Shown here in pieces: positions 1 through 64,000 of a stretch of DNA of 64,000 bases; within the stretch, counting starts at the first letter, position 1; every line of letters begins with the position of its first letter. The position numbers were made by a program, and so were the translations under genes. The notes under the pieces are model-generated. The model did no database searches, had not been told where the DNA came from, and saw nothing but the letters and a program-made list of their open reading frames with translations. The DNA comes from Flavobacteriaceae bacterium UJ101. GTDB taxonomy: Bacteria; Bacteroidota; Bacteroidia; Flavobacteriales; UJ101. The stretch is from contig CP016269.1 in NCBI GenBank assembly GCA_001880285.1, positions 1,684,501-1,748,500 on the forward strand. The letters are read 5' to 3'.

Positions 1-1
1 T

Positions 2-193
2 TTAAAGACAACTATTTTTTCAGAATTACCTTTAAATGAAAGGATAGCTAATTTAATTTATCCACTCCATACAGGAGAAATCTATGGAATTTATTCTAAA
101 ATAATTTATTGTATAGTGTGTTTAATAGCTACAACTTTACCTGTAACAGGTACCATAATCTGGATCAATAAATTAAAAAAGAAGAAAAAATAA
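2..193 (+). CDS. PepSY-type membrane protein, C-terminal end (partial)
   Basis: The first 63 codons of the window are open and end at TAA 191-193. The peptide carries a PLHTGEIYG motif followed by one hydrophobic helix (about residues 32-52) and a short Lys-rich cytoplasmic tail. This is the usual ending of PepSY-associated transmembrane proteins, which often sit beside siderophore or heme receptor genes in Bacteroidota. The start and most of the protein lie outside the window, so neither the number of helices nor the partner gene can be judged. The assignment rests on the tail motif only. Confidence 0.6.
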   Translation, partial: LKTTIFSELPLNERIANLIYPLHTGEIYGIYSKIIYCIVCLIATTLPVTGTIIWINKLKKKKK

Positions 194-204
194 AGCAAAA
201 AGAG

Positions 205-212
205 TATTTTTG
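205..212 (+). promoter_or_regulatory. -7 promoter element of the SpoU-type methyltransferase gene
   Basis: TATTTTTG fits the Bacteroidota -7 consensus TAnnTTTG and lies 18 bases before the chosen TTG start. No clear -33 TTG is visible. The transcript would have a leader of only about 10 bases. Confidence 0.5.
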
Positions 213-229
213 TATGTAAAATTGATCCA

Positions 230-1021
230 TTGGTTTTAGAGAGTATTCATAATCCTAGAATAAAAAATATAATTTCTTTACAACAAAAATCCAAAACACG
301 TAAAAAACAAGGTGTTTTTGTTGTAGAAGGAATTAAAGAAATGGAACTTGCTTTAGAAAGTGATTTTGAATTAATTGAAGTTTATTATTGCGAAGCAATT
401 TTTAAAGAAATACATCTTTTAGAAAAAATAACTTTAAAACAACAATTTAAAGTATCACAAGCATTATTTGAAAAGTTAAGCTATCGAAACACAGGTGGAA
501 TTATTGCTCTATTCAAAACCAAAAATATAGAATTAGAGGCTTTAAAATTAAAAAAACAACCATTGATTATTGTTTTGGAGGGGATAGAAAAGCCAGGGAA
601 TTTAGGAGCTGTTTTAAGAACAGCTGATGCTGCAAATGTTGATGCTGTGATTGCTTGTGATCCTATTATTGATTTGTATAACCCTAACGTGGTACGTTCT
701 AGCGTAGGATGTTTGTTTTCAGTTCCTTTAATCAAAACAACGTCAAAAAAAGCTATTGAATGGTTAAAAGAAAACCAAATTACAATTCATGTTACTTATT
801 TACATGAAAATACAATTTCGTTATATGATTCAGATTTAGAGCAAAGCACTGCTATTGTGATGGGGACTGAAGCGGTGGGGGTTACTTCTCAATGGGTTGA
901 ACATGCCGATGCCTTAATAAAAGTTCCTATGCAAGGAAAAATAGATTCCTTAAACGTTTCAAATGCAACCGCTATTTGTGTTTTTGAAGCTGTAAGACAA
1001 CGAAGCTTAAAGAATAATTAA
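230..1021 (+). CDS. TrmH/SpoU family RNA 2'-O-methyltransferase
   Basis: A 263-residue SPOUT-class enzyme that would use S-adenosylmethionine to methylate a ribose 2'-OH in rRNA or tRNA. The N-terminal part has the substrate-binding look of the RlmB/TrmH group (SIHNPRIKNI, then a Lys/Arg-rich stretch and FVVEG). The C-terminal half has the three SpoU motifs: LEGIEKPGNLGAVLRTADA, then IVMGTEAVG, then SLNVSNATAI, which build the trefoil-knot SAM site. I use the TTG at 230 because the only nearby ATG (214) is followed at once by a stop and because a -7 box lies just upstream. The exact target nucleotide cannot be told from sequence. The gene is monocistronic and converges on the PTPS gene. Confidence 0.88.
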   Translation: MVLESIHNPRIKNIISLQQKSKTRKKQGVFVVEGIKEMELALESDFELIEVYYCEAIFKEIHLLEKITLKQQFKVSQALFEKLSYRNTGGIIALFKTKNIELEALKLKKQPLIIVLEGIEKPGNLGAVLRTADAANVDAVIACDPIIDLYNPNVVRSSVGCLFSVPLIKTTSKKAIEWLKENQITIHVTYLHENTISLYDSDLEQSTAIVMGTEAVGVTSQWVEHADALIKVPMQGKIDSLNVSNATAICVFEAVRQRSLKNN

Positions 1022-1081
1022 AAAGAAGTAATAGTTATAATATACTGTTTTTTAATTAATTAAGTATTTATTGAGTGTGAT

Positions 1082-1098
1082 TTACCTTAACAAGGTAA
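1082..1098. terminator. Short hairpin between convergent genes
   Basis: TTACCTT and AAGGTAA form a 7-bp perfect stem around a 3-base loop between the convergent methyltransferase and PTPS genes. No strong T-run follows on either strand, so termination is only possible, not shown. Its right side (TTAACAAGGTAA) recurs in the hairpin at 12097-12131. Confidence 0.35.
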
Positions 1099-1160
1099 CG
1101 AATTTATTAATTTGAAAATAACATAAGTTATTTCGAAAGTTATTTAAGGAAAACAAACTT

Positions 1161-1188
1161 TTTTCACTTTTCACTTTTCACTTTTCAC
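1161..1188. repeat. Tandem heptamer TTTTCAC x4
   Basis: Four perfect copies of TTTTCAC (GTGAAAA on the other strand). The array contains the last codons and the TGA stop of the PTPS gene, so copy-number change would move the stop codon. A degenerate array of the same heptamer lies at 48109-48138. Confidence 0.9.
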
Positions 1189-1594
1189 TTCCTCTATATG
1201 TAACATAATTTCGTGGAGTTTCATAGAGTGTGATTTCTAAATCTAAACTCTTTTCAAGGTGTTTTCTTAGAATAGTCCAAATAACTACAGCAATATTTTC
1301 TACTGTAGGATTTAAATTTTTGAATTCTTCGATTTCGATGTTAAGATTTTTATGATCAAGCTTTTCCTTAATTTCTTGATTGATAATATCACGTAATATT
1401 TTTAAATCAACAACAAAACCTGTTCGAGGATCAATTTGTCCCGTGACAGAAACAATTAATTCATAGTTATGACCATGATAATGTGGATTGCTACATTTTC
1501 CAAACACAGAAAAATTTTGCTCATCGCTCCATTCTTTTACAAATAAACGATGTGCCGCATTAAAATAAGCCTTTCTATGAACTGTTGCTTTCAT
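1178..1594 (-). CDS. 6-pyruvoyl-tetrahydropterin synthase family protein (PTPS/QueD family)
   Basis: A 138-residue COG0720 enzyme acting on 7,8-dihydroneopterin triphosphate. Likely zinc ligands are H15 (FNAAHRL), H40 and H42 (HGHNY), with C34 as the catalytic cysteine; DHKNLN and LYETPRNY complete the active site. C34 and H40 are spaced as C-x5-HGH. That is the spacing of animal-type PTPS, which makes the tetrahydrobiopterin precursor, whereas queuosine-pathway QueD normally has C-x3-HGH. Segments such as FGKCSNP and ENIAVVIW also resemble the animal enzyme. A pterin-dependent hydroxylase gene 3.4 kb away fits a pterin-cofactor role. A QueD role cannot be excluded, since no other queuosine gene is in view. 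The C-terminus lies in a heptamer repeat. Confidence 0.85.
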   Translation of the reverse strand: MKATVHRKAYFNAAHRLFVKEWSDEQNFSVFGKCSNPHYHGHNYELIVSVTGQIDPRTGFVVDLKILRDIINQEIKEKLDHKNLNIEIEEFKNLNPTVENIAVVIWTILRKHLEKSLDLEITLYETPRNYVTYRGSEK

Positions 1595-1727
1595 ATTCTC
1601 TTGTTTGATTTATTCAAAGATTATAAAAATAGTTGACAATTAAAAATGAATAATTCTTTTATGCTAATTAATATAATCGACAATATTATAATTATGTATT
1701 TTTTAACTATTGTTATGTGTTTTGTAG

Positions 1728-1735
1728 TATATTTG
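1728..1735 (+). promoter_or_regulatory. -7 promoter element of the serine hydrolase gene
   Basis: TATATTTG matches TAnnTTTG exactly and lies 69 bases before the ATG at 1805. A TTG at 1710-1712 is 15 bases upstream, closer than the usual 17-23. It could drive the serine hydrolase and amidohydrolase pair. Confidence 0.55.
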
Positions 1736-1804
1736 TTATAAAAAGATGTAGATTTTAAATTATATATAAACCTTTATCAACAAATACCCAAAAAATTATC
1801 TGTC

Positions 1805-3160
1805 ATGAAAAATTTTATTAAACTATTAGTGATTAGTGTGTTTTTAGTGAATTGTCAAAAATCTAATAAAATGGATGTTTCTAAGAATAGTCAAATTCAA
1901 GAAAAATCGTCTTCTAGTGATGCATATGATACTTATAAAGAAGATTTTTCAGTTTCAGAAATTAAAAATGGTTATTCTAATTCCGAGTCGAATGAATTAC
2001 ATAACGAATGGTCATTGAATAAGTTTTTAGATATTACTAAATCAGGTGCTTATTCCTATATCAATTTACCAGAATTTATGCCTCATGCAATTATTAAGCG
2101 AGAAGGTCCAGTAATCAAGTTAGAAAAAGATACTAATTCTGAAATAGGAAAAATTAGTTTAGAAAATGAAAGTGGACAATCCATAACTTTTGAAGATATG
2201 ATTACAGCTAAAGATTCACCAATACAAGGTGTAATGATTTTACATAAGGGAAAGGTTGTCTATGAAAAATATCCAGGTATGAGAGAATTTGATAATCATG
2301 TTTGGATGTCAAATAGTAAAATATTGGCAGGTTTGCTGATAGCTCAATTTGAAGAAAAAGGATTGCTTGATGTTCAAAAAACAGTTTCAGATTATTTAGA
2401 AGAAGCTAAAGGGACAGCATGGGAAAATATAAAAATTATTGATATACTCAATATGCAAAGCGGGTTGGATTTAGAAGAAAATCCCGTTTCTAGAAAAGGA
2501 GGGACTCCCTATTCAATTTTTGCTGCATCAGAGGTTGGAGAGGCGAAAGATGCATCTGGAAAAGTTTTGACGCATAATGAAGCATTATTTCGTATACCTA
2601 AATTACATGAGCCCGGTATTGCTTTTGAGTATTCATCAGCGAATACACAAATGTTAGGGTTAATTTTAGAAGAAGTAGGTAAAAAAAGATTGAGTGAATT
2701 AATAACAGAAAGAATTTGGAAGGATGCCGGAATGGAAGGTGATGCTACTTTAGGACTTTCCCCGCAAGGGAATGGTGTAATTCATGGATTAATAAGCTCA
2801 CGTTTAGAAGATATGGCAAAAATAGGTTTACTTTATACACCAAGTTGGAACGTAATTTCTCCTAAACAAATTGTATCAAATCAAGTATTAAAAAAAATAC
2901 AAACTTCCGGTAAAAAAGAAAACTATTTAAAAGGAACATTAGGACCACGAATGGCAAAAGAATTTAGAGATACACCTGAATTTAATTCTTATCAATGGGA
3001 TGCAGTATTTTCAGATGGAGATATTTATAAGTCAGGAATGAATGGACAAGGGATTTATGTTTCACCTTCTAAAGATTTAGTTATAGTATGGTTTGCAACA
3101 GGTTTTGGAGAAATTGAAATGGAAGCTTTTGCACGAAAAATTGCAAGAACATACAAATAA
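1805..3160 (+). CDS. Lipoprotein serine hydrolase, class C beta-lactamase-like fold
   Basis: A 451-residue lipoprotein: a signal peptide ends in a lipobox with the lipidated Cys at residue 17 (VFLVNC). A linker rich in Ser and charged residues runs to about residue 125, followed by a beta-lactamase/DD-peptidase fold. S169 and K172 (SNSK in WMSNSKILAG) fit the SxxK nucleophile and base. YSSANTQMLG fits the YxN element, and KSGMNGQGIYV sits where the KTG-like strand is expected. Such proteins act as esterases, peptidases or amidases, and true beta-lactamase activity cannot be inferred. The gene lies 56 bp before an amidohydrolase lipoprotein gene on the same strand, so the two may be co-transcribed. 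No substrate is visible from context. Confidence 0.8.
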   Translation: MKNFIKLLVISVFLVNCQKSNKMDVSKNSQIQEKSSSSDAYDTYKEDFSVSEIKNGYSNSESNELHNEWSLNKFLDITKSGAYSYINLPEFMPHAIIKREGPVIKLEKDTNSEIGKISLENESGQSITFEDMITAKDSPIQGVMILHKGKVVYEKYPGMREFDNHVWMSNSKILAGLLIAQFEEKGLLDVQKTVSDYLEEAKGTAWENIKIIDILNMQSGLDLEENPVSRKGGTPYSIFAASEVGEAKDASGKVLTHNEALFRIPKLHEPGIAFEYSSANTQMLGLILEEVGKKRLSELITERIWKDAGMEGDATLGLSPQGNGVIHGLISSRLEDMAKIGLLYTPSWNVISPKQIVSNQVLKKIQTSGKKENYLKGTLGPRMAKEFRDTPEFNSYQWDAVFSDGDIYKSGMNGQGIYVSPSKDLVIVWFATGFGEIEMEAFARKIARTYK

Positions 3161-3216
3161 TAATATAATTTATATTATATTTAATGTAGTGTAACTTATT
3201 ATTAAAATACTATAAA

Positions 3217-4956
3217 ATGAGACTATATCGATTTGCATTCATCCTATTATCTACAATATTAATTATAAGTTGTAAAAAAGAGTATAAAAAAAGTATCGCT
3301 GAACCCTATAAGCTGAAACAAACCCTTTTTTATAATGGAGATATTATTACAATGGAGGGTAATACTCCAAATTATGTTGAAGCTGTAGTAGAACAAGAAG
3401 GTAAAATTGTATTTGTTGGAAAAAAAGCGGATGCTATGGAAAAATTTAAAGGAAACTTAAAAGAAGTTGATCTTAAAGGAAAAACTATGCTACCAGCTTT
3501 TTTAGATGGTCATGGTCATATGTATAATGTTGGTTTTACTGCTTTATGTGCGAATCTTTTGCCTCCCCCTGATGGTCCTGGTGCAGATTTTAATACAATT
3601 GTAGAGAATGTGAAGGAATGGAAAGACACTGAAAATGGAAAATATATTATTAATAAGATAGGTTGGATTGTTGGGAATGGTTATGATGATTCCCAACTTA
3701 AAGAGAAAAATCATCCTACAAAAGAAGTCTTAGACCAAATTTCTACTGATGTTCCGGTTATTATCATGCATCAATCAGGACATTTAGCTTCTGTAAATTC
3801 AAAAGCTTTAGAAATAGCAGGATATAATAAAGATTCAGAAGTAGAAGGAGGTGTTATACGAAAAGATAAAGATGGAAATCCAACCGGAGTACTTGAAGAA
3901 GCGGCCTTTTTTAATATGTTTTTACCTGTTATATCTAAGAAAACAGATGAAGAATTGCAATTGCTTAATGTCCAAAAAGGTCAAGAAGAATATGCTAAAA
4001 ATGGTTATCTAACGGCACAAGAGGGAAGGAGTACCTCTGAAACAACCGATGCATTGGCAAAAGCTGCAAAAGCAGGAAAAATTTTTATTGATATAGTGAG
4101 TTATCCTGATATTATTTGGAATAAGGAAGCCGTAACGCCTGAATTTTATAATGCAGAACATAAATACAATAATCACTATCGCATAGGAGGAGTAAAACTT
4201 ACGCTTGACGGTTCTCCCCAAGGTAAAACAGCGTGGTTATCAAAATGCTATCATGTAAATCCTGAAGGACGAGAAGGTTGCTATAAAGGATATCCTATAT
4301 TATCGGATGAAAAAGCAATTGAATATGTGAAAACAGCTTTTAAAAATGAATGGCAAATTTTATGTCATACTAATGGAGATGCTGCCATAGACCAATATAT
4401 AAAAGCAGTAGATGCTGCTCAAAAAGAATTTGGTTATGATAATCATAGAACTGTAATGATTCATGGACAAACGTTAAGAAAAGACCAAATACCTGATTTA
4501 GTTAAATTACAAATTTTACCATCTCTTTTCCCTATGCATACTTTTTATTGGGGAGATTGGCATAGAGAATCTGTTTTAGGAGAAGAACGAGCAAAATATA
4601 TTTCGCCGTGTAGAGATGTAGTTGATGCAGGGTTGACGATAACGTCTCATCACGATGCTCCTGTAACCTTTCCTAATTCAATGAGAGTACTCGATGCTAC
4701 AGTCAATAGAGTGACAAGAAGTGGGTATATTTTAGGAGCTGATCAAAAATTAACAGCTTATGAAGGGTTGAAAGCCCTAACTGAATGGGCTGCTATTCAA
4801 TATTTTGAAGAAAATTCAAAAGGTACACTTTCAGAAGGTAAGTTAGCTGATTTTGTAATATTAGATAAAAACCCTCTAAAAATTGACCCAAATGATATTC
4901 ATACCATAAAAATTTTAGAATCAATTAAAGAAGGTAATACAGTTTATAAAAGATAA
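3217..4956 (+). CDS. Lipoprotein amidohydrolase, YtcJ/Amidohydrolase_3 family
   Basis: A 579-residue metal-dependent hydrolase with a lipoprotein signal (lipobox LIISC, Cys19), so it is likely anchored in the periplasm or outer membrane. The YtcJ-like signature is clear: the DGHGHM metal-binding motif about 95-100 residues in, IMHQSGHL, LDGSPQGKTAW, CHTNGDAAID, and near the end SHHDAPV plus EGKLADFVILDKNP, which is typical of the final beta-sandwich. Members hydrolyse C-N bonds of cyclic amides or N-acyl compounds, and the substrate here is unknown. It follows the serine hydrolase gene by 56 bp and may share its promoter. Its stop lies 24 bp from the stop of the convergent hydroxylase gene, and I see no hairpin between them. 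Confidence 0.85.
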   Translation: MRLYRFAFILLSTILIISCKKEYKKSIAEPYKLKQTLFYNGDIITMEGNTPNYVEAVVEQEGKIVFVGKKADAMEKFKGNLKEVDLKGKTMLPAFLDGHGHMYNVGFTALCANLLPPPDGPGADFNTIVENVKEWKDTENGKYIINKIGWIVGNGYDDSQLKEKNHPTKEVLDQISTDVPVIIMHQSGHLASVNSKALEIAGYNKDSEVEGGVIRKDKDGNPTGVLEEAAFFNMFLPVISKKTDEELQLLNVQKGQEEYAKNGYLTAQEGRSTSETTDALAKAAKAGKIFIDIVSYPDIIWNKEAVTPEFYNAEHKYNNHYRIGGVKLTLDGSPQGKTAWLSKCYHVNPEGREGCYKGYPILSDEKAIEYVKTAFKNEWQILCHTNGDAAIDQYIKAVDAAQKEFGYDNHRTVMIHGQTLRKDQIPDLVKLQILPSLFPMHTFYWGDWHRESVLGEERAKYISPCRDVVDAGLTITSHHDAPVTFPNSMRVLDATVNRVTRSGYILGADQKLTAYEGLKALTEWAAIQYFEENSKGTLSEGKLADFVILDKNPLKIDPNDIHTIKILESIKEGNTVYKR

Positions 4957-4980
4957 TAATTTAATAAAGTTACTTTTGCT

Positions 4981-6732
4981 TTAAAATGAACTGGTAATGG
5001 ATAGTAATTCAATTCCATCATCAACTAAATGTGCTTTGTCTGGATTATGTGTTTTAACTTGATTAATATGTGCTTCAATTTTATCAACCCAAGGTAAAGA
5101 ATAAGAAATGGCTAATTCTAATATTTCAAGTGGTAATAACCATTCATCTGGAAAATTTTGAACTAATTCATTAAAAATAGTTTCTAAGCCTTCAATTGAT
5201 TTTGAATCACGGAGTTGCTTGGTTTTAAAATAGAGTTCATTTAATTGCTGTTCTTTATTACCTAGTTGAATTTTATGTGTTTTTTCACTAGGAACATGAT
5301 CAATCAAATCAAACGATTTAACATCTGCTGGTCCTGAAAAGGCAGAAACAATTTTATTTCCTACAGCCATATCGTAAATACCCCAATCTGGGTGGAAAAG
5401 GATTGTTCCTCCATGTTTAACAGTACAGTTTTTAAAAGATATCAATACAATTTTACCTTGAAGATTTCGTTTTCCTGTGATAACTTCTCCAGAAACGATG
5501 ATGTCTCCTTCAAAAGTTAAAGTGGTTTGTTTCCCTTCATAAATACCATACATTTCTAAATCGGTTGGTGACATATCTTCTATGGCAATATTGATCCCTT
5601 TTAATTTTCCTATTGGAGATCCAAATCCTTCTGAATGATAATCGGTGCTATGACCAATCAATTCTTTTTCACGATATGAAAGTGCTGTTTTTCCTGTAGT
5701 TTGAATGTAAGCTGTTTGATTAAATTCTCCAGCAATTACATTAGTGAATACGCCTGATATTTGTAATCCAGTACTCAATTCAATAGTTCCTAAAGCATTG
5801 GATTCGATTAATTTTTGAACACCACTTAAACCGCCTCTTCGTAGCGCCATTTTGTTAGCTAGACTTTCTAAAACATAGCTAAGATGTGCAAAATCAGGCG
5901 TAACAAAAAGTTGTGGTTGAGGTTGTGTAATATCAAAACTTTGATAAGCTGCATCCAATGTATAAGGTAATTTGGCTACTTTGTCACTCATGCACCATTT
6001 ACTTTCTCCAATAGAAGAAAGTAATCCTGCACCGTAAATTTTAGGATCTTCTAGAGTACCAATTAAACCATATTCTACAGTCCACCAATGTAGATTTCGA
6101 ATTAGACTCATTTCTGACAATGAAGTTACACTATTTTGAAGTGCAATTACCTTTTCTTCAGCCAATTGTACGTTTTTAGGATCAGAAGAAACATCTTCTT
6201 TTAAAATAGAAAGGTGTCGAATTGCTTCGTAAATTTCATAATCTTGAGCTGATGAAATAGCTTTACAACCAATTTCTCCGAAGCGTCTTAAATACTCAGC
6301 ATATTCTGGATTGGCAATAATAGGTGCATGACCTGCACTTTCATGAATGATATCTGGAGCCGGAGTGTACTCTATATGATCAATAGTTCGAATATCAGCT
6401 GCGATCACCAATACATTATAAGCTTGAAACTCCATAAAGGCTGCAGGTGGAATAAAACCATCAACAGAAACGGCTGCCCATCCTATTTCTTTTAAAATAC
6501 GATTCATTCCATACATTGTTGGGATTTTTTCTAAAGAAACGCCTGTTTGTTTCAAACCATCTAAATAACTATTGTGAGCTACTTTACTTAAGTAATCAAC
6601 ATTTTTCTTCATAATATAACGCCAAACTGCCTGATTTTGAGGAGTGTACTCATCATATGGTTGTGGAATAATGAATTGTTTTAAATGATTTGGTAGTTTA
6701 TCTAAAATTTCGTTGGATTCAAAAGTGCTCAT
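4981..6732 (-). CDS. phhA: Pterin-dependent aromatic amino acid hydroxylase (phenylalanine 4-monooxygenase), long form
   Basis: An iron(II), tetrahydropterin and O2-dependent hydroxylase that would turn phenylalanine into tyrosine in the cytoplasm. The iron triad is visible: H130 and H135 in DIIHESAGHAP, and E220 in WWTVEYGL, equivalent to the His-His-Glu of animal and Chromobacterium enzymes. At 583 residues the protein is far longer than the roughly 260-300-residue single-domain bacterial form. After about residue 330 comes an extension with no resemblance I know, containing a segment rich in beta strands and Gly (about 350-480) and a helical tail. There is no N-terminal ACT domain. Substrate choice between Phe and Trp is inferred, not shown. 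The PTPS gene nearby may supply the cofactor precursor. Confidence 0.85.
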   Translation of the reverse strand: MSTFESNEILDKLPNHLKQFIIPQPYDEYTPQNQAVWRYIMKKNVDYLSKVAHNSYLDGLKQTGVSLEKIPTMYGMNRILKEIGWAAVSVDGFIPPAAFMEFQAYNVLVIAADIRTIDHIEYTPAPDIIHESAGHAPIIANPEYAEYLRRFGEIGCKAISSAQDYEIYEAIRHLSILKEDVSSDPKNVQLAEEKVIALQNSVTSLSEMSLIRNLHWWTVEYGLIGTLEDPKIYGAGLLSSIGESKWCMSDKVAKLPYTLDAAYQSFDITQPQPQLFVTPDFAHLSYVLESLANKMALRRGGLSGVQKLIESNALGTIELSTGLQISGVFTNVIAGEFNQTAYIQTTGKTALSYREKELIGHSTDYHSEGFGSPIGKLKGINIAIEDMSPTDLEMYGIYEGKQTTLTFEGDIIVSGEVITGKRNLQGKIVLISFKNCTVKHGGTILFHPDWGIYDMAVGNKIVSAFSGPADVKSFDLIDHVPSEKTHKIQLGNKEQQLNELYFKTKQLRDSKSIEGLETIFNELVQNFPDEWLLPLEILELAISYSLPWVDKIEAHINQVKTHNPDKAHLVDDGIELLSITSSF

Positions 6733-6858
6733 AACTTTGTTGTTGTTTAATTGTTCTCTGCTTCAAGATACAAAAGAAATTGTATACCAATCAATTCAAA
6801 TTGATTATAAAAGAAAAATAGTTGTTTTCAAAAATCATTTTTCTAGTATCTTTACCCT

Positions 6859-7428
6859 ATGAATTTGGAACATATTTTAGAATTAGATAGTGAACTTTTA
6901 ATTTTTTTAAATAATTTAGGAAGTGAACCTTGGGATGGATTATGGTTATGTATCACGTATAATTGGTCATTTTTACCTTTATATATCTTAGGAGCATATT
7001 TATTATTTAAAAGTTTAGGTAAACGAAATGGATTTATAGCATTAATAACGATTTTATTATTGTTTGCCTTTACCAGTCAGATGACACAATTAGCCAAACA
7101 TTTTTTTGAACGCCCTCGTCCATGTAGAACAGAAGGACTGTTTGAACAATTAAGAATTGTATACGATACTTGTGGTCGTTATGGGTTTTTCTCAGGTCAT
7201 GCATGTAATTCTTTTGGGTTTGCTGTTGGAATAGGTTTAATCTTAAGAAAACAATACCGAAATTTAATTTGGATTTTATTATTATGGGCTAGTGTAGTAG
7301 CTTATAGTCGAATTTATGTAGGTGTGCATTTTCCTTTAGATATCATTTGTGGAGCTTTATTTGGAACATTGTCGGCTTTTTTATTTTATAGATTGTATGG
7401 TTTTTTATTAAGAAAATACGGAGAATAG
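6859..7428 (+). CDS. PAP2-family membrane phosphatase
   Basis: A 189-residue integral membrane protein with about five hydrophobic helices and the three phosphatase motifs in order: KHFFERPRP (K-x6-RP), FSGHACNSF (SGH) and SRIYVGVHFPLD (SR-x5-H-x3-D). These residues bind and cleave phosphate esters on the outer face of the inner membrane. Family members dephosphorylate undecaprenyl pyrophosphate, phosphatidylglycerol phosphate or modified lipid A; the sequence does not decide which. A TATCTTTA box at 6847-6854, with a TTG 22 bases upstream, lies almost on the ATG, so the message may be leaderless or nearly so. The next gene starts 107 bp downstream on the same strand. Confidence 0.9.
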   Translation: MNLEHILELDSELLIFLNNLGSEPWDGLWLCITYNWSFLPLYILGAYLLFKSLGKRNGFIALITILLLFAFTSQMTQLAKHFFERPRPCRTEGLFEQLRIVYDTCGRYGFFSGHACNSFGFAVGIGLILRKQYRNLIWILLLWASVVAYSRIYVGVHFPLDIICGALFGTLSAFLFYRLYGFLLRKYGE

Positions 7429-7535
7429 AACGTTTTTATGAATTAGGGTAGCATTTTTCTTTTCACATACAAGTTGTAAAACTGAATAAAATCTGATAAC
7501 TTGTAAGGGAAATCATAATAAAGAACAAAGAATAC

Positions 7536-8741
7536 ATGAAATTTTCCCTTATTAAGGAACGTAAAAATCCACCTGATCGAAGAGTGGTTTTTTCGCCTAC
7601 AGCATATGAAAAAATAAAAAAACAATATCCAGAAGCGGAATTTATGGTTGAAAGCTCTAATATTCGAGTTTTTACTGATGAACAATATAAAGAAAAAGGA
7701 TTTGAAGTAACGGATAATGTTACATCAGCTGATGTAATGTTTGGTGTAAAAGAAGTTCCAATTGAGTCCTTAATTCCGAATAAAAAATATTTCTTTTTTT
7801 CACATACTATAAAAAAGCAACCTTATAATCGGAAGTTATTACAAGCAATTTTAGAAAAAAATATCGAATTATATGATCATGAAACGATTGTAAATGAAGA
7901 GGGAATGCGATTAATTGGTTTTGGTCGTTATGCAGGGATCGTTGGAACTTATAATGGATTTAGAGCATACGGTTTGAAATATGATGTATTTAATCTTCCT
8001 AAAGTAGAAAGTTTACCCGATCGAAAAGCAATGGAAGTTGAATTGGATAAAATCCAGCTTCCCAATATAAAAATTGTGTTAACAGGAATTGGTAAAGTAG
8101 GAACGGGAGCTAAAGAAGTGTTAGATTATATGAAAATCAGAGAAGTTTCTTCTAAAGAATATTTAACGCAAGATTTTGATGAACCTGTTTATACACAAAT
8201 TCATGTTTTAGATTATAACAAACGTAAAGATGGTGAGGTAAAAGATGAACAAGATTTCTTTGATAATGCGTCAGAATATGAAGCTAACTTTATGAAGTAT
8301 GCCCAAGTTTCTGATATGTATATTGCAGGTCATTTCTATGGAGATGGAGCTCCTTTTATTTTTACACGTGAAGATATAAAATCACCTTGCTTTAAAATTA
8401 AAGTAGTAGCAGATGTTAGTTGTGATATTGATGGGCCAGTAGCATGTACGTTACGTGCATCTACCATTGTAGATCCTCTTTATGGATATGATCCTCAAAC
8501 AGAATCAGAAATTGATTTTAAAGATGAAAAAGCCATTGTAGTTATGGCAGTAGATAATTTACCTTGTGAATTACCTAAAGATGCTTCTGAAGGGTTTGGA
8601 GAAATGTTTATAGAACATGTAATTCCTGCTTTTTTTAATGGAGATAAAGATGGAATTTTAGAAAGAGCAAAAATGACAGAAAAGGGTCAACTTACAGAAC
8701 GATTTACTTATTTACAAAGTTATATTGAGGGGAAAGAATAA
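7536..8741 (+). CDS. Saccharopine/lysine dehydrogenase-like NAD(P)-dependent oxidoreductase
   Basis: A 401-residue cytoplasmic protein of the alanine dehydrogenase/transhydrogenase N-domain superfamily. It starts with KERKNPPDRRVVFSP, the N-terminal substrate-domain signature. SHTIKKQPYNRKLL and GRYAGIVGTYNGFRAYG follow and are close in feel to fungal saccharopine dehydrogenase Lys1. A nucleotide-binding stretch IVLTGIGKVGTGA lies at about residues 180-193. The likely reaction is reversible oxidation of saccharopine or a related imino acid. Alanine dehydrogenase is the other option, but the length and the His-rich middle favour the saccharopine type. No lysine pathway neighbour is present to confirm it. 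A strong terminator hairpin lies 150 bp downstream. Confidence 0.75.
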   Translation: MKFSLIKERKNPPDRRVVFSPTAYEKIKKQYPEAEFMVESSNIRVFTDEQYKEKGFEVTDNVTSADVMFGVKEVPIESLIPNKKYFFFSHTIKKQPYNRKLLQAILEKNIELYDHETIVNEEGMRLIGFGRYAGIVGTYNGFRAYGLKYDVFNLPKVESLPDRKAMEVELDKIQLPNIKIVLTGIGKVGTGAKEVLDYMKIREVSSKEYLTQDFDEPVYTQIHVLDYNKRKDGEVKDEQDFFDNASEYEANFMKYAQVSDMYIAGHFYGDGAPFIFTREDIKSPCFKIKVVADVSCDIDGPVACTLRASTIVDPLYGYDPQTESEIDFKDEKAIVVMAVDNLPCELPKDASEGFGEMFIEHVIPAFFNGDKDGILERAKMTEKGQLTERFTYLQSYIEGKE

Positions 8742-8890
8742 TGTTAATAAAATATTAAATTAATCCGTTTGTCGAGAAAAAATCTTTGGATATCGAATGA
8801 TGTAAATTAAGTAATAGAACATTTCTACATTTGAAGTGTAGTTCAACAACAGTAAGTAACTTTTTCATAGTTAAATTAATTAGGTTTTTT

Positions 8891-8918
8891 CTCCCCATAA
8901 TTTTAAAATTATGGGGAG
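8891..8918 (+). terminator. Rho-independent terminator after the dehydrogenase gene
   Basis: A 28-base perfect palindrome starting CTCCCCATAATTTT is followed by TTTTGTTTTTT. The T-tract is on the plus strand, so it ends transcripts from the dehydrogenase side. The minus-strand gene ending at 8928 also runs into the hairpin, but with A-rich sequence behind it. Confidence 0.85.
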
Positions 8919-8927
8919 TTTTGTTTT

Positions 8928-9803
8928 TTATTGGTATTGCATAGAAATACGTGTTATACTTTCTAATGTAATAGAATCCATCATATCATCAGCTCCAATT
9001 TCAAAACGATAACCTTTAGCATTATTATTACCTATGGGAGAAGGAATACTAAGTTGATCTCCAATTGTAATAATATTAAATACAAGATTCCCCTTAATAT
9101 GTTCAGGTGAAATGTGAATTAATTTACGTTCATCAAATGAAGAATCAGGACTTGGGTTATAAAGCCTGAAAATAATTCCTGTAGCTGCTGAAGATTTAGT
9201 AAAAGATAAAATAATACGCCAAATGGTTACTTGTCCAGGAACAGGGTTTTCTAAAAAAGTATCATTATCAAAATCATAAATGGTTTCTTGTAATTGATTG
9301 TTTGTTAAAGAAGAATCTAAATTTTTTGGCCAAGTTGTAGTTGGACTTCCAGAAATAACCAATTCTCCAGGAGTTATTTCATCTAATGATTCGTCTGTAT
9401 CAAGTACTATAGGAATTAAAGTGAAATCTCCATTAGAGTCAGGATTTCCCCCAATATTTGTAAACGTAATTTTTGTAGTTCCTGATCCATTATCGTATCC
9501 ATTTATTTTTACTTGCCCAGAATTACGATCATGTTGTTCTATTTGAGAAGAAAAATTAAGGTATTGCCATTGTGTTCCATCATAAAAAGAAAATAATTTA
9601 TTAGTTGAATCATAATAAATCATACCCTCTTGAGGAGAAGTAATGTTGCTAGTGTTTGAAATTCTTGGTAATAAAATTCCTGAATTTGTACTTTGTACAT
9701 CTAATATGGCTTTAGGATCAGAAGTCCCAATACCAATTTGACTATATATTGTATAAGATAGCCAAAAACTAATAATAATTATAAAGTGCTTTTTAGTTTT
9801 CAT
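8928..9803 (-). CDS. Secreted protein of unknown function with a flavobacterial head motif
   Basis: A 291-residue protein with an N-terminal signal peptide (hydrophobic stretch to about residue 20, ending IYSQ). Right after it comes IGIGTSDPKAILDVQS then GILLPRIS and EGMIYYDSTNKLFSFYDG. This opening is very common on large secreted Bacteroidota proteins, where it resembles the trimeric head of tail-fibre-like proteins. The remainder (about residues 95-291) looks like a beta-sandwich with many Asp, Ser and Thr residues and has no motif I recognise. No lipobox and no clear type IX secretion tail is present. The gene stands alone between a terminator and an intergenic region with a candidate small RNA. 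Confidence 0.6.
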   Translation of the reverse strand: MKTKKHFIIIISFWLSYTIYSQIGIGTSDPKAILDVQSTNSGILLPRISNTSNITSPQEGMIYYDSTNKLFSFYDGTQWQYLNFSSQIEQHDRNSGQVKINGYDNGSGTTKITFTNIGGNPDSNGDFTLIPIVLDTDESLDEITPGELVISGSPTTTWPKNLDSSLTNNQLQETIYDFDNDTFLENPVPGQVTIWRIILSFTKSSAATGIIFRLYNPSPDSSFDERKLIHISPEHIKGNLVFNIITIGDQLSIPSPIGNNNAKGYRFEIGADDMMDSITLESITRISMQYQ

Positions 9804-10024
9804 AATAATTCTATTTTTTGATTAAGAGTTTGAAACGAATTTAAAAACTATCAATAGTGCAATTAGTCAAAAAAGTATTAAGTCTATTTAGTGTTTGACG
9901 AATCTATGTTTTGTGTATATTAATATGATTTTTTAGAATTATAAATTGTCTAAAAAAAAGTGTTAATAAGCTATGGTTAGAATAGTATTAAATAGGATCA
10001 AAGTTTTTTAATCAATAATAAAAG

Positions 10025-10032
10025 TACTTTTG
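10025..10032 (+). promoter_or_regulatory. -7 promoter element without an obvious gene
   Basis: TACTTTTG matches TAnnTTTG exactly, but the next protein gene has its own -7 box 145 bases further on. Transcription would start near 10037 and run into the hairpin at 10127-10168. A -33 TTG is not evident. Confidence 0.4.
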
Positions 10033-10036
10033 TCAA

Positions 10037-10168
10037 AATAATAAGTAATAAAATGAAAATGATAAATAACTTTTGGTTGAGTAAAAACTACAAATAGAAC
10101 TTTTTAGTGAGAATTGATTAATGTTTAGCAACGTTTTAAGCTTTAATAGTAAAAAACGTTGCTTTTTT
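10037..10168 (+). ncRNA. Candidate small RNA with an intrinsic terminator
   Basis: About 130 bases run from a predicted start after the TACTTTTG box to a textbook terminator: AGCAACGTTTT (10127-10137) pairs with AAAACGTTGCT (10153-10163), followed by six T residues. No plus-strand protein gene ends here, since the previous one ends at 8741 behind its own terminator. No convincing reading frame fills the interval. It does not resemble 6S, tmRNA, RNase P or SRP RNA. The 9804-10036 stretch before it is AT-rich, and I see nothing else in it. Confidence 0.35.
10127..10168 (+). terminator. Rho-independent terminator upstream of the ABC-F gene
   Basis: An 11-bp perfect stem (AGCAACGTTTT with AAAACGTTGCT) around a 15-base loop, followed by a T-run. 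It lies before the ABC-F promoter, so it must end an upstream transcript. Confidence 0.75.
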
Positions 10169-10169
10169 C

Positions 10170-10177
10170 TATTTTTG
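10170..10177 (+). promoter_or_regulatory. -7 promoter element of the ABC-F gene
   Basis: TATTTTTG matches TAnnTTTG and lies 33 bases before the ATG at 10210. It decides the start: an in-frame TTG at 10159 falls upstream of this promoter and inside the terminator stem, so it cannot be used. Confidence 0.65.
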
Positions 10178-10209
10178 CACTGAAACAATATTTGTTAGAT
10201 TTTAGAATT

Positions 10210-12090
10210 ATGATTTTTGTACAAAATATAGGATTGCATTTTGCAGGGAATTACTTGTTTGATAATGTTTCTTTTCGAATTAATAAAGGAGATCGAATTG
10301 GATTGGTTGGGAAAAATGGAGCAGGAAAATCTACATTCTTAAAAATCCTAATGAGAGAACAAGAGCCTACTGAAGGAGAAATAAGTTTAGAAGGAGAGGT
10401 CTCAGTAGGTGTTTTAACACAAGATATTGATTTTGAGTATGGTCGTACACTATGGGAAGAAACAGAATTGGCGTTTAAAGAAATTAAAAAATTAGAAGCT
10501 GAAATTGAAAAGATTAATATTGAATTAACAGAACGAACCGATTATGAAAGTGATTCCTACACTAAACTAATTGAAGATTTAACAACCAAAACAGATCGTT
10601 TTACGTTAATAGGAGGGTATACTTATAGTGCTCAAATTGAACAAATACTCTTAGGTTTAGGGTTTAAAAGAACCGATTTTGATAAACTAACTGATGATTT
10701 TTCAGGAGGATGGCGTATGCGAATAGAATTGGCAAAACTATTGTTACAAAAACACGATGTGATGTTATTAGATGAGCCAACGAACCATTTGGATATTGAT
10801 TCTATCATTTGGTTAGAAGATTTTTTAAAAAATTATGTTGGAGCAGTAGTTTTAATATCACACGATACACAGTTTTTAGATAGTGTGACCAATCGTACCT
10901 TAGAAATTGCTAATAAAAAAATCATAGATTATCCTACGCATTATAAACGATATTTAGTATTAAAAGAAGAACGTAGAGAACAATTACTTTCTCAACAAAA
11001 GAATCAAGAGAAGGAAATTAAACATACAGAACAATTAATTGAAAAATTTCGTGCCAAAGCAAGTAAAGCCTCTATGGCACAAAGTTTAATTAAAAAACTA
11101 GATCGTGTTGAACGTATTGAAGTTGAAAATGATGATGTAAATGCAATGAATGTTCGTTTCAACACGAATGTCACTTCAGGAAAAATTGTATTAGAGGTAG
11201 AAAATGCAGCAAAGTCATTTGCTGATAATCAAGTGTTTTCAAAAGTGGATATGCTGTTGACTAGAGGAGAAAAAGTAGCTTTTGTAGGGCAAAATGGACA
11301 AGGTAAGTCGACGCTTTCCAGAATGATTGTAGGTGATTTAGAAGGAGAGGGTGTTATTAAATTAGGACATAATGTTGAATTAGGATATTTTGCTCAAAGT
11401 CAAAATATGGATGGTTCTCGAACTGTTTTAGAAGAAGCAGAACATGCTGCTACAGCAGAATCCTTTAAAGAAGTTCGAAATTTGTTAGGAGCCTTTCTCT
11501 TTTCTGGAGATGATGTGCTTAAAAAAGTAAGTGTACTTTCAGGAGGAGAGCGAGGACGTTTAGCATTGTGTAAATTACTATTACAACCTTTTAATACATT
11601 GGTTTTAGATGAACCAACGAACCATTTAGATGTACAATCAAAAAATATTTTAAAAAGTGCTTTAAAACAATTTCAAGGAACTTTCATTGTGGTATCTCAT
11701 GATCGAGATTTTATGGAAGGTCTGGTTGATAAAGTTTATGAATTTAAAGAAGGCCGTGTAAAAGAATTTTTAGGTGGAATTGATGATTATTTAGAATCTA
11801 GAGAAGCTCAAAGTTTTCGAGAAATTGAAAAAGTAGAAAAAATTCAACCTGAAAAAATTAAGAAACAACCTGCTTCAAAAGAAGCTCAGAAAATTCAAAA
11901 ACAACTTCAAAACAAAATAGGTCAGGCTGAACGTGATATTGAAAGATATGAAGCTGAGATAGTAGAAATAGAAAAGAAAATAGCAGAGGGAGAGGCTACA
12001 GAAGAGATATTTTCGAGTTATGATAAAGCCAAGAAAAATCTTGAAGAAAAGATGAGTTTATGGGAAGAATTGAATATGCAAGCTGAATAA
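10210..12090 (+). CDS. ABC-F family ATP-binding protein
   Basis: A 626-residue soluble protein with two ABC ATPase domains and no membrane segment. Domain 1 has Walker A GKNGAGKST, signature FSGGWRMRIELA and Walker B with DEPTNHLD. Domain 2 has GQNGQGKST, LSGGERGRLAL and again DEPTNHLD. A charged linker of about 80 residues separates the domains, and a Lys/Glu coiled coil forms the last 90 or so residues. ABC-F proteins bind the ribosomal E site and rescue or tune translation, and some give antibiotic resistance. This one has the Uup/YdiF-like layout with a C-terminal coiled coil, so a housekeeping role is more likely than resistance. I use ATG 10210 because the promoter lies after the earlier TTG. 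Confidence 0.92.
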   Translation: MIFVQNIGLHFAGNYLFDNVSFRINKGDRIGLVGKNGAGKSTFLKILMREQEPTEGEISLEGEVSVGVLTQDIDFEYGRTLWEETELAFKEIKKLEAEIEKINIELTERTDYESDSYTKLIEDLTTKTDRFTLIGGYTYSAQIEQILLGLGFKRTDFDKLTDDFSGGWRMRIELAKLLLQKHDVMLLDEPTNHLDIDSIIWLEDFLKNYVGAVVLISHDTQFLDSVTNRTLEIANKKIIDYPTHYKRYLVLKEERREQLLSQQKNQEKEIKHTEQLIEKFRAKASKASMAQSLIKKLDRVERIEVENDDVNAMNVRFNTNVTSGKIVLEVENAAKSFADNQVFSKVDMLLTRGEKVAFVGQNGQGKSTLSRMIVGDLEGEGVIKLGHNVELGYFAQSQNMDGSRTVLEEAEHAATAESFKEVRNLLGAFLFSGDDVLKKVSVLSGGERGRLALCKLLLQPFNTLVLDEPTNHLDVQSKNILKSALKQFQGTFIVVSHDRDFMEGLVDKVYEFKEGRVKEFLGGIDDYLESREAQSFREIEKVEKIQPEKIKKQPASKEAQKIQKQLQNKIGQAERDIERYEAEIVEIEKKIAEGEATEEIFSSYDKAKKNLEEKMSLWEELNMQAE

Positions 12091-12096
12091 AGTAAT

Positions 12097-12131
12097 TTAC
12101 CTTGTCAAAGTATTAAACTTTAACAAGGTAA
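12097..12131. terminator. Bidirectional terminator between convergent genes
   Basis: TTACCTTGT plus AAAGT pair with ACTTT plus ACAAGGTAA (one internal C/A mismatch) around a 5-base loop. It separates the ABC-F gene from the convergent PQQ-like gene. T-rich sequence follows on the plus strand. Confidence 0.65.
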
Positions 12132-12149
12132 GTTGAGTATTATTTTTAT

Positions 12150-14078
12150 TTAAGGAATTTTCTTTATTTCAACCTGTTTTTTATTGAAAATATACATGAT
12201 TTGAGCTATATTATCAATCAAATATTCTTTAGTTTCCGTATTTAATTTCATAACAGATTCAGTATCCCCTGTATTTAGATTTAAAGAAATTAATTCAGTT
12301 CCAGAATCACGATTCAAAGCAATTAATCGTTCTTCTTTCAATCGATTTAAACTTTTTCCTCTAGAAAAAACCTTTTCATATGAAGAGCTGAGATCACCAT
12401 ATTCAGTTAGTTTAGAAGTATCCATATAGCCCATTACATTGTTATAATTATTGTAAGCAAAAGTTCCAATACTAGAGGCAAATCCAAATTTTCCAGACAT
12501 TAAAGCGTAATTAGATACATTACTAATTTGATTGGTAATAATAGAAGTCGTATTTCCATAAATTCGATAACCTGTTTCAAATAATCCAACTGCTTTGTCA
12601 ACTAATGATTTCTTTTCTTTTTCATTAAAATGTTTGGTGTAAAGTGAATTTCCTTTTGAGTTAAAAGCATAATAATGATTTTTTGATGAAACAAGATAAC
12701 CTGTTTTAATGGTTGATATAGAAGGTTCTTCTCCTTTGAAATCTAGTGTTATGGAATTAGAAGGTGTTATTGAAATTGAAGGATTTAAAATGTAAAAAGT
12801 AGTGTTATTTAAAACCAGTAAATCTTCTTTTTCCTGTTTGGTAATATAATGTTGATTGGAAATGACATCCAAATTGCGTTTCACAAAGTTTTTTGCTTGA
12901 TAATGTAAATCCTCTTTCCATATTTTTTGACCAGTTTTTAAATTAATTACATTTGAAAAAGAAGGTGAAGAAAATAATAGATGATTGTTTTGAGGAATTA
13001 ATTGAATAGGTGTTTCGGTAGCAGTATGAGCAATATTTTGTTTCTTTTTCCATACCTTATTCCCCTTTTTGTCAATTAAACTTAGCCAATTTCCTTGAGC
13101 AACTGCATATCCATCTTCTGTCGGAACAATATTTTTGATTAATGGAAATTCAGGTGTTTTTTCAAAATCTTTTTCCCCATTTTTCAAGTTAATGATATTA
13201 AATCCCTTAGAAGTAGTGATGATAAGTTGATCATTTTGAATAAAACCCTGCTCAAATGTACCTGCAATAGAAGGTTGTTTTTCCCAAATATCCTTTTCAC
13301 TGCCATTTTTCACTGCTTTTATGGAAATTTTATCTCCAACAGCCTTGGCATTCAATTTTGAAGTAATTAAAATTAAAAGATCTTGTTTATAATCATATAA
13401 AGCATTTTTAGTGTTAGTGTATTTCTGTAATACCTTACCCGTTTTAGAATCCAGTTTTACTAAAAAATTATGAGCTAATACAAATATGTTATGATATTTG
13501 TCTGCAAAAACTTTATTCTCAGATCCTCTATAAGCTTTTAACTGATCCTTTGTGACTGATGAAATATTGCTTTTATTAAGTGAGTTACTCCATCTCATTT
13601 TCTTAGCTTTATAGTCATATAGTGCATAAGTAAATTCTTTATTGACAATACCTTGAATAAAAATAGTTTTAGTCTCGGGTGCTATTTTAAAATCAAAAAT
13701 AGCTGTAAAATGATTTTCTTCTGAATCAAAGATTGTTTTCCCGTTTGTTACATCTAATAATACAATAGTTTTTCCTTTAGTATGAATTGTTTTAGATAAA
13801 AGAGAAGAGTTCAATACGGGTGTTTTTTCAAATTTAATAAAAGGTGATAAAGGAATTTCTTGATATGAATCGGCTTTCCATTTTTTTAAGTCTGTATTTT
13901 CCCAAATAATTTTTTCAGTTTTAGAATCAATTCCATAAAAACCATCAGAAGTTTTAACTAATAAAATTCCTGTATTTTCATTAATGGTTTTCCAGTTAAT
14001 TTTTTTGTCAAAATGAAGTGTTTGACAAAAAATTAAGATAGATAGAAAGTTAAAAAAAATGAGTATTACTTTTTTCAT
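12150..14078 (-). CDS. Secreted PQQ-like beta-propeller repeat protein, unknown role
   Basis: A 642-residue protein with an N-terminal signal peptide (MKKVILIFFNFLSILIFCQ; no proper lipobox spacing, so probably cleaved after the Gln region). Repeats of the type D-x3-GK-x-(I/V)-W recur through the first 400 residues: SKTEKIIWEN, KTGKVLQKY, KNGEKDFEK, KKGNKVWKK and KTGQKIWKE. This is the blade pattern of PQQ-type propellers such as BamB. No quinoprotein catalytic residues are evident. The C-terminal 200 residues have further Trp-poor blades (NLNTGDTESVMKL). The likely site is the periplasm or the envelope. It may serve as a scaffold, but there is no informative neighbour. Its start is divergent from the methyltransferase gene. 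Confidence 0.65.
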   Translation of the reverse strand: MKKVILIFFNFLSILIFCQTLHFDKKINWKTINENTGILLVKTSDGFYGIDSKTEKIIWENTDLKKWKADSYQEIPLSPFIKFEKTPVLNSSLLSKTIHTKGKTIVLLDVTNGKTIFDSEENHFTAIFDFKIAPETKTIFIQGIVNKEFTYALYDYKAKKMRWSNSLNKSNISSVTKDQLKAYRGSENKVFADKYHNIFVLAHNFLVKLDSKTGKVLQKYTNTKNALYDYKQDLLILITSKLNAKAVGDKISIKAVKNGSEKDIWEKQPSIAGTFEQGFIQNDQLIITTSKGFNIINLKNGEKDFEKTPEFPLIKNIVPTEDGYAVAQGNWLSLIDKKGNKVWKKKQNIAHTATETPIQLIPQNNHLLFSSPSFSNVINLKTGQKIWKEDLHYQAKNFVKRNLDVISNQHYITKQEKEDLLVLNNTTFYILNPSISITPSNSITLDFKGEEPSISTIKTGYLVSSKNHYYAFNSKGNSLYTKHFNEKEKKSLVDKAVGLFETGYRIYGNTTSIITNQISNVSNYALMSGKFGFASSIGTFAYNNYNNVMGYMDTSKLTEYGDLSSSYEKVFSRGKSLNRLKEERLIALNRDSGTELISLNLNTGDTESVMKLNTETKEYLIDNIAQIMYIFNKKQVEIKKIP

Positions 14079-14213
14079 AAAAATGTTTTTTTGTAAAAAT
14101 AAGGAATATAAAAATCAAGTGATACTAAAATTATGTAAAAAAATAGACAGAGAATCATTTTAAATAATCAAAATTTTTCCGAACTTCACGAAATTATATT
14201 TTGTACTTAAAAG

Positions 14214-15020
14214 ATGAAAGCAAAAGCAGATTATATCAAAATTAATCGAGACTCATGGAATCAAAGAACAGAGTTTCATGTAAAATCAGACTTCTATGAT
14301 ATGGAAGGTTTCTTGAATGGAGAAACATCTTTAAAAACAATCGAATTAGATCTATTAGGTGATATAAAAAATAAGAAAATACTACATCTTCAATGTCATT
14401 TTGGGCAAGATAGTTTGTCTCTTGCACGAATGGGGGCTAAAGTTACAGGCGTAGATTTATCCAATAAAGCTATAGAAAAAGCACAAGAACTTAATGAAGA
14501 ATTAGGCTTAGATGCCACTTTTATTTGTTGTGATATTTTTGAATTGCCTGATTATTTAGAAGGTGAATTTGATTTAATTTATACTTCGTATGGTGTGATA
14601 GGATGGTTACCAGATTTAAATAAATGGGGAGAAATTATATCACATTATTTAAAACCTAAAGGAAAATTTATTTTGGTAGAATTTCACCCTGCTGTATGGA
14701 TGTTTGATGATGATTTTACCCATATAAAATATTCCTATTTTAAAGAAAAACCGATTATAGAAAAAGAAGAAGGAACTTATGCTGATAAAGAAGCAAATAT
14801 TGAATTAGAATATATTTGTTGGAATCATAGTTTAGAAGAGGTTTTTTCAGGGTTATTAGAAAACAATATTCAAATTCAGCAGTTTAAAGAATTTGACTAC
14901 AGTCCATACGATTGTTTTAATAAAACGATTAAGTTGGAAAAAGATCGATATCAAATACAAGGATTACAAAATAAAATACCGATGACCTACACTGTTGTAG
15001 GGATGAAAATAAATAATTAA
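14214..15020 (+). CDS. Class I SAM-dependent methyltransferase
   Basis: A 268-residue cytoplasmic protein with a Rossmann SAM site: motif I ILHLQCHFGQDSLSLARMGA (about residues 60-79), then VTGVDLSNKAIEKA with the ribose-binding Asp, then FDLIYTSYGVIGWL as motif IV. A C-terminal half with several aromatic residues likely forms the acceptor pocket. The target is unknown; the unusual Cys-His in motif I is common in the small-molecule methyltransferases of this group. It precedes gcvT by 50 bp on the same strand. A small imperfect hairpin (CTGTAA...TTTACAG, 15033-15052) lies between the two, so co-transcription is uncertain. Confidence 0.85.
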   Translation: MKAKADYIKINRDSWNQRTEFHVKSDFYDMEGFLNGETSLKTIELDLLGDIKNKKILHLQCHFGQDSLSLARMGAKVTGVDLSNKAIEKAQELNEELGLDATFICCDIFELPDYLEGEFDLIYTSYGVIGWLPDLNKWGEIISHYLKPKGKFILVEFHPAVWMFDDDFTHIKYSYFKEKPIIEKEEGTYADKEANIELEYICWNHSLEEVFSGLLENNIQIQQFKEFDYSPYDCFNKTIKLEKDRYQIQGLQNKIPMTYTVVGMKINN

Positions 15021-15070
15021 AGAGCATAATGTCTGTAACTTAAAGTTTACAGCTTTAAAATTAAAACAAA

Positions 15071-16135
15071 ATGAAAAAAACACCATTTTATCAAAAACAC
15101 ATCGATTTAGGAGCGAAGATGGTTCCTTTTACTGGATATGAAATGCCTGTTCAATATGAAGGAGTAAATGCAGAACATATGGCCGTTCGTGAGAATTGTG
15201 GGATTTTTGATGTTTCTCATATGGGAGAATTTATTTTCAAAGGAGATAATGTAATAGAGTTGTTACAGAAACTTGTTTGTAATGATGTGACAAAAATCGC
15301 AATAAATCAAGCACAATATAGTGCTATGATGTATGAGAATGGAGGAATTATCGATGATTTAATTTTGTACCGCTTAGATGAAAAAGAATTTTTAATGGTG
15401 GTAAATGCTGCTAATATTGAAAAAGATTTTGATTGGGTAAATCAGCAAAATGATTTAGGTGTAACCATTACCAATATCTCAGATGATATTGCTTTATTAG
15501 CTGTTCAAGGCCCTAAAACAGCAGAACTTTTACAATCATTAACTGATGTGAAATTAGACGATATTAAATTTTATCATTTTGAAAAAGGAACTTTTGCAGG
15601 AGTTGATGATGTAATTGTCTCAGGAACAGGTTATACAGGTTCAGGAGGTTTTGAATTGTATTTTGATAAAAAATATGCTGATACAATTTGGGATGCTATA
15701 CTAAAATTAGATATAGCACCTTGTGGTTTAGCTGCACGTGATACATTACGTTTAGAAAAAGGGTATTCTTTATATGGAAATGATATTACGGATGAAACCA
15801 CAACATTAGAAGCAGGTCTAGGTTGGGCAACAAAATTGGATACTGATTTTATAGGAAAAGAAGTTTTGTTAAAACAAAAAGAAGAAGGTTTGTCAAGAAG
15901 ATTAAAACCTTTCATTATGATTGATAGAGGAATTCCTCGTAAAGATTATAAAGTAGTGGATGTTGAGGGAAATGAAATTGGATTTGTAACCTCAGGAACC
16001 ATGTCTCCAATGTTAAAACAAGGAATTGGATTGGCCTATTTAAATAAAGGGTTTACTAAACTAGATACAGAAATTTATATTCAAATTAGAAATAAAAATG
16101 TAAAAGCACAAGTAACCAAATTGCCGTTTGTATAA
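15071..16135 (+). CDS. gcvT: Glycine cleavage system T protein (aminomethyltransferase)
   Basis: A 354-residue enzyme that takes the aminomethyl group from the lipoylated H protein and passes the methylene to tetrahydrofolate, releasing ammonia. Typical features are KMVPFTGYEMPVQYEG at the start, CGIFDVSHMGE (with the conserved Asp and His), LLAVQGPKTAELLQ and TGYTGSGGFELYF. Near the end come GLAARDTLRLEKGYSLYG with the folate-binding Glu region and FVTSGTMSPMLKQGIGLAYL. Length matches the family. gcvH and gcvP are not in the window, as is common in this group, where the gcv genes are scattered. Downstream lies the promoter of the rimP operon. Confidence 0.95.
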   Translation: MKKTPFYQKHIDLGAKMVPFTGYEMPVQYEGVNAEHMAVRENCGIFDVSHMGEFIFKGDNVIELLQKLVCNDVTKIAINQAQYSAMMYENGGIIDDLILYRLDEKEFLMVVNAANIEKDFDWVNQQNDLGVTITNISDDIALLAVQGPKTAELLQSLTDVKLDDIKFYHFEKGTFAGVDDVIVSGTGYTGSGGFELYFDKKYADTIWDAILKLDIAPCGLAARDTLRLEKGYSLYGNDITDETTTLEAGLGWATKLDTDFIGKEVLLKQKEEGLSRRLKPFIMIDRGIPRKDYKVVDVEGNEIGFVTSGTMSPMLKQGIGLAYLNKGFTKLDTEIYIQIRNKNVKAQVTKLPFV

Positions 16136-16154
16136 CGAAAGACTATTTTATTTA

Positions 16155-16184
16155 TTGTGAATTAAATAAAAAGCATTATATTTG
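16155..16184 (+). promoter_or_regulatory. Promoter of the rimP-nusA-infB operon
   Basis: TTG at 16155-16157 and TATATTTG at 16177-16184 are 19 bases apart, an ideal Bacteroidota housekeeping promoter. Transcription should start near 16190, giving a leader of about 57 bases that contains a terminator-like hairpin. Confidence 0.75.
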
Positions 16185-16211
16185 TGCCATAAAATAAAAG
16201 TGACGGAGGAG

Positions 16212-16236
16212 AGAGGGCTTAAAAAGCCCTCTTTTT
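16212..16236 (+). promoter_or_regulatory. Terminator-like attenuator in the rimP leader
   Basis: AGAGGGCTT (16212-16220) pairs perfectly with AAGCCCTCT (16224-16232) around three A residues and is followed by five T residues. This is a complete intrinsic terminator between the promoter and the rimP ATG (16247), only about 22 bases after the predicted start of transcription. A purine-rich stretch (GGAGGAGAGAGGG) directly precedes and overlaps the left arm. Since NusA is encoded in this operon and affects termination, feedback attenuation is a reasonable inference. Confidence 0.6.
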
Positions 16237-16246
16237 TATACGGAAT

Positions 16247-16708
16247 ATGAAAGAAACAGTCGTACGATTATTAGATGAAGCATTAGCAGAAAATGAAACC
16301 TTATTTTTGGTTGATTTTTCTATTTCTGAATCGAATAAAATTACCATTTTGATTGATGGAGATCAAGGTTTACCGATTAGCGAATGTGTTCGAATTAGTC
16401 GATTTATTCAAAAAAGTTTAGATGAAGATGAATTGGATTATTCAATTGATGTTTCATCACCAGGAATTGATATGCCTCTGCAAAATATTCGTCAGTATAA
16501 AAAGAATCTGAATCGAAAATTGAAGGTAACCACAAATCATAACGATATTTTTGAAGGAACTTTGACAGAAGTTGATGATGAGAAAATCGTATTGAGTTGG
16601 AAACAACGTGAACCGAAACCTATTGGTAAAGGAAAACACACGGTAGAAAAAGTAGAAGAAATAAAATATACAGAAATTAAAGAAGCCATGGTGCAAATAA
16701 TTTTTTAA
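16247..16708 (+). CDS. rimP: Ribosome maturation factor RimP
   Basis: A 153-residue protein needed for late assembly of the 30S subunit. The order is an N-terminal alpha/beta domain with NKITILIDGDQGLPISECVRISR, then YSIDVSSPGIDMPL, the most conserved RimP motif, then a small C-terminal Sm-like barrel (LKVTTNHNDIFEGTLTEVDDEKIVLSW). Its length matches the family. It is the first gene of the classic rimP-nusA-infB operon; nusA begins 4 bases after its stop. The leader hairpin suggests that the whole operon is controlled by attenuation. Confidence 0.95.
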   Translation: MKETVVRLLDEALAENETLFLVDFSISESNKITILIDGDQGLPISECVRISRFIQKSLDEDELDYSIDVSSPGIDMPLQNIRQYKKNLNRKLKVTTNHNDIFEGTLTEVDDEKIVLSWKQREPKPIGKGKHTVEKVEEIKYTEIKEAMVQIIF

Positions 16709-16712
16709 TAAA

Positions 16713-17948
16713 ATGAATAGTTTAGCATTAATAGAATCATTCGCCGAATTTAAAGACGATAAAAACATAGATCGCGAAACATTGATGTCGATTATAGAAG
16801 AATCGATACGTAACGTGTTAAAAAAACAATACGGTTCTGCAGATAATTACGATATTATTGTAAACCCTGATAAAGGAGATTTAGAAATATGGCGTAATCG
16901 AATTGTAGTGGAAGACGGTTTTTCGGAAGATGATAATGAAGAAATTGAATTATCCGAAGCAAGAAAAATTGAACCCGATTTTGAAGTAGGTGAAGAAGTT
17001 TCAGAAGAAGTTAAATTAGAAGATTTAGGTCGTCGAGCTGTTTTAGCATTAGGGCAAAATCTAAGAGCAAAAGTAGTAGAACACGATAATACATTAATCT
17101 ACAAGACATTTAAAGATCTTGTTGGGGAAATTATTAACGGAGAAGTACATTTCGCAAAAAGAAATCATGCTGTTGTGCTAGATGAAGACGATAATGAAAT
17201 GGTTTTATTAAAAGATCATCAAATACCATCTGATTTCTTTAGAAAAGGAGATAATATACGAGCTGTAATTGAAGAGGTTGAAATGAAAGGAAGTAAACCG
17301 ATGATTAAGCTATCAAGAACTTCTCCTTTGTTCTTAGAGAAATTATTTGAACAAGAAATTCCTGAAATAGCAGAAGGATTAATTACAGTTAAGAAAGTAG
17401 TACGTCATCCAGGTGAAAAAGCAAAAGTTGCCGTAGAATCCTATGATGACCGTATTGATCCTGTTGGAGCTTGTGTAGGAATGAAGGGTTCTCGTATTCA
17501 TGGAATTGTTCGTGAATTACGAAACGAAAATATTGATGTAATTAACTTTACAACCAATACACAGTTATATATTACAAGAGCTTTATCTCCTGCAAAAATA
17601 ACATCAATGGAGATTAACGAAGAGAAGAAACAAGTTAATGTTTACCTTCATCCAGACGAAGTTTCAAGAGCCATTGGTAGAGGTGGACACAACATTCGTT
17701 TAGCTACACAATTAACGGGATATGAAATTGATGTATTCCGAGATGTAGATACAGATGAAGATGTAGAATTAAGTGAATTCTCTGATGAAATAGATGCTTG
17801 GATTATAGAGGAGTTTAATAAAGTTGGTTTAGATACAGCTAAATCAGTTTTAGAACTAGATATTGAAGATTTAGTAAAAAGAACAGATCTAGAAGAAGAA
17901 ACGATTCTTTCTGTGGTTGGAATTTTAAAAGAAGAATTCGAAGACTAA
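16713..17948 (+). CDS. nusA: Transcription elongation/termination factor NusA
   Basis: A 411-residue RNA polymerase-binding factor. The N-terminal RNAP-binding domain (about 1-130) starts ALIESFAEFKDDKNIDRETLM. It is followed by an S1 domain (about 135-200) and two KH domains, recognisable by KVAVESYDDRIDPVGACVGMKGSRI and VSRAIGRGGHNIRLATQL. Two acidic C-terminal repeats of the E. coli protein are absent, as in most non-proteobacterial NusA, and the tail ends in a short helical segment. It acts in pausing, termination and antitermination. It is tightly linked to rimP (4-bp gap) and infB (23-bp gap), so the three genes form one unit. Confidence 0.95.
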   Translation: MNSLALIESFAEFKDDKNIDRETLMSIIEESIRNVLKKQYGSADNYDIIVNPDKGDLEIWRNRIVVEDGFSEDDNEEIELSEARKIEPDFEVGEEVSEEVKLEDLGRRAVLALGQNLRAKVVEHDNTLIYKTFKDLVGEIINGEVHFAKRNHAVVLDEDDNEMVLLKDHQIPSDFFRKGDNIRAVIEEVEMKGSKPMIKLSRTSPLFLEKLFEQEIPEIAEGLITVKKVVRHPGEKAKVAVESYDDRIDPVGACVGMKGSRIHGIVRELRNENIDVINFTTNTQLYITRALSPAKITSMEINEEKKQVNVYLHPDEVSRAIGRGGHNIRLATQLTGYEIDVFRDVDTDEDVELSEFSDEIDAWIIEEFNKVGLDTAKSVLELDIEDLVKRTDLEEETILSVVGILKEEFED

Positions 17949-17971
17949 AAAAATAATATTACAAACAGCGC

Positions 17972-20800
17972 ATGTCAAACATTAGATTAAATAAAGTCTT
18001 AAAAGAGCTCAACATTTCAATGAGTCGTGCCATCGATTTTCTTGAAGGTAAAGGAGTTGAAATAGAGGCTCGTCCTACGACAAAAATTGACCAAAAAACA
18101 TATGATGTTTTGGTTCAAGAATTTCAGCAAGATGCCAAACGTCGTGCTAAATCTGAAGAAGTATCTCAACAGAAAAAGCAGGAAAAAGAGGCAATAAAAG
18201 AAGAATTGCTGAAAGCAAAAGAAGAGGAAGAGCGTAAAAAAGCTGAAATTATAAAAGCAAAGGTTGAAGTTAAAGGACCAAAGCAAGTTGGTAAGATTGA
18301 CTTAGATCCTAAAACAAAAGAAGAACCGAAAAAGGTTGAAGAAGTTGTAGAGGAAAAAGTCGTAGAAAAACCTGTGGAAGTAATTAAAGCTGAAGATACT
18401 TCTAGAGGTATTAAGCAAGTTGGTAAAATTGATTTGAGTACGATTAAATCGAATAAACCAACTCCTAAAGCTAAGGCTAAGGTGAAAAAAGAAGAGCCTA
18501 AAGAAGTTGTGAAACCGAAAGAAGTAAAGACGAAAGAGCCTGTAAAACAAGAAGTAAAAGAGAATGTGAAAAAAGAATCTGAAAGCGCTGGTTCAGAGAA
18601 AATCACAACTCAATACAAAAAGTTAGATGGGCCAAAGGTAACAGGTCAAAAAATTGATTTATCAAAATTTAAAAAGCCTGAAAAGAAAGGGAATAACGCG
18701 TCTAATAAGAAAAAACGAACTCGTATTAAGAAAGAAGTTAATATAGAGGAAGAAAAGAAAAAGGCAGCTCAAAACCAAAACCGTGGAGGTAATAACCAAA
18801 ATCGTCCACGTACAGGAGGAAATAATCAAAACCGTGGAGGAGGAAATTATAGAGGAAAAGGTCGTAGACCTGCTCCAACACCACGTGTTGAATTAACAGA
18901 TGAGCAAGTACAAAAGCAAGTCAAAGAAACTTTAGAGAAACTAACCAATAAAGGAAATAAATCTAAAGGAGCAAAACATAGACGTGATCGTCGTCAACGA
19001 GGACGTGATGCACGAGAGCAAGAACAACAAAAAGCACAATTAGAAAACCAAACACTAAAAGTAACAGAATTTGTTACAGCAAGTGAATTAGCAACTATGA
19101 TGAATGTTTCTGTTACGGAAATTATTTCAGCTTGTATGAGTTTGGGGATTATGGTGACAATGAATCAACGTCTTGATGCAGAAACACTGACATTAGTTGC
19201 TTCTGAGTTTAACTATGAAGTTGAATTTATTGATGCTGAAGTTGAAGAAGCAGTTCAAGAAGAAGAAGATAAAAAAGAAGACTTATTACCAAGAGCACCA
19301 ATTGTTACTGTAATGGGACACGTAGATCATGGTAAAACTTCTTTATTAGATTATATCCGTGAAGCCAATGTGATTGCAGGTGAATCGGGAGGAATTACGC
19401 AACATATTGGAGCTTATGCAGTAGAGTTGAAAAACGGTCAAAAAATTACGTTTTTAGATACTCCAGGTCACGAAGCCTTTACCGCTATGCGTGCGCGTGG
19501 AGCTCAAGTAACCGATTTAGCTATTATCGTTGCCGCAGCTGATGATGATATCATGCCGCAAACAAAAGAGGCTATTGCTCATGCCCAAGCTGCAGGAGTG
19601 CCGATGATTTTTGCAATTAATAAAATTGATAAACCAGCAGCAAATCCTGATAAAATTAAGGAGCAACTAGCCAATATGAATTTATTGGTGGAAGATTGGG
19701 GAGGTAAAATTCAATCCCAAGATATTTCAGCTAAATTCGGAACAAATGTAGATGAATTATTAGAAAAAGTGTTGTTAGAGGCTGAGATCTTAGAATTAAC
19801 AGCGAATCCAAATAAAGTAGCTAACGGAACTGTAATAGAAGCTTTATTAGATAAAGGACGAGGTTATATGTCTACTATTTTAGTTCAAGGAGGAACACTT
19901 AAAATTGGAGATTATGTCTTAGCCGGAAGTTATCATGGAAAGGTTCGTGCAATGCTTGACGAAAGAGGGAATAATGTGAAAGAAGCAGGTCCTTCACAAC
20001 CTGTATCAATTTTAGGATTGGATGGAGCACCGCAAGCTGGAGATAAATTTAAAGTCTTTACTGATGAAAAAGAAGCAAAAACCATTGCAGCACGTCGTAA
20101 GCAATTACAACGAGAACAATCAGTAAGAACACAGAAGCATCTAACATTAGGAGAAATTGGTCGTCGTATAGCATTAGGCGACTTTAAAGAATTGAATATT
20201 ATCCTAAAAGGAGATGTAGACGGTTCAGTAGAAGCATTATCTGATTCATTACAGAAACTTTCCGTAGAAGAAATTCATGTGAAAATTGTACATAAAGGAG
20301 TAGGGCAGATTACAGAATCAGACGTATTATTAGCAACAGCTTCTGATGCGGTTATTATAGGATTTAATGTTCGTCCAGGAGTTCAAGCAAAAGCTATTGC
20401 TGAGCGTGAAGAAATTGAAATTAGAACGTATTCTATTATTTATGATGCAATTAATGATGTGAAAGAAGCGATGGAAGGTATGCTTTCACCAGAATTGAAA
20501 GAAGAAGTTACAGGGAATATCGAAATCCGTGAAACATTTAAAATTTCAAAAGTGGGAACTATTGCAGGATGTATGGTGTTAGATGGAAAAGTATTCCGTA
20601 ATTCTAATATCCGTGTTATTCGTGAAGGTGTAGTGGTTCATGAAGGTGAATTAGCTTCTTTAAAACGTTTTAAAGATGATGTGAAAGAAGTTTCAAAAGG
20701 ATATGAATGTGGATTGAATATTAAAAACTTTAATGATATTAAAGAAGGTGATATTATTGAAGCATATCAAGAAGTTGAAGTTAAAAAGAAACTGAAGTAA
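17972..20800 (+). CDS. infB: Translation initiation factor IF-2
   Basis: A 942-residue GTPase that places initiator tRNA on the ribosome. The IF2_N domain is at the start ([20 protein letters not shown]). Then comes a long low-complexity linker: Lys/Glu/Val-rich to about residue 230, and an RNA-binding-like tract rich in Asn, Gln, Arg and Gly at about 265-300. The G domain follows with GHVDHGKT (G1), GGITQHIGA (G2), DTPGHEAF (G3), NKIDKP (G4) and SAKFGTN (G5), then domains II to IV. The linker repeats the phrase KQVGKIDL (and KxTGQKIDL), a family habit in Bacteroidota. It is the last gene of the operon and is followed by a terminator at 20832-20868. Confidence 0.97.
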
Positions 20801-20831
20801 GCAGAAATTAAGTATCTTAATATTTTAATAA

Positions 20832-20868
20832 TAAGCCGATTTTAAATATAATTTTAGATCGGTTTTTT
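20832..20868 (+). terminator. Terminator of the rimP-nusA-infB operon
   Basis: AAGCCGAT (20833-20840) pairs with ATCGGTTT (20858-20865, one G-T wobble), followed by more T residues. It lies 32 bp after the infB stop. Confidence 0.75.
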
Positions 20869-20955
20869 TGTTTAAATTTTGTATATGAAAGTGTGTTTTA
20901 TACATTTTCTTTTATATTGATGATAAATGAAATTTGTTATGTTAAAAACATGATA

Positions 20956-20969
20956 AAAAACATGTTTTT
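20956..20969. promoter_or_regulatory. Perfect 14-bp palindrome upstream of the first susC
   Basis: AAAAACATGTTTTT is self-complementary, and a second AAAAACATG half-site lies just before it (20944-20952). It lies about 20 bases upstream of the -33 box of the first susC gene, a usual place for an activator site. The role is inferred from position only. Confidence 0.35.
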
Positions 20970-20989
20970 GTATATATGAAGTTAAAAAT

Positions 20990-21038
20990 TTTGCGAAAAT
21001 AATGGGAAAATGGCATATTTGAGTTCTAACTCAAAAAG
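20990..21038 (+). promoter_or_regulatory. Promoter and inverted-repeat operator of susC unit 1
   Basis: TTTG at 20990-20993 is followed after 20 bases by CATATTTG (21014-21021). The -7 box is overlapped by an inverted repeat TTTGAGTT...AACTCAAA (21018-21035, 2-base loop). The same arrangement occurs at the other four susC genes of the array. Confidence 0.65.
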
Positions 21039-21046
21039 ATTAATAG

Positions 21047-24000
21047 ATGAGGAAAAAATGTACAAACATTTTGACTTTATTCATGCTATTTGTATCAACC
21101 ATGATTTTTGCACAGATACAAGTATCAGGAATAGTTAAAGACGACGCTGGAGAACCACTGCCAGGAACTTATGTTGAAAATGAAAGTGGTGAAAGTGTAG
21201 AAACCGATATAGACGGTAAATATACCATTACAGCCAATCAGGGCGAAGAATTAACCTTTAGTTTTATTGGAATGGACGATGTTGTGAAAACAGTATCAGG
21301 AAATTCGTTAAATGTAACATTGGGAATGGATGATGGAAATGTTATTGATGATGTAGTAGTAATTGGTTATGGAATTACGATGGATGAAAATGAAAAAGCA
21401 GGAGCTATTGTAACAGTAGGTTCAGATGTTTTAGAACAAAATCCAAGTACTTCTATAGATCAAGCGTTACAAGGTGAAGTACCAGGGTTAAATTTATCAA
21501 CAAATGGAGGTCAACCAGGAGCAACAAATACTGTTGTGATAAGAGGTATTGGAACTTTATCAGGTGAATCAAACCCCTTATATGTTGTAGATGGTGTAAT
21601 TCTAGGTAGAGGAGAAGATAATTCTTCTTTAGTGACTTCTTTTAATCCTTTAGCAAGTATTGATCCAAATAATATTAAAAGTGTTACAGTATTAAAAGAT
21701 GCAATGGCAACATCTATCTATGGTTCATTAGGAGCTGCTGGGGTAATTGTTGTTGAAACTAAAACAGGTCGAAAAAATCAGAAAACTAAATTTACATTGT
21801 TATCTGAAACTAGTTTTTCAGACATAGCTTTTGATGATATTAATGTATATGATGCAGAAGGATACATAAATTTATCAGCAGAAGGTCTTGTTAATGCAGG
21901 TTTTGCTGGTACAATTGCTGAAGGAGTGGATTTAGCATCTAATGTAGTTGGTTGGGATGGAACAACCAATACTGATTGGGAAGATGCTGTTCAACGTTCA
22001 ACAGGAACAATTTACTCAAATTCATTATCATTTACTGGTGGCTCTGAAAAGAGTACATTCAATGGTAGTATTGGATTATATCAAAATAAACCATTAGCAA
22101 AAGAAACACAGTTTGACCGTGTTACAGGATCATTTCGATTTAATCATGATGTTACAGATAAATTTAATATTGGATTGAATACTCAATTTTCAAACTTAGA
22201 TCTGAACACACCTTCTGATGCAAGTTCTTTTTCTAATCCGTTTTTTGCACGTTTTACAGCTTTGCCAACATCTCCAATATATAATGAAGATGGATCATAT
22301 AATACTTCATTACCAGGATTTTTACAAACTTCCAATCCTGTTGGGAATTTGGAAAAGAATTTCACAAAAGGTGAACAAATGCGTTTAATTGGAGCTTTTA
22401 ATGCTGGATATGATATTACAGATTACTTAAAATTTGATACCAAAATTTCAGGAAATTATCAGGATCTTGATGAGCGTCAATATTGGAATCCTTATTTTGG
22501 GGATGGTTTAGCTTTTAATGGTTATGGAGCTGCAAGTTCTTTGGAAGATTTTCAATGGTCTTGGACTAATTTCTTACGATTTAAAAAAGAATTTAATGAT
22601 GTACACAGTTTGAAGGTTGATGTTGGGATGGATTATTTACAAGAAACTGTGAATACTCTTTTTACTGCTGCTCAAAACTTTTCAGGAGATTTTACCTATT
22701 TAGACTCGGCAGCAGAAAAAACAAGTGCTTCAACAAATAAGTATGAAAGATCACTTGTCTCTTATATTTCCAGAGTAACATACGCTTATGATGATCGTTA
22801 TGTTGTAAATGGGTTTTTTAGAAGGGAAGGAAGTTCTAAATTAATTAATAAGTGGGATAATTTCTTTGGTGTTGGATTAACTTGGAATGTAATTAATGAA
22901 TCTTTTATGGAAAACAGTAATGTTTTAAGTGATTTAAGATTACGTGCTAATTATGGTGAAACAGGAAATGATCCGTTTTCATTTTATACTTCTTGGTATA
23001 ATGGTTTACCACAGGTATCTACAGGGTTTAATTACGGAGATAATCCAGGTTTAACATTTGAAGTGCCTGGGAATGATCAGTTAACTTGGGAAAGAACAAA
23101 ACAATGGAACTTTGGATTGGATTATGGATTTGCTAATAATAGAATTACGGGTACAATTGATTATTATATCAAAAATGGAGAAGATTTATTTGTAGAAGTA
23201 CCTCTAACACCAAGTCAAGGATTCCCTACAAATTCACAAACGGGGAATGCCGCAGATATTCGTAATACAGGTTTAGAATTTTTAATAAAAGCTAAAATCT
23301 TTAAAGGAGAAGGATTTAATTGGACAGCAACAGGTAATTTTGCATTTAATGATAATGAAATTAAATCATTACCAGATGGAGAGGATATCCAAAGAGGAAA
23401 TAAAATTCTGAGAGTAGGAGAAGAAGTAGGAATGTTTTATGATTATGGATATGCTGGTGTTGACCCATCTAATGGAAATGCTCTTTTTTATACTGATGAA
23501 ACCAAATCTGCTACTACATCGAATTTAAATGAAGCAGCTCAATTTATTCAAGGTAGATCATTACCTAAGTATACGGCAGGTTTAAAAAATAATTTATCAT
23601 TTAAAGGAGTATATATAAATACAATGTTTAACTATGCTGGAGATTTTAAAGTTTGGGATCGATGGGCATTTGTTTATGATTCTGATGGGAGTTATTCAAC
23701 CGTAAACCCTATGGTTAGAGATCATTGGACTCCAGATAATACAGATGCTAAATATCCTAAATATGTATGGGGTAATGCATCGAGAGGAAATACAGGATCA
23801 CGATATATTTATGATGGAGATTATATCCGTTTAAAAGATTTAAAAATAGGATATAAATTTTCAGATGAAATATTAGATCAAATAGGTTTGGATGCTTTAG
23901 AATTGTATGTAAGAGGTACAAACTTGTGGACATATACGTTTGATGATGACTTATATTTTGATCCAGAGAGTACTTCGAATGCATACAGTGGTGATAAATG

Positions 24001-24076
24001 GGTTGGTACGGGAGTTTATGATTTAACGTCTCCTTTATTAAAAACATATTCTTTTGGTGTTGTTGTAGGATTTTAA
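21047..24076 (+). CDS. SusC/RagA family TonB-linked outer membrane protein, unit 1
   Basis: A 1009-residue outer-membrane importer. Signal peptide to about residue 23 (MRKKCTNILTLF...FAQ). A carboxypeptidase-regulatory-like domain occupies about 24-105 (VSGIVKDDAGEPLPGTYVEN, VETDIDGKYTITANQGEELT), then a TonB-box-like DDVVVIGYG, the plug (VLKDAMATSIYGSLGAAGVI) and a 22-strand barrel ending in the terminal Phe. It acts with the SusD partner starting 12 bp downstream: SusD captures ligand at the surface, SusC imports it using TonB energy. The plug-barrel part belongs to the class that pairs with canonical SusD/RagB lipoproteins. The substrate is unknown; peptides or glycans are both possible, as no enzyme gene is adjacent. 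Confidence 0.9.
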   Translation: MRKKCTNILTLFMLFVSTMIFAQIQVSGIVKDDAGEPLPGTYVENESGESVETDIDGKYTITANQGEELTFSFIGMDDVVKTVSGNSLNVTLGMDDGNVIDDVVVIGYGITMDENEKAGAIVTVGSDVLEQNPSTSIDQALQGEVPGLNLSTNGGQPGATNTVVIRGIGTLSGESNPLYVVDGVILGRGEDNSSLVTSFNPLASIDPNNIKSVTVLKDAMATSIYGSLGAAGVIVVETKTGRKNQKTKFTLLSETSFSDIAFDDINVYDAEGYINLSAEGLVNAGFAGTIAEGVDLASNVVGWDGTTNTDWEDAVQRSTGTIYSNSLSFTGGSEKSTFNGSIGLYQNKPLAKETQFDRVTGSFRFNHDVTDKFNIGLNTQFSNLDLNTPSDASSFSNPFFARFTALPTSPIYNEDGSYNTSLPGFLQTSNPVGNLEKNFTKGEQMRLIGAFNAGYDITDYLKFDTKISGNYQDLDERQYWNPYFGDGLAFNGYGAASSLEDFQWSWTNFLRFKKEFNDVHSLKVDVGMDYLQETVNTLFTAAQNFSGDFTYLDSAAEKTSASTNKYERSLVSYISRVTYAYDDRYVVNGFFRREGSSKLINKWDNFFGVGLTWNVINESFMENSNVLSDLRLRANYGETGNDPFSFYTSWYNGLPQVSTGFNYGDNPGLTFEVPGNDQLTWERTKQWNFGLDYGFANNRITGTIDYYIKNGEDLFVEVPLTPSQGFPTNSQTGNAADIRNTGLEFLIKAKIFKGEGFNWTATGNFAFNDNEIKSLPDGEDIQRGNKILRVGEEVGMFYDYGYAGVDPSNGNALFYTDETKSATTSNLNEAAQFIQGRSLPKYTAGLKNNLSFKGVYINTMFNYAGDFKVWDRWAFVYDSDGSYSTVNPMVRDHWTPDNTDAKYPKYVWGNASRGNTGSRYIYDGDYIRLKDLKIGYKFSDEILDQIGLDALELYVRGTNLWTYTFDDDLYFDPESTSNAYSGDKWVGTGVYDLTSPLLKTYSFGVVVGF

Positions 24077-24087
24077 GATTAAACGAA

Positions 24088-25485
24088 ATGAAAATAAAAA
24101 ATATAATAGTAGGAATAATTGGGATCGCTTTATTAATAAATTGTGATTCTGAATTAGATAAATCACCTGGTACATCTTCTCTACCTGATAATGCGATAAA
24201 TACAGAAACTGATTTACAAAATGCTTTGAATGGAGTGTATAATGCATTTCAAAGAGAAGGCGTTTATGGTAAAGATGTTTTTGCTTTTGGTGTTACCATG
24301 TCAGATATTGGATTTATTAGTATCAAAAATACAAATAGATTATCAACTATAAATGATTTTACTTACACACAGTTTACAGGTGATGTTTTTGATTTATGGG
24401 ATGATTTATATGAAGTAGTTCAAACATCAAATTTTGTGATAAATAATCAAAGTCTAGCTTCTTCAAGTACAGTTGATAAGATAAAAGCCCAAGCTTATGC
24501 AGCTAGAGGATTAGCATATCTAAACTTAATAAATTATTTTGGTCAAAATTATGGAGGTATAAATCAAGAATTAGGAGTTCCAATAGAACTAGATGAAAAT
24601 GTTGGGGATGGACTTCCAAGATCAACAGTTTCTGAAGTTTATACACAAATTGAAAATGATTTATTGCAAGCAATTTCTTTGTTTGAAAGTTCAGGAACGT
24701 CGACTTCTAAAAATGAATTGACAATAGATGCTGCAAATCTTATTCTAGCAAGAACGTATTTGTATATGAAAGACTGGGATAATGCGATTACTTATGCAGA
24801 AAAAGTTAAAGCATCCTCAGGATATACTATATTATCAGGTGATCAATATGTTCAATATTGGGCAGCTGAAACGGGTGCTGAATCTATTTTTGAATTAACA
24901 TTTACTTCTTCTGATGCATTGGGAAGAAACAGTTCATTACCATACTTGCTAGATCAAGAAGTAGGATATGGTGATTTAGTTGCAAGAGCATCATTTGTAG
25001 AGAGTATGGATGATTCTGATTATCGAAAACAACTATATTCAATTGCTTCAAGAGGAGATGATCCAGAAGGATATGCTACTAGTAAATTCCCGTATGAATC
25101 AGGAGCATTTCCAATGAAAGTTTTACGTTATGCAGAAGCTGATTTTATTATAATAGAATCAAAATATCAGAAGGGAGATGAAGCAGGTGCTTTGTCAGAT
25201 TTAAATACTTTTGTAGCAAATAGAAGTACAAAAACCTATTCATCTTCAGGATCCCAATTATTGGAAGATATTCTCCTGGAAAAAGCATATGAGTTTGCAT
25301 TTGAAGGACAACGCTTTTTAGATTTAAGAAGAAATGAAAAAGAGATTGTAAAAAGTACAAACTGTGTAAATAATTGTACAATGACTTATCCTAATGATAA
25401 GTTTGCTTTACCAATACCTAACGCTGAGATTAATTCTAATAATTCAATTTCTCAAGGAGATCAAAATCCAAGTTATAATAATTAA
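24088..25485 (+). CDS. SusD/RagB family surface lipoprotein, unit 1
   Basis: A 465-residue ligand-binding lipoprotein with lipobox LLINC (Cys19). DSELDKS after the Cys is acidic, as expected for lipoproteins exported to the cell surface in this phylum. The helical repeats of the SusD fold are visible: AQAYAARGLAYLNLINYFG, LILARTYLYMKDWDNAITYAEKV, and near the end LLEDILLEKAYEFAFEGQRFLDLRR, the classic SusD C-terminal signature, then FALPIPNAEIN. It is translationally close to susC (12-bp gap) and followed by a terminator, so unit 1 is a two-gene operon. It is a canonical RagB/SusD type, unlike the partners in units 3-5. Confidence 0.9.
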   Translation: MKIKNIIVGIIGIALLINCDSELDKSPGTSSLPDNAINTETDLQNALNGVYNAFQREGVYGKDVFAFGVTMSDIGFISIKNTNRLSTINDFTYTQFTGDVFDLWDDLYEVVQTSNFVINNQSLASSSTVDKIKAQAYAARGLAYLNLINYFGQNYGGINQELGVPIELDENVGDGLPRSTVSEVYTQIENDLLQAISLFESSGTSTSKNELTIDAANLILARTYLYMKDWDNAITYAEKVKASSGYTILSGDQYVQYWAAETGAESIFELTFTSSDALGRNSSLPYLLDQEVGYGDLVARASFVESMDDSDYRKQLYSIASRGDDPEGYATSKFPYESGAFPMKVLRYAEADFIIIESKYQKGDEAGALSDLNTFVANRSTKTYSSSGSQLLEDILLEKAYEFAFEGQRFLDLRRNEKEIVKSTNCVNNCTMTYPNDKFALPIPNAEINSNNSISQGDQNPSYNN

Positions 25486-25506
25486 TAATTAAAATAATTG
25501 GTTTAA

Positions 25507-25543
25507 AAAAACCATCTCAAACTTGTTTTGGGATGGTTTTTTG
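25507..25543 (+). terminator. Terminator of susCD unit 1
   Basis: AAAACCATC pairs with GATGGTTTT and is followed by TTG and further T residues, 20 bp after the susD stop. Confidence 0.8.
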
Positions 25544-25586
25544 TGTATATTATTGTTTTGAATAATGAAATAAATGTATATAAATG

Positions 25587-25664
25587 ATCCAAATATGCAG
25601 ACAAAAAATTCAAATGTTTGGATAAATGATAAAAAAAAGCCATATTTGAGTTTTAACTCAAAAA
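25587..25664 (+). promoter_or_regulatory. Promoter and two inverted repeats of susC unit 2
   Basis: TTTG 25617-25620 and CATATTTG 25641-25648 are 20 bases apart. TTTGAGTT...AACTCAAA overlaps the -7 box and the start of transcription. A second inverted repeat, ATCCAAA (25587-25593) and TTTGGAT (25617-25623) with 23 bases between, overlaps the -33 box. The arms are about three helical turns apart. Confidence 0.65.
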
Positions 25665-25957
25665 CTAAAAATTATATGAGGACAAAGTGTACAAAAATTT
25701 TGACACTTCTTCTAGTATTTGTTTCTGCAATAATGTTTGCGCAAATACAAGTGTCAGGAGTAGTAAAAGATGCCGATGGAGAGCCACTTCCAGGAGCATA
25801 TGTAGAAAGTGAAAGTGGTGAAAGTGTGGAAACCGATGTAGACGGTAAGTATACCATTACAGCTAATCAAGGTGAAGAATTAACTTTTAGTTTTATAGGA
25901 ATGGACGATAAGGTACAAAAAGTATCAGGAAATTCTATGAATATAACTTTAGGAGTA
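25587..25957. repeat. Direct repeat, copy A (promoter plus susC 5' end, unit 2)
   Basis: From the ATCCAAA site through the promoter, start codon, signal peptide and regulatory-like domain, the sequence is nearly identical to 30210-30580; landmarks keep a constant offset of 4623 bases. Differences are scattered single bases, plus a more divergent stretch at 25598-25612. Similarity stops near the TonB box. The exact edges were judged by eye. Confidence 0.85.
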
Positions 25958-28666
25958 GGTGATGGAAACGAGATTGAAGAAACAGTTGTTGTAGGGTATC
26001 AAGTAAGAGATGAAAGAACATTAGTACAAAACGTAACTGTTGTTAAAGAAGAAGCCTTAGAAGATTTACAAGCTAATTCTCCAGGAGAAATGTTACAAGG
26101 ACAATCTTCAGGAGTTCAATATACACAATCTTCAGGAGTTTTAGGGTCAGCAGGAGTTATAAATGTAAGAGGTATTGGATCATTAACAGGAGGTACTCAA
26201 CCACTTATTGTAGTTGATGGTGTTCCGATGAATGATGGAGGAGATAGTAGTATTTCTCTTTCATTGAATCAAGGAGGAAATACAGGGTTAAATCCATTAG
26301 CTGATATAAACCCAGATGATATTGCTACATTTACTGTCTTAAAAGATGCATCAGCAACAGCTATTTATGGATCTAGAGCAGCTAATGGTGTAATTATGAT
26401 TACAACAAAAAAAGGAAGAAGGAATAAAAATGCTCAAGTTTCTATTGATTATAATAATGGTTGGTCAACAGCTACTGATTTAATGGAAATGATGTCTGCT
26501 GACCAATATAGAACGTTTAGATCAGAGCAATTAACAGCAGCAGGACGCCCAACGACTCCAGAGGATTTTAGTCAAGATGGTTTTGATTGGCCTTCAGCGG
26601 TTGAAAGAACAGGTTACGTACAAACTGTAAATGCATCAGTAAGAGGAGGAGGAGAAAGAACTTCTTATTTTATTGGTGGAACTTATAGTGATCAAGAAGG
26701 GTTTATTTTAGGTAATGAACTAGAGCGACATGCAGCTAGAGTTAATTTAGAAACTAAAGCAACAGATTGGTTAACAGCAGGTATTAATATTGCTATTAAT
26801 AATAATAAATATGACCGAGTAGGTGTTGAAAACAGTACAGCAGCACCTTTTACTTCTGCTTTATTACAAAACCCTACTGTATCACCTTATGATGATGCAG
26901 GAAACTTTGTAAATACTGGGTTCATTCAAAATGTATTAGCTTTAGAAGCTTTAGATAGAAATGTGTTAGAATCTACAAGAACGTATGGAAATACATATTT
27001 AGAATTTAGACCGCTAAAAAATCTAACATTAAAAACAGATTTCGGTATTGATCGTTTAGATCAAGAAGAAAATCAACGTCAAGTTGAGTTGAACACTCCA
27101 GGAGGATATGCAATGAATCGAGTAGTTAATTTAAATAAGTGGTTGTGGACAAATACTTTAAATTATAAATGGAAGATAGGTGACAATCATAAATTCAATG
27201 TTTTAGGGGGTATCTCATATGAAGAATCTAAATTTAGTAGAACGCTTGTAGAAGGTACAGGTTTTGTTTTAGATTCTCAAGAAAATGTTTCAGGAGCATC
27301 AGAATTTCCTACTACTGCTCATAATGTAGAAAAGTATGGATTAGTTGGATATTTTTCTAGATTGAACTATGATTTATTTGATAGATATTTTTTAGAAGGA
27401 TCAATAAGAGTTGATGGGTCTTCTAAATTTAGTGCTGATAATCAATATGGAACATTCTGGTCAGTTGCTGGAGGGTGGTTGATTTCTGATGAAGCATGGA
27501 TGGAAAATAGCTTTTTTGATAAGTTAAAATTAACTACAAGTTATGGTGTGACTGGAAATGACCGAATAGGGTATTATAGATCGTTGAGACTATATGAATC
27601 AGATCCTTATAATGGAGGTGGAGGATTAACACCAGATGTTAATAACCCAGGAAATACTGATTTGAAATGGGAAACGAGTAAAATGTTTGATGTGGGAATT
27701 CAATCAAGATTCTTAAATAATAGAATTGGTTTAGATGTCGGATATTTTAATAAAAATATTGAAGATTTAATATTGAATTTACCACTAAATACATTAACAG
27801 GGTACTCTTCTGTTTTAAAGAATGTAGGTGAAATGAAAACAAATGGATGGGAATTTACTTTAAATACGGTAAACTTTGATACAAATGATTTTTCATGGTC
27901 TACAGATTTTAATATTTCATTTATAGAAAGTGAGATAGTATCATTATCTGAAGATTCAAATTTAGATTCTGAGGGAAGAAGATATGTGGCAGGATCTACT
28001 GTTCAAAGAGCTATTGAGGGAGAATCACCAAATAATTTTTATTTGATTCGTTATGCAGGTGTAAATCCAGAAACAGGTGATGCAGAATGGTTTACAAAAG
28101 ATGGAGAGAGAACGACAACGCCTACTCAAGATGATCGTGTTATTGCAGGAGATGCACAACCTGATTTCTTTGGAGGAATTAGAAACACGCTTAAATATAA
28201 AAACTTTGATTTATCATTTTTAATGAATTTCTCATACGGAAATGATATTTATGTTAGTGGATTACGTTTTACAGATAACCCAAATGGATCATTCAATAAG
28301 AGAACAGAATTAAATAATTATTGGAGACAATCAGGAGATAATGCATATTTACCGTCTTTAAGTAGTGCTACAATTGGAACTTTTAATCAAAGATCAACAT
28401 TACAAATGAAAGATGGTTCATATTTAAGAATGAAAAACTTAACATTAGGATTTACATTACCAGATAATGTATTAGATAAAGTAAATGTATTAGATAAAGT
28501 AAGATTTTATTTTACAGCAACTAATTTATTTACAATTAAAGATTCTGAGTTAGAAGGAATAGATCCTGAAGTTACAGATGATGTAAGTGCCTTAACCCAA
28601 GGAGAAACATTTTTTACAGCACCTCAATCTAAATCATATGTATTTGGTGTGAAGGTATCGTTCTAA
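25676..28666 (+). CDS. SusC/RagA family TonB-linked outer membrane protein, unit 2
   Basis: A 996-residue SusC protein: signal peptide to residue 23 (MRTKCTKILTLL...FAQ), regulatory-like domain to about 105, TonB-box-like EIEETVVVGYQ, plug (VLKDASATAIYGSRAANGVIMITTKKG) and barrel ending KVSF. I start at the ATG 25676 because the promoter lies inside the longer upstream frame and because the other four paralogues start with the same MR(T/K) peptide. From the start to about residue 93 the coding DNA is almost the same as in unit 3, but the plug and barrel belong to another subfamily (RagA-like with a canonical SusD partner). The partner gene follows after 18 bp. The substrate is unknown. Confidence 0.9.
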   Translation: MRTKCTKILTLLLVFVSAIMFAQIQVSGVVKDADGEPLPGAYVESESGESVETDVDGKYTITANQGEELTFSFIGMDDKVQKVSGNSMNITLGVGDGNEIEETVVVGYQVRDERTLVQNVTVVKEEALEDLQANSPGEMLQGQSSGVQYTQSSGVLGSAGVINVRGIGSLTGGTQPLIVVDGVPMNDGGDSSISLSLNQGGNTGLNPLADINPDDIATFTVLKDASATAIYGSRAANGVIMITTKKGRRNKNAQVSIDYNNGWSTATDLMEMMSADQYRTFRSEQLTAAGRPTTPEDFSQDGFDWPSAVERTGYVQTVNASVRGGGERTSYFIGGTYSDQEGFILGNELERHAARVNLETKATDWLTAGINIAINNNKYDRVGVENSTAAPFTSALLQNPTVSPYDDAGNFVNTGFIQNVLALEALDRNVLESTRTYGNTYLEFRPLKNLTLKTDFGIDRLDQEENQRQVELNTPGGYAMNRVVNLNKWLWTNTLNYKWKIGDNHKFNVLGGISYEESKFSRTLVEGTGFVLDSQENVSGASEFPTTAHNVEKYGLVGYFSRLNYDLFDRYFLEGSIRVDGSSKFSADNQYGTFWSVAGGWLISDEAWMENSFFDKLKLTTSYGVTGNDRIGYYRSLRLYESDPYNGGGGLTPDVNNPGNTDLKWETSKMFDVGIQSRFLNNRIGLDVGYFNKNIEDLILNLPLNTLTGYSSVLKNVGEMKTNGWEFTLNTVNFDTNDFSWSTDFNISFIESEIVSLSEDSNLDSEGRRYVAGSTVQRAIEGESPNNFYLIRYAGVNPETGDAEWFTKDGERTTTPTQDDRVIAGDAQPDFFGGIRNTLKYKNFDLSFLMNFSYGNDIYVSGLRFTDNPNGSFNKRTELNNYWRQSGDNAYLPSLSSATIGTFNQRSTLQMKDGSYLRMKNLTLGFTLPDNVLDKVNVLDKVRFYFTATNLFTIKDSELEGIDPEVTDDVSALTQGETFFTAPQSKSYVFGVKVSF

Positions 28667-28684
28667 TTAAAAAAAAGAAAACAA

Positions 28685-30100
28685 ATGAAAAAAATATTAT
28701 TCAGTATATTAACAATAGGATCATTGATGTCAATTTCATGTGATGATCAAATAGATGAACTCTCAGTTCCAGAGGATGATGTTGCTGGAGATTTAGTATT
28801 TAATTCTGAAACTGGAGCAAGAGCTGCCGTAAACGGATTATATTCAAAAATGCAAGATCCGGATGTATCTAATGGAAATGTTCAAGCTATGTCTGAATGG
28901 CAATCAGATAATGTTCGATTTGTAGGGTCCTTCCCAACATTTGTTGAAGTTTATACCTATAATACTTTGTCCAATAATACTAGTATAAATGGTATATGGA
29001 GAGATAGTTTTGAAACTATTGCGGCAGCAAACGTTGCAATTGAGAATATTCCTTTGGTAGAAGACGCTACTTTTACTGATGCGGAAAGAAATCAATTATT
29101 AGGAGAAGCAAAATTTGTGAGAGCATATGTTTATGCACAATTATTAGATTATTTTGCTCAACCATATTCACTAGATAATGGTGCTTCTTCAGGTTTGCCA
29201 ATAGTTGATTTTGTTTTTGATGGAACAAATAATGATGCATTTAACGCTTTAACAAGAAGTACAGTGAGTGAGGTAACTCAGTTTATTATAACAGATTTAA
29301 CAGAAGCAGAAGGTTTATTAGATGATAGTAGTAATGCCGTAGCATCTAAGGGTGCAGCTCAAGCAATGTTAGCAAGAATTTATTTAAATATGGATGATTA
29401 TGCAAATGCTGCAGATTATGCCACGAAGGTTATTGATAATGGTGCTTATGCTTTAGCAAGTGATTATTCTTTTTATAATACAACAGATAGAGAGTGGATA
29501 TTCACATTAGTAAACTCTTCTGAAGATAATGGTAGTACAAATGAAGGTTTTTCAGGATTATTCAATCCTACAGAAACTGGAGCTAGAGGAGATGCTCCTT
29601 TTTCTGATTATCTTATTGCATTATTTGAAGAGGAAGCTACAGATTTAAGATATACAGATTTAACGCAAACAGGTACTGATGCGTCTGGAATTTCAGATGC
29701 ATTATTTACGAGTAAATATCCTGATGGGGCAACGAAAACTGATAATGCCCCTTTAATTAGAATTTCTGAAATGTATTTAACACGCGCAGAAGCAAATGTT
29801 AAAGCGGGTAGTTCAGTAGGAGATACTCCTGATAATGATGTAAATAAAATTAGACAAAGAGCAGGTTTATCAGATTTAACGGGAGTTACTTTGGATCAAG
29901 TTTTAGATGAAAGAAGAAAAGAGTTGTGTTTTGAAGGTTTCCGAAGAATGGATTTATTAAGAAATAAAAGAAGTTTAAGACCAACAGGTGATCCACAAGA
30001 GGCTTTAGCAGCTTTTGGAGCTGATAAAACAATTTATCCAATACCTCAAAATCAAATTGATCAATCTGAAGGATCTATAACGCAGAACCCAGGATATTAA
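28685..30100 (+). CDS. SusD/RagB family surface lipoprotein, unit 2
   Basis: A 471-residue SusD-type lipoprotein with lipobox SISC (Cys19) and an acidic stretch DDQIDEL directly after it, the surface-export pattern. SusD features are AKFVRAYVYAQLLDYFAQPY, AAQAMLARIYLNMDDYANAADYATKVI, ISEMYLTRAEANVKAG and VLDERRKELCFEGFRRMDLLRN, then KTIYPIPQNQIDQSEG at the end. It is the canonical RagB/SusD type, as in unit 1, though the two are not close copies. It forms a two-gene operon with the preceding susC and ends at a strong terminator. It likely binds the ligand as a lid over its SusC. Confidence 0.9.
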   Translation: MKKILFSILTIGSLMSISCDDQIDELSVPEDDVAGDLVFNSETGARAAVNGLYSKMQDPDVSNGNVQAMSEWQSDNVRFVGSFPTFVEVYTYNTLSNNTSINGIWRDSFETIAAANVAIENIPLVEDATFTDAERNQLLGEAKFVRAYVYAQLLDYFAQPYSLDNGASSGLPIVDFVFDGTNNDAFNALTRSTVSEVTQFIITDLTEAEGLLDDSSNAVASKGAAQAMLARIYLNMDDYANAADYATKVIDNGAYALASDYSFYNTTDREWIFTLVNSSEDNGSTNEGFSGLFNPTETGARGDAPFSDYLIALFEEEATDLRYTDLTQTGTDASGISDALFTSKYPDGATKTDNAPLIRISEMYLTRAEANVKAGSSVGDTPDNDVNKIRQRAGLSDLTGVTLDQVLDERRKELCFEGFRRMDLLRNKRSLRPTGDPQEALAAFGADKTIYPIPQNQIDQSEGSITQNPGY

Positions 30101-30125
30101 TAAATAATATTTTGTATAAAATCAT

Positions 30126-30159
30126 AACCATCCTAAATTTAATTTGGGATGGTTTTTTT
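30126..30159 (+). terminator. Terminator of susCD unit 2
   Basis: AACCATCC pairs perfectly with GGATGGTT, with a T-run behind it. The stem is related to the unit 1 terminator (CCATC...GATGG), which suggests that whole units, not only the genes, were duplicated. Confidence 0.8.
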
Positions 30160-30209
30160 ATTATGGGCTATATTATTATTTTAAATAGTGTAATAAAAAT
30201 AGCTGAATG

Positions 30210-30287
30210 ATCCAAATGTGTAGATAAATAATCAAAATGTTTGGATAAATGATAAAAAAAAGCCATATTTGAGTTTTAACTCAAAAA
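30210..30287 (+). promoter_or_regulatory. Promoter and two inverted repeats of susC unit 3
   Basis: TTTG 30240-30243 and CATATTTG 30264-30271, 20 bases apart. TTTGAGTT...AACTCAAA overlaps the -7 box. ATCCAAA (30210-30216) and TTTGGAT (30240-30246) again have 23 bases between them, although the bases inside the spacer differ from unit 2. Confidence 0.65.
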
Positions 30288-30580
30288 CTAAGAATTACAT
30301 GAGGACAAAGTGTACAAAGATTTTGGCACTACTTCTAGTATTTGTTTCTACAATAATGTTTGCGCAAATACAAGTGTCAGGAGTAGTAAAAGATGCCGAT
30401 GGAGAACCACTTCCAGGAGCATATGTAGAAAGCGCAAGTGGTGAAAGTGTAGAAACCGATATAGACGGTAAGTATACCATTACAGCCAATCAAGGTGAAG
30501 AATTAACCTTTAGTTTTATAGGAATGGATGATAAGGTACAGACAGTATCAGGAAATTCTATGAATATAACTTTAGGAGCA
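30210..30580. repeat. Direct repeat, copy B (promoter plus susC 5' end, unit 3)
   Basis: Counterpart of 25587-25957 with the same order of sites and the same spacings. Identity covers non-coding and synonymous positions, so it is not explained by selection on the protein alone. Confidence 0.85.
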
Positions 30581-33500
30581 GGTGAAGGGAATGAGATTGA
30601 GCAAGTTGTTTTAACAGCCTTAGGTACAGAAAGAAAAAAAGATGATGACTTAACGGGTTCAACTGTTGTACAAACGGATGTATTGCAACGTTCAGGAGAG
30701 TCAGGAGTATTACAAGGATTGGCAGGTAAATCTTCAGGAGTTCGAATTACAAAGAATTCAGGAGACCCAGGAACAGGAGCTTTTATCCAAATTAGGGGTC
30801 AAAACTCTATTTTAGGTAGTAATCAACCATTAATTATAGTTGATGGAGTAATTGTTTCTAATACGGATACGAGAGGTGGAGCAACAGATTTTGCAACAGA
30901 TGGAGTATCACAACAGTCACGTTTAAATGATATTAACCCAGATGATATTGAAGATATGACGGTATTAAAGTCAGCTGCTGCAACTGCAATTTATGGTACT
31001 TCTGCGGCTAATGGTGCTATTATTATTAAAACTAAGTCTGGTAAATCGGGTAAAAGAGGTTGGAAAGGAGATGTTTCATTAGCTTATACTATGGATGAGA
31101 TTAATGAAAAATGGGATAAACAATCAACTTTTGGTCAAGGATATAATGGAAATTATTTAAATAATAGCCCAACAGGTTCAGGATTCTTTGCAGGAACTTC
31201 ATGGGGAGATAAAATTTCGTTGCGTTCAGGAGGTGCTGATGGAGTAGATACTTCAGGACAATATTTTGAAGCTGCTGATGGAACTAGATATTATCCTTAT
31301 GCTGTTAATGCTGATGGAACTTTACAAAAAAATTCGACAGCTACATATAATGGATCTAATGAAGATCAGATTTTTAGAAATAATGGAAGTACAAAAAATG
31401 TAGGTTTAGGTTTATCTTATGCAGGAGAAGATTCTAATACTTATATTGGAATATCAAATTGGGATCAAGAAGGTGTTGTAAGAGGTAGTGATTATTCACG
31501 TTCTACATTTAGATTAAACAATACAACAGCAGTTACGGATAAGTTAACATTTAGTATTGCTACTAACTATACATATAGTAGTTCAAATAGAATCCAACAA
31601 GGTTCAAATTTATCAGGTTTATATTTAGGATATTTGAGAACACCAGCAGATTTTGATAACAGTGATTATATTGGTACTTATTATGATGCTGCAGGGAATG
31701 CAAATTTAAATAGACAAAGAGGGTTTAGAAACTTTTTAGGATCAAGTAATCCAGCATATAATAACCCAGGATGGACCTTAAATCAGCAAAAAAATACGGC
31801 GAAAGTGAATCGTTTTATTATATCGCCTAAGTTAATTTATAAAATTAATGATCATTTAACAGCTTCAGCTACGTATGGTGTTGATTATTATGATGATAAA
31901 CGTGAGACGTTCTTCCCGACTAACTCAGCAGGAGATTTTCCAAATGGAATGTATCGTAGAGATGATATCAATGAAAAAATTGAGACAGTTAATGCCAATA
32001 TTTCAGGAGTTCATACTTTATCAGAAGGAATTGGTTTGAATTGGACAGCAGGTTATATGTTAGAAAATAATAAATTTGAAAGACTTTCTGGACAAATTCA
32101 AAATTTTGTAAATCCATTCCCAGATTTTAATACTTATAAAGATTTTGGAAATTCTGTAGCTGGAGATTCGTCTGTAGATCAATATACAGAACAAGTTAAA
32201 AAGCATGCTTTTTATGGAGTGGTTGGTTTAGATTTATTTGACCAAGTATTAATGGAATTTACAGGGCGTTTTGAAAGTCCATCTACTTTACCAAATGAAA
32301 CATTATTTTTCCCTTCAGCAGCTATTGGATGGAAATTCTCTGAAAATATAGAAAGTGATATTATTTCTTTTGGAAAAGTAAGATTTACATATGGAGAGGT
32401 AGCTGTTGAACCACCTGTTTATTTAACGAACCCAGAATTTGAAACGGCTGATGTTGGTTCTTCATGGGGAGATGCTTTAGATGGAGCTCAATATGGAAAT
32501 CCATTTGAGGAAAGCCGTATTAAAGCAAACCCTAATATTAAAGAGGAAAGAATTAGAGAATATGAAGCGGGGTTAGATTTAAAATTATTTAAAAATAGAT
32601 TTTCTATTAACACAACTTATTTTCATAGAAGAACAGAAGATGCTATTGTACAGCAGACTTTAGCACCAGCTTCTGGTTATGATTCTCAATATACAAATGA
32701 TGCAACCTTAACAAATAAAGGAATTGAAATTGATTTTGATGGAACAATTATTCGAAATAGTAATTTTAATTGGAAAGTATTTGGTAATTTTTCAAGTATA
32801 GATAATGATGTTAAGATGACCAATTCAGGAGATGTGTTTTTAGATGGTTTTTCAGGAACTTCTGCTGTAGCAATTAATGGTTATCCAATGAGTGCTTTAT
32901 ATGGTGGAGCTTGGGCTCGCGATACTAGTGGAAATATTATTTTAGATGCAAATGGATTTGCTTCAGCTGGAACGGAAGATCAAGTAATTGGAGATCCTAA
33001 TCCAGATTGGACAGGGGCTATTGGAACAGAGTTTAATTTTAAAGGAATTACTTTAAGTGCTTTAGTGGAGACCTCTCAAGGAAATCAAGTATGGAATGGT
33101 ACGAAAGGAGTATTATATTTCTTTGGAGTACATCCAGATACAGCAAATGAAGTTACGGTTTCAGCAGCTGATGCATCTAGTATAGTAAATGCAAATGGAA
33201 CAGCAATAAACAATTTATCTTATGCACGTCAAAATAGTGATGGAACTTATACGGTTCGAGGAAATTTACATGATTTTGGGGCAGGTAATGTGTTGTTAGA
33301 TCAAGAATGGTATACAGGAACTGGAGGAGGTTTTGGTCCTGTTGCAGAACAGTTTGTAGAAGATGGTTCTTGGGTTAAATTAAGAGAGATATCTTTAGGA
33401 TATGAGTTACCAAGTAAATTAGTAGATCGAATTGGACTTAAAAATGTTTCAATAGGAGTTACAGGACGTAATTTAGTGACATGGACTGATGTTGAAGGCT

Positions 33501-33607
33501 TTGATCCTGAATCAAACTTAACTGGTGCAGGAAAGGGTCGTGGATTGGAATATTTTACTAATCCAAGTACACGTTCATATTTATTTAATGTAAAAATAGG
33601 ATTTTAA
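30299..33607 (+). CDS. SusC/RagA family TonB-linked outer membrane protein, unit 3
   Basis: A 1102-residue SusC protein with the same N-terminal signal peptide and regulatory-like domain as unit 2, then a TonB-box-like EIEQVVLTALGTERKK, plug (VLKSAAATAIYGTSAANGAIIIKTKSG) and a longer barrel ending KIGF. The start at 30299 is chosen as for unit 2; the promoter lies upstream of it. The plug and barrel are close to unit 4 over their whole length (shared GRNL-W-D and TGA-KGRGL-YFTNP near the end), so units 3 and 4 come from one duplication. The N-terminal module, by contrast, matches unit 2 best. The partner, a SusD-like_2 type lipoprotein, follows after 11 bp. Confidence 0.9.
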   Translation: MRTKCTKILALLLVFVSTIMFAQIQVSGVVKDADGEPLPGAYVESASGESVETDIDGKYTITANQGEELTFSFIGMDDKVQTVSGNSMNITLGAGEGNEIEQVVLTALGTERKKDDDLTGSTVVQTDVLQRSGESGVLQGLAGKSSGVRITKNSGDPGTGAFIQIRGQNSILGSNQPLIIVDGVIVSNTDTRGGATDFATDGVSQQSRLNDINPDDIEDMTVLKSAAATAIYGTSAANGAIIIKTKSGKSGKRGWKGDVSLAYTMDEINEKWDKQSTFGQGYNGNYLNNSPTGSGFFAGTSWGDKISLRSGGADGVDTSGQYFEAADGTRYYPYAVNADGTLQKNSTATYNGSNEDQIFRNNGSTKNVGLGLSYAGEDSNTYIGISNWDQEGVVRGSDYSRSTFRLNNTTAVTDKLTFSIATNYTYSSSNRIQQGSNLSGLYLGYLRTPADFDNSDYIGTYYDAAGNANLNRQRGFRNFLGSSNPAYNNPGWTLNQQKNTAKVNRFIISPKLIYKINDHLTASATYGVDYYDDKRETFFPTNSAGDFPNGMYRRDDINEKIETVNANISGVHTLSEGIGLNWTAGYMLENNKFERLSGQIQNFVNPFPDFNTYKDFGNSVAGDSSVDQYTEQVKKHAFYGVVGLDLFDQVLMEFTGRFESPSTLPNETLFFPSAAIGWKFSENIESDIISFGKVRFTYGEVAVEPPVYLTNPEFETADVGSSWGDALDGAQYGNPFEESRIKANPNIKEERIREYEAGLDLKLFKNRFSINTTYFHRRTEDAIVQQTLAPASGYDSQYTNDATLTNKGIEIDFDGTIIRNSNFNWKVFGNFSSIDNDVKMTNSGDVFLDGFSGTSAVAINGYPMSALYGGAWARDTSGNIILDANGFASAGTEDQVIGDPNPDWTGAIGTEFNFKGITLSALVETSQGNQVWNGTKGVLYFFGVHPDTANEVTVSAADASSIVNANGTAINNLSYARQNSDGTYTVRGNLHDFGAGNVLLDQEWYTGTGGGFGPVAEQFVEDGSWVKLREISLGYELPSKLVDRIGLKNVSIGVTGRNLVTWTDVEGFDPESNLTGAGKGRGLEYFTNPSTRSYLFNVKIGF

Positions 33608-33618
33608 TTAAAGGTATT

Positions 33619-34926
33619 ATGAAAATAAATAGAATAAATAAAATATTGATACCGAGTTTTGTTGGGTTAACATTATTGGTATCGACTTCATGTGAAAGTG
33701 ATGTTAATGATTTAAATACAAGCCCGAATAGCTTTTCTTCTGTTGATGCTTCATTACAGATAGGTACGGCGGATTTAGCTACTGTTTTATTAGCATCATC
33801 AGACGCTAGTAGAATGGCTTCGATATATTCAAATCATACGGTTGGAGCAGGAGCTCAATGGGCATCAATAGAATCATATAATATTACAGCGGGAGATTTT
33901 GATAATGTTTGGAATAATGCATACCAACAAGGATTAAATCAATCTAGAAATGTAAAAGTACAGGCTATAGCAAATTCAGAAAATATATTAGCAGGAAGAG
34001 CATTAGTAGATGAAGCTATGTTTTTAGGAGAATTAACTGCTTTTTTCAATGATGTACCAGATGTACAAGCAACATATAACGATAACCCTGTTTATGATGC
34101 TCAAATAGAGGTGTTAAATTCAGTACAATCAAAATTAGATTCGGCTTCTACATATTTAGGAAGTAATAGTGTATCTTCAACTGGGATAGCCTCAGCTGGG
34201 ACTTGGGATGAAGTTATTCAAAGTTTAAAAGCACGTTATTATTTAATTCAAAAAGATTATGCTAATGCGTTAACAGCAGCTCAGTCAGGTATTTCATCAT
34301 CAGCAAATGATTATTCATCAGTACATGCAGATGTTGCAGGTCAGAAGAATTTATGGTATCAATTTGAAGCTGAACAAAGAACGGGAAATATAGTTGGAGA
34401 AGGAAGTTATTTATATAATTTATTAGATCCAGCAAATACTACAGTAACAAGAAATTTAGCTACTGCAGGAGATGAATTACGATTTGCTAATTATTTTAAT
34501 GATGGTAATGTAAATACAACAGGTGTATTTGCAGCAGATGCATCATTTCCTATTGTTTCATGGTATGAAACCAAATTAATAGAAGCAGAAGCAGCTCATA
34601 GAACAGGAGATGAAGGAACAGCATTAACTGCTTTAAATGAAGTTAGAGCCGCATTAGCTACGGAGTTTGGAGGAGAATTTCCTGATGCTTCTTCAAGTGG
34701 TGATGATTTATTGAAGGATATATTAGAAGAGAAGTATATTACTTTGTTCTGTCAAACACAAGTAGCTCATGATTTAGCTAGAACAAATAACTTTATAGGA
34801 GTTCCAGCAAAAACAGGAGCAGATTTACCAGTTAGATTTTTGTATCCTCAAGTTGAGATTAATTCAAATTCTAATATACCTACAACTAGACCAGGTATTT
34901 TTGTCCCAACAACAATAAATCAATAA
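33619..34926 (+). CDS. SusD-like (SusD/RagB-related) surface lipoprotein, unit 3
   Basis: A 435-residue lipoprotein with lipobox LVSTSC (Cys25 by position) followed by ESDVND. It belongs to the divergent SusD-like_2 group rather than canonical SusD. Signs are TSPNSFSSVDASLQIGTADLATVL at the start, the SLKARYYLIQKDYANALTAAQSG helical repeat, WYETKLIEAEAAHRTGDEGTALTALNEVRAAL and LLKDILEEKYITLFCQTQVAHDLARTNNFIGVP at the end. It is clearly paralogous to the unit 4 partner, which has the same phrases. It forms an operon with the preceding susC, is followed by a terminator, and should form the lid of the unit 3 importer. Confidence 0.85.
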   Translation: MKINRINKILIPSFVGLTLLVSTSCESDVNDLNTSPNSFSSVDASLQIGTADLATVLLASSDASRMASIYSNHTVGAGAQWASIESYNITAGDFDNVWNNAYQQGLNQSRNVKVQAIANSENILAGRALVDEAMFLGELTAFFNDVPDVQATYNDNPVYDAQIEVLNSVQSKLDSASTYLGSNSVSSTGIASAGTWDEVIQSLKARYYLIQKDYANALTAAQSGISSSANDYSSVHADVAGQKNLWYQFEAEQRTGNIVGEGSYLYNLLDPANTTVTRNLATAGDELRFANYFNDGNVNTTGVFAADASFPIVSWYETKLIEAEAAHRTGDEGTALTALNEVRAALATEFGGEFPDASSSGDDLLKDILEEKYITLFCQTQVAHDLARTNNFIGVPAKTGADLPVRFLYPQVEINSNSNIPTTRPGIFVPTTINQ

Positions 34927-34968
34927 AAAAATAGAATATAATTAGCTCAAAATTTAACTAAGATAATT

Positions 34969-35003
34969 TTAAAATCCAGAGAAATTTATTCTCTGGATTT
35001 TTT
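34969..35003 (+). terminator. Terminator of susCD unit 3
   Basis: AAAATCCAGAGAA pairs perfectly with TTCTCTGGATTTT around a 5-base loop, followed by T residues. The 13-bp stem is one of the strongest in the window. Confidence 0.85.
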
Positions 35004-35076
35004 AATTTTATAAGATTTAATCAAAAAAAACAAAAACATTCCATTTGTAAAATAATGGGGTTGAATCGTGCAATTC

Positions 35077-35124
35077 TTTGGATAAGTGTATGAAAAAAAT
35101 AAAATTTGGGTATAATAAACTCAA
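35077..35124 (+). promoter_or_regulatory. Promoter and inverted-repeat operator of susC unit 4
   Basis: TTTGGAT at 35077-35083 is placed as in units 2 and 3, and AAAATTTG (35101-35108) lies 20 bases after TTTG. The inverted repeat is TTTGGGT...ACTCAAA: the arms still pair through a G-T wobble although the loop differs. The ATCCAAA left arm seen in units 2 and 3 is missing. Confidence 0.55.
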
Positions 35125-35138
35125 AAAAACTTTTTTCT

Positions 35139-38100
35139 ATGAGGACAAATTTTACAAAGATTTTAACGTTACTCATGGTATTTATTTCTGCTATAATAAT
35201 CGCGCAGATACAAGTATCAGGAGTAGTAAAAGATTCAGAAGGAGAACCACTCCCAGGAACATATGTAGAAACAGAAAATGGTGAAAGTGTAGAAACCGAT
35301 ATAGACGGTAGGTATACTATTACAGCCAATCAAGGTGAAGAATTAACCTTTAGTTTCATCGGAATGGATGATAAAGTACAAACGGTGTCTGGGAATACTA
35401 TGGATATAGTAATGGGAGATGAAGAAGGTAATAATACAATTGATGAAGTTGTAGTTTCTACCGTATTGGGAACGAAGAAGAAAAAAGAAAATGATTTATC
35501 TTCTTCAACATTAATAAATACTGAAACTTTAGAAAAGGCAGGAGAGACAGGTATTGTTCAAGCCATGTCTGGTAAAACTTCTGGATTAAAAATCACAAGA
35601 AATAATGGTGATCCGGGAGCAGGAGCCTTTATACAAATAAGAGGTCAAAATACTATTTTAGGAGATGGATCCCCTTTGATCATTATAGATGGTGTTCCTT
35701 ATTCAAATTCAAGTGTTGGAGGAGATGTTGATGGTGTAGCACAGCAGTCACGATTAAATGATTTAAACCCTGATGATGTTAAAAATGTGACAGTAATAAA
35801 AGGGGCACAAGCAGCAGCAATTTATGGAACAGGTGCTGCAAATGGTGTGATTATAATTGAAACAAAGAAAGGAAGTAAAGGTAAAGTAAAAGTAGATATT
35901 TCATCAAGTATCGCAGTAAGTGAAATAAATGTGGAGCATGATAAGCAATCGACATTTGGGCAAGGACTTCCAAGTCATTATGTAGGCTTGTCTGAAAGTC
36001 AATTTGGATCTTGGATTGCAAACTCTTCAACCTCATGGGGAGATTATATTCCAGATCGTTCAGGAGATGCAGATGTTCTTTCAATTGGAAATGAAAGATT
36101 TGTTGCTGAAAGTGGAAATGTATACTATCCAATTCTTCAAAAAAATTCACGTAATACCTATAACGGAGTTAATAGAGATCAAATATTTCGTAAAGGAATT
36201 GCATATAATAATAATATAGGTGTATCCTTTGGAAGTGATCGATCAACAACTTATTTAAGTTATTCAAATACAGATGAAGAAGGGATTATAAAAAATTCTG
36301 ACTATAATAGACAGACTTTTAGAATTAATCAAGGAGTTAGTTTAACCGATAAAATATCGGCAAAAGTAAATGCTGCATATAGTTATATTACTTCTAATAG
36401 AATTCAACAAGGTTCAAATCTAAATGGACTTTATTTAGGGTATTTACGAACTTCACCTGATTTTGATAATACAGATTATAAAGGAACATATTATGATTCT
36501 AATAATATTCCTTTCCCAAATTCACATAGAGGTTATCGTAATTATTTAGGAGATCAAGCTAATAGTTCAGTTCCTAATTATAATGCACCTGCATATAATA
36601 ACCCAGGATGGACGATATATGAACAAAAGAATGATTCGAAGGTAAATCGTTTTAATATAACACCGTCTTTGAAATGGGATCTTAGAGATAATCTTTCGAT
36701 TAATGTCATTTACGGTTTAGATTATTATGAAGATAAAAGAAATACATTTTTCCCAGTTAATTCAGGATCATCTCAGGCTGTTGGGCAGTATGATTATATG
36801 GAATTAAGTGAAAAAAACCAGTTTTTCAATATTTTCACAACATGGAATCAGGACTTTAGTGAGAACTTTAAATTATCAACGGTTGTAGGTTTAAATTTTA
36901 AAGATGATGAATATACATCATCAGGAAGTAGAGTTACCAATTTAATTAATCCTACATCTGATTTTATTATTCCTAATGGTTCTTCTTCTAATACAAATCC
37001 TATTGCTATAAATCCTAATGTAGGTATTGTTAATGGGAAATATACTCAAAGAAAACGAAAAGGAGGTTTATATGGTACAATTTCAGCAGATATTGCTAAC
37101 CAATTATTAATTGAAGTAGCAGGAAGAATTGAAAGACCAAGTACTGTTGATAACAATATTTTTTATCCTTCTATTGCAGCAGGATGGAAGTTTACAGAAG
37201 CTTTAGGTAGTGGAGATTTTTTAACATTTGGTAAAATTAGAGCTTCTTACGCTGAAATAGGAATAGAGCCTTTACCTTATTTAAATAAAACAAGTTATTA
37301 TATAGGAGGTTATGGATCTTCATATGGAGATGTTCTAGATTCATCTCAATATGGTTCAATTCAAAGAAGTTCTGTCCAAGGTAATCCAGATTTAAAGGAA
37401 GAAAGAATTAAAGAATTTGAAATAGGTACTGATTTGAAATTCTTAAAAAATAGAGTAACTTTTCAAGCAACATATTATAATAGAGTGACGGAAGATGCCA
37501 TATTACCTTTAGATGTACCAGCATCAACAGGATATACTTCACAATATCAAAATGGTGCTAAAATAACCAATAAAGGATTTGAATTAGATTTAGGAGGGAC
37601 GATTGTAAAAACAAGTAAATTAAAATGGAAAGCAGATTTAAATTTTGCAACGAATGATAGTAAAGTAACCGATCTATTGGGAGTACAATCGTATTCATTA
37701 AATGGTTTTACCGGAACTTCTTCTCGAGTAGTGGAAGGGCAACCTTTTGGAGTTATTTGGGGTGGTCAATGGGCAAGAAATGATGATGGAAGTTTAGCGT
37801 TAGATGCTAATGGTTTTGCTCAATATGGTCAAAATGGTGTAATAGGTGATCCAAATCCAGACTGGACAGGAGGAGTTTCCAGTTCATTAGAATGGAAAGG
37901 GTTTACATTATCAGCTCTCGTAGAAACATCTCAAGGAGGAGAAATGTGGGCTGGTACTGAAGGTGTTTTAAAATATTTTGGTATTGATCCAGAAACAGCC
38001 AATATTTCGGTTGCCCCTACAGATTTGAAAACAGTAGATGGAAGAACTATTTCTGCAGGAACACGTTTTAGAGGAAATGTTCATGATTTTGGAAGTGGAC

Positions 38101-38420
38101 TTGTAGCTTTAGATGCTGAATGGTATCTCAATAACGGTGGAGGTTTTGGACAAGTAGCAGAAGATTTTGTAAAAGATGCTTCATGGACACGTTTAAGGGA
38201 AGTTTCATTGTTTTATAATATTCCTAAACAAGTAATAGAATCTACAGGTTTATCAAGAATTGAGATAGGTCTAACAGGTAGAAATTTATTTTTATGGACT
38301 GATTTTGAGGGGGTTGATCCTGAGTTGAATTTAACAGGAGCTTCAAAAGGAAGAGGATTAGATTACTTTACTAACCCTGGAACAAAATCATACTTGTTTA
38401 GTTTAAAATTATCTTTTTAA
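35139..38420 (+). CDS. SusC/RagA family TonB-linked outer membrane protein, unit 4
   Basis: A 1093-residue SusC protein. Signal peptide to about residue 23 (MRTNFTKILTLLMVF...IAQ), regulatory-like domain (PLPGTYVETENGESVETDIDGRYTI is split here only by a few changes from the other units), TonB-box-like TIDEVVVSTVLG, plug (VIKGAQAAAIYGTGAANGVIIIETKKG) and barrel ending KLSF. The start is the ATG 35139; an upstream in-frame TTG falls within the promoter. It is a full-length paralogue of unit 3 and pairs with a SusD-like_2 protein 12 bp downstream. Its N-terminal module is a little more divergent than those of units 2 and 3. The substrate is unknown but probably related to that of unit 3. Confidence 0.9.
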   Translation: MRTNFTKILTLLMVFISAIIIAQIQVSGVVKDSEGEPLPGTYVETENGESVETDIDGRYTITANQGEELTFSFIGMDDKVQTVSGNTMDIVMGDEEGNNTIDEVVVSTVLGTKKKKENDLSSSTLINTETLEKAGETGIVQAMSGKTSGLKITRNNGDPGAGAFIQIRGQNTILGDGSPLIIIDGVPYSNSSVGGDVDGVAQQSRLNDLNPDDVKNVTVIKGAQAAAIYGTGAANGVIIIETKKGSKGKVKVDISSSIAVSEINVEHDKQSTFGQGLPSHYVGLSESQFGSWIANSSTSWGDYIPDRSGDADVLSIGNERFVAESGNVYYPILQKNSRNTYNGVNRDQIFRKGIAYNNNIGVSFGSDRSTTYLSYSNTDEEGIIKNSDYNRQTFRINQGVSLTDKISAKVNAAYSYITSNRIQQGSNLNGLYLGYLRTSPDFDNTDYKGTYYDSNNIPFPNSHRGYRNYLGDQANSSVPNYNAPAYNNPGWTIYEQKNDSKVNRFNITPSLKWDLRDNLSINVIYGLDYYEDKRNTFFPVNSGSSQAVGQYDYMELSEKNQFFNIFTTWNQDFSENFKLSTVVGLNFKDDEYTSSGSRVTNLINPTSDFIIPNGSSSNTNPIAINPNVGIVNGKYTQRKRKGGLYGTISADIANQLLIEVAGRIERPSTVDNNIFYPSIAAGWKFTEALGSGDFLTFGKIRASYAEIGIEPLPYLNKTSYYIGGYGSSYGDVLDSSQYGSIQRSSVQGNPDLKEERIKEFEIGTDLKFLKNRVTFQATYYNRVTEDAILPLDVPASTGYTSQYQNGAKITNKGFELDLGGTIVKTSKLKWKADLNFATNDSKVTDLLGVQSYSLNGFTGTSSRVVEGQPFGVIWGGQWARNDDGSLALDANGFAQYGQNGVIGDPNPDWTGGVSSSLEWKGFTLSALVETSQGGEMWAGTEGVLKYFGIDPETANISVAPTDLKTVDGRTISAGTRFRGNVHDFGSGLVALDAEWYLNNGGGFGQVAEDFVKDASWTRLREVSLFYNIPKQVIESTGLSRIEIGLTGRNLFLWTDFEGVDPELNLTGASKGRGLDYFTNPGTKSYLFSLKLSF

Positions 38421-38432
38421 AAAATTGAAAAT

Positions 38433-39761
38433 ATGAAAAAAATAATAATAAATATAATGTTGGTTTGTGGATTGACTTCTTGTTCAGATTATGCTGATGT
38501 AGAGCAATATAATACAGATCCCAATAATTTCACCGACATTCCTGGAGATAGTAATATTTTGATAGGACAGTCTGAGACAGCTTTAGTAGGTTTGTTTGGA
38601 GGAGATGCTTCGAGGTTCTCAGGTGTTTTCACGAATCAATTTAATGGATGTGATCGCCAATTTGTTTCAATAAACAATTATAATGTAACTGAAAATGATT
38701 TTGAAGGTGTATGGAATGTAATTTATGCTGATGGATATGCTAATGCTCAGTTGGCACAACAAGTTGCATCTGAACAAGGAATTTATGATATAGAAGGAAC
38801 AGCCTTTATGATTCAAGGAATCTTTATGGGCGAAGCTGCAGCACTATTTGGTGATGTTCCTTATTCTCAAGCTAATCAAATTAAAACATATCCTGATCCA
38901 GTATTTGATAATCAATCAGATGTTTTTACTGGAGCTCAATCACTTTTAGACAAAGCGTTAGCTAAATTTGATCAAGGTTCAGGTGTTATAGGGGGAGAAG
39001 TTATAGCAAATCCTGAAACATCTTTAACAGGAGGTACTGCTCAGCAATTAATCCATAGTTTAAAAGCACGCTATTATTTAATTACTAAAGATTATGCGAA
39101 TGCATTGAGTGAATCTAAGAATGGTTTACCAGTAAATGCTGAATGGGAAGGATTATTTTATTCAGGTGTTAATGGTGCTCAAAATTTATATTATCAATTT
39201 AATGCAGAAAGATCTGGATATATAGGTTTATGTAATACACCATATTTATTTACATTGGTAACAGATCAATCAGCTAGATTACTTTCAACTCCAGGAGAAG
39301 TTGAAAGAGCTGCTGTTTATTTTAATGAGGAACAAGATAATTTAAATTATACTACAGAAGGAATTTTTGCACAAGATTCTTCCGTCAGCTTAATGTCTGG
39401 TATTGAAACAAAGTTAATTGAAGCTGAAGCAGCTTATAGAACTGGTGATGAAACAACTGCTACTACTGCATTTAATGAGGTGAGAGCCCAGTTAGCTACG
39501 GTTTATGGAGGAGATTTTCCTAGTACGACTTCTAGCGGTGAAACATTATTAAAAGAAATATTAGAAGAAAAATATATCTCATTAATAGGATCACCAGAAA
39601 TATTTCATGATATTAGAAGAACAAATAATCTTTTAGGTATTCCTGTTAATAGTGGGGCTGCCTTACCTGAGAGGTTTTTATATAGTTTAGCTGAATTAAA
39701 TTCTAATTCATCTGCTCCTGTTGATCCAGGTTTATTTACGAAAACATCAGTAAACCAATAG
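38433..39761 (+). CDS. SusD-like (SusD/RagB-related) surface lipoprotein, unit 4
   Basis: A 442-residue SusD-like_2 lipoprotein, lipobox GLTSC (Cys17), acidic residues soon after (SDYADVE). The shared phrases with unit 3 are SLKARYYLITKDYANALSESK, ETKLIEAEAAYRTGDETTATTAFNEVRAQL, SSGETLLKEILEEKYISL and HDIRRTNNLLGIPVNSGAALPERFLY. It differs in surface-loop length, which fits a related but not identical ligand. The gene is 12 bp after its susC and ends shortly before a terminator, so unit 4 is another two-gene operon. Confidence 0.85.
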   Translation: MKKIIINIMLVCGLTSCSDYADVEQYNTDPNNFTDIPGDSNILIGQSETALVGLFGGDASRFSGVFTNQFNGCDRQFVSINNYNVTENDFEGVWNVIYADGYANAQLAQQVASEQGIYDIEGTAFMIQGIFMGEAAALFGDVPYSQANQIKTYPDPVFDNQSDVFTGAQSLLDKALAKFDQGSGVIGGEVIANPETSLTGGTAQQLIHSLKARYYLITKDYANALSESKNGLPVNAEWEGLFYSGVNGAQNLYYQFNAERSGYIGLCNTPYLFTLVTDQSARLLSTPGEVERAAVYFNEEQDNLNYTTEGIFAQDSSVSLMSGIETKLIEAEAAYRTGDETTATTAFNEVRAQLATVYGGDFPSTTSSGETLLKEILEEKYISLIGSPEIFHDIRRTNNLLGIPVNSGAALPERFLYSLAELNSNSSAPVDPGLFTKTSVNQ

Positions 39762-39780
39762 TAACAAGTAGATACAAGTA

Positions 39781-39826
39781 AATAAGCCCTTTTTATTTAA
39801 TTATAAAGAGGGCTTATTTATTTTTT
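39781..39826 (+). terminator. Terminator of susCD unit 4
   Basis: AATAAGCCCT pairs with the stem around AGGGCTTATT (internal mismatch near the apex) and is followed by a long T-run. A further short hairpin (ACACTT...AAGTGT, about 39842-39858) follows. Confidence 0.75.
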
Positions 39827-39988
39827 TAAATTTAACATATTTAACACTTTAAGGAAGTGTGTTTTAACATAATAATCTTTAAAATAAGATACAAAATATA
39901 AAACCATTTGTCCTATTGAAAAATACTTTTTGTCGGTATAAAACTTGTTTTTTATAGAAATTAACAAGTAATCAAGATATATAAATTT

Positions 39989-40013
39989 CATATTTGAGAA
40001 TATCATAACTCAA
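39989..40013 (+). promoter_or_regulatory. -7 box and inverted-repeat operator of susC unit 5
   Basis: CATATTTG (39989-39996) overlaps an inverted repeat TTTGAG...CTCAAA whose loop is 10 bases instead of 2. No TTTG lies at the -33 position, unlike units 1-4, so activation may differ. Confidence 0.5.
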
Positions 40014-40027
40014 AAATATAATTTTCA

Positions 40028-43000
40028 ATGAGGACAAGTTTAACAAAAAAATTAACAATACTTATGTTGTTTGTAACAGGTGTATTTTATGCTCAGATAC
40101 AAGTAACAGGTATAGTTAATGATGACACTGGAGAACCACTTCCAGGTGTTTATGTAGAAAGTGCAAGTGGAGAAAGTGTAGAAACCGATATAGATGGTAA
40201 ATACACAATTGAAACAATGCAGGGAGAAAAATTAACCTTTAGTTTTATAGGATTTGATGATGTAACAAAAGATGTTACGGGGAATTCATTAAACGTAACT
40301 TTAGGGGAAGGAGCATCAGAGATTGAAACGGTAATTGTAACAGGATTAGGAGGTAAGCGCCAAGCTAGATCAATGGGATATTCGGCTGTTAAGGTAACAG
40401 GAGAAGAATTAACTGAAGTAGCAACTTCAAATCCATTGGAAACTTTATCAGGTAAAGTACCAGGAGTTGATATTTCTTCTCCGGCACAACCAGGTGCATC
40501 TACAAAGGTTATTGTGAGAGGGTTTAGTTCTATTACAGGTTCAAATAGACCTTTATATGTAGTAGATGGATCACCAATTCAGGATAATTCAGCAAGTAGT
40601 ATTGGTTCAACTAGTTCTTTTGATGCTGGTTCAGGAATTAATGATATTGATCCTAATAATATTGAAGATATTAACTTTTTAAAAGGTGCAGCAGCAACAG
40701 CACTTTATGGTTCTAGAGGAGCAAATGGTGTTATTTTAATTACAACAAAAAAAGGAAGAAATCGTTTAAGAGTAGACGTGACATCTTCTGTTGATTTTTC
40801 TGAAGTAGCTCGTGTACCACATTATCAAACACAGTTTGGACAAGGATGGGCTGGTGAAGCTTTTTCAAATGTATCAGGAGAAGGTCCAACAGCCGCTTCC
40901 AATGAGAATGGTTCTTGGGGACCAGCTTTTACAGGAACAATCAAACCTTGGGGACGTATAATTGATAATCAACAACAGATTAAACCTTATGTAGCATTAG
41001 AAGATAATATTCGTGATTTCTATGAAATTGGAAATACGTTTACAAACTCTATTACAATCTCAGGTGGAGATGATAAGTCAGATGTTGCATTAACTTATTC
41101 ATCAGTTAATTCAGATGGAGTTATTCCAACAGAACAAGATACATTTGAAAAAAGTAATATTGGAATTAATGCAGGATTAAAATATAATAAATTTAGAATT
41201 AGAGGTAGTGGTAATTATACACACAAGAATCAAAGTGCTGTACCAACTGGACAAGGTGATGATGCAGGATTTGGTAAATCTTTAATGCAAGAGATTATCC
41301 AAATGCCAAATGATATTAGTTTGGTAGATATGGAAGATCAAAATAATATTTTTAATACACCAAGTAATTTCTTTACACCTTATGCATCAAATCCATATGT
41401 AACATTAGCAAATAATAATGTTCGAATTAAGAAAGATCGTTTTTATGGAAACGTGAACTTAGGGTATGATATTACGGAAAAATTAAGTGCTAATTTTCAA
41501 ACAGGTGTGGATATTGATAACGAATCTGTGAAAAGATGGGGTGGAATAATTGAATATGCACCAGGTTCACCTCAAGATAATGCCTCAGCTAATGGTGTTG
41601 TTGGAGCTGTACAAGAAGCTAAATATACTAGAAGAGAGTATGATACTTATTTCAATTTAAATTATCTAACTGATTTGACAAGTGATTTAACATTAAATGC
41701 ATTAGGAGGTTTCTCTTATAATGAAAGAAGTGGAGATTCATTATCTGTAACAGTAACAGATTTAGATTTAGATGATTACTATGAAATAAGTAACTCGGCA
41801 GCAACTCCAACTCTGGTTCAAAGTGATTATAAAAGAAGAGTAATGGGAGTTTTTGGACAGGCAGAATTAGGATATAAAAACCGTTATTTCTTAACATTAA
41901 CAGCTCGAAATGATTGGTCTTCTACTTTGCCAACTGAAAATAACTCATATTTCTATCCTTCTGCTTCCTTAGCAGCGATAGTAGTTGATAATGGAAGTTC
42001 ATTCTTAAAATTAAGAGGAGCATGGGCTCGTGTAGGTAATGATACCAATATGTACCAAGTATATTCTACAGCAGGTCAAGCTGTGAATGATGGTTATTTT
42101 GGGTCGATTGAATATCCTTTTAATGGAATCAATGGATATGAAACCTTTGGTAGAATCGAGAACACAGATTTACAACCTGAAATTACAGATGAAATTGAAG
42201 TAGGTTTTGAAGGGAGAATCTTAAATGGAAGATTAGGTTTAGATGTAGCACTTTATAATCGTGACACAGATGGGTTAATTGTAGATTTAGCCGTTCCAAG
42301 ATCAACAGGATATTCTAATATTACAGGTAATTTTGTAGATTTAAGAAACAGAGGTATTGAATTAGCTTTAACAGCTAAACCTGTTAAATCTGAGAATTTT
42401 AACTGGGATTTAACGTATACATTTACAAAAAATGATAGTGAAGTATTAGATGTTGTTGGGGATGAATCTAAGATTGGTATCTATAGTGCTTATAGTACAC
42501 AGTTTTATGCAGAAGTTGGAAAGCCATTAGGAACTTTTTATACTCCAGGTCCAGCTATGACTGATGCAGGTCAATATATTGTGAATCCAAATAATGGATA
42601 TTATGTAGAAGATGGTTCAGAACAATATGCAGGTAATTCTCAACGTGATTTTGTTATGGGGTTACGTAATGTGTTATCTTATAAGAATTTCAGATTAGCT
42701 ATGAGTTTTGATTGGAAACAAGGTGGAGAAATGTATTCTTATACAAAACGTTTAAGTTATTTTGTTGGAAATGGTATTGAAACGACGTATAATGATCGTA
42801 ATCCATTTATTATTCCAAATTCAGTTGTTGATAATGGAGACGGTACCTATTCTGAAAATACAACGCCTGTTCAATTTGGAGATGTTACAGCTTTTTATAA
42901 TGCATCTCAAAATCCAGCAATTGAGAAGCAACATATCATTGATAAGACTTTTGTAAGAATGCGTGATTTATCATTGAGTTATAAATTACCAAGTCGTTTA

Positions 43001-43195
43001 TTAGAAGGAACAGGTTTACGTAATATAATGTTCTCGATTTATGGGAAGAATTTATTCTTATGGACTCCTGATGAAAATCCATACGTAGATCCAGAAGCAA
43101 CAAGTTATGGTAGAGGTATTCGAAGTGAATTTGGTGAATTTGCTGCTAATCCAACACAAAGAACTTATGGATTTAATGTAAAATTATCATTCTAA
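40028..43195 (+). CDS. SusC/RagA family TonB-linked outer membrane protein, unit 5
   Basis: A 1055-residue SusC protein. Signal peptide MRTSLTKKLTILMLFVTGVFYAQ, regulatory-like domain to about residue 105 (the most divergent of the five: KYTIETMQGEKLTFSFIGFDD), TonB-box-like EIETVIVTGLGGKRQ, plug (FLKGAAATALYGSRGANGVILITTKKG) and a barrel ending KLSF. The plug-barrel part is of a third subfamily, distinct from units 1-2 and 3-4. It heads a four-gene operon: a SusD-like partner 18 bp downstream and two further lipoproteins. The extra lipoproteins suggest a larger surface complex than in the other units. The substrate is unknown. Confidence 0.9.
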   Translation: MRTSLTKKLTILMLFVTGVFYAQIQVTGIVNDDTGEPLPGVYVESASGESVETDIDGKYTIETMQGEKLTFSFIGFDDVTKDVTGNSLNVTLGEGASEIETVIVTGLGGKRQARSMGYSAVKVTGEELTEVATSNPLETLSGKVPGVDISSPAQPGASTKVIVRGFSSITGSNRPLYVVDGSPIQDNSASSIGSTSSFDAGSGINDIDPNNIEDINFLKGAAATALYGSRGANGVILITTKKGRNRLRVDVTSSVDFSEVARVPHYQTQFGQGWAGEAFSNVSGEGPTAASNENGSWGPAFTGTIKPWGRIIDNQQQIKPYVALEDNIRDFYEIGNTFTNSITISGGDDKSDVALTYSSVNSDGVIPTEQDTFEKSNIGINAGLKYNKFRIRGSGNYTHKNQSAVPTGQGDDAGFGKSLMQEIIQMPNDISLVDMEDQNNIFNTPSNFFTPYASNPYVTLANNNVRIKKDRFYGNVNLGYDITEKLSANFQTGVDIDNESVKRWGGIIEYAPGSPQDNASANGVVGAVQEAKYTRREYDTYFNLNYLTDLTSDLTLNALGGFSYNERSGDSLSVTVTDLDLDDYYEISNSAATPTLVQSDYKRRVMGVFGQAELGYKNRYFLTLTARNDWSSTLPTENNSYFYPSASLAAIVVDNGSSFLKLRGAWARVGNDTNMYQVYSTAGQAVNDGYFGSIEYPFNGINGYETFGRIENTDLQPEITDEIEVGFEGRILNGRLGLDVALYNRDTDGLIVDLAVPRSTGYSNITGNFVDLRNRGIELALTAKPVKSENFNWDLTYTFTKNDSEVLDVVGDESKIGIYSAYSTQFYAEVGKPLGTFYTPGPAMTDAGQYIVNPNNGYYVEDGSEQYAGNSQRDFVMGLRNVLSYKNFRLAMSFDWKQGGEMYSYTKRLSYFVGNGIETTYNDRNPFIIPNSVVDNGDGTYSENTTPVQFGDVTAFYNASQNPAIEKQHIIDKTFVRMRDLSLSYKLPSRLLEGTGLRNIMFSIYGKNLFLWTPDENPYVDPEATSYGRGIRSEFGEFAANPTQRTYGFNVKLSF

Positions 43196-43213
43196 TTTAA
43201 AATTAATAAAGAG

Positions 43214-44653
43214 ATGAATAAAAAAATATTAGCATTGATTTTCACAGGAGCATTAGTTTTTAACTCATGTGATGAACAATTAGATATAAATAAAGATCCC
43301 GATTTATTGGCACCAGAGGCGGTTCCTTTAAATTCACAGATGCCAGCAGGTGTAACGGGAGTTGCAGCTTCAGCAGGATCTTATTACGCTTTAATAGGTG
43401 GTTTTTGGAGTCAATTTTGGACACAAAGTGCTGTAGCAAATCAATATAAACAAATAGATGATTATTCTATTAATAGTGGAGATGGTATGGTTAACGGGAG
43501 TTGGTCTTCTATGTATGATGCTCTAACAGACATACGTTCTGTAAAAGCAAATGCAGAAACTGCTGAAAACTGGAATTATTATTTAATGGCAACGGTTATG
43601 GAAGTATATGCTTCTCAAATCTTAGTAGATTTTTACGGATCTATTCCGTATTCTCAAGCAAATGATCCGGCTAATTTAGATCCAGAATTTGAATCAGCTG
43701 ATGTAGTTTATGATTTAATGGCTGCCAATTTGAATACAGCATTAGCAAAAGATTTATCAACTTCAAGTATTGATGTAATTCCAGGGAGTGATGATTTCAT
43801 TTTTGGAGGTGATATGACAAAATGGACACAGTTTGCAAATACGTTATTATTAAAAGTTTACTTAAGACAGTCTGAAGTAAGGCCAAGTGTGGCTGAAGCA
43901 GGTGCGAAAACGTTATTGGCAAAAAATAACTTCTTGATGGAAAGTGCAGCTATTACACAGTTTATTGATGAAGCGAATAGAAGTAACCCTTTATATGAAA
44001 CAGATAGAAGACAATTAAATGTTGGAACCAATTTAAGAGCTAGTACAACATTAGGATCTTTCTTAGATCAAAATGCTGATCCAAGATTAGCAAAATTCTA
44101 TGATGGAACAACATTTCAAGATCAAGGAGATTTTGATCAAGGTTCTGGTAGTGCTTCAGTTGTAATATTAAGTGCTACAGATCCAGTATATTTTATCTCA
44201 GCAGCTGAAAGCTATTTCTTGCAAGCAGAAGCAGATTTACGTTATAATGGTGGAAGTAATGCGCAAACTTTATATGAAGAAGGTGTAAAAGCAGCCTTTG
44301 CTCAATGGGAATTGGATGCCACAGATCTATTAGCAGGAGCGTACGCATATCCAGCAGGTACTGAAGATGAAAACATAGAGGCTGTTATTACTCAAAAATG
44401 GATTTCATTCTTTCCAGGAAATGGTTATGAAGGATTTATTGAGCATAATAGGACTAATTATCCGATGGAAACAACAACGGCACAATCAGATCCTACTTAT
44501 ATTCCAGGACAATTTGCTTATTCTGTTGAGGGAACCACAGGAGGAGCTTTTCCAAGGAGATTAGAATATTCTCAACAGGAAAGACAACGTAATTCTAATG
44601 CGCCAACTACTTTACTTCCAGTTACGGAAAAAGTATGGTATGATGCTAACTAA
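43214..44653 (+). CDS. SusD-like (SusD/RagB-related) surface lipoprotein, unit 5
   Basis: A 479-residue SusD-like_2 lipoprotein with lipobox VFNSC (Cys19) and DEQLDINKDPDL after it. Motifs include NSQMPAGVTGVAAS, WNYYLMATVMEVYASQILVDFYGSIPYSQAND, FANTLLLKVYLRQSE, ISAAESYFLQAEADLRYNGG and NIEAVITQKWISFFPGNGYEGFIEHNRTNYP, then EYSQQERQRNSNAP at the end. These phrases are typical of nutrient-binding partners of RagA-like importers. It is followed after 12 bp by a further lipoprotein gene. It belongs to a different branch from the unit 3 and 4 partners. Confidence 0.85.
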   Translation: MNKKILALIFTGALVFNSCDEQLDINKDPDLLAPEAVPLNSQMPAGVTGVAASAGSYYALIGGFWSQFWTQSAVANQYKQIDDYSINSGDGMVNGSWSSMYDALTDIRSVKANAETAENWNYYLMATVMEVYASQILVDFYGSIPYSQANDPANLDPEFESADVVYDLMAANLNTALAKDLSTSSIDVIPGSDDFIFGGDMTKWTQFANTLLLKVYLRQSEVRPSVAEAGAKTLLAKNNFLMESAAITQFIDEANRSNPLYETDRRQLNVGTNLRASTTLGSFLDQNADPRLAKFYDGTTFQDQGDFDQGSGSASVVILSATDPVYFISAAESYFLQAEADLRYNGGSNAQTLYEEGVKAAFAQWELDATDLLAGAYAYPAGTEDENIEAVITQKWISFFPGNGYEGFIEHNRTNYPMETTTAQSDPTYIPGQFAYSVEGTTGGAFPRRLEYSQQERQRNSNAPTTLLPVTEKVWYDAN

Positions 44654-44665
44654 AAATTAAAAAAG

Positions 44666-45385
44666 ATGAAGAAATTATTAATATTAATAAGCTCAGCATT
44701 ATTAATTTATTCTTGTGCAGATGATGATACTAAAAATGTATCGAGTGTAACAAGTTATCCAATTGTTGAAGTGGTTGGAGATGCTGTAACTTTAGTGCCA
44801 TTTGGAGATACTTATACTGATGAAGGTGCTATTGCAACAGAAGGTGGAGTAGAAATTCCAGTAACAACAACAAACTCTGCAGGAGTGTACTGGTCAGCTG
44901 CAGGAGTTGATACTAATTCTCCTGATAAATATACTGTAACGTATTCTGCAACAAATTCTGATGGATTTGATGGTACAGGATTACGTGATGTTTGGGTAGC
45001 CAATACTGGAGATTTAACATCAAATATTGAAGGATTATATTTATCTTCTGTTCAAAGAGTAGGAAGTGATAGTCATTCTGATTTACAATATGTTATTATA
45101 AGAAGTCTTGGTGGCAATCAATATGAATTGTCTCATGCAGTTGGAGGATACTATGATATGGGTAGAGCATATGGATCTGGATACGCTGCTCGAGGAGCTG
45201 AAATCACAGCTAATGATATTGCAACAAATGATTTTTCAGTAACTAATGCACAATTTCCAATTTGGGGGAATATAGTTGAAGTTACAGAATTTAAGGTTGA
45301 TGCAGCTGCAAAAACAGTAACGTATATTGGTACTGGTGATTGGGGCTCTGCTTTTGAGGTGACATTAACTCAAGTACAATTATAA
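44666..45385 (+). CDS. Surface lipoprotein with Ig-like (DUF5011-like) domain, unit 5
   Basis: A 239-residue lipoprotein: lipobox LIYSC (Cys17) followed by ADDDTKN, an acidic surface-export-like stretch. Residues about 30-110 resemble the Ig-like DUF5011 family (PIVEVVGDAVTLVPFGDTYTDEGAIAT, YTVTYSATNSDG). The C-terminal half (about 115-239) is a beta-rich domain seen in accessory lipoproteins of SusCD loci, with no catalytic motif I can see. It lies 12 bp after the SusD-like gene and 17 bp before the next lipoprotein gene, so it is part of the unit 5 operon. A role as an extra surface ligand-binding or spacer protein is inferred from context. Confidence 0.65.
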   Translation: MKKLLILISSALLIYSCADDDTKNVSSVTSYPIVEVVGDAVTLVPFGDTYTDEGAIATEGGVEIPVTTTNSAGVYWSAAGVDTNSPDKYTVTYSATNSDGFDGTGLRDVWVANTGDLTSNIEGLYLSSVQRVGSDSHSDLQYVIIRSLGGNQYELSHAVGGYYDMGRAYGSGYAARGAEITANDIATNDFSVTNAQFPIWGNIVEVTEFKVDAAAKTVTYIGTGDWGSAFEVTLTQVQL

Positions 45386-45402
45386 TTAAAAATTAAAACA
45401 AT

Positions 45403-45882
45403 ATGAAATACATAAAAAATATAGCTATAAGTTTAGCAACGTTGGTATGGTTTGTTTCTTGTGATGAAGGAGGAGATCCAGATCCAGGTGGAACATCAAC
45501 AGAACAATTAGCAGGAGATTGGTATGTAGAAACGTACTTAGCTGATGGTACTAAAGCGCAAGATTATGCTTTATGGTCAACATATAATACTGCAGCTAAT
45601 GATGGGACTTTATGGGTAGATGATCAGAATCATACTTTTGGATTGAAAGCTAAAGCTCAAACTTCTGGATTAGCATTTTCTGCTTCAAATGCTGAAAATA
45701 TTAACAATGAAGGAACTACTGTTACTATTACAGACGGAGAGGTGCTAAAAGGTGTTGCAACTACTTCTGGAGGTAATGTGTCAGATAGTATATATTTAAA
45801 AGTTGAAGTAAGTAATTCTCCAGGAACTGTTTATGAAGTTAGAGGTTATAAACGTACTGGTTTTGCTGAAGATGAGCATTAA
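45403..45882 (+). CDS. Small lipoprotein, possible lipid-binding-like (Lipid_bd) family, unit 5
   Basis: A 159-residue lipoprotein with lipobox FVSC (Cys20) followed by DEGGDPDPGG. The mature part opens QLAGDWYVETYLADG and has GTLWVDDQNHTFGLKAK and ITDGEVLKGVATTSGG, then EVRGYKRTGFAEDEH. This lipocalin-like beta pattern resembles small proteins called Lipid_bd in other SusCD loci, but similarity is judged by memory. It is the last gene of the unit 5 operon and is followed by a terminator. Function is unknown; surface exposure is likely. Confidence 0.55.
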   Translation: MKYIKNIAISLATLVWFVSCDEGGDPDPGGTSTEQLAGDWYVETYLADGTKAQDYALWSTYNTAANDGTLWVDDQNHTFGLKAKAQTSGLAFSASNAENINNEGTTVTITDGEVLKGVATTSGGNVSDSIYLKVEVSNSPGTVYEVRGYKRTGFAEDEH

Positions 45883-45903
45883 ATATAAGTAAATATGATT
45901 AGT

Positions 45904-45939
45904 AATTCTGCTTCATTTTTATGGAGCAGAATTTTTTTA
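45904..45939 (+). terminator. Terminator of susCD unit 5
   Basis: AATTCTGCT pairs perfectly with AGCAGAATT around a 12-base loop that adds a few more pairs, followed by six T residues. Confidence 0.8.
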
Positions 45940-45943
45940 AGAG

Positions 45944-45971
45944 AAAACCCCAACTAAACTATTAATTGGGG
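45944..45971 (-). terminator. Possible dnaG terminator on the minus strand
   Basis: CCCCAA and TTGGGG (45948-45953 and 45966-45971) form a 6-bp stem. Read on the minus strand it is followed by TTTTCTCTT. It lies 190 bp beyond the dnaG stop; the sequence between (45972-46158) is AT-rich, and I see nothing else there. Confidence 0.5.
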
Positions 45972-46158
45972 TCTAACTCACTTGTGTAACTTTACTACTA
46001 CTAACTCTAAAACTTAACAATTATTTAAACACAAACAGTGTGCCAAAAATTGTTTTAGTATAAAAAAGTTCTTGATAATGATATTAAATTATTGGAAACT
46101 ATTCTAATAAGGTCGTATAATAAAAAACTATTATAATCTGTATTAATTTACTAGATTA

Positions 46159-48087
46159 TTAAATAGGACGATTTAATTTCAAAGCAATTTTCTGACGAAT
46201 TTTTTGCATTTTCATCAGTTTTGTCATGTTTTCAGTATGATCTCCTCCTTGCTTAATGTTTTCTAAAAACTGTTTTTCAGATTCTAAAACACGTAAAAAT
46301 TTATAGCGATAAATAGCTTCTGTAACGGCCTTAGGAATAATCTTTTCAATAGGTGTGACCATTACTTCATTACGTTTCCAATCATGTAGTGTATATTTCT
46401 CAGCTAAAATATGGGATACCTGAGTTTGAATATCTTCATCAACTAGTTTCATAAAAAATTGTGAATCACGTATTTCTCCGTGATTAATTCCTTCTGAAAA
46501 TAAGTCGTAAATCTTTTTATGTTGTGCAATTTTTAAGTGTAAATCATCTTCACGAAGACGTTCAATAATTTCTTCTGCAACGGTTACTTCAAATTCAGCC
46601 TCTTTCCCTTCTTCATCAAAATCTTTTACAATAATTTTTCGACTCCCATATGTCATAAGAAGTTCTACAATCCGTTGCTCTAATTCGTTAGCAGAATTTA
46701 CATCTAAAGATTTAGGTTGTAGTGCTTCTAGTGGTGGAGGTTGATTAGGTGTTCGAGTATTTTGTTTTTTATCTTCACGATCTTTTGCCTGATCAAGTTG
46801 AGAAAGCTCTTTGAATAGCGTTTCTTCACGAACATCTAATAAAGTTGCTGTTTCACGAACATATAATTCTCGTTTGATTAAATTATCAATTTTTCCAATA
46901 CTTGAAACAATATCCCGAATTAAAGCTGCTTTTTTTATAGGATCTCCTTGAGTGTCTTCTAATAAGATTTGGGTTTTAAATTGAATGAAATCTTTAGTGT
47001 TTTGCGCTAAGTATTCTTTTAATTCTGATTGAGTGCTTTTTCGGGCAAAAGAATCAGGATCTTCTCCATCAGGGAATAACAGCACTTTTACATTCATGTC
47101 TTGCTCTAAAATTAAATCAATTCCCCTAAAGGAAGCTTTAATTCCAGCAGCATCTCCATCATATAAAATGGTTATGTTATTTGTTAAACGTTTGACCAAA
47201 CGAATTTGTTCTTTAGTTAGGGCTGTTCCAGAGGAAGCTACCACATTTTCAATTCCATTTTGGTGAAATGAGATGACATCTGTATATCCTTCTACTAAAA
47301 AACAATTGTCTTCTCGTATAATAGCTTGTTTGGAATGATAAATTCCATAGAGAATATGACTTTTATGATAAATAGGACTTTCAGGAGAGTTAAGGTATTT
47401 AGCAGCTTTGTCATTAGATTTTAAAATACGCCCTCCAAAACCTAAAACACGTCCAGAAAAACTGTGGATAGGGAATAGAACACGCCCCTTAAATCGATCA
47501 AATTTTTTGTTTTCTTTGACAATGGTTAAACCAACTTTTGATAAGTAATCTATTTTGTAGCCATTCTTTAAAGCTTCATTGGTAAAAGCTTCCCATTGAT
47601 CAGGTGAAAACCCTAAATCAAATTTTTTAATGGTTTCTTCAGTGAAATCACGTTCTTTAAAATAAGAAAGTCCAATTGCTTTACCTTCTTTAGATTGCCA
47701 TAATTGTTCTTGGAAATACTTATTAGCATATTCATTAACTAAGAATAAACTTTCACGTTCTGCTATTTTTTCTTTTTGTTCTTCATTTTGAACGCGATCT
47801 TCTTTAATTTCAATATTATATTTTTTAGCAATATAACGTAATGCCTCAGGATACGTATATTGTTCTACTTCCATTAAAAAAGTAACCGCGTTACCTCCTT
47901 TTCCAGAACTAAAGTCTTTCCAAATTTGTTTGGCTGGAGAAACTACAAAAGAAGGGGTTCTTTCTTCTGAAAAAGGAGAAAGTCCTTTCATATTGCTTCC
48001 TGCTCGTTTAAGATTAACATAATCTCCAATGATTTCTTCAACACGAACGGTAGCGAATATTTCGTCTATAGTTTCTTGTTTAATCAT
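46159..48087 (-). CDS. dnaG: DNA primase DnaG (no zinc ligands)
   Basis: A 642-residue primase that lays down RNA primers for replication. The N-terminal zinc-binding-type domain (about 1-100) keeps its fold motifs (TPSFVVSPAKQIWKDF, KGGNAVTFLM). The four metal ligands, normally in CPFH and CFGC, read SPFS (S37, S40) and DFSS (D58, S61). The TOPRIM catalytic core follows with LVEGYTDVISFHQNG, SSGTALT and LYDGDAAGIKASFRGIDL, so polymerase residues are intact. The C-terminal part (from about 440) is the helical DnaB-contact domain. The change looks like a lineage trait in flavobacterial DnaG rather than a broken gene, because the rest is intact. A penicillin-binding protein gene lies 240 bp upstream. 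Confidence 0.93.
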   Translation of the reverse strand: MIKQETIDEIFATVRVEEIIGDYVNLKRAGSNMKGLSPFSEERTPSFVVSPAKQIWKDFSSGKGGNAVTFLMEVEQYTYPEALRYIAKKYNIEIKEDRVQNEEQKEKIAERESLFLVNEYANKYFQEQLWQSKEGKAIGLSYFKERDFTEETIKKFDLGFSPDQWEAFTNEALKNGYKIDYLSKVGLTIVKENKKFDRFKGRVLFPIHSFSGRVLGFGGRILKSNDKAAKYLNSPESPIYHKSHILYGIYHSKQAIIREDNCFLVEGYTDVISFHQNGIENVVASSGTALTKEQIRLVKRLTNNITILYDGDAAGIKASFRGIDLILEQDMNVKVLLFPDGEDPDSFARKSTQSELKEYLAQNTKDFIQFKTQILLEDTQGDPIKKAALIRDIVSSIGKIDNLIKRELYVRETATLLDVREETLFKELSQLDQAKDREDKKQNTRTPNQPPPLEALQPKSLDVNSANELEQRIVELLMTYGSRKIIVKDFDEEGKEAEFEVTVAEEIIERLREDDLHLKIAQHKKIYDLFSEGINHGEIRDSQFFMKLVDEDIQTQVSHILAEKYTLHDWKRNEVMVTPIEKIIPKAVTEAIYRYKFLRVLESEKQFLENIKQGGDHTENMTKLMKMQKIRQKIALKLNRPI

Positions 48088-48108
48088 AAAGCAAAGATAT
48101 GATTCTAT

Positions 48109-48138
48109 AGTGAAAAGTGAAAAGCGAAGAGTGAAAAG
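48109..48138. repeat. Degenerate GTGAAAA heptamer array
   Basis: AGTGAAAAGTGAAAAGCGAA continues with GAGTGAAAAG, four to five copies of the heptamer with base changes. It is the same unit as at 1161-1188 on the other strand. Confidence 0.75.
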
Positions 48139-48184
48139 AATAATGAAAGGTGAATATCGATTGTGTGGGTTTTTATTAATAATT

Positions 48185-48314
48185 TAGAAAAAAGACGAAA
48201 AGAGTAAAGAGAAAAGACAATCATCAATACAAAACATCGATTATAGATTGTAGATTTTTCATTTATAGCTTTTCACTTATATCTTTATTTTTTATTCTTT
48301 TCGTCTTTTTTCTA
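48185..48314. repeat. 24-base inverted repeat between dnaG and the PBP gene
   Basis: TAGAAAAAAGACGAAAAG at 48185-48202, continuing to 48208, is the reverse complement of 48291-48314 with one mismatch in 24. The arms enclose 82 bases. The hairpin would lie in the leader of dnaG or past the end of the PBP gene on the minus strand. Nothing else is seen in this 240-bp gap apart from the heptamer array. Confidence 0.8.
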
Positions 48315-48327
48315 CAAAATAATCCTT

Positions 48328-50703
48328 TTAATCAAAAAGTTCATCATCAGAGGTTTGACTATCTTGTTGGATTCGAGTATTGATGTCAATACTATCTACT
48401 TTTACCGGATTGGTTTTTACTGCAACTGCTTGAGGTTCTCCAAAAGCTTTAAATCCACCATATTCAGAACAGTTAAAGTCAATTTCTGATTCAGTTTCAG
48501 GTTCTTCAAACTTTTTATTAGAGATTCCTAATTTTTTATTCTTATAGTTGTCTTTCATGTAATAGGCCCAAATAGGTAATGCCATTGCAGCTCCTTGTCC
48601 ATTTGCTGTACTGGCAAAGTGTGCTGCACGATCTTCATGACCTACCCAAACACCTGTAACTAAATTAGGTACAAAACCAATAAACCATCCATCAGAATTG
48701 GAGTTGGTTGTTCCTGTTTTACAAGCAATAGGGTTTTTTAAATTATATCGTGAGCGCAACCATTTGGATGTTCCTTTAGGATGATCAGCAGAACCTCTCA
48801 TAATCTTGATCATAGCATAAGCTACTTCTTCAGAGAAAACTTCACGAGTTTCAGGTTTGTTTTCGTATAAAATACGTCCATCTTTATCTTCAACACGCCA
48901 TACTACTACGGGCTTTACGTAAATTCCTTTGTTAGCAAATGCACCATAAGCCCCTACCATTTCATATAAACTAATATCGGCAGAACCTAAGGCAATGGTA
49001 AGATCATTTTCACTCATTTTAGTAGTGATTCCTAAATCTCGACATAATTGAATTACCGGCTTAGGTGTTGTTTTATCAATTAAACGAAGTGCAACTGGGT
49101 TTAATGACATCGCTAATCCTTTCTTCAAAGAAACTTCACCACCGCCACCTCGTACGGTTTTGGAACTCCCACGGTATCGAAACGGAGCATTTGAAATCAT
49201 AGTACAAGGTGAGTAATGCTTTTCAGAAATAGCAGTTACATAAACAAAAGGCTTAAATGTAGAACCAATTTGTCTTCTTCCTTTTTTAACATGATCATAT
49301 TGAAAATGATCGAAATCGATTCCTCCAACCCAAGCTTTTACATAACCAGTTTGTGGTTCCATAGACATAAGACCTGCTTGTAAAATAGATTTATGATAAC
49401 GAATGGAATCCCAAGGAGACATAATCGTATCTTCAGATCCTTTCCAAGTGAAGATTTCCATTTCGACTGGTTTTTTAAAAATAGCACGAATAGAATCTTC
49501 AGATAATCCATTTTTTTTCAAGGTTTTATAACGTTCTGTCCAACGCATTGCCTTGGTCATCAGTGTATCGATTGTTTTTGGGCCTACTGTTTTCCCATGG
49601 AAAGGGAATTTCTTATTCCAGCTTTTTTCTCTATTAAATGTTCTTTGATGACGGATAAGGTGTTTTTTTACAGCATCTTCAGCATTTTCTTGCATACGAG
49701 AATCGATAGTGGTATAAATTTTTAAACCATCTAATTGAATATCGTATGGTGTTCCATCAGCTTTTTTCACACCTTGTGTTTGAAGCATTTCAGTTACTTC
49801 ATTCTTTAAAAATTCTCTAAAATAGGTTGCTGTTCCTAATTTGGAGCTAAATTTAGTATAGTTAAGTTCTAAAGGTAATAAACGTAATGAATCGTATGCT
49901 GTTTGTGTTAACCTTTCATTTTTTACCATCTGTTTTAAAACTACTTCTCTTCGTAATTTTGCATTGTTTGGATTACGTTTTGGATTATATTTAGAAGGTG
50001 ATTTAAGCATTCCAACTAATACAGCTGATTCTTCAATATTTAAATTTTTAGGCTCTTTATTAAAAAAGAGTTTAGCAGCATTTTTAATTCCAATAGCATT
50101 CCAATTAAATTCAAATTTATTAAGATATAAAGCGATAATCTCTTCTTTAGTAAAGCGTTTTTCTAATTGAACTGCTACTACCCATTCTCCCAGTTTTTGC
50201 ATGACAGCATTTATTTTGTCATTTTTATCACGAGAACCTGTAAAAAGCATTTTAGCTAATTGTTGTGTAATAGTACTTCCTCCACCTTCTTGTCCCATTT
50301 TTCCAACGGCTCGAGCCACAGCTTCATAATCAATACCAGAATGTTCGTAATAGCGTTCATCTTCTGTTGAAACTAGTGCATCAACTATGTTTTGAGGTAG
50401 TTCACTATAGTCAATAGGAGTACGATTTTCTTTATAGAATTTCCCTAATACTTTATCGTCAGCTGAAATAATTTCAGAGGCTAGACTTAATCGAGGATTC
50501 TCTAGTTCTTTGGTGTCAGGTAAATCAACAATAAAACCATTTGCTAATAAATAGAAAAAAGCAAATACGGCAATAATTCCAATAAAGAAAAGCATCCAAA
50601 GTGTAAACAATAGTTTTTTGTAAGAACGTTTCTTCTTGGTCTTTTGGGTATATTTCTTTTTTGTTGTTTTGTCTTTAGTTAAAGACGGTTTTTGATTACT
50701 CAT
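48328..50703 (-). CDS. Class A penicillin-binding protein (PBP1A-type)
   Basis: A 791-residue bifunctional peptidoglycan synthase. A Lys/Arg-rich cytoplasmic tail is followed by one transmembrane helix (about residues 30-55). The GT51 glycosyltransferase domain has STEDERYYEHSGID with the catalytic Glu and GGGSTITQQLAKMLF. The transpeptidase domain has SxxK in GSTFKPFVYV, SLNP as the SxN element and KTGTTNSNSDGWFIGF. It polymerises lipid II and crosslinks stems in the periplasm. A long Asp/Ser-rich tail with no function I know closes the protein. It overlaps the start side of gldH: its ATG region at 50703 and the gldH stop at 50696 overlap by 8 bp, so the two are co-transcribed and perhaps translationally coupled. 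Confidence 0.93.
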   Translation of the reverse strand: MSNQKPSLTKDKTTKKKYTQKTKKKRSYKKLLFTLWMLFFIGIIAVFAFFYLLANGFIVDLPDTKELENPRLSLASEIISADDKVLGKFYKENRTPIDYSELPQNIVDALVSTEDERYYEHSGIDYEAVARAVGKMGQEGGGSTITQQLAKMLFTGSRDKNDKINAVMQKLGEWVVAVQLEKRFTKEEIIALYLNKFEFNWNAIGIKNAAKLFFNKEPKNLNIEESAVLVGMLKSPSKYNPKRNPNNAKLRREVVLKQMVKNERLTQTAYDSLRLLPLELNYTKFSSKLGTATYFREFLKNEVTEMLQTQGVKKADGTPYDIQLDGLKIYTTIDSRMQENAEDAVKKHLIRHQRTFNREKSWNKKFPFHGKTVGPKTIDTLMTKAMRWTERYKTLKKNGLSEDSIRAIFKKPVEMEIFTWKGSEDTIMSPWDSIRYHKSILQAGLMSMEPQTGYVKAWVGGIDFDHFQYDHVKKGRRQIGSTFKPFVYVTAISEKHYSPCTMISNAPFRYRGSSKTVRGGGGEVSLKKGLAMSLNPVALRLIDKTTPKPVIQLCRDLGITTKMSENDLTIALGSADISLYEMVGAYGAFANKGIYVKPVVVWRVEDKDGRILYENKPETREVFSEEVAYAMIKIMRGSADHPKGTSKWLRSRYNLKNPIACKTGTTNSNSDGWFIGFVPNLVTGVWVGHEDRAAHFASTANGQGAAMALPIWAYYMKDNYKNKKLGISNKKFEEPETESEIDFNCSEYGGFKAFGEPQAVAVKTNPVKVDSIDINTRIQQDSQTSDDELFD

Positions 50704-51190
50704 GAGTTTGTGCTTTTTGAATAATTAAACCTAGATTTTCTAATCCTTTTAATTCGTTTGTTCGCATACCATGTTGTACATGGATTTTATAAGCTCCTGT
50801 ATCTGAAAAGTTTTTATTTTCGAGATACAAAAGTAAATTTTCTTTTATATTTCCCATTCCTTTACCAATCCAGCTTCCATCAGGATTAGCTAGTCGGTAT
50901 TGAAGTGTGTCTATTTTTTTAGAACCATCAGGTTTTTCGAGTGTAATAAAAAAATAAATGTTACTGTATTTATATTGTTCATTGTTTCTTAATACTAAAA
51001 ATAGGTTCTGAGGTTGGTTTATTTGTTGTTCATTTACCTCAAATGTATAAACGGAATCTTTAGCCCAGTTATTATGAAGGGGCTTTATAGACTCATATAC
51101 TACATTTTCTGTACACGAAAATAATGCCAGAAAAATAAAACTACTTAGAATCGGGAAAATTATTCTTCTTTTGATTAGGTCTTTTTCCAC
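50696..51190 (-). CDS. gldH: Gliding motility lipoprotein GldH
   Basis: A lipoprotein of about 164 residues: after a basic start (VEKDLIKRR) comes a hydrophobic stretch and lipobox LALFSC, then TENVVYESIKPLHNNWAKDSVYTFEV, which is characteristic of GldH. IYFFITLEKPDG, GKGMGNIKE and GAYKIHVQHGMR complete the family pattern. GldH is required for gliding and, with other Gld proteins, for type IX secretion in flavobacteria. No good ATG exists; I choose GTG 51190 because it gives a normal lipoprotein signal, while the longer frame upstream only mirrors the other gene. This start overlaps the end of the RicT-like gene by 50 bases in another frame. No other gld gene is in the window. Confidence 0.8.
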   Translation of the reverse strand: MEKDLIKRRIIFPILSSFIFLALFSCTENVVYESIKPLHNNWAKDSVYTFEVNEQQINQPQNLFLVLRNNEQYKYSNIYFFITLEKPDGSKKIDTLQYRLANPDGSWIGKGMGNIKENLLLYLENKNFSDTGAYKIHVQHGMRTNELKGLENLGLIIQKAQTHE

Positions 51191-52535
51191 GATTGGATCT
51201 ATTATTTTGTGTTTTTTGATTTCCATTTCCTTGATTTTGACGTCTTGGTTTATTGGATTTTTCTCCATTGTTTTTTGGAGTATTAGTACGTTTAGATTTA
51301 TTTTGTGTTTTATTAGTGTTATTATTAGAAGCAGATTTTTGATTTACTGTAACTTTGTTATCAGATGATTTTCTTCTTCTATTATTTTGAGTCTTTCTAT
51401 TTTTATTAGGTCGTTTACGTTTATTTTTACGATCAAAACGATCAATTTTATCAGACTCAGAAGCACTCTCAAAAGAAATTTCTTTTGTCGAATGATCAAT
51501 AAGAGCATAATCTTCTAAACTTGAAATCTTTTTTCGGGTTTTATTGATTTCAATGATTTCATTAGCCGTTTGAGGATCTAATTTATGCCATGTGATTGAA
51601 TTTTCCGTGTAAGCGTACCAAATTTCTTTTTTGAAGATATCAAGTTTCATACAGTTGGCAGGGCCTTTTTCTGTATATAAACGTGTGTGTATATCAGGAA
51701 ATTCTTTTACAGCTTCTAAATAGGAATCCAATTCAAAATTTAAGCAACATTTTAATTTACCACATTGTCCTGCTAGTTTTTGAGGATTTATGGATAATTG
51801 TTGATAACGAGCTGCTACAGTATTTACACTTCTGAAGTCGGTTAACCAAGTAGAGCAACATAATTCTCTTCCACATGAACCAATTCCACCAACTTTTGCG
51901 GCTCCTTGTCGGTATCCAATTTGACGCATTTCGATTCGTGTTCGAAATGCTCCTGCTAATTCTTTTATTAAAACACGAAAATCTACTCGTTCTTCTGCCG
52001 TATAATAAAAGGTAGCCTTAGCACCGTCACCTTGAAATTCAACATCACAAATTTTCATTTCTAGACCTAGGTTGCGTACAATATCACGAGTACGAACCAT
52101 AACATCATATTCTTTAGCACGAACTTCTTGCCATTTATCAATATCTTTTTGATTGGCAATTCGGTATATTTTTTTGATTAAATCTTCACGATCAAAATCA
52201 AATTTCTTTCCACGCATTTGAATACGAGCCATTTCACCAGTTAGTGTTACAATTCCAATATCGTGTCCTGGATTTCCTTCAACGGCAATCACATCTCCTA
52301 TTTTTAGAGAAAGTGTATTTACATTTTTAAAGAACCCTTTTCGATCGTTTTTAAATCGAACTTCAACAAATTCAAAAGGTTTTATACCTTCAGGTTGTCT
52401 AACGTTAGAAAGCCAATTGAAAACAGTTAGTTTATGACCACAAGTATCGCTGTGAGCACAAGGTCCATTACTTCCACATCCTCCGGAACTAGAACCTGAA
52501 CTACCACACGAACCACATTTATTTATATCTGACAT
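51141..52535 (-). CDS. PSP1 domain protein, RicT/YaaT-like
   Basis: A 464-residue cytoplasmic protein. A Cys/Gly/Ser-rich head (CGSCGSSGSSSGGC, then CAHSDTCGH) precedes the PSP1 core (about 90-280), which contains CGRELCCSTW and CGKLKCCLNFE, the Cys pattern of the RicT/YaaT family that binds Fe-S clusters in Bacillus. The last 95 or so residues are a disordered tail rich in Asn, Lys, Arg and Gln. RicT works with RicA and RicF in mRNA maturation in Firmicutes; those partners are absent here, so the role is open. I start at ATG 52535 because the -7 box at 52560-52567 excludes the earlier ATG at 52562. Its last 50 bases overlap gldH. Confidence 0.85.
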   Translation of the reverse strand: MSDINKCGSCGSSGSSSGGCGSNGPCAHSDTCGHKLTVFNWLSNVRQPEGIKPFEFVEVRFKNDRKGFFKNVNTLSLKIGDVIAVEGNPGHDIGIVTLTGEMARIQMRGKKFDFDREDLIKKIYRIANQKDIDKWQEVRAKEYDVMVRTRDIVRNLGLEMKICDVEFQGDGAKATFYYTAEERVDFRVLIKELAGAFRTRIEMRQIGYRQGAAKVGGIGSCGRELCCSTWLTDFRSVNTVAARYQQLSINPQKLAGQCGKLKCCLNFELDSYLEAVKEFPDIHTRLYTEKGPANCMKLDIFKKEIWYAYTENSITWHKLDPQTANEIIEINKTRKKISSLEDYALIDHSTKEISFESASESDKIDRFDRKNKRKRPNKNRKTQNNRRRKSSDNKVTVNQKSASNNNTNKTQNKSKRTNTPKNNGEKSNKPRRQNQGNGNQKTQNNRSNRGKRPNQKKNNFPDSK

Positions 52536-52559
52536 GTTTTTTCTATAATCTATAACGTA

Positions 52560-52567
52560 CAAAGATA
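52560..52567 (-). promoter_or_regulatory. -7 promoter element of the ricT-like/gldH/PBP unit
   Basis: On the minus strand this reads TATCTTTG, matching TAnnTTTG, 24 bases before the ATG at 52535. It probably drives the unit through gldH and the PBP gene; dnaG may join it. Confidence 0.6.
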
Positions 52568-52641
52568 AGATTATAATATGAGATAATTAAATCTTCATTT
52601 TTTTTAATGGAATATTCTCGTTATTACTGTATTTTAGTGGT

Positions 52642-53622
52642 ATGATTTTAATTACCGGAGCTACAGGGTTGGTTGGAGCCCATATGATGTTAGAGTTAGC
52701 ATTAACAAATAAAAAGATTCGTGCTTTAAAACGATCGAATTCTTCTTTAGAAGAAGTAAAATCATTGTTTGAAAGGGAAAAACAATTGGTTTTGTGGAAT
52801 CAAATTGAGTGGGTAGAGGGAGATATTACTGATGTTACAACGTTAGATGTTGTTTTTAAGGATGTTACTGAAGTGTATCATGTTGCGGGATTGGTGAGTT
52901 TTGATGATCGAAAGTCGAAAGAATTATATGAAGTAAATGTAAAAGGAACGGCTAATATGGTTAATTTTTCCATCTCAAATGGAGTGAAACGATTTTTATA
53001 TATGAGTTCTATTGCTGTAATGGATTCTGTTAATCACGAGGTGATTACTGAGCAAAGTGAATTTTTAGATAAAAAACCACATTCGAAATATGCTTGTTCT
53101 AAGTTTGAAGGGGAAATGGAAGTATGGAGAGGCTCACAAGAGGGGTTGAATGTAGTGATTGTAAATTCTGGTGTAGTGTTAGGAAGCGGCTTTTGGAATC
53201 AAAGTAGTGGAGAAATTATAAAAAAATCTTTAAAAGGATATTATACTTCAGGTGGATCGGCTTTTGTTGCAGTAGAAGATTTAGCAAAATGTAGTGTGAA
53301 ATTGATGGATGAGAAACATTTTAATGAACGATACATTGTGATTTCTGAAAATATTTCTTACGAAAAATTGGTAAAAACCATTTGTCTATCTAAAAATAAT
53401 AAAACAAAGCTAATATCAGATATACAATTGAAGTGGTTGTCTACATTTTCTTCATGGGGTGCTTCATTAGGGTTTAAAAATGTATTAAATTCAGCAACTT
53501 GTGAATCTTTAATCTCAACAACACATTACGATAATTCTAAAATAAGAAATACGATTGATTATAATTTTAAAACAATTGATCAAACACTATCTTCTATTAT
53601 AAAAGAATATGAGAATGTATAA
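52642..53622 (+). CDS. NAD-dependent epimerase/dehydratase family protein (extended SDR)
   Basis: A 326-residue Rossmann-fold protein. The nucleotide site GATGLVGAHM is at residues 6-15, the YxxxK catalytic pair is in YACSKFEGE and an upstream SSIAVMDS supplies the Ser. DVTEVYHVAGLVSFDD is a usual extended-SDR strand and helix. The family acts on nucleotide sugars, dihydroflavonol-like compounds or steroid-like alcohols. This one looks like the flavonol reductase/cinnamoyl-CoA reductase-like side, but the substrate cannot be told. It is transcribed divergently from the ricT-like gene with a 106-bp gap. It is the last core-type gene before the accessory region. Confidence 0.85.
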   Translation: MILITGATGLVGAHMMLELALTNKKIRALKRSNSSLEEVKSLFEREKQLVLWNQIEWVEGDITDVTTLDVVFKDVTEVYHVAGLVSFDDRKSKELYEVNVKGTANMVNFSISNGVKRFLYMSSIAVMDSVNHEVITEQSEFLDKKPHSKYACSKFEGEMEVWRGSQEGLNVVIVNSGVVLGSGFWNQSSGEIIKKSLKGYYTSGGSAFVAVEDLAKCSVKLMDEKHFNERYIVISENISYEKLVKTICLSKNNKTKLISDIQLKWLSTFSSWGASLGFKNVLNSATCESLISTTHYDNSKIRNTIDYNFKTIDQTLSSIIKEYENV

Positions 53623-53703
53623 TTTTTTTAATTAAAGGAAGTACTTAATAGAGTATTTAAAAATAATAAATGTTTTATTTTAATTTTCTTAGCAAGAATA
53701 TTT

Positions 53704-53734
53704 TTTGTTAAAAAATAAAAAAATATTACATTTG
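53704..53734 (+). promoter_or_regulatory. Strong promoter facing the degraded Rhs region
   Basis: TTTG (53704-53707) and TACATTTG (53727-53734), 19 bases apart, form an ideal promoter. Downstream is only a short frame with a signal-peptide-like start, not an intact gene. Confidence 0.65.
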
Positions 53735-53787
53735 TATTGATAAAAACACAAAAAAGATGTTTTTGTCTTCTAACTAATAAACAGATT

Positions 53788-53967
53788 ATGAAAAAGTATT
53801 TAGCACTTTTAATTATTATCTTTTGTTACTTCAAAAAAGATAATTCATACAATAAATTTATTTATAGTAAGCTTGTCCATTTCTTATATAAAAAAGGAAT
53901 GAAAATTATTGCTTTTAATAAAGAAAATTATAAAAAATTATTTCAAAATTATATTATGATTCCATAA
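53788..53967 (+). pseudogene. Short frame with signal-peptide-like start; possible 5' remnant
   Basis: From the ATG at 53788 a 59-residue peptide starts MKKYLALLIIIFCYF, a fair signal peptide, then becomes Lys/Asn/Phe-rich without a recognisable domain. It stands just after an ideal promoter. About 400 bases further on lies the 5'-truncated Rhs gene, so this may be the old start of that gene, separated from it by decay or deletion. It may also be an unrelated small secreted peptide. In 53968-54270 I see only AT-rich sequence with many stops. Confidence 0.35.
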
Positions 53968-54275
53968 TATTTTGTGTTAAACAAAATTTTATTGAATTGG
54001 TGGAATTATATATATAATTTGAGGAAGAAAGAGATAAAATAAAGTTATAATTGATTTTGGATATAGGATGAGAATATTTAAAAACAACTTGAAATTTAAT
54101 ATAATATGAAAAATAGAATTAGAAAATAGTCAATTAAGATATTCTATTATAGAATGTATGACTAATAAAATAACCTATGTTAGGTATGATGTGACAAGTG
54201 AAATAGAAATAAAGACTGAATAATGTGAAATTGAATAAACTAAAAAATTTTACAAAAGATATCTTTATTAAACAA

Positions 54276-56031
54276 TTGTACATTACTATGGGAAGAATAA
54301 CTTTCAGATCGGAAGTTATAGGTCACATAACAAAACTTATGATGACTAGATCGTATCAAAACGTTGGAGGAACCTAACGCCCAACAGTACTATGAATACG
54401 ACTATCAGTCTGATACCAAATGGCTCAGTGCAGCACGGTATGGACAAGTAGAAGGGAGCACCAAAACGTTAAGTGAGGCCTACCGAGTAGATAACCTTAC
54501 GTATGATAAGAATGGAAACATTCTGACCTTAAATCGTAGTGGAACTTCATCCGCTCCCAACATGGATAAGCTGGCGTACACCTATCATTCACAGAGTAAT
54601 CAACTCACCCACGTGGATGATACGGTGTCACCAAGCGCTTATCCAAATGATATTGATGATCAAGCACCGAATAATTATGAATACAATGAAATTGGTCAAT
54701 TAATATTTAATAAACAAGATAACGTAGGCTACGAATATTACACCAATGGTTTAACCAAGGCGATATACAATGGAAAGATAGGAGAAGCAGGCACAACGAA
54801 ACGTGTGGAGTTTCAATATAATGAAAGTGGACACCGTATTAAAAAGTTAAGTTATAACAATCAAGGTACCTTATTAAAAACGACATTTTATGTAAGAGAT
54901 GCTGCAGGAACAGCCATAGCCATTTATTTCAAAGATGAGGGAAGTACGGATAAAAGTATTATCTTAGCAGAGAATGGGGTGTATGGTTCTAGTAGATTAG
55001 GAATGTTGAACCGTACGACCGAAACGATGCTCTATGAAATAAAGGATCACTTAGGTAATGTACGTGCAGTGGTTGGTAAAGATGCTAATGGTAATATGGC
55101 TAGTATAGTCAAAGGACGTGCTGACTATTATCCATTTGGAATGCAGTTCCCAGATAAGCAAGATTTAGATTATCGTTATGCTTACCAAGGACAAGAAAAG
55201 GATGATGAAACGGGTATGGAAGCTTTTGAATTACGTTTATGGGACTCAAGAATAGGAAGATGGTTAACTCCTGACCCTGTGGGTCAATATCCTAGTCCTT
55301 ACTTAGGAATGGGTAATAATCCAATTAGTAGAATAGATCCTGATGGTGGAAAAGATGGAGAAGGAAATGGACGAGGTTGGTTATGGAGAGCATGGAATAA
55401 ATTTAAAGGAGGCTTAGGTTTTAAAGATAAAACAATGTTAGGAGTTGGAGATGTTACACCTTTATATGATATGGAAGAAGTATCTGGAGATGAATCTGAA
55501 ACGGAAGTAATATGTACTACAGGTTGTCATTCGGTTGAGTTAAGTACAGAAAATGTAGATATAGGTGGAGCTTTTAGAGATGGGGCAGGAACGTTAGGAT
55601 TAGGAGCAACTATTTTTGATTCTGGCTCTGATCTTTTAAAGAAAGCTAGTTTATTTGGTAAATATTCAAATCCAATAGCAATAGGTACGGGTATTTCTAG
55701 TACGATAGGAGATTATTATTCTTATTCTACAGAAAGTGAATTCGTAAGTAATACATTACAGACGGGTGTTGAAACGACAGTTGGACTAAGTAATCCAACT
55801 TTAGCAATAGGATTACATATTAATTTTGAAGATGCAAAGAGAAATGATGGATTGACGAATGTTCATAATGGGAGGCTTGCAAAGTCGTATTTATCAACAT
55901 ATAATCAAACTCAGACTTATTTAAAAAATAATTTTTATGGGAAAAAAGATTTTGAATATTATACTAAACCTGATTCTATAAGTATATTGGATTTACCTAA
56001 TATAATGATTGATTATTGGTCAAATAAGTAA
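54276..56031 (+). pseudogene. Rhs/YD-repeat polymorphic toxin, 5'-truncated
   Basis: The main frame (54364-56031, 555 codons) has YD repeats (YEYDYQSDTKW, VEFQYNESGHRIKKL), a DHLGNVRAVV motif and the Rhs core end YRYAYQGQEKDDETGMEAFELRLWDSRIGRWLTPDP, then YLGMGNNPISRIDPDGG. After it comes a variable toxin tip of about 225 residues, Gly-rich and hydrophobic in part (DIGGAFRDGAGTLGLGATIFDS), of unknown activity. Full-length members are much longer with a secretion signal; this one lacks both and begins with TTG. In another frame, codons at 54311-54346 read GSYRSHNKTYD, which fits just before LDRIKT, so a frameshift near 54345 also damaged it. GC is about 45% over 54361-54600 against about 30% nearby. 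A small membrane-protein gene follows. Confidence 0.75.
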
Positions 56032-56055
56032 TTTTTTAATTAAAATAAACTGATT

Positions 56056-56289
56056 ATGAGTTCAGAAAAATTGAATGAGCAATATTTTGAAGCAAAAAAA
56101 AGATTTAAGAATAAAAAAAAGAAAAAACTAACTTTTAAAAGAGTGATAATTAATGTTGTAATATTTTTTTTGTTAATTATAGTATATAATTTTTTATATA
56201 AAGAATGTTCTAATAGAATTTATAAAAATGAACAAAAAGAAATTGATAGTATAGGTTATATTGGTAGTGTATCAGATGAAGGGGTATGA
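56056..56289 (+). CDS. Small membrane protein, candidate immunity protein of the Rhs tip
   Basis: A 77-residue protein starting 24 bp after the Rhs stop. A Lys-rich segment (KKRFKNKKKKKLTFKR) is followed by one strong transmembrane helix (VIINVVIFFLLIIVYNFLY) and a short charged tail. The position directly after a toxin tip and the membrane topology fit an immunity protein for a membrane-acting toxin, but there is no family resemblance I can name. A terminator follows at 56340-56376. The gene is intact even though the Rhs frame before it is truncated. Confidence 0.5.
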   Translation: MSSEKLNEQYFEAKKRFKNKKKKKLTFKRVIINVVIFFLLIIVYNFLYKECSNRIYKNEQKEIDSIGYIGSVSDEGV

Positions 56290-56339
56290 TATTTTGTGAC
56301 TTTAAAATGTTGATAAATATATAGTTAAATTAATTAAAT

Positions 56340-56380
56340 AATAAAGATAGAGGCAACCATAGGGTTGTCTTTATTGTTTT
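56340..56380 (+). terminator. Terminator of the first toxin/immunity cassette
   Basis: AATAAAGA with CAACC pairs with GGTTG and TCTTTATT (small bulge), followed by TGTTTT. The outer arms are the same as in the terminator at 57094-57123. Confidence 0.7.
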
Positions 56381-56425
56381 AGTAGCTTTAAAGATTATAA
56401 AAAGAGTATTTTAAAAAGGTAAATG

Positions 56426-56568
56426 CCCTCGCTCCCGCACGAATCCTTTAGTGTGGTATTATGAAAAAGAATAAAAGGTAGTTGATAAATTATAGACTAT
56501 TTTTGTAGATTGTGTTTTGTAGGAAGGTGATTGGTGGTCACACGAAAGGATTCGTGCGACAGCGAGGG
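56426..56568. mobile_element. 143-bp palindromic element, copy 1
   Basis: The ends form a long imperfect inverted repeat: CCCTCGCT (56426-56433) with AGCGAGGG (56561-56568), and CGCACGAATCCTTT (56436-56449) with AAAGGATTCGTGCG (56545-56558), so 22 of 24 end positions pair. The AT-rich middle has GTATTATGAAAAAGAATAAA. It has no transposase and may be a MITE-like or REP-like element, or a site that separates toxin cassettes. A second copy lies at 57211-57348. No target-site duplication was identified. Confidence 0.6.
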
Positions 56569-56788
56569 GAATGCAAGTGGTAGATATTTATTTCCAACTT
56601 TTACAAATTATACTAATAGAGCTGGATTAGCTTTACCTCCGAGTTGGAATAGTATATCAGGATTAATTCAATTTCAAATAAGACCAGGTACAAAATATAT
56701 TTATGGAAGAGCTGCGTCTCAAGGAGGAGTATATAGAGGAGGAAGTAATCAGATGTATATCAATAATATTAATAATTTAATGCCATAA
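56543..56788 (+). pseudogene. Orphan Rhs-type toxin tip fragment
   Basis: An open frame of about 80 codons without a credible start. Its first codons (TRKDSCDSEGNASG) read through the right end of the palindromic element. The rest, GRYLFPTFTNYTNRAGLALPP, QFQIRPGTKYIYGRAASQ and GGVYRGGSNQMYINN, looks like the end of a secreted toxin domain and recalls the C-termini of Rhs-linked toxins. It lacks any Rhs core. It is followed after 3 bp by another small gene, so this pair resembles an orphan toxin-immunity cassette stored behind the main Rhs gene. The toxin activity is not recognisable. Confidence 0.5.
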
Positions 56789-56791
56789 GAT

Positions 56792-57040
56792 ATGAATAAA
56801 GAAGAGTTTGATAATCAGAAGAATGATATTATAAAAATGATAAATGATAGAATGGGTGCCTCTAGTTTAACAGAATTAGAGAAAGATTCATTAATTAAAG
56901 TTATTAAAATAATAAATGATTATAATTTTAATAATAGAATTAAAATTAAAGGTCTATTAAGTAAAACAATTATAGATAGTTTAGAATTGGATTATTTTAT
57001 AGGGGAAAAGCTTATTAATTTTGATAATAATATAAGTTAA
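56792..57040 (+). CDS. Small acidic/helical protein, candidate immunity protein of the orphan tip
   Basis: An 82-residue cytoplasmic protein with no signal or membrane helix: MNKEEFDNQKNDIIKMINDR, then a helical middle (LTELEKDSLIKVIKIINDYN) and IDSLELDYFIGEKLINFDNN. It begins 3 bases after the stop of the toxin-tip fragment, the spacing expected for a toxin-immunity pair. There is no family I can name. A terminator follows at 57094-57123. Confidence 0.5.
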   Translation: MNKEEFDNQKNDIIKMINDRMGASSLTELEKDSLIKVIKIINDYNFNNRIKIKGLLSKTIIDSLELDYFIGEKLINFDNNIS

Positions 57041-57093
57041 GTGCTATATTTAACTATTTGATTATTAATAAATAAATTAAGAATAATAAGTGT

Positions 57094-57123
57094 AATAAAG
57101 ATGATCTTTGGGTCATCTTTATT
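57094..57123 (+). terminator. Terminator of the orphan cassette
   Basis: AATAAAGATGA pairs perfectly with TCATCTTTATT around an 8-base loop. It shares arms with the terminator at 56340-56376. After it, 57124-57210 holds two small hairpins (GGACA...TGTCC and CCGTA...TACGG) in unusually GC-rich sequence. Confidence 0.7.
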
Positions 57124-57210
57124 AATTTAAAGAGGAATAATATAGATACTTAAATTCTCATAAGGACACAACTTAAATCTTGTCCGTACAGAAGTCGAGC
57201 CCTATACGGC

Positions 57211-57348
57211 CCCATTCCCACACGAATTCTTTCGTGTGGTATTATGAAAAAGAATAAAAGATAGTCTATTAAATTGTAGGCTATTTTTGTAAATAGAGAT
57301 TTATAGTAAGATGATAGTTATACGAAAGGATTCGTGCGACAGGGAGGG
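57211..57348. mobile_element. About 138-bp palindromic element, copy 2
   Basis: It aligns along its length with 56426-56568, sharing the block GTGTGGTATTATGAAAAAGA and its AATAAAAG continuation near the left end, and CGAAAGGATTCGTGCGACAG at the right end. The left end (CCCACACGAATTCTTTCGTGTGG region) can fold on itself. After it a short open stretch (GGSIFGIKFCKN) may be the remnant of another toxin tip. No gene fills the gap 57041-57480 apart from these. Confidence 0.55.
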
Positions 57349-57480
57349 ATCGGAGGTTCTATTTTTGGGATTAAGTTTTGTAAGAACAGAGTATAGATGA
57401 AAATATTTGCATAATAGAATAGTTTTATTAAATAATATTTAGTATATTAGAGGTGATTAACCTGAAAAATAATTTTAATT

Positions 57481-57867
57481 ATGCCAGTTACCTATGTATT
57501 AGTGGAGCGTGCAAATCCCCAAGATCGGGAAGCTCCGAAGAAATTTTATGCTACCTCCAAAAGTTCAGGAGAATTAACCTTCAGAAAACTTTCAAAAGAA
57601 ATTGCAGAAGGTTCAACTACCGTAAGTGATACCGATGTATTAGCTGTTCTGAATGATTTGATCAAAATATTAAATAGACATTTAGCCGAAGGTCGAATTG
57701 TTCGACTGGGAGATTTTGGTAATTTTCAAATATCACTTTCAAGTGAAGGAGCTGAAAGTCCTGAGAAATTTAATTCTTCTTTAATAAAAAGAGCTAAGGT
57801 TACTTTTAGGCCTGGTATTGATATTAAGGATATGGTTAAAACATTAAAATATCAAAAAATTGAATAA
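57481..57867 (+). CDS. HU-family (HU-HIG type) DNA-binding protein
   Basis: A 128-residue nucleoid-associated-type protein. It opens MPVTYVLVERANPQDREAPKKFYA and has LTFRKLSKEIAEGSTTVSDTDVLAVLNDL, then AEGRIVRLGDFGNFQISLSS, the HU/IHF beta-arm region with the GDFG motif, and KVTFRPGID near the end. This is the Bacteroidota-specific HU-HIG form, often next to accessory or surface-antigen genes, rather than the roughly 90-residue canonical HU. It likely binds and bends DNA. Proximity to the toxin cassettes and their palindromic elements may be chance. Confidence 0.85.
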   Translation: MPVTYVLVERANPQDREAPKKFYATSKSSGELTFRKLSKEIAEGSTTVSDTDVLAVLNDLIKILNRHLAEGRIVRLGDFGNFQISLSSEGAESPEKFNSSLIKRAKVTFRPGIDIKDMVKTLKYQKIE

Positions 57868-57892
57868 TTAAATACTGTTTTTAAAAAGGTTC

Positions 57893-57970
57893 GTATCTTT
57901 TTACAAAAAGATATGGACAATTTAGTAAAAAGATACGGATGGTTTGGATAAAACATACGGATCTTTTTTT
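57893..57970. terminator. Hairpin-rich segment after the HU-HIG gene
   Basis: TATCTTTTT pairs with AAAAAGATA (57894-57913), then a second AAAAAGAT is complementary to ATCTTTTT before a T-run ending near 57970. The phrase AAAAGATACGGAT partly recurs as CATACGGATCTT. It probably ends HU-HIG transcription. The rest of the gap to 58557 is AT-rich; a lone TATATTTG (58167-58174) is the only promoter-like site I see. Confidence 0.5.
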
Positions 57971-58556
57971 GTATGGTATTTTTAGTTGTGTGTTCTATCA
58001 AATTCGAATAATATTCTGACTTTAGAATGTCGTGAAACTTAAATTGTTCCATTTGCAAAGAATAATTTAACTAATGTGAAGAAATGGAAATGTTTAGTGT
58101 CTGTTTATAATGAAGAATGATGAGAAAAATATCTATAAATAATAGATGAAATAGAAATAAAAATTATATATTTGTAATAGTCATATTATATTCTCATTTT
58201 TAGTGTATTTATACCATTTTATTTAATGAAAGATATTTAAAGATATGGATGTAGGTCATAAAAAGAAAATGTTTTATGAAACAATGTAGTGATATTGCTA
58301 TATTCGTAATATAGATAATCATTAAAAAAACCAACTCAATTATGTGAAGCTATGAACAATAAAAAAAGCAGTTTAGAAACCTGAAAATCCCTATTCAAAT
58401 TAATCTACTATATGTTAGCCCTTAGAAAGGGTATTGCCTTTAGTTAAAGGATGAGAAATAAGAAAATAGGAAATGATGTTAGAAAATCATACAAATTTTA
58501 ATAATTAATATAAGATGATTTAGAGCAATTAAGATTGTTTTAAAAACTAATTTAAC

Positions 58557-58826
58557 ATGAAAAGAAAAAAGGTTATGCCTTTACTGAAGATCATGAAAGC
58601 AAAACAAAAATATAATACCTCCAATATTAAACGAAACAATCATTGTAAAAAAAGTGAACTAGAATCAATAGTAGAAGCAAATTATAACGAAGCGATTCGG
58701 ATACAAAATAAGAAATTCTTTATACAAGAAAATTTAGATATGATTTTGGAGCATTATGATAGTTTATCTGAAGATGAGGTGGAAATGATGGTACAAATAA
58801 TTTTGAGGAATAGCGAAACGATTTAA
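58557..58826 (+). CDS. Small protein of unknown function
   Basis: An 89-residue basic protein (MKRKKVMPLLKIMKAKQ...) with a helical, acidic C-terminal half (ENLDMILEHYDSLSEDEVEMMVQIILRN). I do not recognise a family; an alternative start is the Met at codon 7. Its stop codon overlaps the stop of the convergent repressor gene by 4 bases. The position next to a phage-type repressor suggests a prophage remnant or other accessory origin, but nothing in the protein shows it. Confidence 0.45.
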   Translation: MKRKKVMPLLKIMKAKQKYNTSNIKRNNHCKKSELESIVEANYNEAIRIQNKKFFIQENLDMILEHYDSLSEDEVEMMVQIILRNSETI

Positions 58827-59218
58827 TTAGAAGGCTTTTTGAGTGCCTTTTTTTTGAAATCATCAATAACATTAAATAAATCTTCCTTTTGTTTAATGAT
58901 TTCTCGCTCCGATAATACAATATCCATAAAAGCGTTAAAACGATCATCACTCATTAATTCTTTCCAATGATCTCTCAAATAAACCAATACAGACTCATAA
59001 TTTACTTCGTTTTCTTTAAGCATGTTTCCTTCACCTGTTAAGATCCAAGCAGGATTTAAATCTACACATTTCGTGTATATTAATTCAGCGTCATAGGTGT
59101 TTCTACTCTTCCAATTTGATAAAACTTGTGGTTTTATCCCTAAATGAGCAGCGAATTGAGTATCCGATTTAAAATTATAGTGTTTTTTAATTTGATTTAG
59201 AATCAAAGATTTATTCAT
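58823..59218 (-). CDS. Phage CI-type helix-turn-helix transcriptional repressor
   Basis: A 131-residue DNA-binding protein of the phage CI repressor HTH group. The HTH spans about residues 10-40 (FKSDTQFAAHLGIKPQVLSNWKSRN). The diagnostic LNPAWILTGEGNMLKEN follows at about 54-70, the segment that links HTH and tail in this group. The C-terminal part is a charged helix with no LexA-like peptidase motif, so self-cleavage is not expected. The likely role is control of a local mobile or accessory gene. No phage structural gene is nearby, so the phage itself, if any, is gone. Confidence 0.75.
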   Translation of the reverse strand: MNKSLILNQIKKHYNFKSDTQFAAHLGIKPQVLSNWKSRNTYDAELIYTKCVDLNPAWILTGEGNMLKENEVNYESVLVYLRDHWKELMSDDRFNAFMDIVLSEREIIKQKEDLFNVIDDFKKKALKKPSN

Positions 59219-59268
59219 TTTTTAAACATTTTGTTAAAAATATATTTTTATATTAAACTAATTGTTTA

Positions 59269-59276
59269 TATATTTG
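59269..59276 (+). promoter_or_regulatory. -7 promoter element of an untranslated region
   Basis: TATATTTG matches TAnnTTTG. Downstream to 59594 no reading frame longer than about 25 codons with a sensible start is seen. It would give an RNA of about 340 bases ending at the hairpin at 59595-59626. No -33 TTG at normal distance. Confidence 0.35.
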
Positions 59277-59538
59277 TACCTATCTTGATTGATGATAAAC
59301 AAATGTATGAAAAAAGAAGGGTTAAAACCTAATTCGTAATAAAATAATAAAAGAAAAGTACACTTAGAATTATTTCTTACGATAAGGTTGGAATTAGAAA
59401 ATGAAGAGGCAATTGAGATTAGAAACGGAGAAATCTAAAACTAATTATAAACGAGTTTGCAATAACATACACTAGAAAAGTGATAATAATACTTTAGTAA
59501 ATGCGACGTTCTTTAAGATGGCACCAAGTGTGCAGAGT

Positions 59539-59566
59539 GAGGAGGGTATTTATTTTTTCCTCATTA
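59539..59566 (+). terminator. Hairpin TGAGGA/TCCTCA
   Basis: TGAGGA and TCCTCA enclose a T-rich loop, followed by TTATCTTTTT. A small GCAC...GTGC hairpin lies just before it. This region is more structured than its surroundings. Confidence 0.45.
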
Positions 59567-59594
59567 TCTTTTTAGTTTATTAATGGAAGAAGAG

Positions 59595-59626
59595 GTCAGT
59601 AATAAAGTTGGTTTTACTGGCTTTTT
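59595..59626 (+). terminator. Terminator-like hairpin upstream of the symporter gene
   Basis: GTCAGTAA pairs with TTACTGGC (one G-T wobble), followed by TTTTT. It lies before the symporter gene, so it ends an upstream transcript or acts as a leader attenuator. Confidence 0.55.
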
Positions 59627-59773
59627 CTCATTTATGGGCTATATGAATTACCTGCTTTTATTGACATTTTTGTTTTTTTGAGAAGTCTATTAATTGAAAA
59701 TCATAAAGTTATCATAATAACTATAATAATTAATATAATTATAGTAGTTTTAGGGCACAAAAAACCAAAACAC

Positions 59774-61210
59774 ATGATAGAATTATTTGAACAATCAATA
59801 GACTTTGTAAACACGATGTTATGGTCGGGAATTTTAATTGTAGTCTTAATTGGGGCAGGGCTATGGTTTACAATAAGTCTAAAAGGAATACAATTCCGCT
59901 ATATAAAAGAAATGTCTCGCTTAGTATTTGAAGGAGCGGGTAAAAAAAGTGAAGGGGTATCTTCTTTTCAAGCCTTTACGATGAGTTTAGCTTCACGAGT
60001 AGGAACAGGGAATATGGCGGGAGTTGCTATTGCAATAGCTTTAGGAGGTCCTGGAGCTGTTTTTTGGATGTGGATTATTGCTTTAATTGGTTCAGCATCA
60101 GCATTTGTGGAAAGTACTTTAGCACAAGTTTATAAAGAACCTAATGGGAAAACCTATCGAGGAGGACCTGCTTATTATATGGAAAAAGCATTGCATAACC
60201 GTAATTTAGGAATTGCCTTTTCTATTCTTATTACCCTTTGTTTTGGATTTATTTTTAATGCAGTACAATCAAATACGATTACCGCTGCATTTGTGAAAGT
60301 GATTAACGGAGAAGAAACTCCAGAGATGATATCCATTTTTGGACGAAATTTTGATGTGATGCAATTGGGAGTAGGTGTAGTATTAGTTTTAATTACCTCT
60401 TTAGTTATTTTTGGTGGTGTAAAACGGATTGCCAAGTTTACAGAAGCTGTTGTACCTATTATGGCATTAGCTTATTTAGCTGTTTCAGTTGTAGTTATTG
60501 CATTGAATATTACAGAGATTCCAAGTATTATTTTGTTGATATTAAGAGAGGCTGTAGGAATGGAATCCATTGTTGGAGCTGGAATTGGTACAGTGTTGAT
60601 GCAAGGAATTAAAAGAGGTTTGTTTTCTAATGAGGCAGGTATGGGGTCTGCACCAAATGCAGCAGCAACTGCTGAAGTTTCTCACCCAGTAAAACAAGGT
60701 TTTATACAAGCTTTAGGTGTTTTTACTGATACATTAGTGATTTGTACGGCGACGGCTTTTGTAATTTTAATAGGTGGAAATTATATAGGAGCTGAAGAAG
60801 GAATTCAATTAACGCAATCTTCGTTGGTTTCTGAAGTAGGAGCTTGGGGGAGTCAATTTATTGCGGTGTGTATCTTTTTATTTGCTTTCAGTTCTATTAT
60901 TGGTAATTATTATTATGGAGAATCCAATATTCAATTTATGTCAGGTAGTAAAAAAACGTTGACAGGATACCGTATTTTGGTTTTGGGAATGGTGTTTTTT
61001 GGTGCTTTAGCCAAAGTTAAAATTGTATGGGATTTAGCTGATATTTTTATGGGATTGATGGCGTTATTAAATATTTACGCGATATTTCGTTTATTCCCTA
61101 TTGCGAAAAAGGTCTTTTTAGATTATGAAAAACAAAAGAAAGAAGGGAAAGATCCTGTATTTAAAGCTTCTAATGTAGGTTTAGAAAATGAAACAGATTG
61201 CTGGAAATAA
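59774..61210 (+). CDS. Sodium:alanine/glycine symporter (AGCS family)
   Basis: A 478-residue inner-membrane carrier with about 11 hydrophobic helices. Family signatures are SLASRVGTGNMAGVAIAIALGGPGAVFWMW, in which the Asn-Met-Ala-Gly stretch lines the substrate site, GKTYRGGPAYYMEK, KRGLFSNEAGMGSAPNAAA and the FSSIIGNYYYGE helix near the C-terminus. It imports alanine or glycine with sodium. I start at ATG 59774 because it gives the usual IELFEQSIDFVNTMLWSG opening; the in-frame extension upstream is only AT-rich hydrophobic sequence without family likeness. It ends at a very strong terminator shared with the convergent gene. Confidence 0.92.
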   Translation: MIELFEQSIDFVNTMLWSGILIVVLIGAGLWFTISLKGIQFRYIKEMSRLVFEGAGKKSEGVSSFQAFTMSLASRVGTGNMAGVAIAIALGGPGAVFWMWIIALIGSASAFVESTLAQVYKEPNGKTYRGGPAYYMEKALHNRNLGIAFSILITLCFGFIFNAVQSNTITAAFVKVINGEETPEMISIFGRNFDVMQLGVGVVLVLITSLVIFGGVKRIAKFTEAVVPIMALAYLAVSVVVIALNITEIPSIILLILREAVGMESIVGAGIGTVLMQGIKRGLFSNEAGMGSAPNAAATAEVSHPVKQGFIQALGVFTDTLVICTATAFVILIGGNYIGAEEGIQLTQSSLVSEVGAWGSQFIAVCIFLFAFSSIIGNYYYGESNIQFMSGSKKTLTGYRILVLGMVFFGALAKVKIVWDLADIFMGLMALLNIYAIFRLFPIAKKVFLDYEKQKKEGKDPVFKASNVGLENETDCWK

Positions 61211-61230
61211 AATCATAAAAATAAAGAAAT

Positions 61231-61270
61231 AAACAACAACAGTTGGTATTTTTACCAACTGTTGTTGTTT
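61231..61270. terminator. Bidirectional terminator, 18-bp perfect stem
   Basis: AAACAACAACAGTTGGTA (61231-61248) pairs with TACCAACTGTTGTTGTTT (61253-61270) around TTTT. It serves the symporter gene on the plus strand and the trans-sulfuration gene on the minus strand. Confidence 0.9.
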
Positions 61271-61301
61271 GTAAGTATATAATGATTTAAGTATAAAATC
61301 T

Positions 61302-62501
61302 TTAAATAATTCCAAGCTCTTCCATACACGCTTTCATTTGATTAAAAGTACGTTCAATATCGTTGTCTAAGCCAATGGAAAAACGAATGATGCCGCCACT
61401 AAGTCCCATTTTGCTTTGTACTTCTTCAGGTATTTCAGAAGAAGTACTGGTTCCAGGGGCTGAAAATAAGGTTTTATAAAAACCTAAACTTACTGCTAAA
61501 TAGCCTAAATTTCTTTTTTGCATTAATTCCATTAAAGCATTTGCTTGATCTAAACTTCCTGCGTCAATGGTTAACATTCCTCCAAAACCATATTCATCGT
61601 TATAAAAGCTTTTAAATAAGTTGTGAGAAGGATGGCTTTCAAGTCCTGGATAAACAGTTTTTAATCCTAATTTTTCAAATTCTTGTGCTAAGAATAAAGC
61701 ATTTTTACTATGCTGCTTCATTCGGATGTGTAAAGTTCTTAAATTTTTAAGGATGCTGGAAGCACGCAAACTGTCCATTGTAGTTCCGAGTAGCATATTG
61801 GCTCCATCATTCACATTTCGTAAACGATCAATGAATTCTTGTGTGCCACAAATGACACCGCCTACAGTGTCACTAGAGCCATTAATAAACTTGGTTAAAG
61901 AATGAATAACAACATTAGCTCCTAATTTAATAGGAGATATAGAGAGCGGTGAAAAAGTATTGTCAACCACTAATTGTAGATGATGTTTTTTAGCTATTTT
62001 AGCTAGTTCAGGAATATTGGCTATTTCTAATAAAGGATTACTAACCGTTTCACAATATAAAATTTTAGTATGTTTTGTAATAGCAGCTTCTACTTGATCT
62101 AGTTTAGTGATGTCAACAAAAGAGGTTTGAATACCTAATTTAGGAGTGAAATTTTTTAAAAAAGCATAAGTTCCACCATATATGGTACGGCTGGAAACAA
62201 TGTGGTCTCCTTGTTCACATTCTTGTAAAATAACACCCGTGATGGCTCCCATTCCCGAGGAAGTTACATTAGCAGTTTCTGTTCCTTCCATAGCTGCTAA
62301 AGCTTCGCCTAAGTAAAGGTTACTAGGTGTAGTATGTCTAGAGTATAAATAACACCCTTCCGCATTGCCTTCAAAAGTATCAAACATAGTCTTAGCAGAA
62401 AGAAAAGTATAGGTGGAAGAATCTGTTATGGAAGGATTTACTCCTCCGAATTCTCCAAAATATTGTAAATCCTGAATTTTATCTGCAGGTTTAAAAGCCA
62501 T
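61302..62501 (-). CDS. PLP-dependent trans-sulfuration enzyme (cystathionine gamma-synthase/lyase family)
   Basis: A 399-residue cytoplasmic enzyme of the Cys/Met metabolism PLP family. K204 in HSLTKF is the PLP Schiff-base Lys, D180 in VVDNTF contacts the ring nitrogen, and YSRHTTPS (R55) and TIYGGT (Y108) bind cofactor phosphate and substrate. At the place where methionine gamma-lyase has a Cys after its Tyr-Gly, this protein has Gly, which argues against that activity. Cystathionine gamma-synthase, gamma-lyase or O-acetylhomoserine sulfhydrylase all remain possible. It is a lone gene, so context does not help. The downstream terminator is shared with the symporter gene. Confidence 0.85.
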   Translation of the reverse strand: MAFKPADKIQDLQYFGEFGGVNPSITDSSTYTFLSAKTMFDTFEGNAEGCYLYSRHTTPSNLYLGEALAAMEGTETANVTSSGMGAITGVILQECEQGDHIVSSRTIYGGTYAFLKNFTPKLGIQTSFVDITKLDQVEAAITKHTKILYCETVSNPLLEIANIPELAKIAKKHHLQLVVDNTFSPLSISPIKLGANVVIHSLTKFINGSSDTVGGVICGTQEFIDRLRNVNDGANMLLGTTMDSLRASSILKNLRTLHIRMKQHSKNALFLAQEFEKLGLKTVYPGLESHPSHNLFKSFYNDEYGFGGMLTIDAGSLDQANALMELMQKRNLGYLAVSLGFYKTLFSAPGTSTSSEIPEEVQSKMGLSGGIIRFSIGLDNDIERTFNQMKACMEELGII

Positions 62502-62621
62502 AATGATTATTTTTTATTTCTAAAAGATAGCAATTAATTAGAAGAATTAAAAATATTGAAATAAAAGGCTTTCTTATATGAGGATAGAGTAATGACTTAT
62601 TATAAGGTATAAAAGATAAGG

Positions 62622-64000
62622 TTATAATGTTGCTCTAAATGTGAATCGGAAATTTCGACCTGGTGCACTTATCCCTGAAGCAAATTCGCGGTATTGAACA
62701 TCAAATAAGTTATCTAAGTTCATTTGTACATGCATATTTTTGGTAATTTTATAGCCTCCCATAAGGTTGAAGGTAACCCAAGCTGGAATACCATAAGTTT
62801 CTGAAACAGCTAATTCTGGATTATCAACACCACCGCCGTATTCATCACCATGTTTTCGAGCATTGTATTGTGAATTAAAAACAAAATCCCAATCTTGAAA
62901 ACTATATTCTAATGAAGTTTGTCCAAATAATGGAGGGATAGAGGGCATAGGTTGATGCGTGTCTTTTGTTCTTCCTTTTGTAAAGGTTAAATCCGAATTT
63001 AATTTAAAATGACGGTTGATTTTCCAATTAAAATAGCCTGTTGTCCCCCAAATATAAGCTTGGTCTTTATTGACATTAGCTGCAGTTGGGTATACTTCCC
63101 CATCGATTTCTAACGTTCCGTCAGTACCAGGAAGAATATATAAATCACGAATAATATAGTTGTCTAATAAAGTATAATAAATATTTCCTCCTAATGTTAA
63201 TCTACTCAATAATCTTTTTTGAAAATTAAATTCAGCATTGTAAGCGTATTCGGGTTTTAAAGTGGTATTGGGAACGAGTGCTTGATCATTTTGTTCACGT
63301 ACTTTTCCAATATCATCTATATTGGGTGATCGAAATCCAGAAGACAATACAACACCGATTTTATCACGTTTAGTAGGGGTGAAACTATACCCAATACTTC
63401 CTGTGAAAGCATTATTGTTTAAATCAATATTATTATCAGGTAATGTAAGGTAGGTTTCATCCTCCCATTTTGCAGAGAGCCTTGTTTTAGTGTAACGACT
63501 ACCCAAGTCTAAAGAGTGTTTTGAGGAAATGGAATAAACTAATTGAGCATATCCTGCTAAGGTGGTATATGTGCTACCTTCATCGGGATAACGGCTTAAT
63601 ATAACGGTTGGGGTATAGCCTGTAATGTTATTATTTTGATCAATAATTAATTCACGGCCGTAAGCATTTGAAGAAACATCGTTATGTGTAAGTTCAGCTC
63701 CATAACTTAGTTCTAGTTTTTCGTTTAATTGAGAATCTAAATCTGCATTAAGGCTGAAAACATCTACTTCTTCATTACGGTATGAACGTTCTAATCTTCC
63801 AAATCGTCTTTGTATTCTAGATTCTTTAATGTTTTGATAAGCTCCAGTAATGGTAGCATTTCGGATGAATTTTGCATCGTTTTGATAACGATATTGTAAA
63901 GAAGTCATAAAACGTTCTTGAGGTCCATAGTGCCATTCAGCCCATTTTAAACCATCTTCACTGGTTTCACTTAAATTGTCATAACGTGGAATGTTAGAAG
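62622..64000 (-). CDS. TonB-dependent receptor, C-terminal barrel (partial)
   Basis: The frame stays open to the window edge, giving at least 459 codons of the C-terminal half of an outer-membrane receptor. Alternating-residue beta strands run throughout, with SGFRSPNIDDIGKVRE (a TonB-receptor barrel motif) and the ending LDNLFDVQYREFASGISAPGRNFRFTFRATL, which matches siderophore, heme or vitamin B12-type receptors with the terminal aromatic region. It is not a SusC: it lacks their regulatory-like domain end and has the classic NLFD-YRE-PGR-F ending. The plug and signal peptide lie outside the window. The substrate is unknown; metal chelates are most likely. Confidence 0.85.
   Translation of the reverse strand, partial: SNIPRYDNLSETSEDGLKWAEWHYGPQERFMTSLQYRYQNDAKFIRNATITGAYQNIKESRIQRRFGRLERSYRNEEVDVFSLNADLDSQLNEKLELSYGAELTHNDVSSNAYGRELIIDQNNNITGYTPTVILSRYPDEGSTYTTLAGYAQLVYSISSKHSLDLGSRYTKTRLSAKWEDETYLTLPDNNIDLNNNAFTGSIGYSFTPTKRDKIGVVLSSGFRSPNIDDIGKVREQNDQALVPNTTLKPEYAYNAEFNFQKRLLSRLTLGGNIYYTLLDNYIIRDLYILPGTDGTLEIDGEVYPTAANVNKDQAYIWGTTGYFNWKINRHFKLNSDLTFTKGRTKDTHQPMPSIPPLFGQTSLEYSFQDWDFVFNSQYNARKHGDEYGGGVDNPELAVSETYGIPAWVTFNLMGGYKITKNMHVQMNLDNLFDVQYREFASGISAPGRNFRFTFRATL

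Follow-up and report, generated by a model that had tools for sequence, protein, structure and literature searches.

Five predicted SusCD importers stand head to tail at one infB-linked site, where barrels of different origin have probably been kept behind one resident front module. The site lies in a window of 64 kb (G000:C1:1684501–1748500), taken from a single-contig genome of 3.07 Mb. The module is common to all five susC genes. It consists of a leader of about 60 nt, a signal peptide and an N-terminal Ig-like domain (NTE), and ends abruptly at about codon 99. The barrels behind it trace to four or more separate SusC lineages. The preliminary description of this DNA noted neither this common module nor the conserved link to infB.

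Exactly five susC–susD pairs are located between the end of infB (position 20800) and the start of dnaG (46159, opposite strand). The array spans 21047–45882, and its open reading frames agree with the coordinates given previously; domains and profiles bear out the five complete pairs. The upstream neighbours rimP-nusA-infB (16247–20800) are conserved and are also found directly upstream of SusCD units in the family f5. These genes and all features of the array are on the plus strand. Unit 1 comprises susC1 (21047–24076), the lipoprotein gene susD1 (24088–25485; PF14322, PF07980) and a terminator (25506–25542). Unit 2 comprises susC2 (25676–28666; the frame is open from 25574, and the start at 25676 was assigned through the shared leader), the lipoprotein gene susD2 (28685–30100; Pfam SusD model) and a terminator (30126–30154). 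Unit 3 comprises susC3 (30299–33607), susD3 (33619–34926) and a terminator (34971–35001), and unit 4 comprises susC4 (35139–38420), the lipoprotein gene susD4 (38433–39761; PF12771) and a terminator (39776–39823); the starts of susC3 and susC4 were likewise assigned through the leader. Unit 5 comprises the BT2264-like susC5 (40028–43195), the BT2263-like susD5 (43214–44653), genes for a BT2262-like surface lipoprotein with an Ig-like domain (44666–45385; domain and BT2262 match) and a BT2261-like lipoprotein (45403–45882; PF12888), and a terminator (45904–45933). The last unit thus has the two additional lipoproteins reported earlier, and a terminator-like hairpin follows each of the five units, also as reported. 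Gaps are 11–18 bp between susC and susD and 190–266 bp between units.

Plug and CarbopepD_reg_2 domains are present in all five SusC proteins. All five pass the SusC/RagA model TIGR04056 in the genome search, as do SusC3 and SusC5 in the NCBIfam scan, which covered these two. Pfam SusD models are passed by SusD1, 2, 4 and 5. SusD3 falls just under the cut-off by itself and is assigned by profile: its identity to SusD4 is 44%, and a joint profile matches solved SusD structures. SusD lipobox cysteines are visible directly in the translations. Each unit combines a SusC/RagA-type barrel, with plug, signature and NTE, and an adjacent SusD-family lipoprotein. As judged from these sequence features, the units are best explained as TonB-dependent importers of the 'pedal-bin' type (SusC barrel, SusD lid), for which ligand transport is predicted; it would proceed by the known SusCD lid mechanism. 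No signature of recent arrival is seen in unit composition, and no known RNA family is matched within the window.

Genes for CAZymes, peptidases, ECF sigma or anti-sigma factors and two-component systems are all absent between infB and dnaG, which upholds the earlier report that degradative enzymes, ECF sigma, anti-sigma and hybrid two-component genes are lacking. The array is therefore without the CAZyme genes beside susCD that define a polysaccharide utilisation locus (PUL), and without the linked hybrid two-component, ECF or SusR-type regulator of such a locus. Glycan enzymes are encoded at four of the six non-array susC loci of the same genome: GH2 with sulfatases; GH16; GH13; and GH20 with a histidine kinase and a response regulator. 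The non-array pair L028, a neighbour of polA, is also without an enzyme. With enzymes at four of the six other loci, their lack is taken as a property specific to the array locus.

Over the first 98 or so codons (signal peptide and NTE), the proteins of units 1, 3, 4 and 5 are 66–92% identical to that of unit 2. Barrel identity among array units is about 30%, and 51–53% between units 3 and 4. Direct repeats of about 300–400 nt lie at each 5' end; over 300 nt they are 73–95% identical. The DNA of units 2 and 3 is 84–100% identical from about −75 to codon 98 and about 55% identical beyond; dS of this pair is 0.18 in the NTE versus 0.84 in the barrel, where sites are near saturation. In the remaining pairs NTE dS is 0.48–0.94, so any exchange there would be old. 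Homology of the noncoding leader is strong for units 2 and 3, weak for pairs 1/4 and 1/5. A 5' coding end more alike than the barrel was also observed among SusCs of other flavobacterial genomes (G325, G205).

Escherichia coli-type sigma-70 promoters were not enriched, and the Bacteroidota −33/−7 consensus was therefore used for the promoter search. This consensus consists of TTTG and TAHHTTTG, with transcription starting 4–5 nt further on (PMC6847099). Candidate promoters of the form TTTG-N20-CATATTTG precede unit 1 (20990–21021), unit 2 (25617–25648) and unit 3 (30240–30271). No other match occurs in the 64-kb window, where 0.08 were expected; before units 4 and 5 there are only variants. 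The earlier claim of one promoter per unit is thus supported for units 1–3 and is weaker for the last two. The skeleton resembles the Bacteroidota consensus, except that in the candidate CATATTTG C replaces the nearly invariant first T of the −7 element (PMC6847099).

At the candidate promoter, a palindrome precedes each susC: TTTGAGTT-CT-AACTCAAA before susC1 (21018–21035), TTTGAGTT-TT-AACTCAAA before susC2 (25645–25662), TTTGAGTT-N2-AACTCAAA before susC3 (30268–30285), a degenerate form, TTTGGGT-ATAATAA-ACTCAAA, with the stem kept by a G.U pair, before susC4 (35105–35125), and arms TTTGAG...CTCAAA with a wider loop before susC5 (39993–40014). The pattern TTTGAGN{1,16}AACTCAAAAA has four matches in the 3.07-Mb genome, all before array susC genes, and none in the control. 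The palindrome is missing before all six non-array susC genes of the same genome. The variable loop of units 4 and 5 and the G.U pair of unit 4 are compatible with an RNA stem; with CATATTTG as the −7 element, however, transcription would start past the left arm, a point against an RNA hairpin.

Relatives were searched in 396 genomes of the order. The source organism's own family is represented by one genome, and distances are read at family level. For every unit the best barrel match lies in another family, at 39, 52, 52, 57 and 61% identity for units 1–5. The closest kin of the unit 1 barrel occur at the infB site of family f5 (38–39%); the nearest barrels are in G290 (52%) and G205 (48%) for unit 2, in G205 (52%) for unit 3 and in G137 (57%; unit 3, 51%) for unit 4, and unit 5 has relatives of 60–61% in family f5. 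At strict E cut-offs, relatives of unit 2 were found in 3 and those of unit 5 in 14 of the 396 genomes, the source genome included. Relatives of units 2–5 occupy other sites, either next to rnhB or in the interval from fusA-rpsG to rarA. A barrel tree constrained to group the five is worse by 2129 log-likelihood units, and their monophyly is rejected (AU p 4e-43). This tree came from a quick search under LG+G4, a simpler model, but the difference is very large. The NTE gives the opposite result. In direct comparison, each unit finds its four best NTE matches within the array, in the other four units; two non-array SusCs of the same genome come next. In the NTE tree, of only 80 columns, the array and one SusC of its own genome form a set with 100/99 support, and forcing the five together raises the likelihood. 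The five units are not diverged copies of one another.

SusCD units directly after rimP-nusA-infB also occur in family f5, one to three per genome and none with enzymes. One unit is present in G148, G079, G018, G030, G048 and G346, two in G286, G143 and G004, and three in G056, G350 and G181. Barrels of the unit 1 type are found at this site in G148, G079, G286, G143, G350, G181 and G056; they keep the infB linkage, and their place among the units varies (first, second or third). No SusCD follows infB directly in the sampled genomes of f2, f3, f7, f8, f13, f14 and f15, most of which have a cytochrome operon there instead. Units in both families, differing in number and content, indicate that the site is common to the two families and that its content changes. 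As an order-level comparison, these data do not show five units unchanged in all relatives; with five units here, one to three in f5 and a patchy distribution of relatives, the repertoire of importers proposed earlier is supported.

The f5 leader combines TTTG and CATATTTG, in that order, across a spacer of some 20 nt that includes GTTAA-N5-TTAAC; the start codon follows about 50 nt past the start of the palindrome. Fifteen exact copies occur in 9 of 12 f5 genomes, with no control matches. All 15 precede a susC start by 47–56 nt, 14 of them at infB. Between most units of one f5 array the upstream 60 nt are 78–93% identical; distant coding DNA is 49–56% identical. The TTTG-N20-CATATTTG skeleton is common to f5 leaders and array units 1–3, and the palindromes differ. 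A general flavobacterial leader was rejected as a candidate: a pattern nearly identical to the array (f1) palindrome occurs at control-level frequency in 245 other genomes of the order, and the f5 palindrome has no match in f1, f3 and f14 genomes. Palindromes that differ between families, yet sit at the promoter in both, suggest a dedicated regulator acting on DNA or RNA. The f5 SusCs are without an NTE, so that simple inheritance from a shared ancestor at the infB site does not explain the whole module.

The following course of events is proposed. Unit 1 would have descended from a SusCD already at the infB site in the ancestor common with f5, a link suggested by 38–39% identity and by position, and units 2–5 would derive from separate SusC lineages located elsewhere in other families. 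Each susC would carry a resident front module of leader (promoter and palindrome), signal peptide and NTE. Recombination between tandem 5' ends, by gene conversion or unequal crossover, may have placed or kept this module on different barrels. Barrels of different origin would thereby share expression, export and, in the array, the NTE. One trans-acting factor reading the palindrome may control all five, and the common NTE may couple them to the same energising machinery. In Bacteroides thetaiotaomicron, NTE deletion abolished growth on levan, and the NTE was suggested to select among TonBs (PMC7782687).

Under plain tandem duplication, a single ancestral SusCD would have given rise to four copies, with rapid divergence of the barrels and purifying selection on the NTE. 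This would produce the head-to-tail order and the shared leader, and units 3 and 4, 51–53% alike, may be an older duplication. For the five as a whole duplication is refuted by the rejected barrel monophyly; every unit has closer barrel kin in another family, and even the sisterhood of units 3 and 4 is disfavoured (p-AU 0.033). This leaves duplication very improbable. Convergence or co-evolution without DNA exchange, in which each incoming barrel was selected to match the TonB and translation start of the cell, is unlikely but of more weight. It draws on the suggested role of the NTE in TonB choice and on the next-best NTE matches, which are non-array SusCs of the same genome, and NTE likeness may come partly from selection within this genome. 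Selection of this kind does not readily account for a shared noncoding leader and palindrome that are missing from six other susC genes, nor for the shared silent sites and sharp breakpoint of units 2 and 3. Antigenic or phage-receptor variation, with units switched on and off to change the surface, has its precedent in gut Bacteroides, where SusC/SusD regions are phase variable through DNA inversion (PMC10939037), and the direct repeats at the 5' ends could recombine. All five units, however, are complete, terminated, on the same strand and preceded by candidate promoters; elsewhere in the genome the module has no silent copies, whole or partial, and neither an inverted arrangement (in a non-exhaustive search for long inverted repeats) nor a recombinase among the neighbouring genes was found. 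The preliminary proposal of antigenically variable surface proteins is for these reasons not supported, and switching is considered very improbable.

A further reading is that the five units import glycans whose enzymes are encoded elsewhere, as in dispersed PULs. SusC1 and SusC2 are similar to RagA and match glycan SusCs about equally well, and about half of the susCD loci in 964 Bacteroidetes genomes are without CAZymes, according to PMC6499787. Against this stand the four other susC loci of the genome, which carry their own enzymes, and unit 5. SusC5 matches BT2264 over its full length (PDB 5fq6/5fq7/5fq8, E 1e-214), SusD5 matches BT2263 (5fq4/5fq6, E 3e-43), and the unit has the full four-gene layout of BT2264–BT2261 in the same order; units 1–4 contain susC and susD only. 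The two extra lipoproteins, by their matches to BT2262 and BT2261, are not unusual but known partners of such importers. The BT2263–2264 pair is reported to import oligopeptides (PMC10132118, citing Glenwright 2017). Glycan import by all five units is accordingly rather unlikely. By homology, unit 5 most likely imports oligopeptides, which would be made by proteases encoded elsewhere; the most plausible guess for units 1–4 is peptides or some other small nutrient. The earlier suggestion of oligopeptide ligands is thus retained for unit 5 and lacks such support for units 1–4. That of related ligands for all five is not supported, given the diversity of barrel lineages.

Among known systems, BT2264–BT2261 of B. 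thetaiotaomicron is the counterpart of unit 5, with full-length similarity by sequence; unit 5 differs in being one of five and in sharing its leader and NTE with four unrelated barrels. RagAB of Porphyromonas gingivalis, likewise an enzyme-less pair of susCD type, is reported to import oligopeptides (PMC10132118, PMC11817032). It is described as occupying one locus, of which there are four alleles, whereas five different units coexist in the array. The tandem trsusCD loci of Lapebie et al. 2019 (PMC6499787) resemble the array in their adjacent same-strand susCD pairs, and in that paper CAZyme-less loci are common and tandem susCD make up about 3% of loci. There trsusCD are described as larger-than-average PULs with position-conserved clades; infB linkage, a shared leader or NTE/barrel incongruence is not found in the consulted passages. 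Enzyme-less runs of three and two adjacent susCD pairs, outside bona fide PULs, are reported for Flavobacterium collinsii (PMC10132118); they belong to another genus, are likened to the array by gene order, and come without a leader description in the consulted passages. The invertible Bacteroides loci (PMC10939037) resemble the array in that sequence is repeated at SusC genes and a repertoire is possible, but the array shows no inverted arrangement, partial cassettes or recombinase. Enzyme-less and tandem susCD loci are already catalogued, and the category is therefore not new. What is new is the location at infB, the leader that the units share, and the incongruence of module and barrel. A full-text literature search returned no paper naming infB, susC and susD together, which is weak evidence given the limits of the search.

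It is tentatively proposed, as a possibility somewhat short of an even chance, that in two or more families the infB–SusCD site serves as a locus for modular acquisition. Foreign barrels would be installed behind a resident front end of promoter, palindrome and signal peptide, with the NTE added in the array family, and a single dedicated regulator would serve importers that come and go, in contrast to the one-substrate, one-regulator scheme of PULs. Enzyme-less susCD loci, about half of those surveyed, have no assigned substrate (PMC6499787). A conserved site that gathers enzyme-less importers under a shared leader offers a way to recognise a co-regulated class and to ask what it imports. The site also allows a test of how a cell adds an outer-membrane importer without building a new regulator, and the array is a natural experiment on the NTE.

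Another SusCD pair without enzymes is present in the UJ101 genome (L028:9688-14423), with polA and aromatic amino acid genes as neighbours. The N-terminal domain of its SusC is among those nearest to the corresponding domains of the array. At a further UJ101 locus (L027:3169-6600), BshC-like and LysM proteins adjoin a SusCD-SusE-amylase locus, whereas in f5, the second family with enzyme-less SusCD units directly after infB, they come after the infB array. The only copy of the palindromic f5 leader not located at infB is a second copy in genome G018 (L210:5959-10477), preceding a SusCD pair without enzymes that adjoins putative phenylacetate-degradation genes.

Within the window, positions 230-1021 encode a putative TrmH/SpoU-type rRNA methyltransferase (likeness judged by eye), homologues of which adjoin SusCD pairs in genomes of family f3 (L177, L178, L180, L185). 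No Pfam match is obtained at E 1e-5 for the 555-aa ORF at 54364-56031.

SusCD pairs without enzymes also adjoin rnhB (ribonuclease HII) in several families (loci L174, L179, L182, L183, L184, L192); in f5, for instance, a pair of the unit-5 type does so. This adjacency suggests that rnhB is a second recurrent site for such pairs. In f3 genomes, the SusCD types between fusA-rpsG and rarA differ (L176, L177, L178, L180, L185), unit-3/4 and unit-5 types being found, as if this interval were an exchange site.

Follow-up and report, generated by a model that had tools for sequence, protein, structure and literature searches.

Shared 5' modules on unrelated transport parts in a tandem susCD array of Flavobacteriaceae bacterium UJ101

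SusC/SusD (SusCD) pairs are surface-exposed and determine what the cells of Bacteroidota import. In Bacteroides, SusC/D variation through DNA inversion is known from shufflons, systems of surface transporters that have a common 5' part and alternative transport parts. A comparable anatomy is found in ragA of Porphyromonas gingivalis, in which the first 450 bases (signal peptide and N-terminal extension, NTE) are near-identical in four types while the remainder of the gene and ragB are divergent (PMC11817032), and variable surface proteins of this kind have been proposed to undergo gene conversion (PMC5266723). The SusC/D proteins of the fructan PUL of B. thetaiotaomicron do not follow the strain phylogeny, and their substrate specificity is altered (PMC5967196). 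More generally, gene families can evolve in concert by ectopic gene conversion (PMC2720389).

The tandem susCD array of Flavobacteriaceae bacterium UJ101 resembles each of these and is identical to none. It likewise joins a common 5' part to alternative transport parts, as shufflons do, but it has no inverted units or silent copies, and a recombinase was not detected among the ORFs of at least 150 aa in the window (the whole stretch analysed, 64,000 nucleotides of contig CP016269.1). It has the anatomy of RagAB, with a constant 5' end and a divergent remainder, but the RagAB types are alleles of one locus across strains, whereas the variants here are paralogues that stand side by side in a single genome and whose barrels are unrelated and belong to different SusC subfamilies. 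The fructan PUL likewise has variable SusC/D at a corresponding locus, but it is a single locus rather than an array, and the part of that report drawn on here describes no constant 5' module (PMC5967196). As in concerted evolution in general (e.g., PMC2720389), the paralogues would be closer to one another than to their orthologues within a limited tract, but in the array the tract is confined to the 5' module, the barrels are not homogenized and the pattern recurs in tandem SusCD loci. The open-licence literature yielded no account of 5' modules that evolve in concert within tandem SusCD arrays; the allelic form has its precedent in ragA and the tandem, slot-wise form seems to be unreported.

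The array and its shared 5' tract

The genome is a single 3.07-Mb contig, in which five tandem susCD units, all on the + strand, lie between infB and dnaG, with rimP-nusA-infB on one side and a dnaG-pbp1-psp1 block on the other (Table 1). Each susC encodes, in order, a signal peptide, CarbopepD_reg_2 (the SusC NTE, PF13715), a TonB box, a plug and a barrel. Pfam detected the NTE and the plug (PF07715) in all five SusCs and the barrel (PF00593) in SusC2, SusC4 and SusC5, the barrels of SusC1 and SusC3 being recognized by homology, and the adjacent SusD partners match SusD models (weakly for susD3). These are SusC-type TonB-dependent transporters with SusD partners. Each of susD1 to susD4 is followed by a terminator-like hairpin, which suggests that the units are transcribed separately. 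Elsewhere in the window, a 555-aa ORF (54364-56031, +) had no Pfam match.

Table 1. Features of the susCD array, in window coordinates.
Feature	Position	Strand	Basis or remark
Unit 1 5' module, diverged copy	21007..21340	+	about 82% nt to units 2 and 3
susC1 (NTE, TonB box, plug, barrel)	21047..24076	+	Pfam
susD1 (SusD-like_3 / SusD_RagB)	24088..25485	+	Pfam
Spacer, susD1 to unit 2 module	25486..25611	+	78% identical to unit 3 spacer
Terminator-like hairpin after susD1	25506..25542	+	consensus scan
Unit 2 5' module	25612..25978	+	maximum-likelihood segmentation, permutation test, dS
Inverted repeat TTTGAGTTTTAACTCAAA before ATG, overlapping -7-like box	25645..25662	+	same at 30268-30285
susC2	25676..28666	+	start set by alignment with other units; longest ORF opens at 25574
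susD2 (SusD_RagB)	28685..30100	+	Pfam
Unit 3 5' module, partner copy of 25612-25978	30235..30601	+	maximum-likelihood segmentation, permutation test, dS
susC3	30299..33607	+	barrel sister-like to susC4 (51% aa), not susC2 (about 25-26%)
susD3 (divergent SusD; weak SusD_RagB match)	33619..34926	+	Pfam
Unit 4 5' module, diverged copy	35139..35381	+	about 83% to unit 2, about 84% to unit 3
susC4	35139..38420	+	
susD4 (SusD-like_2)	38433..39761	+	Pfam
Unit 5 5' module, most diverged copy	40006..40262	+	about 70-76%; about 73% nt to unit 2
susC5	40028..43195	+	
susD5 (SusD-like_2)	43214..44653	+	Pfam
Terminator-like hairpins after susD2 to susD4	30126-30154, 34971-35001, 39776-39823		consensus scan

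In an unprompted repeat search, direct repeats emerged at the start of every one of the five susC genes. The initial annotation had described units 2 and 3 as almost the same DNA from upstream of the promoter to near the TonB box, silent and non-coding sites included, and this is borne out: maximum-likelihood segmentation of the alignment delimits a tract of 366 bp with 94.5% identity (20 substitutions, no indels), which spans positions -64 to +302 relative to the ATG and contains the promoter-like region, the leader, the signal peptide and the NTE, ending at the TonB box, which starts at about +300. The first 57 bp, over the promoter-like region, are identical. When variable sites were permuted, none of 2000 trials reached the observed segment score for units 2 and 3, and none of 2000 did so for units 1 and 3. 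Beyond the tract the SusC2 and SusC3 proteins are only about 25% identical and the SusD types differ, and units 1, 4 and 5 retain diverged versions of the module (Table 1), both as had been described. The sharp boundary also claimed there holds for the right end, where identity falls to 48%, the background level, but not for the left, where it is 78% over 124 bp and fades rather than stopping abruptly; only in units 2 and 3 does a similarity of about 78% extend over the whole spacer, back to the preceding susD.

An inverted repeat, TTTGAGTTNTAACTCAAA, lies directly ahead of susC1 to susC3 and overlaps a -7-like box, CATATTTG. The TTTGAGTTTTAACTCAAA repeat has six matches (three sites, both strands) where 0.11 are expected, and a copy with C for T is present at 21018-21035. 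Variants in units 4 and 5 (near 35104-35126 and 39992-40015) keep the arms with a longer and different spacing. The predicted hairpin folds in units 1-3 no better than in shuffled sequences and does not fold in units 4 and 5, and Rfam gave no matches in the array or in the window as a whole.

A leader of the form TTAATTCAAA, followed by about 10 nt and then ATGARAACAAA, is conserved across species before SusCs with unrelated barrels (upstream of susC at loci L071, L072, L085, L091, L142-L144, L165 and L224-L232) and resembles the TAACTCAAAA leader of the window. The Thr codon ACG in the ATTTTAACG stretch of the signal peptide is nearly constant. Interspecies conservation of part of the 5' region means that the modules owe some of their similarity to selection. 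Selection for expression probably acts on the leader and first codons and may in turn hold the copies close enough in sequence for recombination.

Silent sites and conflicting histories of module and barrel

If the module and the barrels shared one ordinary line of descent, their synonymous divergence should be the same, and this clearly fails. Units 2 and 3 have a module dS of 0.16, compared with 1.02 for the plug and a saturated 0.94 for the barrel. The silent sites of the module are free to vary, because its dS in the other unit pairs is 0.48-0.98. At conserved residues of the unit 2 and 3 modules the same codon is used in 76 of 85 cases, where 47 would be expected under independent codon choice. 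A bounded tract of high identity that includes silent and non-coding sites is what is looked for in ectopic gene conversion. The sites that differ between units 2 and 3 divide into nine unit 2-like, nine unit 3-like and two ties, an even split that favours neither direction of copying.

The two parts are placed differently in trees to which orthologues from other families and further SusCs of this genome were added. In the module tree units 1-5 are grouped with support of 97/98, whereas the barrel tree, a quick tree in which long branches are present, rejects both a clade of units 1-5 (delta lnL 850, p-AU 7e-6) and a grouping of units 2 and 3 (delta lnL 585). Barrels 2, 3 and 4 cluster with relatives from another family, barrel 2 next to L085/L086 and the other two with a large clade, whereas barrel 5 joins L061/L062, non-array paralogues whose modules differ from that of the array; the orthologues of barrels 2 and 3 in other genomes also carry different modules. 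The tract and its flank are in phylogenetic conflict, a further mark of ectopic gene conversion. A DNA search of the genome found the module solely in the array and, together with the modules of the non-array SusCs, this led to rejection of a module common to the whole genome. Since L061/L062 lack the array module, its sharing tracks position and follows neither barrel ancestry nor the genome as a whole, and its presence in array members and not in the relatives of barrel 5 suggests that it moved by recombination between neighbours. Of the gene conversion or module exchange proposed initially, recombination is supported by the dS contrast and the conflicting trees, which do not tell conversion from crossover. 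When genome contigs were searched with SusC2, the matches were distant relatives only (27-32% identity) and uninformative on the module, and the first DNA matches in other families (L006-L008) were chance matches.

Recurrence in other genomes and exchange at slot B

Similar pairs are present in a genus group that includes the genomes G029 and G176 and that we take from gene content to be Flavobacterium. In G176 a second susCD comes after the barrel-3 orthologue; its barrel is unrelated and its module 76-77% identical. The leader-plus-start pattern matched only three of 146 genomes, in each exactly twice, 4.6-4.9 kb apart. With the window genome excluded and only unrelated barrels (<36% aa) considered, module nucleotide identity is 75% in 14 tandem pairs and 58% in 99 non-tandem pairs, and upstream identity 77% and 50%, respectively, whereas the remainder is equal (45.8 and 45.6%). 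The difference (Mann-Whitney p about 3e-8) is only indicative, as pairs within genomes are non-independent and sampling was query-biased: pairs and controls came mostly from matches to one consensus module query, among which tandem pairs rank high, the other sources being the leader pattern (three pairs) and earlier ortholog searches (some). The same codon is used at a rate of 59% in tandem pairs and 44% in controls, compared with 89% in units 2 and 3, and judging by these rates most of the outside tandem pairs are old. Some non-tandem SusCs of the Flavobacterium group do share modules. In one genome, G122, two SusCs (L097 and L099) that are 1.35 Mb apart have modules 78% identical and unrelated downstream parts (48%), so adjacency is not required.

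The most informative locus is a tandem pair in G029, in which the modules are 90% identical and the barrels 26% (aa), over a tract from -22 to +317 that again ends at the TonB box. The locus is also present in the sister species G418 and G364, where its flanks are conserved; from the sequence we read these as fusA, rpsG and rpsL on one side and rlmB and rarA on the other. In the first position (slot A) the barrels are 82-85% identical across the three species; one slot-A susC orthologue, in G362 (L126/L141, G362:C1:1268337-1271600), has an in-frame TAA stop. At slot B, G418 and G364 are 93% identical to each other, G029 is only 33% identical (aa) to both, and no counterpart of its SusD was found in G418 or G364, while the promoter region is 91-93% conserved. 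Informative sites at G029 slot B are B-type upstream (22/26) and A-type in the module (34/41; Fisher p=5e-8), so G029 slot B kept its own promoter and has a slot-A-type module and a different transport part. The slot-B module is 90% identical to slot A of G029 and 89% to slot A of G418, and from this near-equal closeness the copying may predate the split of G029 and G418. Exchange of the transport part at the same locus is thus observed between species of the Flavobacterium group, and at G029 slot B this part is seen, on sequence comparison, as replaced in place behind the 5' module. Across species, slot B (L235, L237, L239-L243, from slot A to rlmB) holds several unrelated SusC barrels and SusDs with conserved flanks.

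Competing explanations and the proposed mechanism

The similarity of the modules might be due to strong nucleotide-level selection on promoter, leader and NTE, which would hold the copies alike in the absence of recombination. Conservation of the leader and first codons between species is consistent with this, and FopS small RNAs, which in Bacteroides bind a susC mRNA near its start codon (PMC11697453), would be a possible source of constraint. Such an explanation is nevertheless highly improbable, as the silent-site contrast already contradicts it. Units 1, 4 and 5 vary without restraint at these silent positions, barrels 2 and 3 have orthologues with other modules, and the non-array SusCs of the same genome do without the module. 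The near-perfect palindrome ahead of the ATG in units 1-3, and the inversion systems of Bacteroides, would be compatible with site-specific switching, by which a shufflon or invertible element would shuffle the transport parts downstream of a single expressed 5' end. This possibility was rejected, and its chances are very slim: all five units are complete, in the same orientation and with their own 5' regions; the repeat is degenerate and differently spaced in units 4 and 5; it is the TonB box, not the repeat, that marks the end of the tract; no recombinase gene was detected by Pfam among the ORFs of 150 aa or more in the window; and a DNA search of the genome, with its five complete units on the same strand, found no inverted or silent copies of the module. 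Tandem near-identical repeats are a frequent source of assembly error, but an artefact is barely credible for copies that are 366 bp long, differ at 20 sites and lie in a single closed contig, given that the same pattern is present in independent genomes.

A different type of recombination is also conceivable, in which crossover inside a module, either duplicated or already resident, brought in a new barrel and SusD behind it, so that the barrel moves and the module stays. Units 2 and 3 also resemble each other in the spacer that precedes them, and slot B of the Flavobacterium group has differing barrels and SusDs behind conserved promoters and between conserved flanks, both of which would fit. 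The units with barrels 3 and 4 in the window, however, are related (51%) and adjacent, as they would be after plain tandem duplication, and no second breakpoint was mapped downstream of susD, which leaves this route tentative and somewhat doubtful for the array.

The reading we favor, with a probability of roughly 0.85, is that the 5' modules of the array are alike through recombination between neighbouring units. The modules (promoter, leader, signal peptide and NTE) would evolve in concert by homologous recombination between neighbours, as suggested by the paralogues here and by those of another genus, while the transport parts (TonB box, plug, barrel and SusD) would keep separate and much older histories. 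The simplest form of this recombination would be ectopic gene conversion, which we infer in preference to crossover, and its latest visible event would be the one that made units 2 and 3 near-identical over 366 bp. The TonB box would be the point at which the tract stops, since homology between units with unrelated barrels runs no further, whatever selection does. The NTE is an independent Ig-like domain joined to a flexible TonB-box segment, and its deletion from Bt1763 of B. thetaiotaomicron is dominant-negative (PMC7782687); an independently folding domain with a flexible linker to the TonB box may be what allows chimaeras to survive and function. Each unit would then have a common expression-and-export front end on a different receptor, with any benefit of this being presumptive.

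The module may, in addition, act as a homology arm for the exchange of whole SusC-barrel and SusD cassettes, so that tandem arrays in genomes of the Flavobacteriales type would be slot-based loci of diversification, leaving expression and export intact, with the modules kept alike by conversion between neighbours. This role, to which we would give somewhat less than an even chance, is supported in the Flavobacterium group and would apply to the window by extension, and the slot-B comparison makes it testable. The likeness of NTEs among SusCs would also have an explanation that is in part neutral with respect to function. If the proposal is true, cells could change the receptor while the promoter, the export signal and the TonB-linked domain stay fixed, and new import specificities would be expressible at once.
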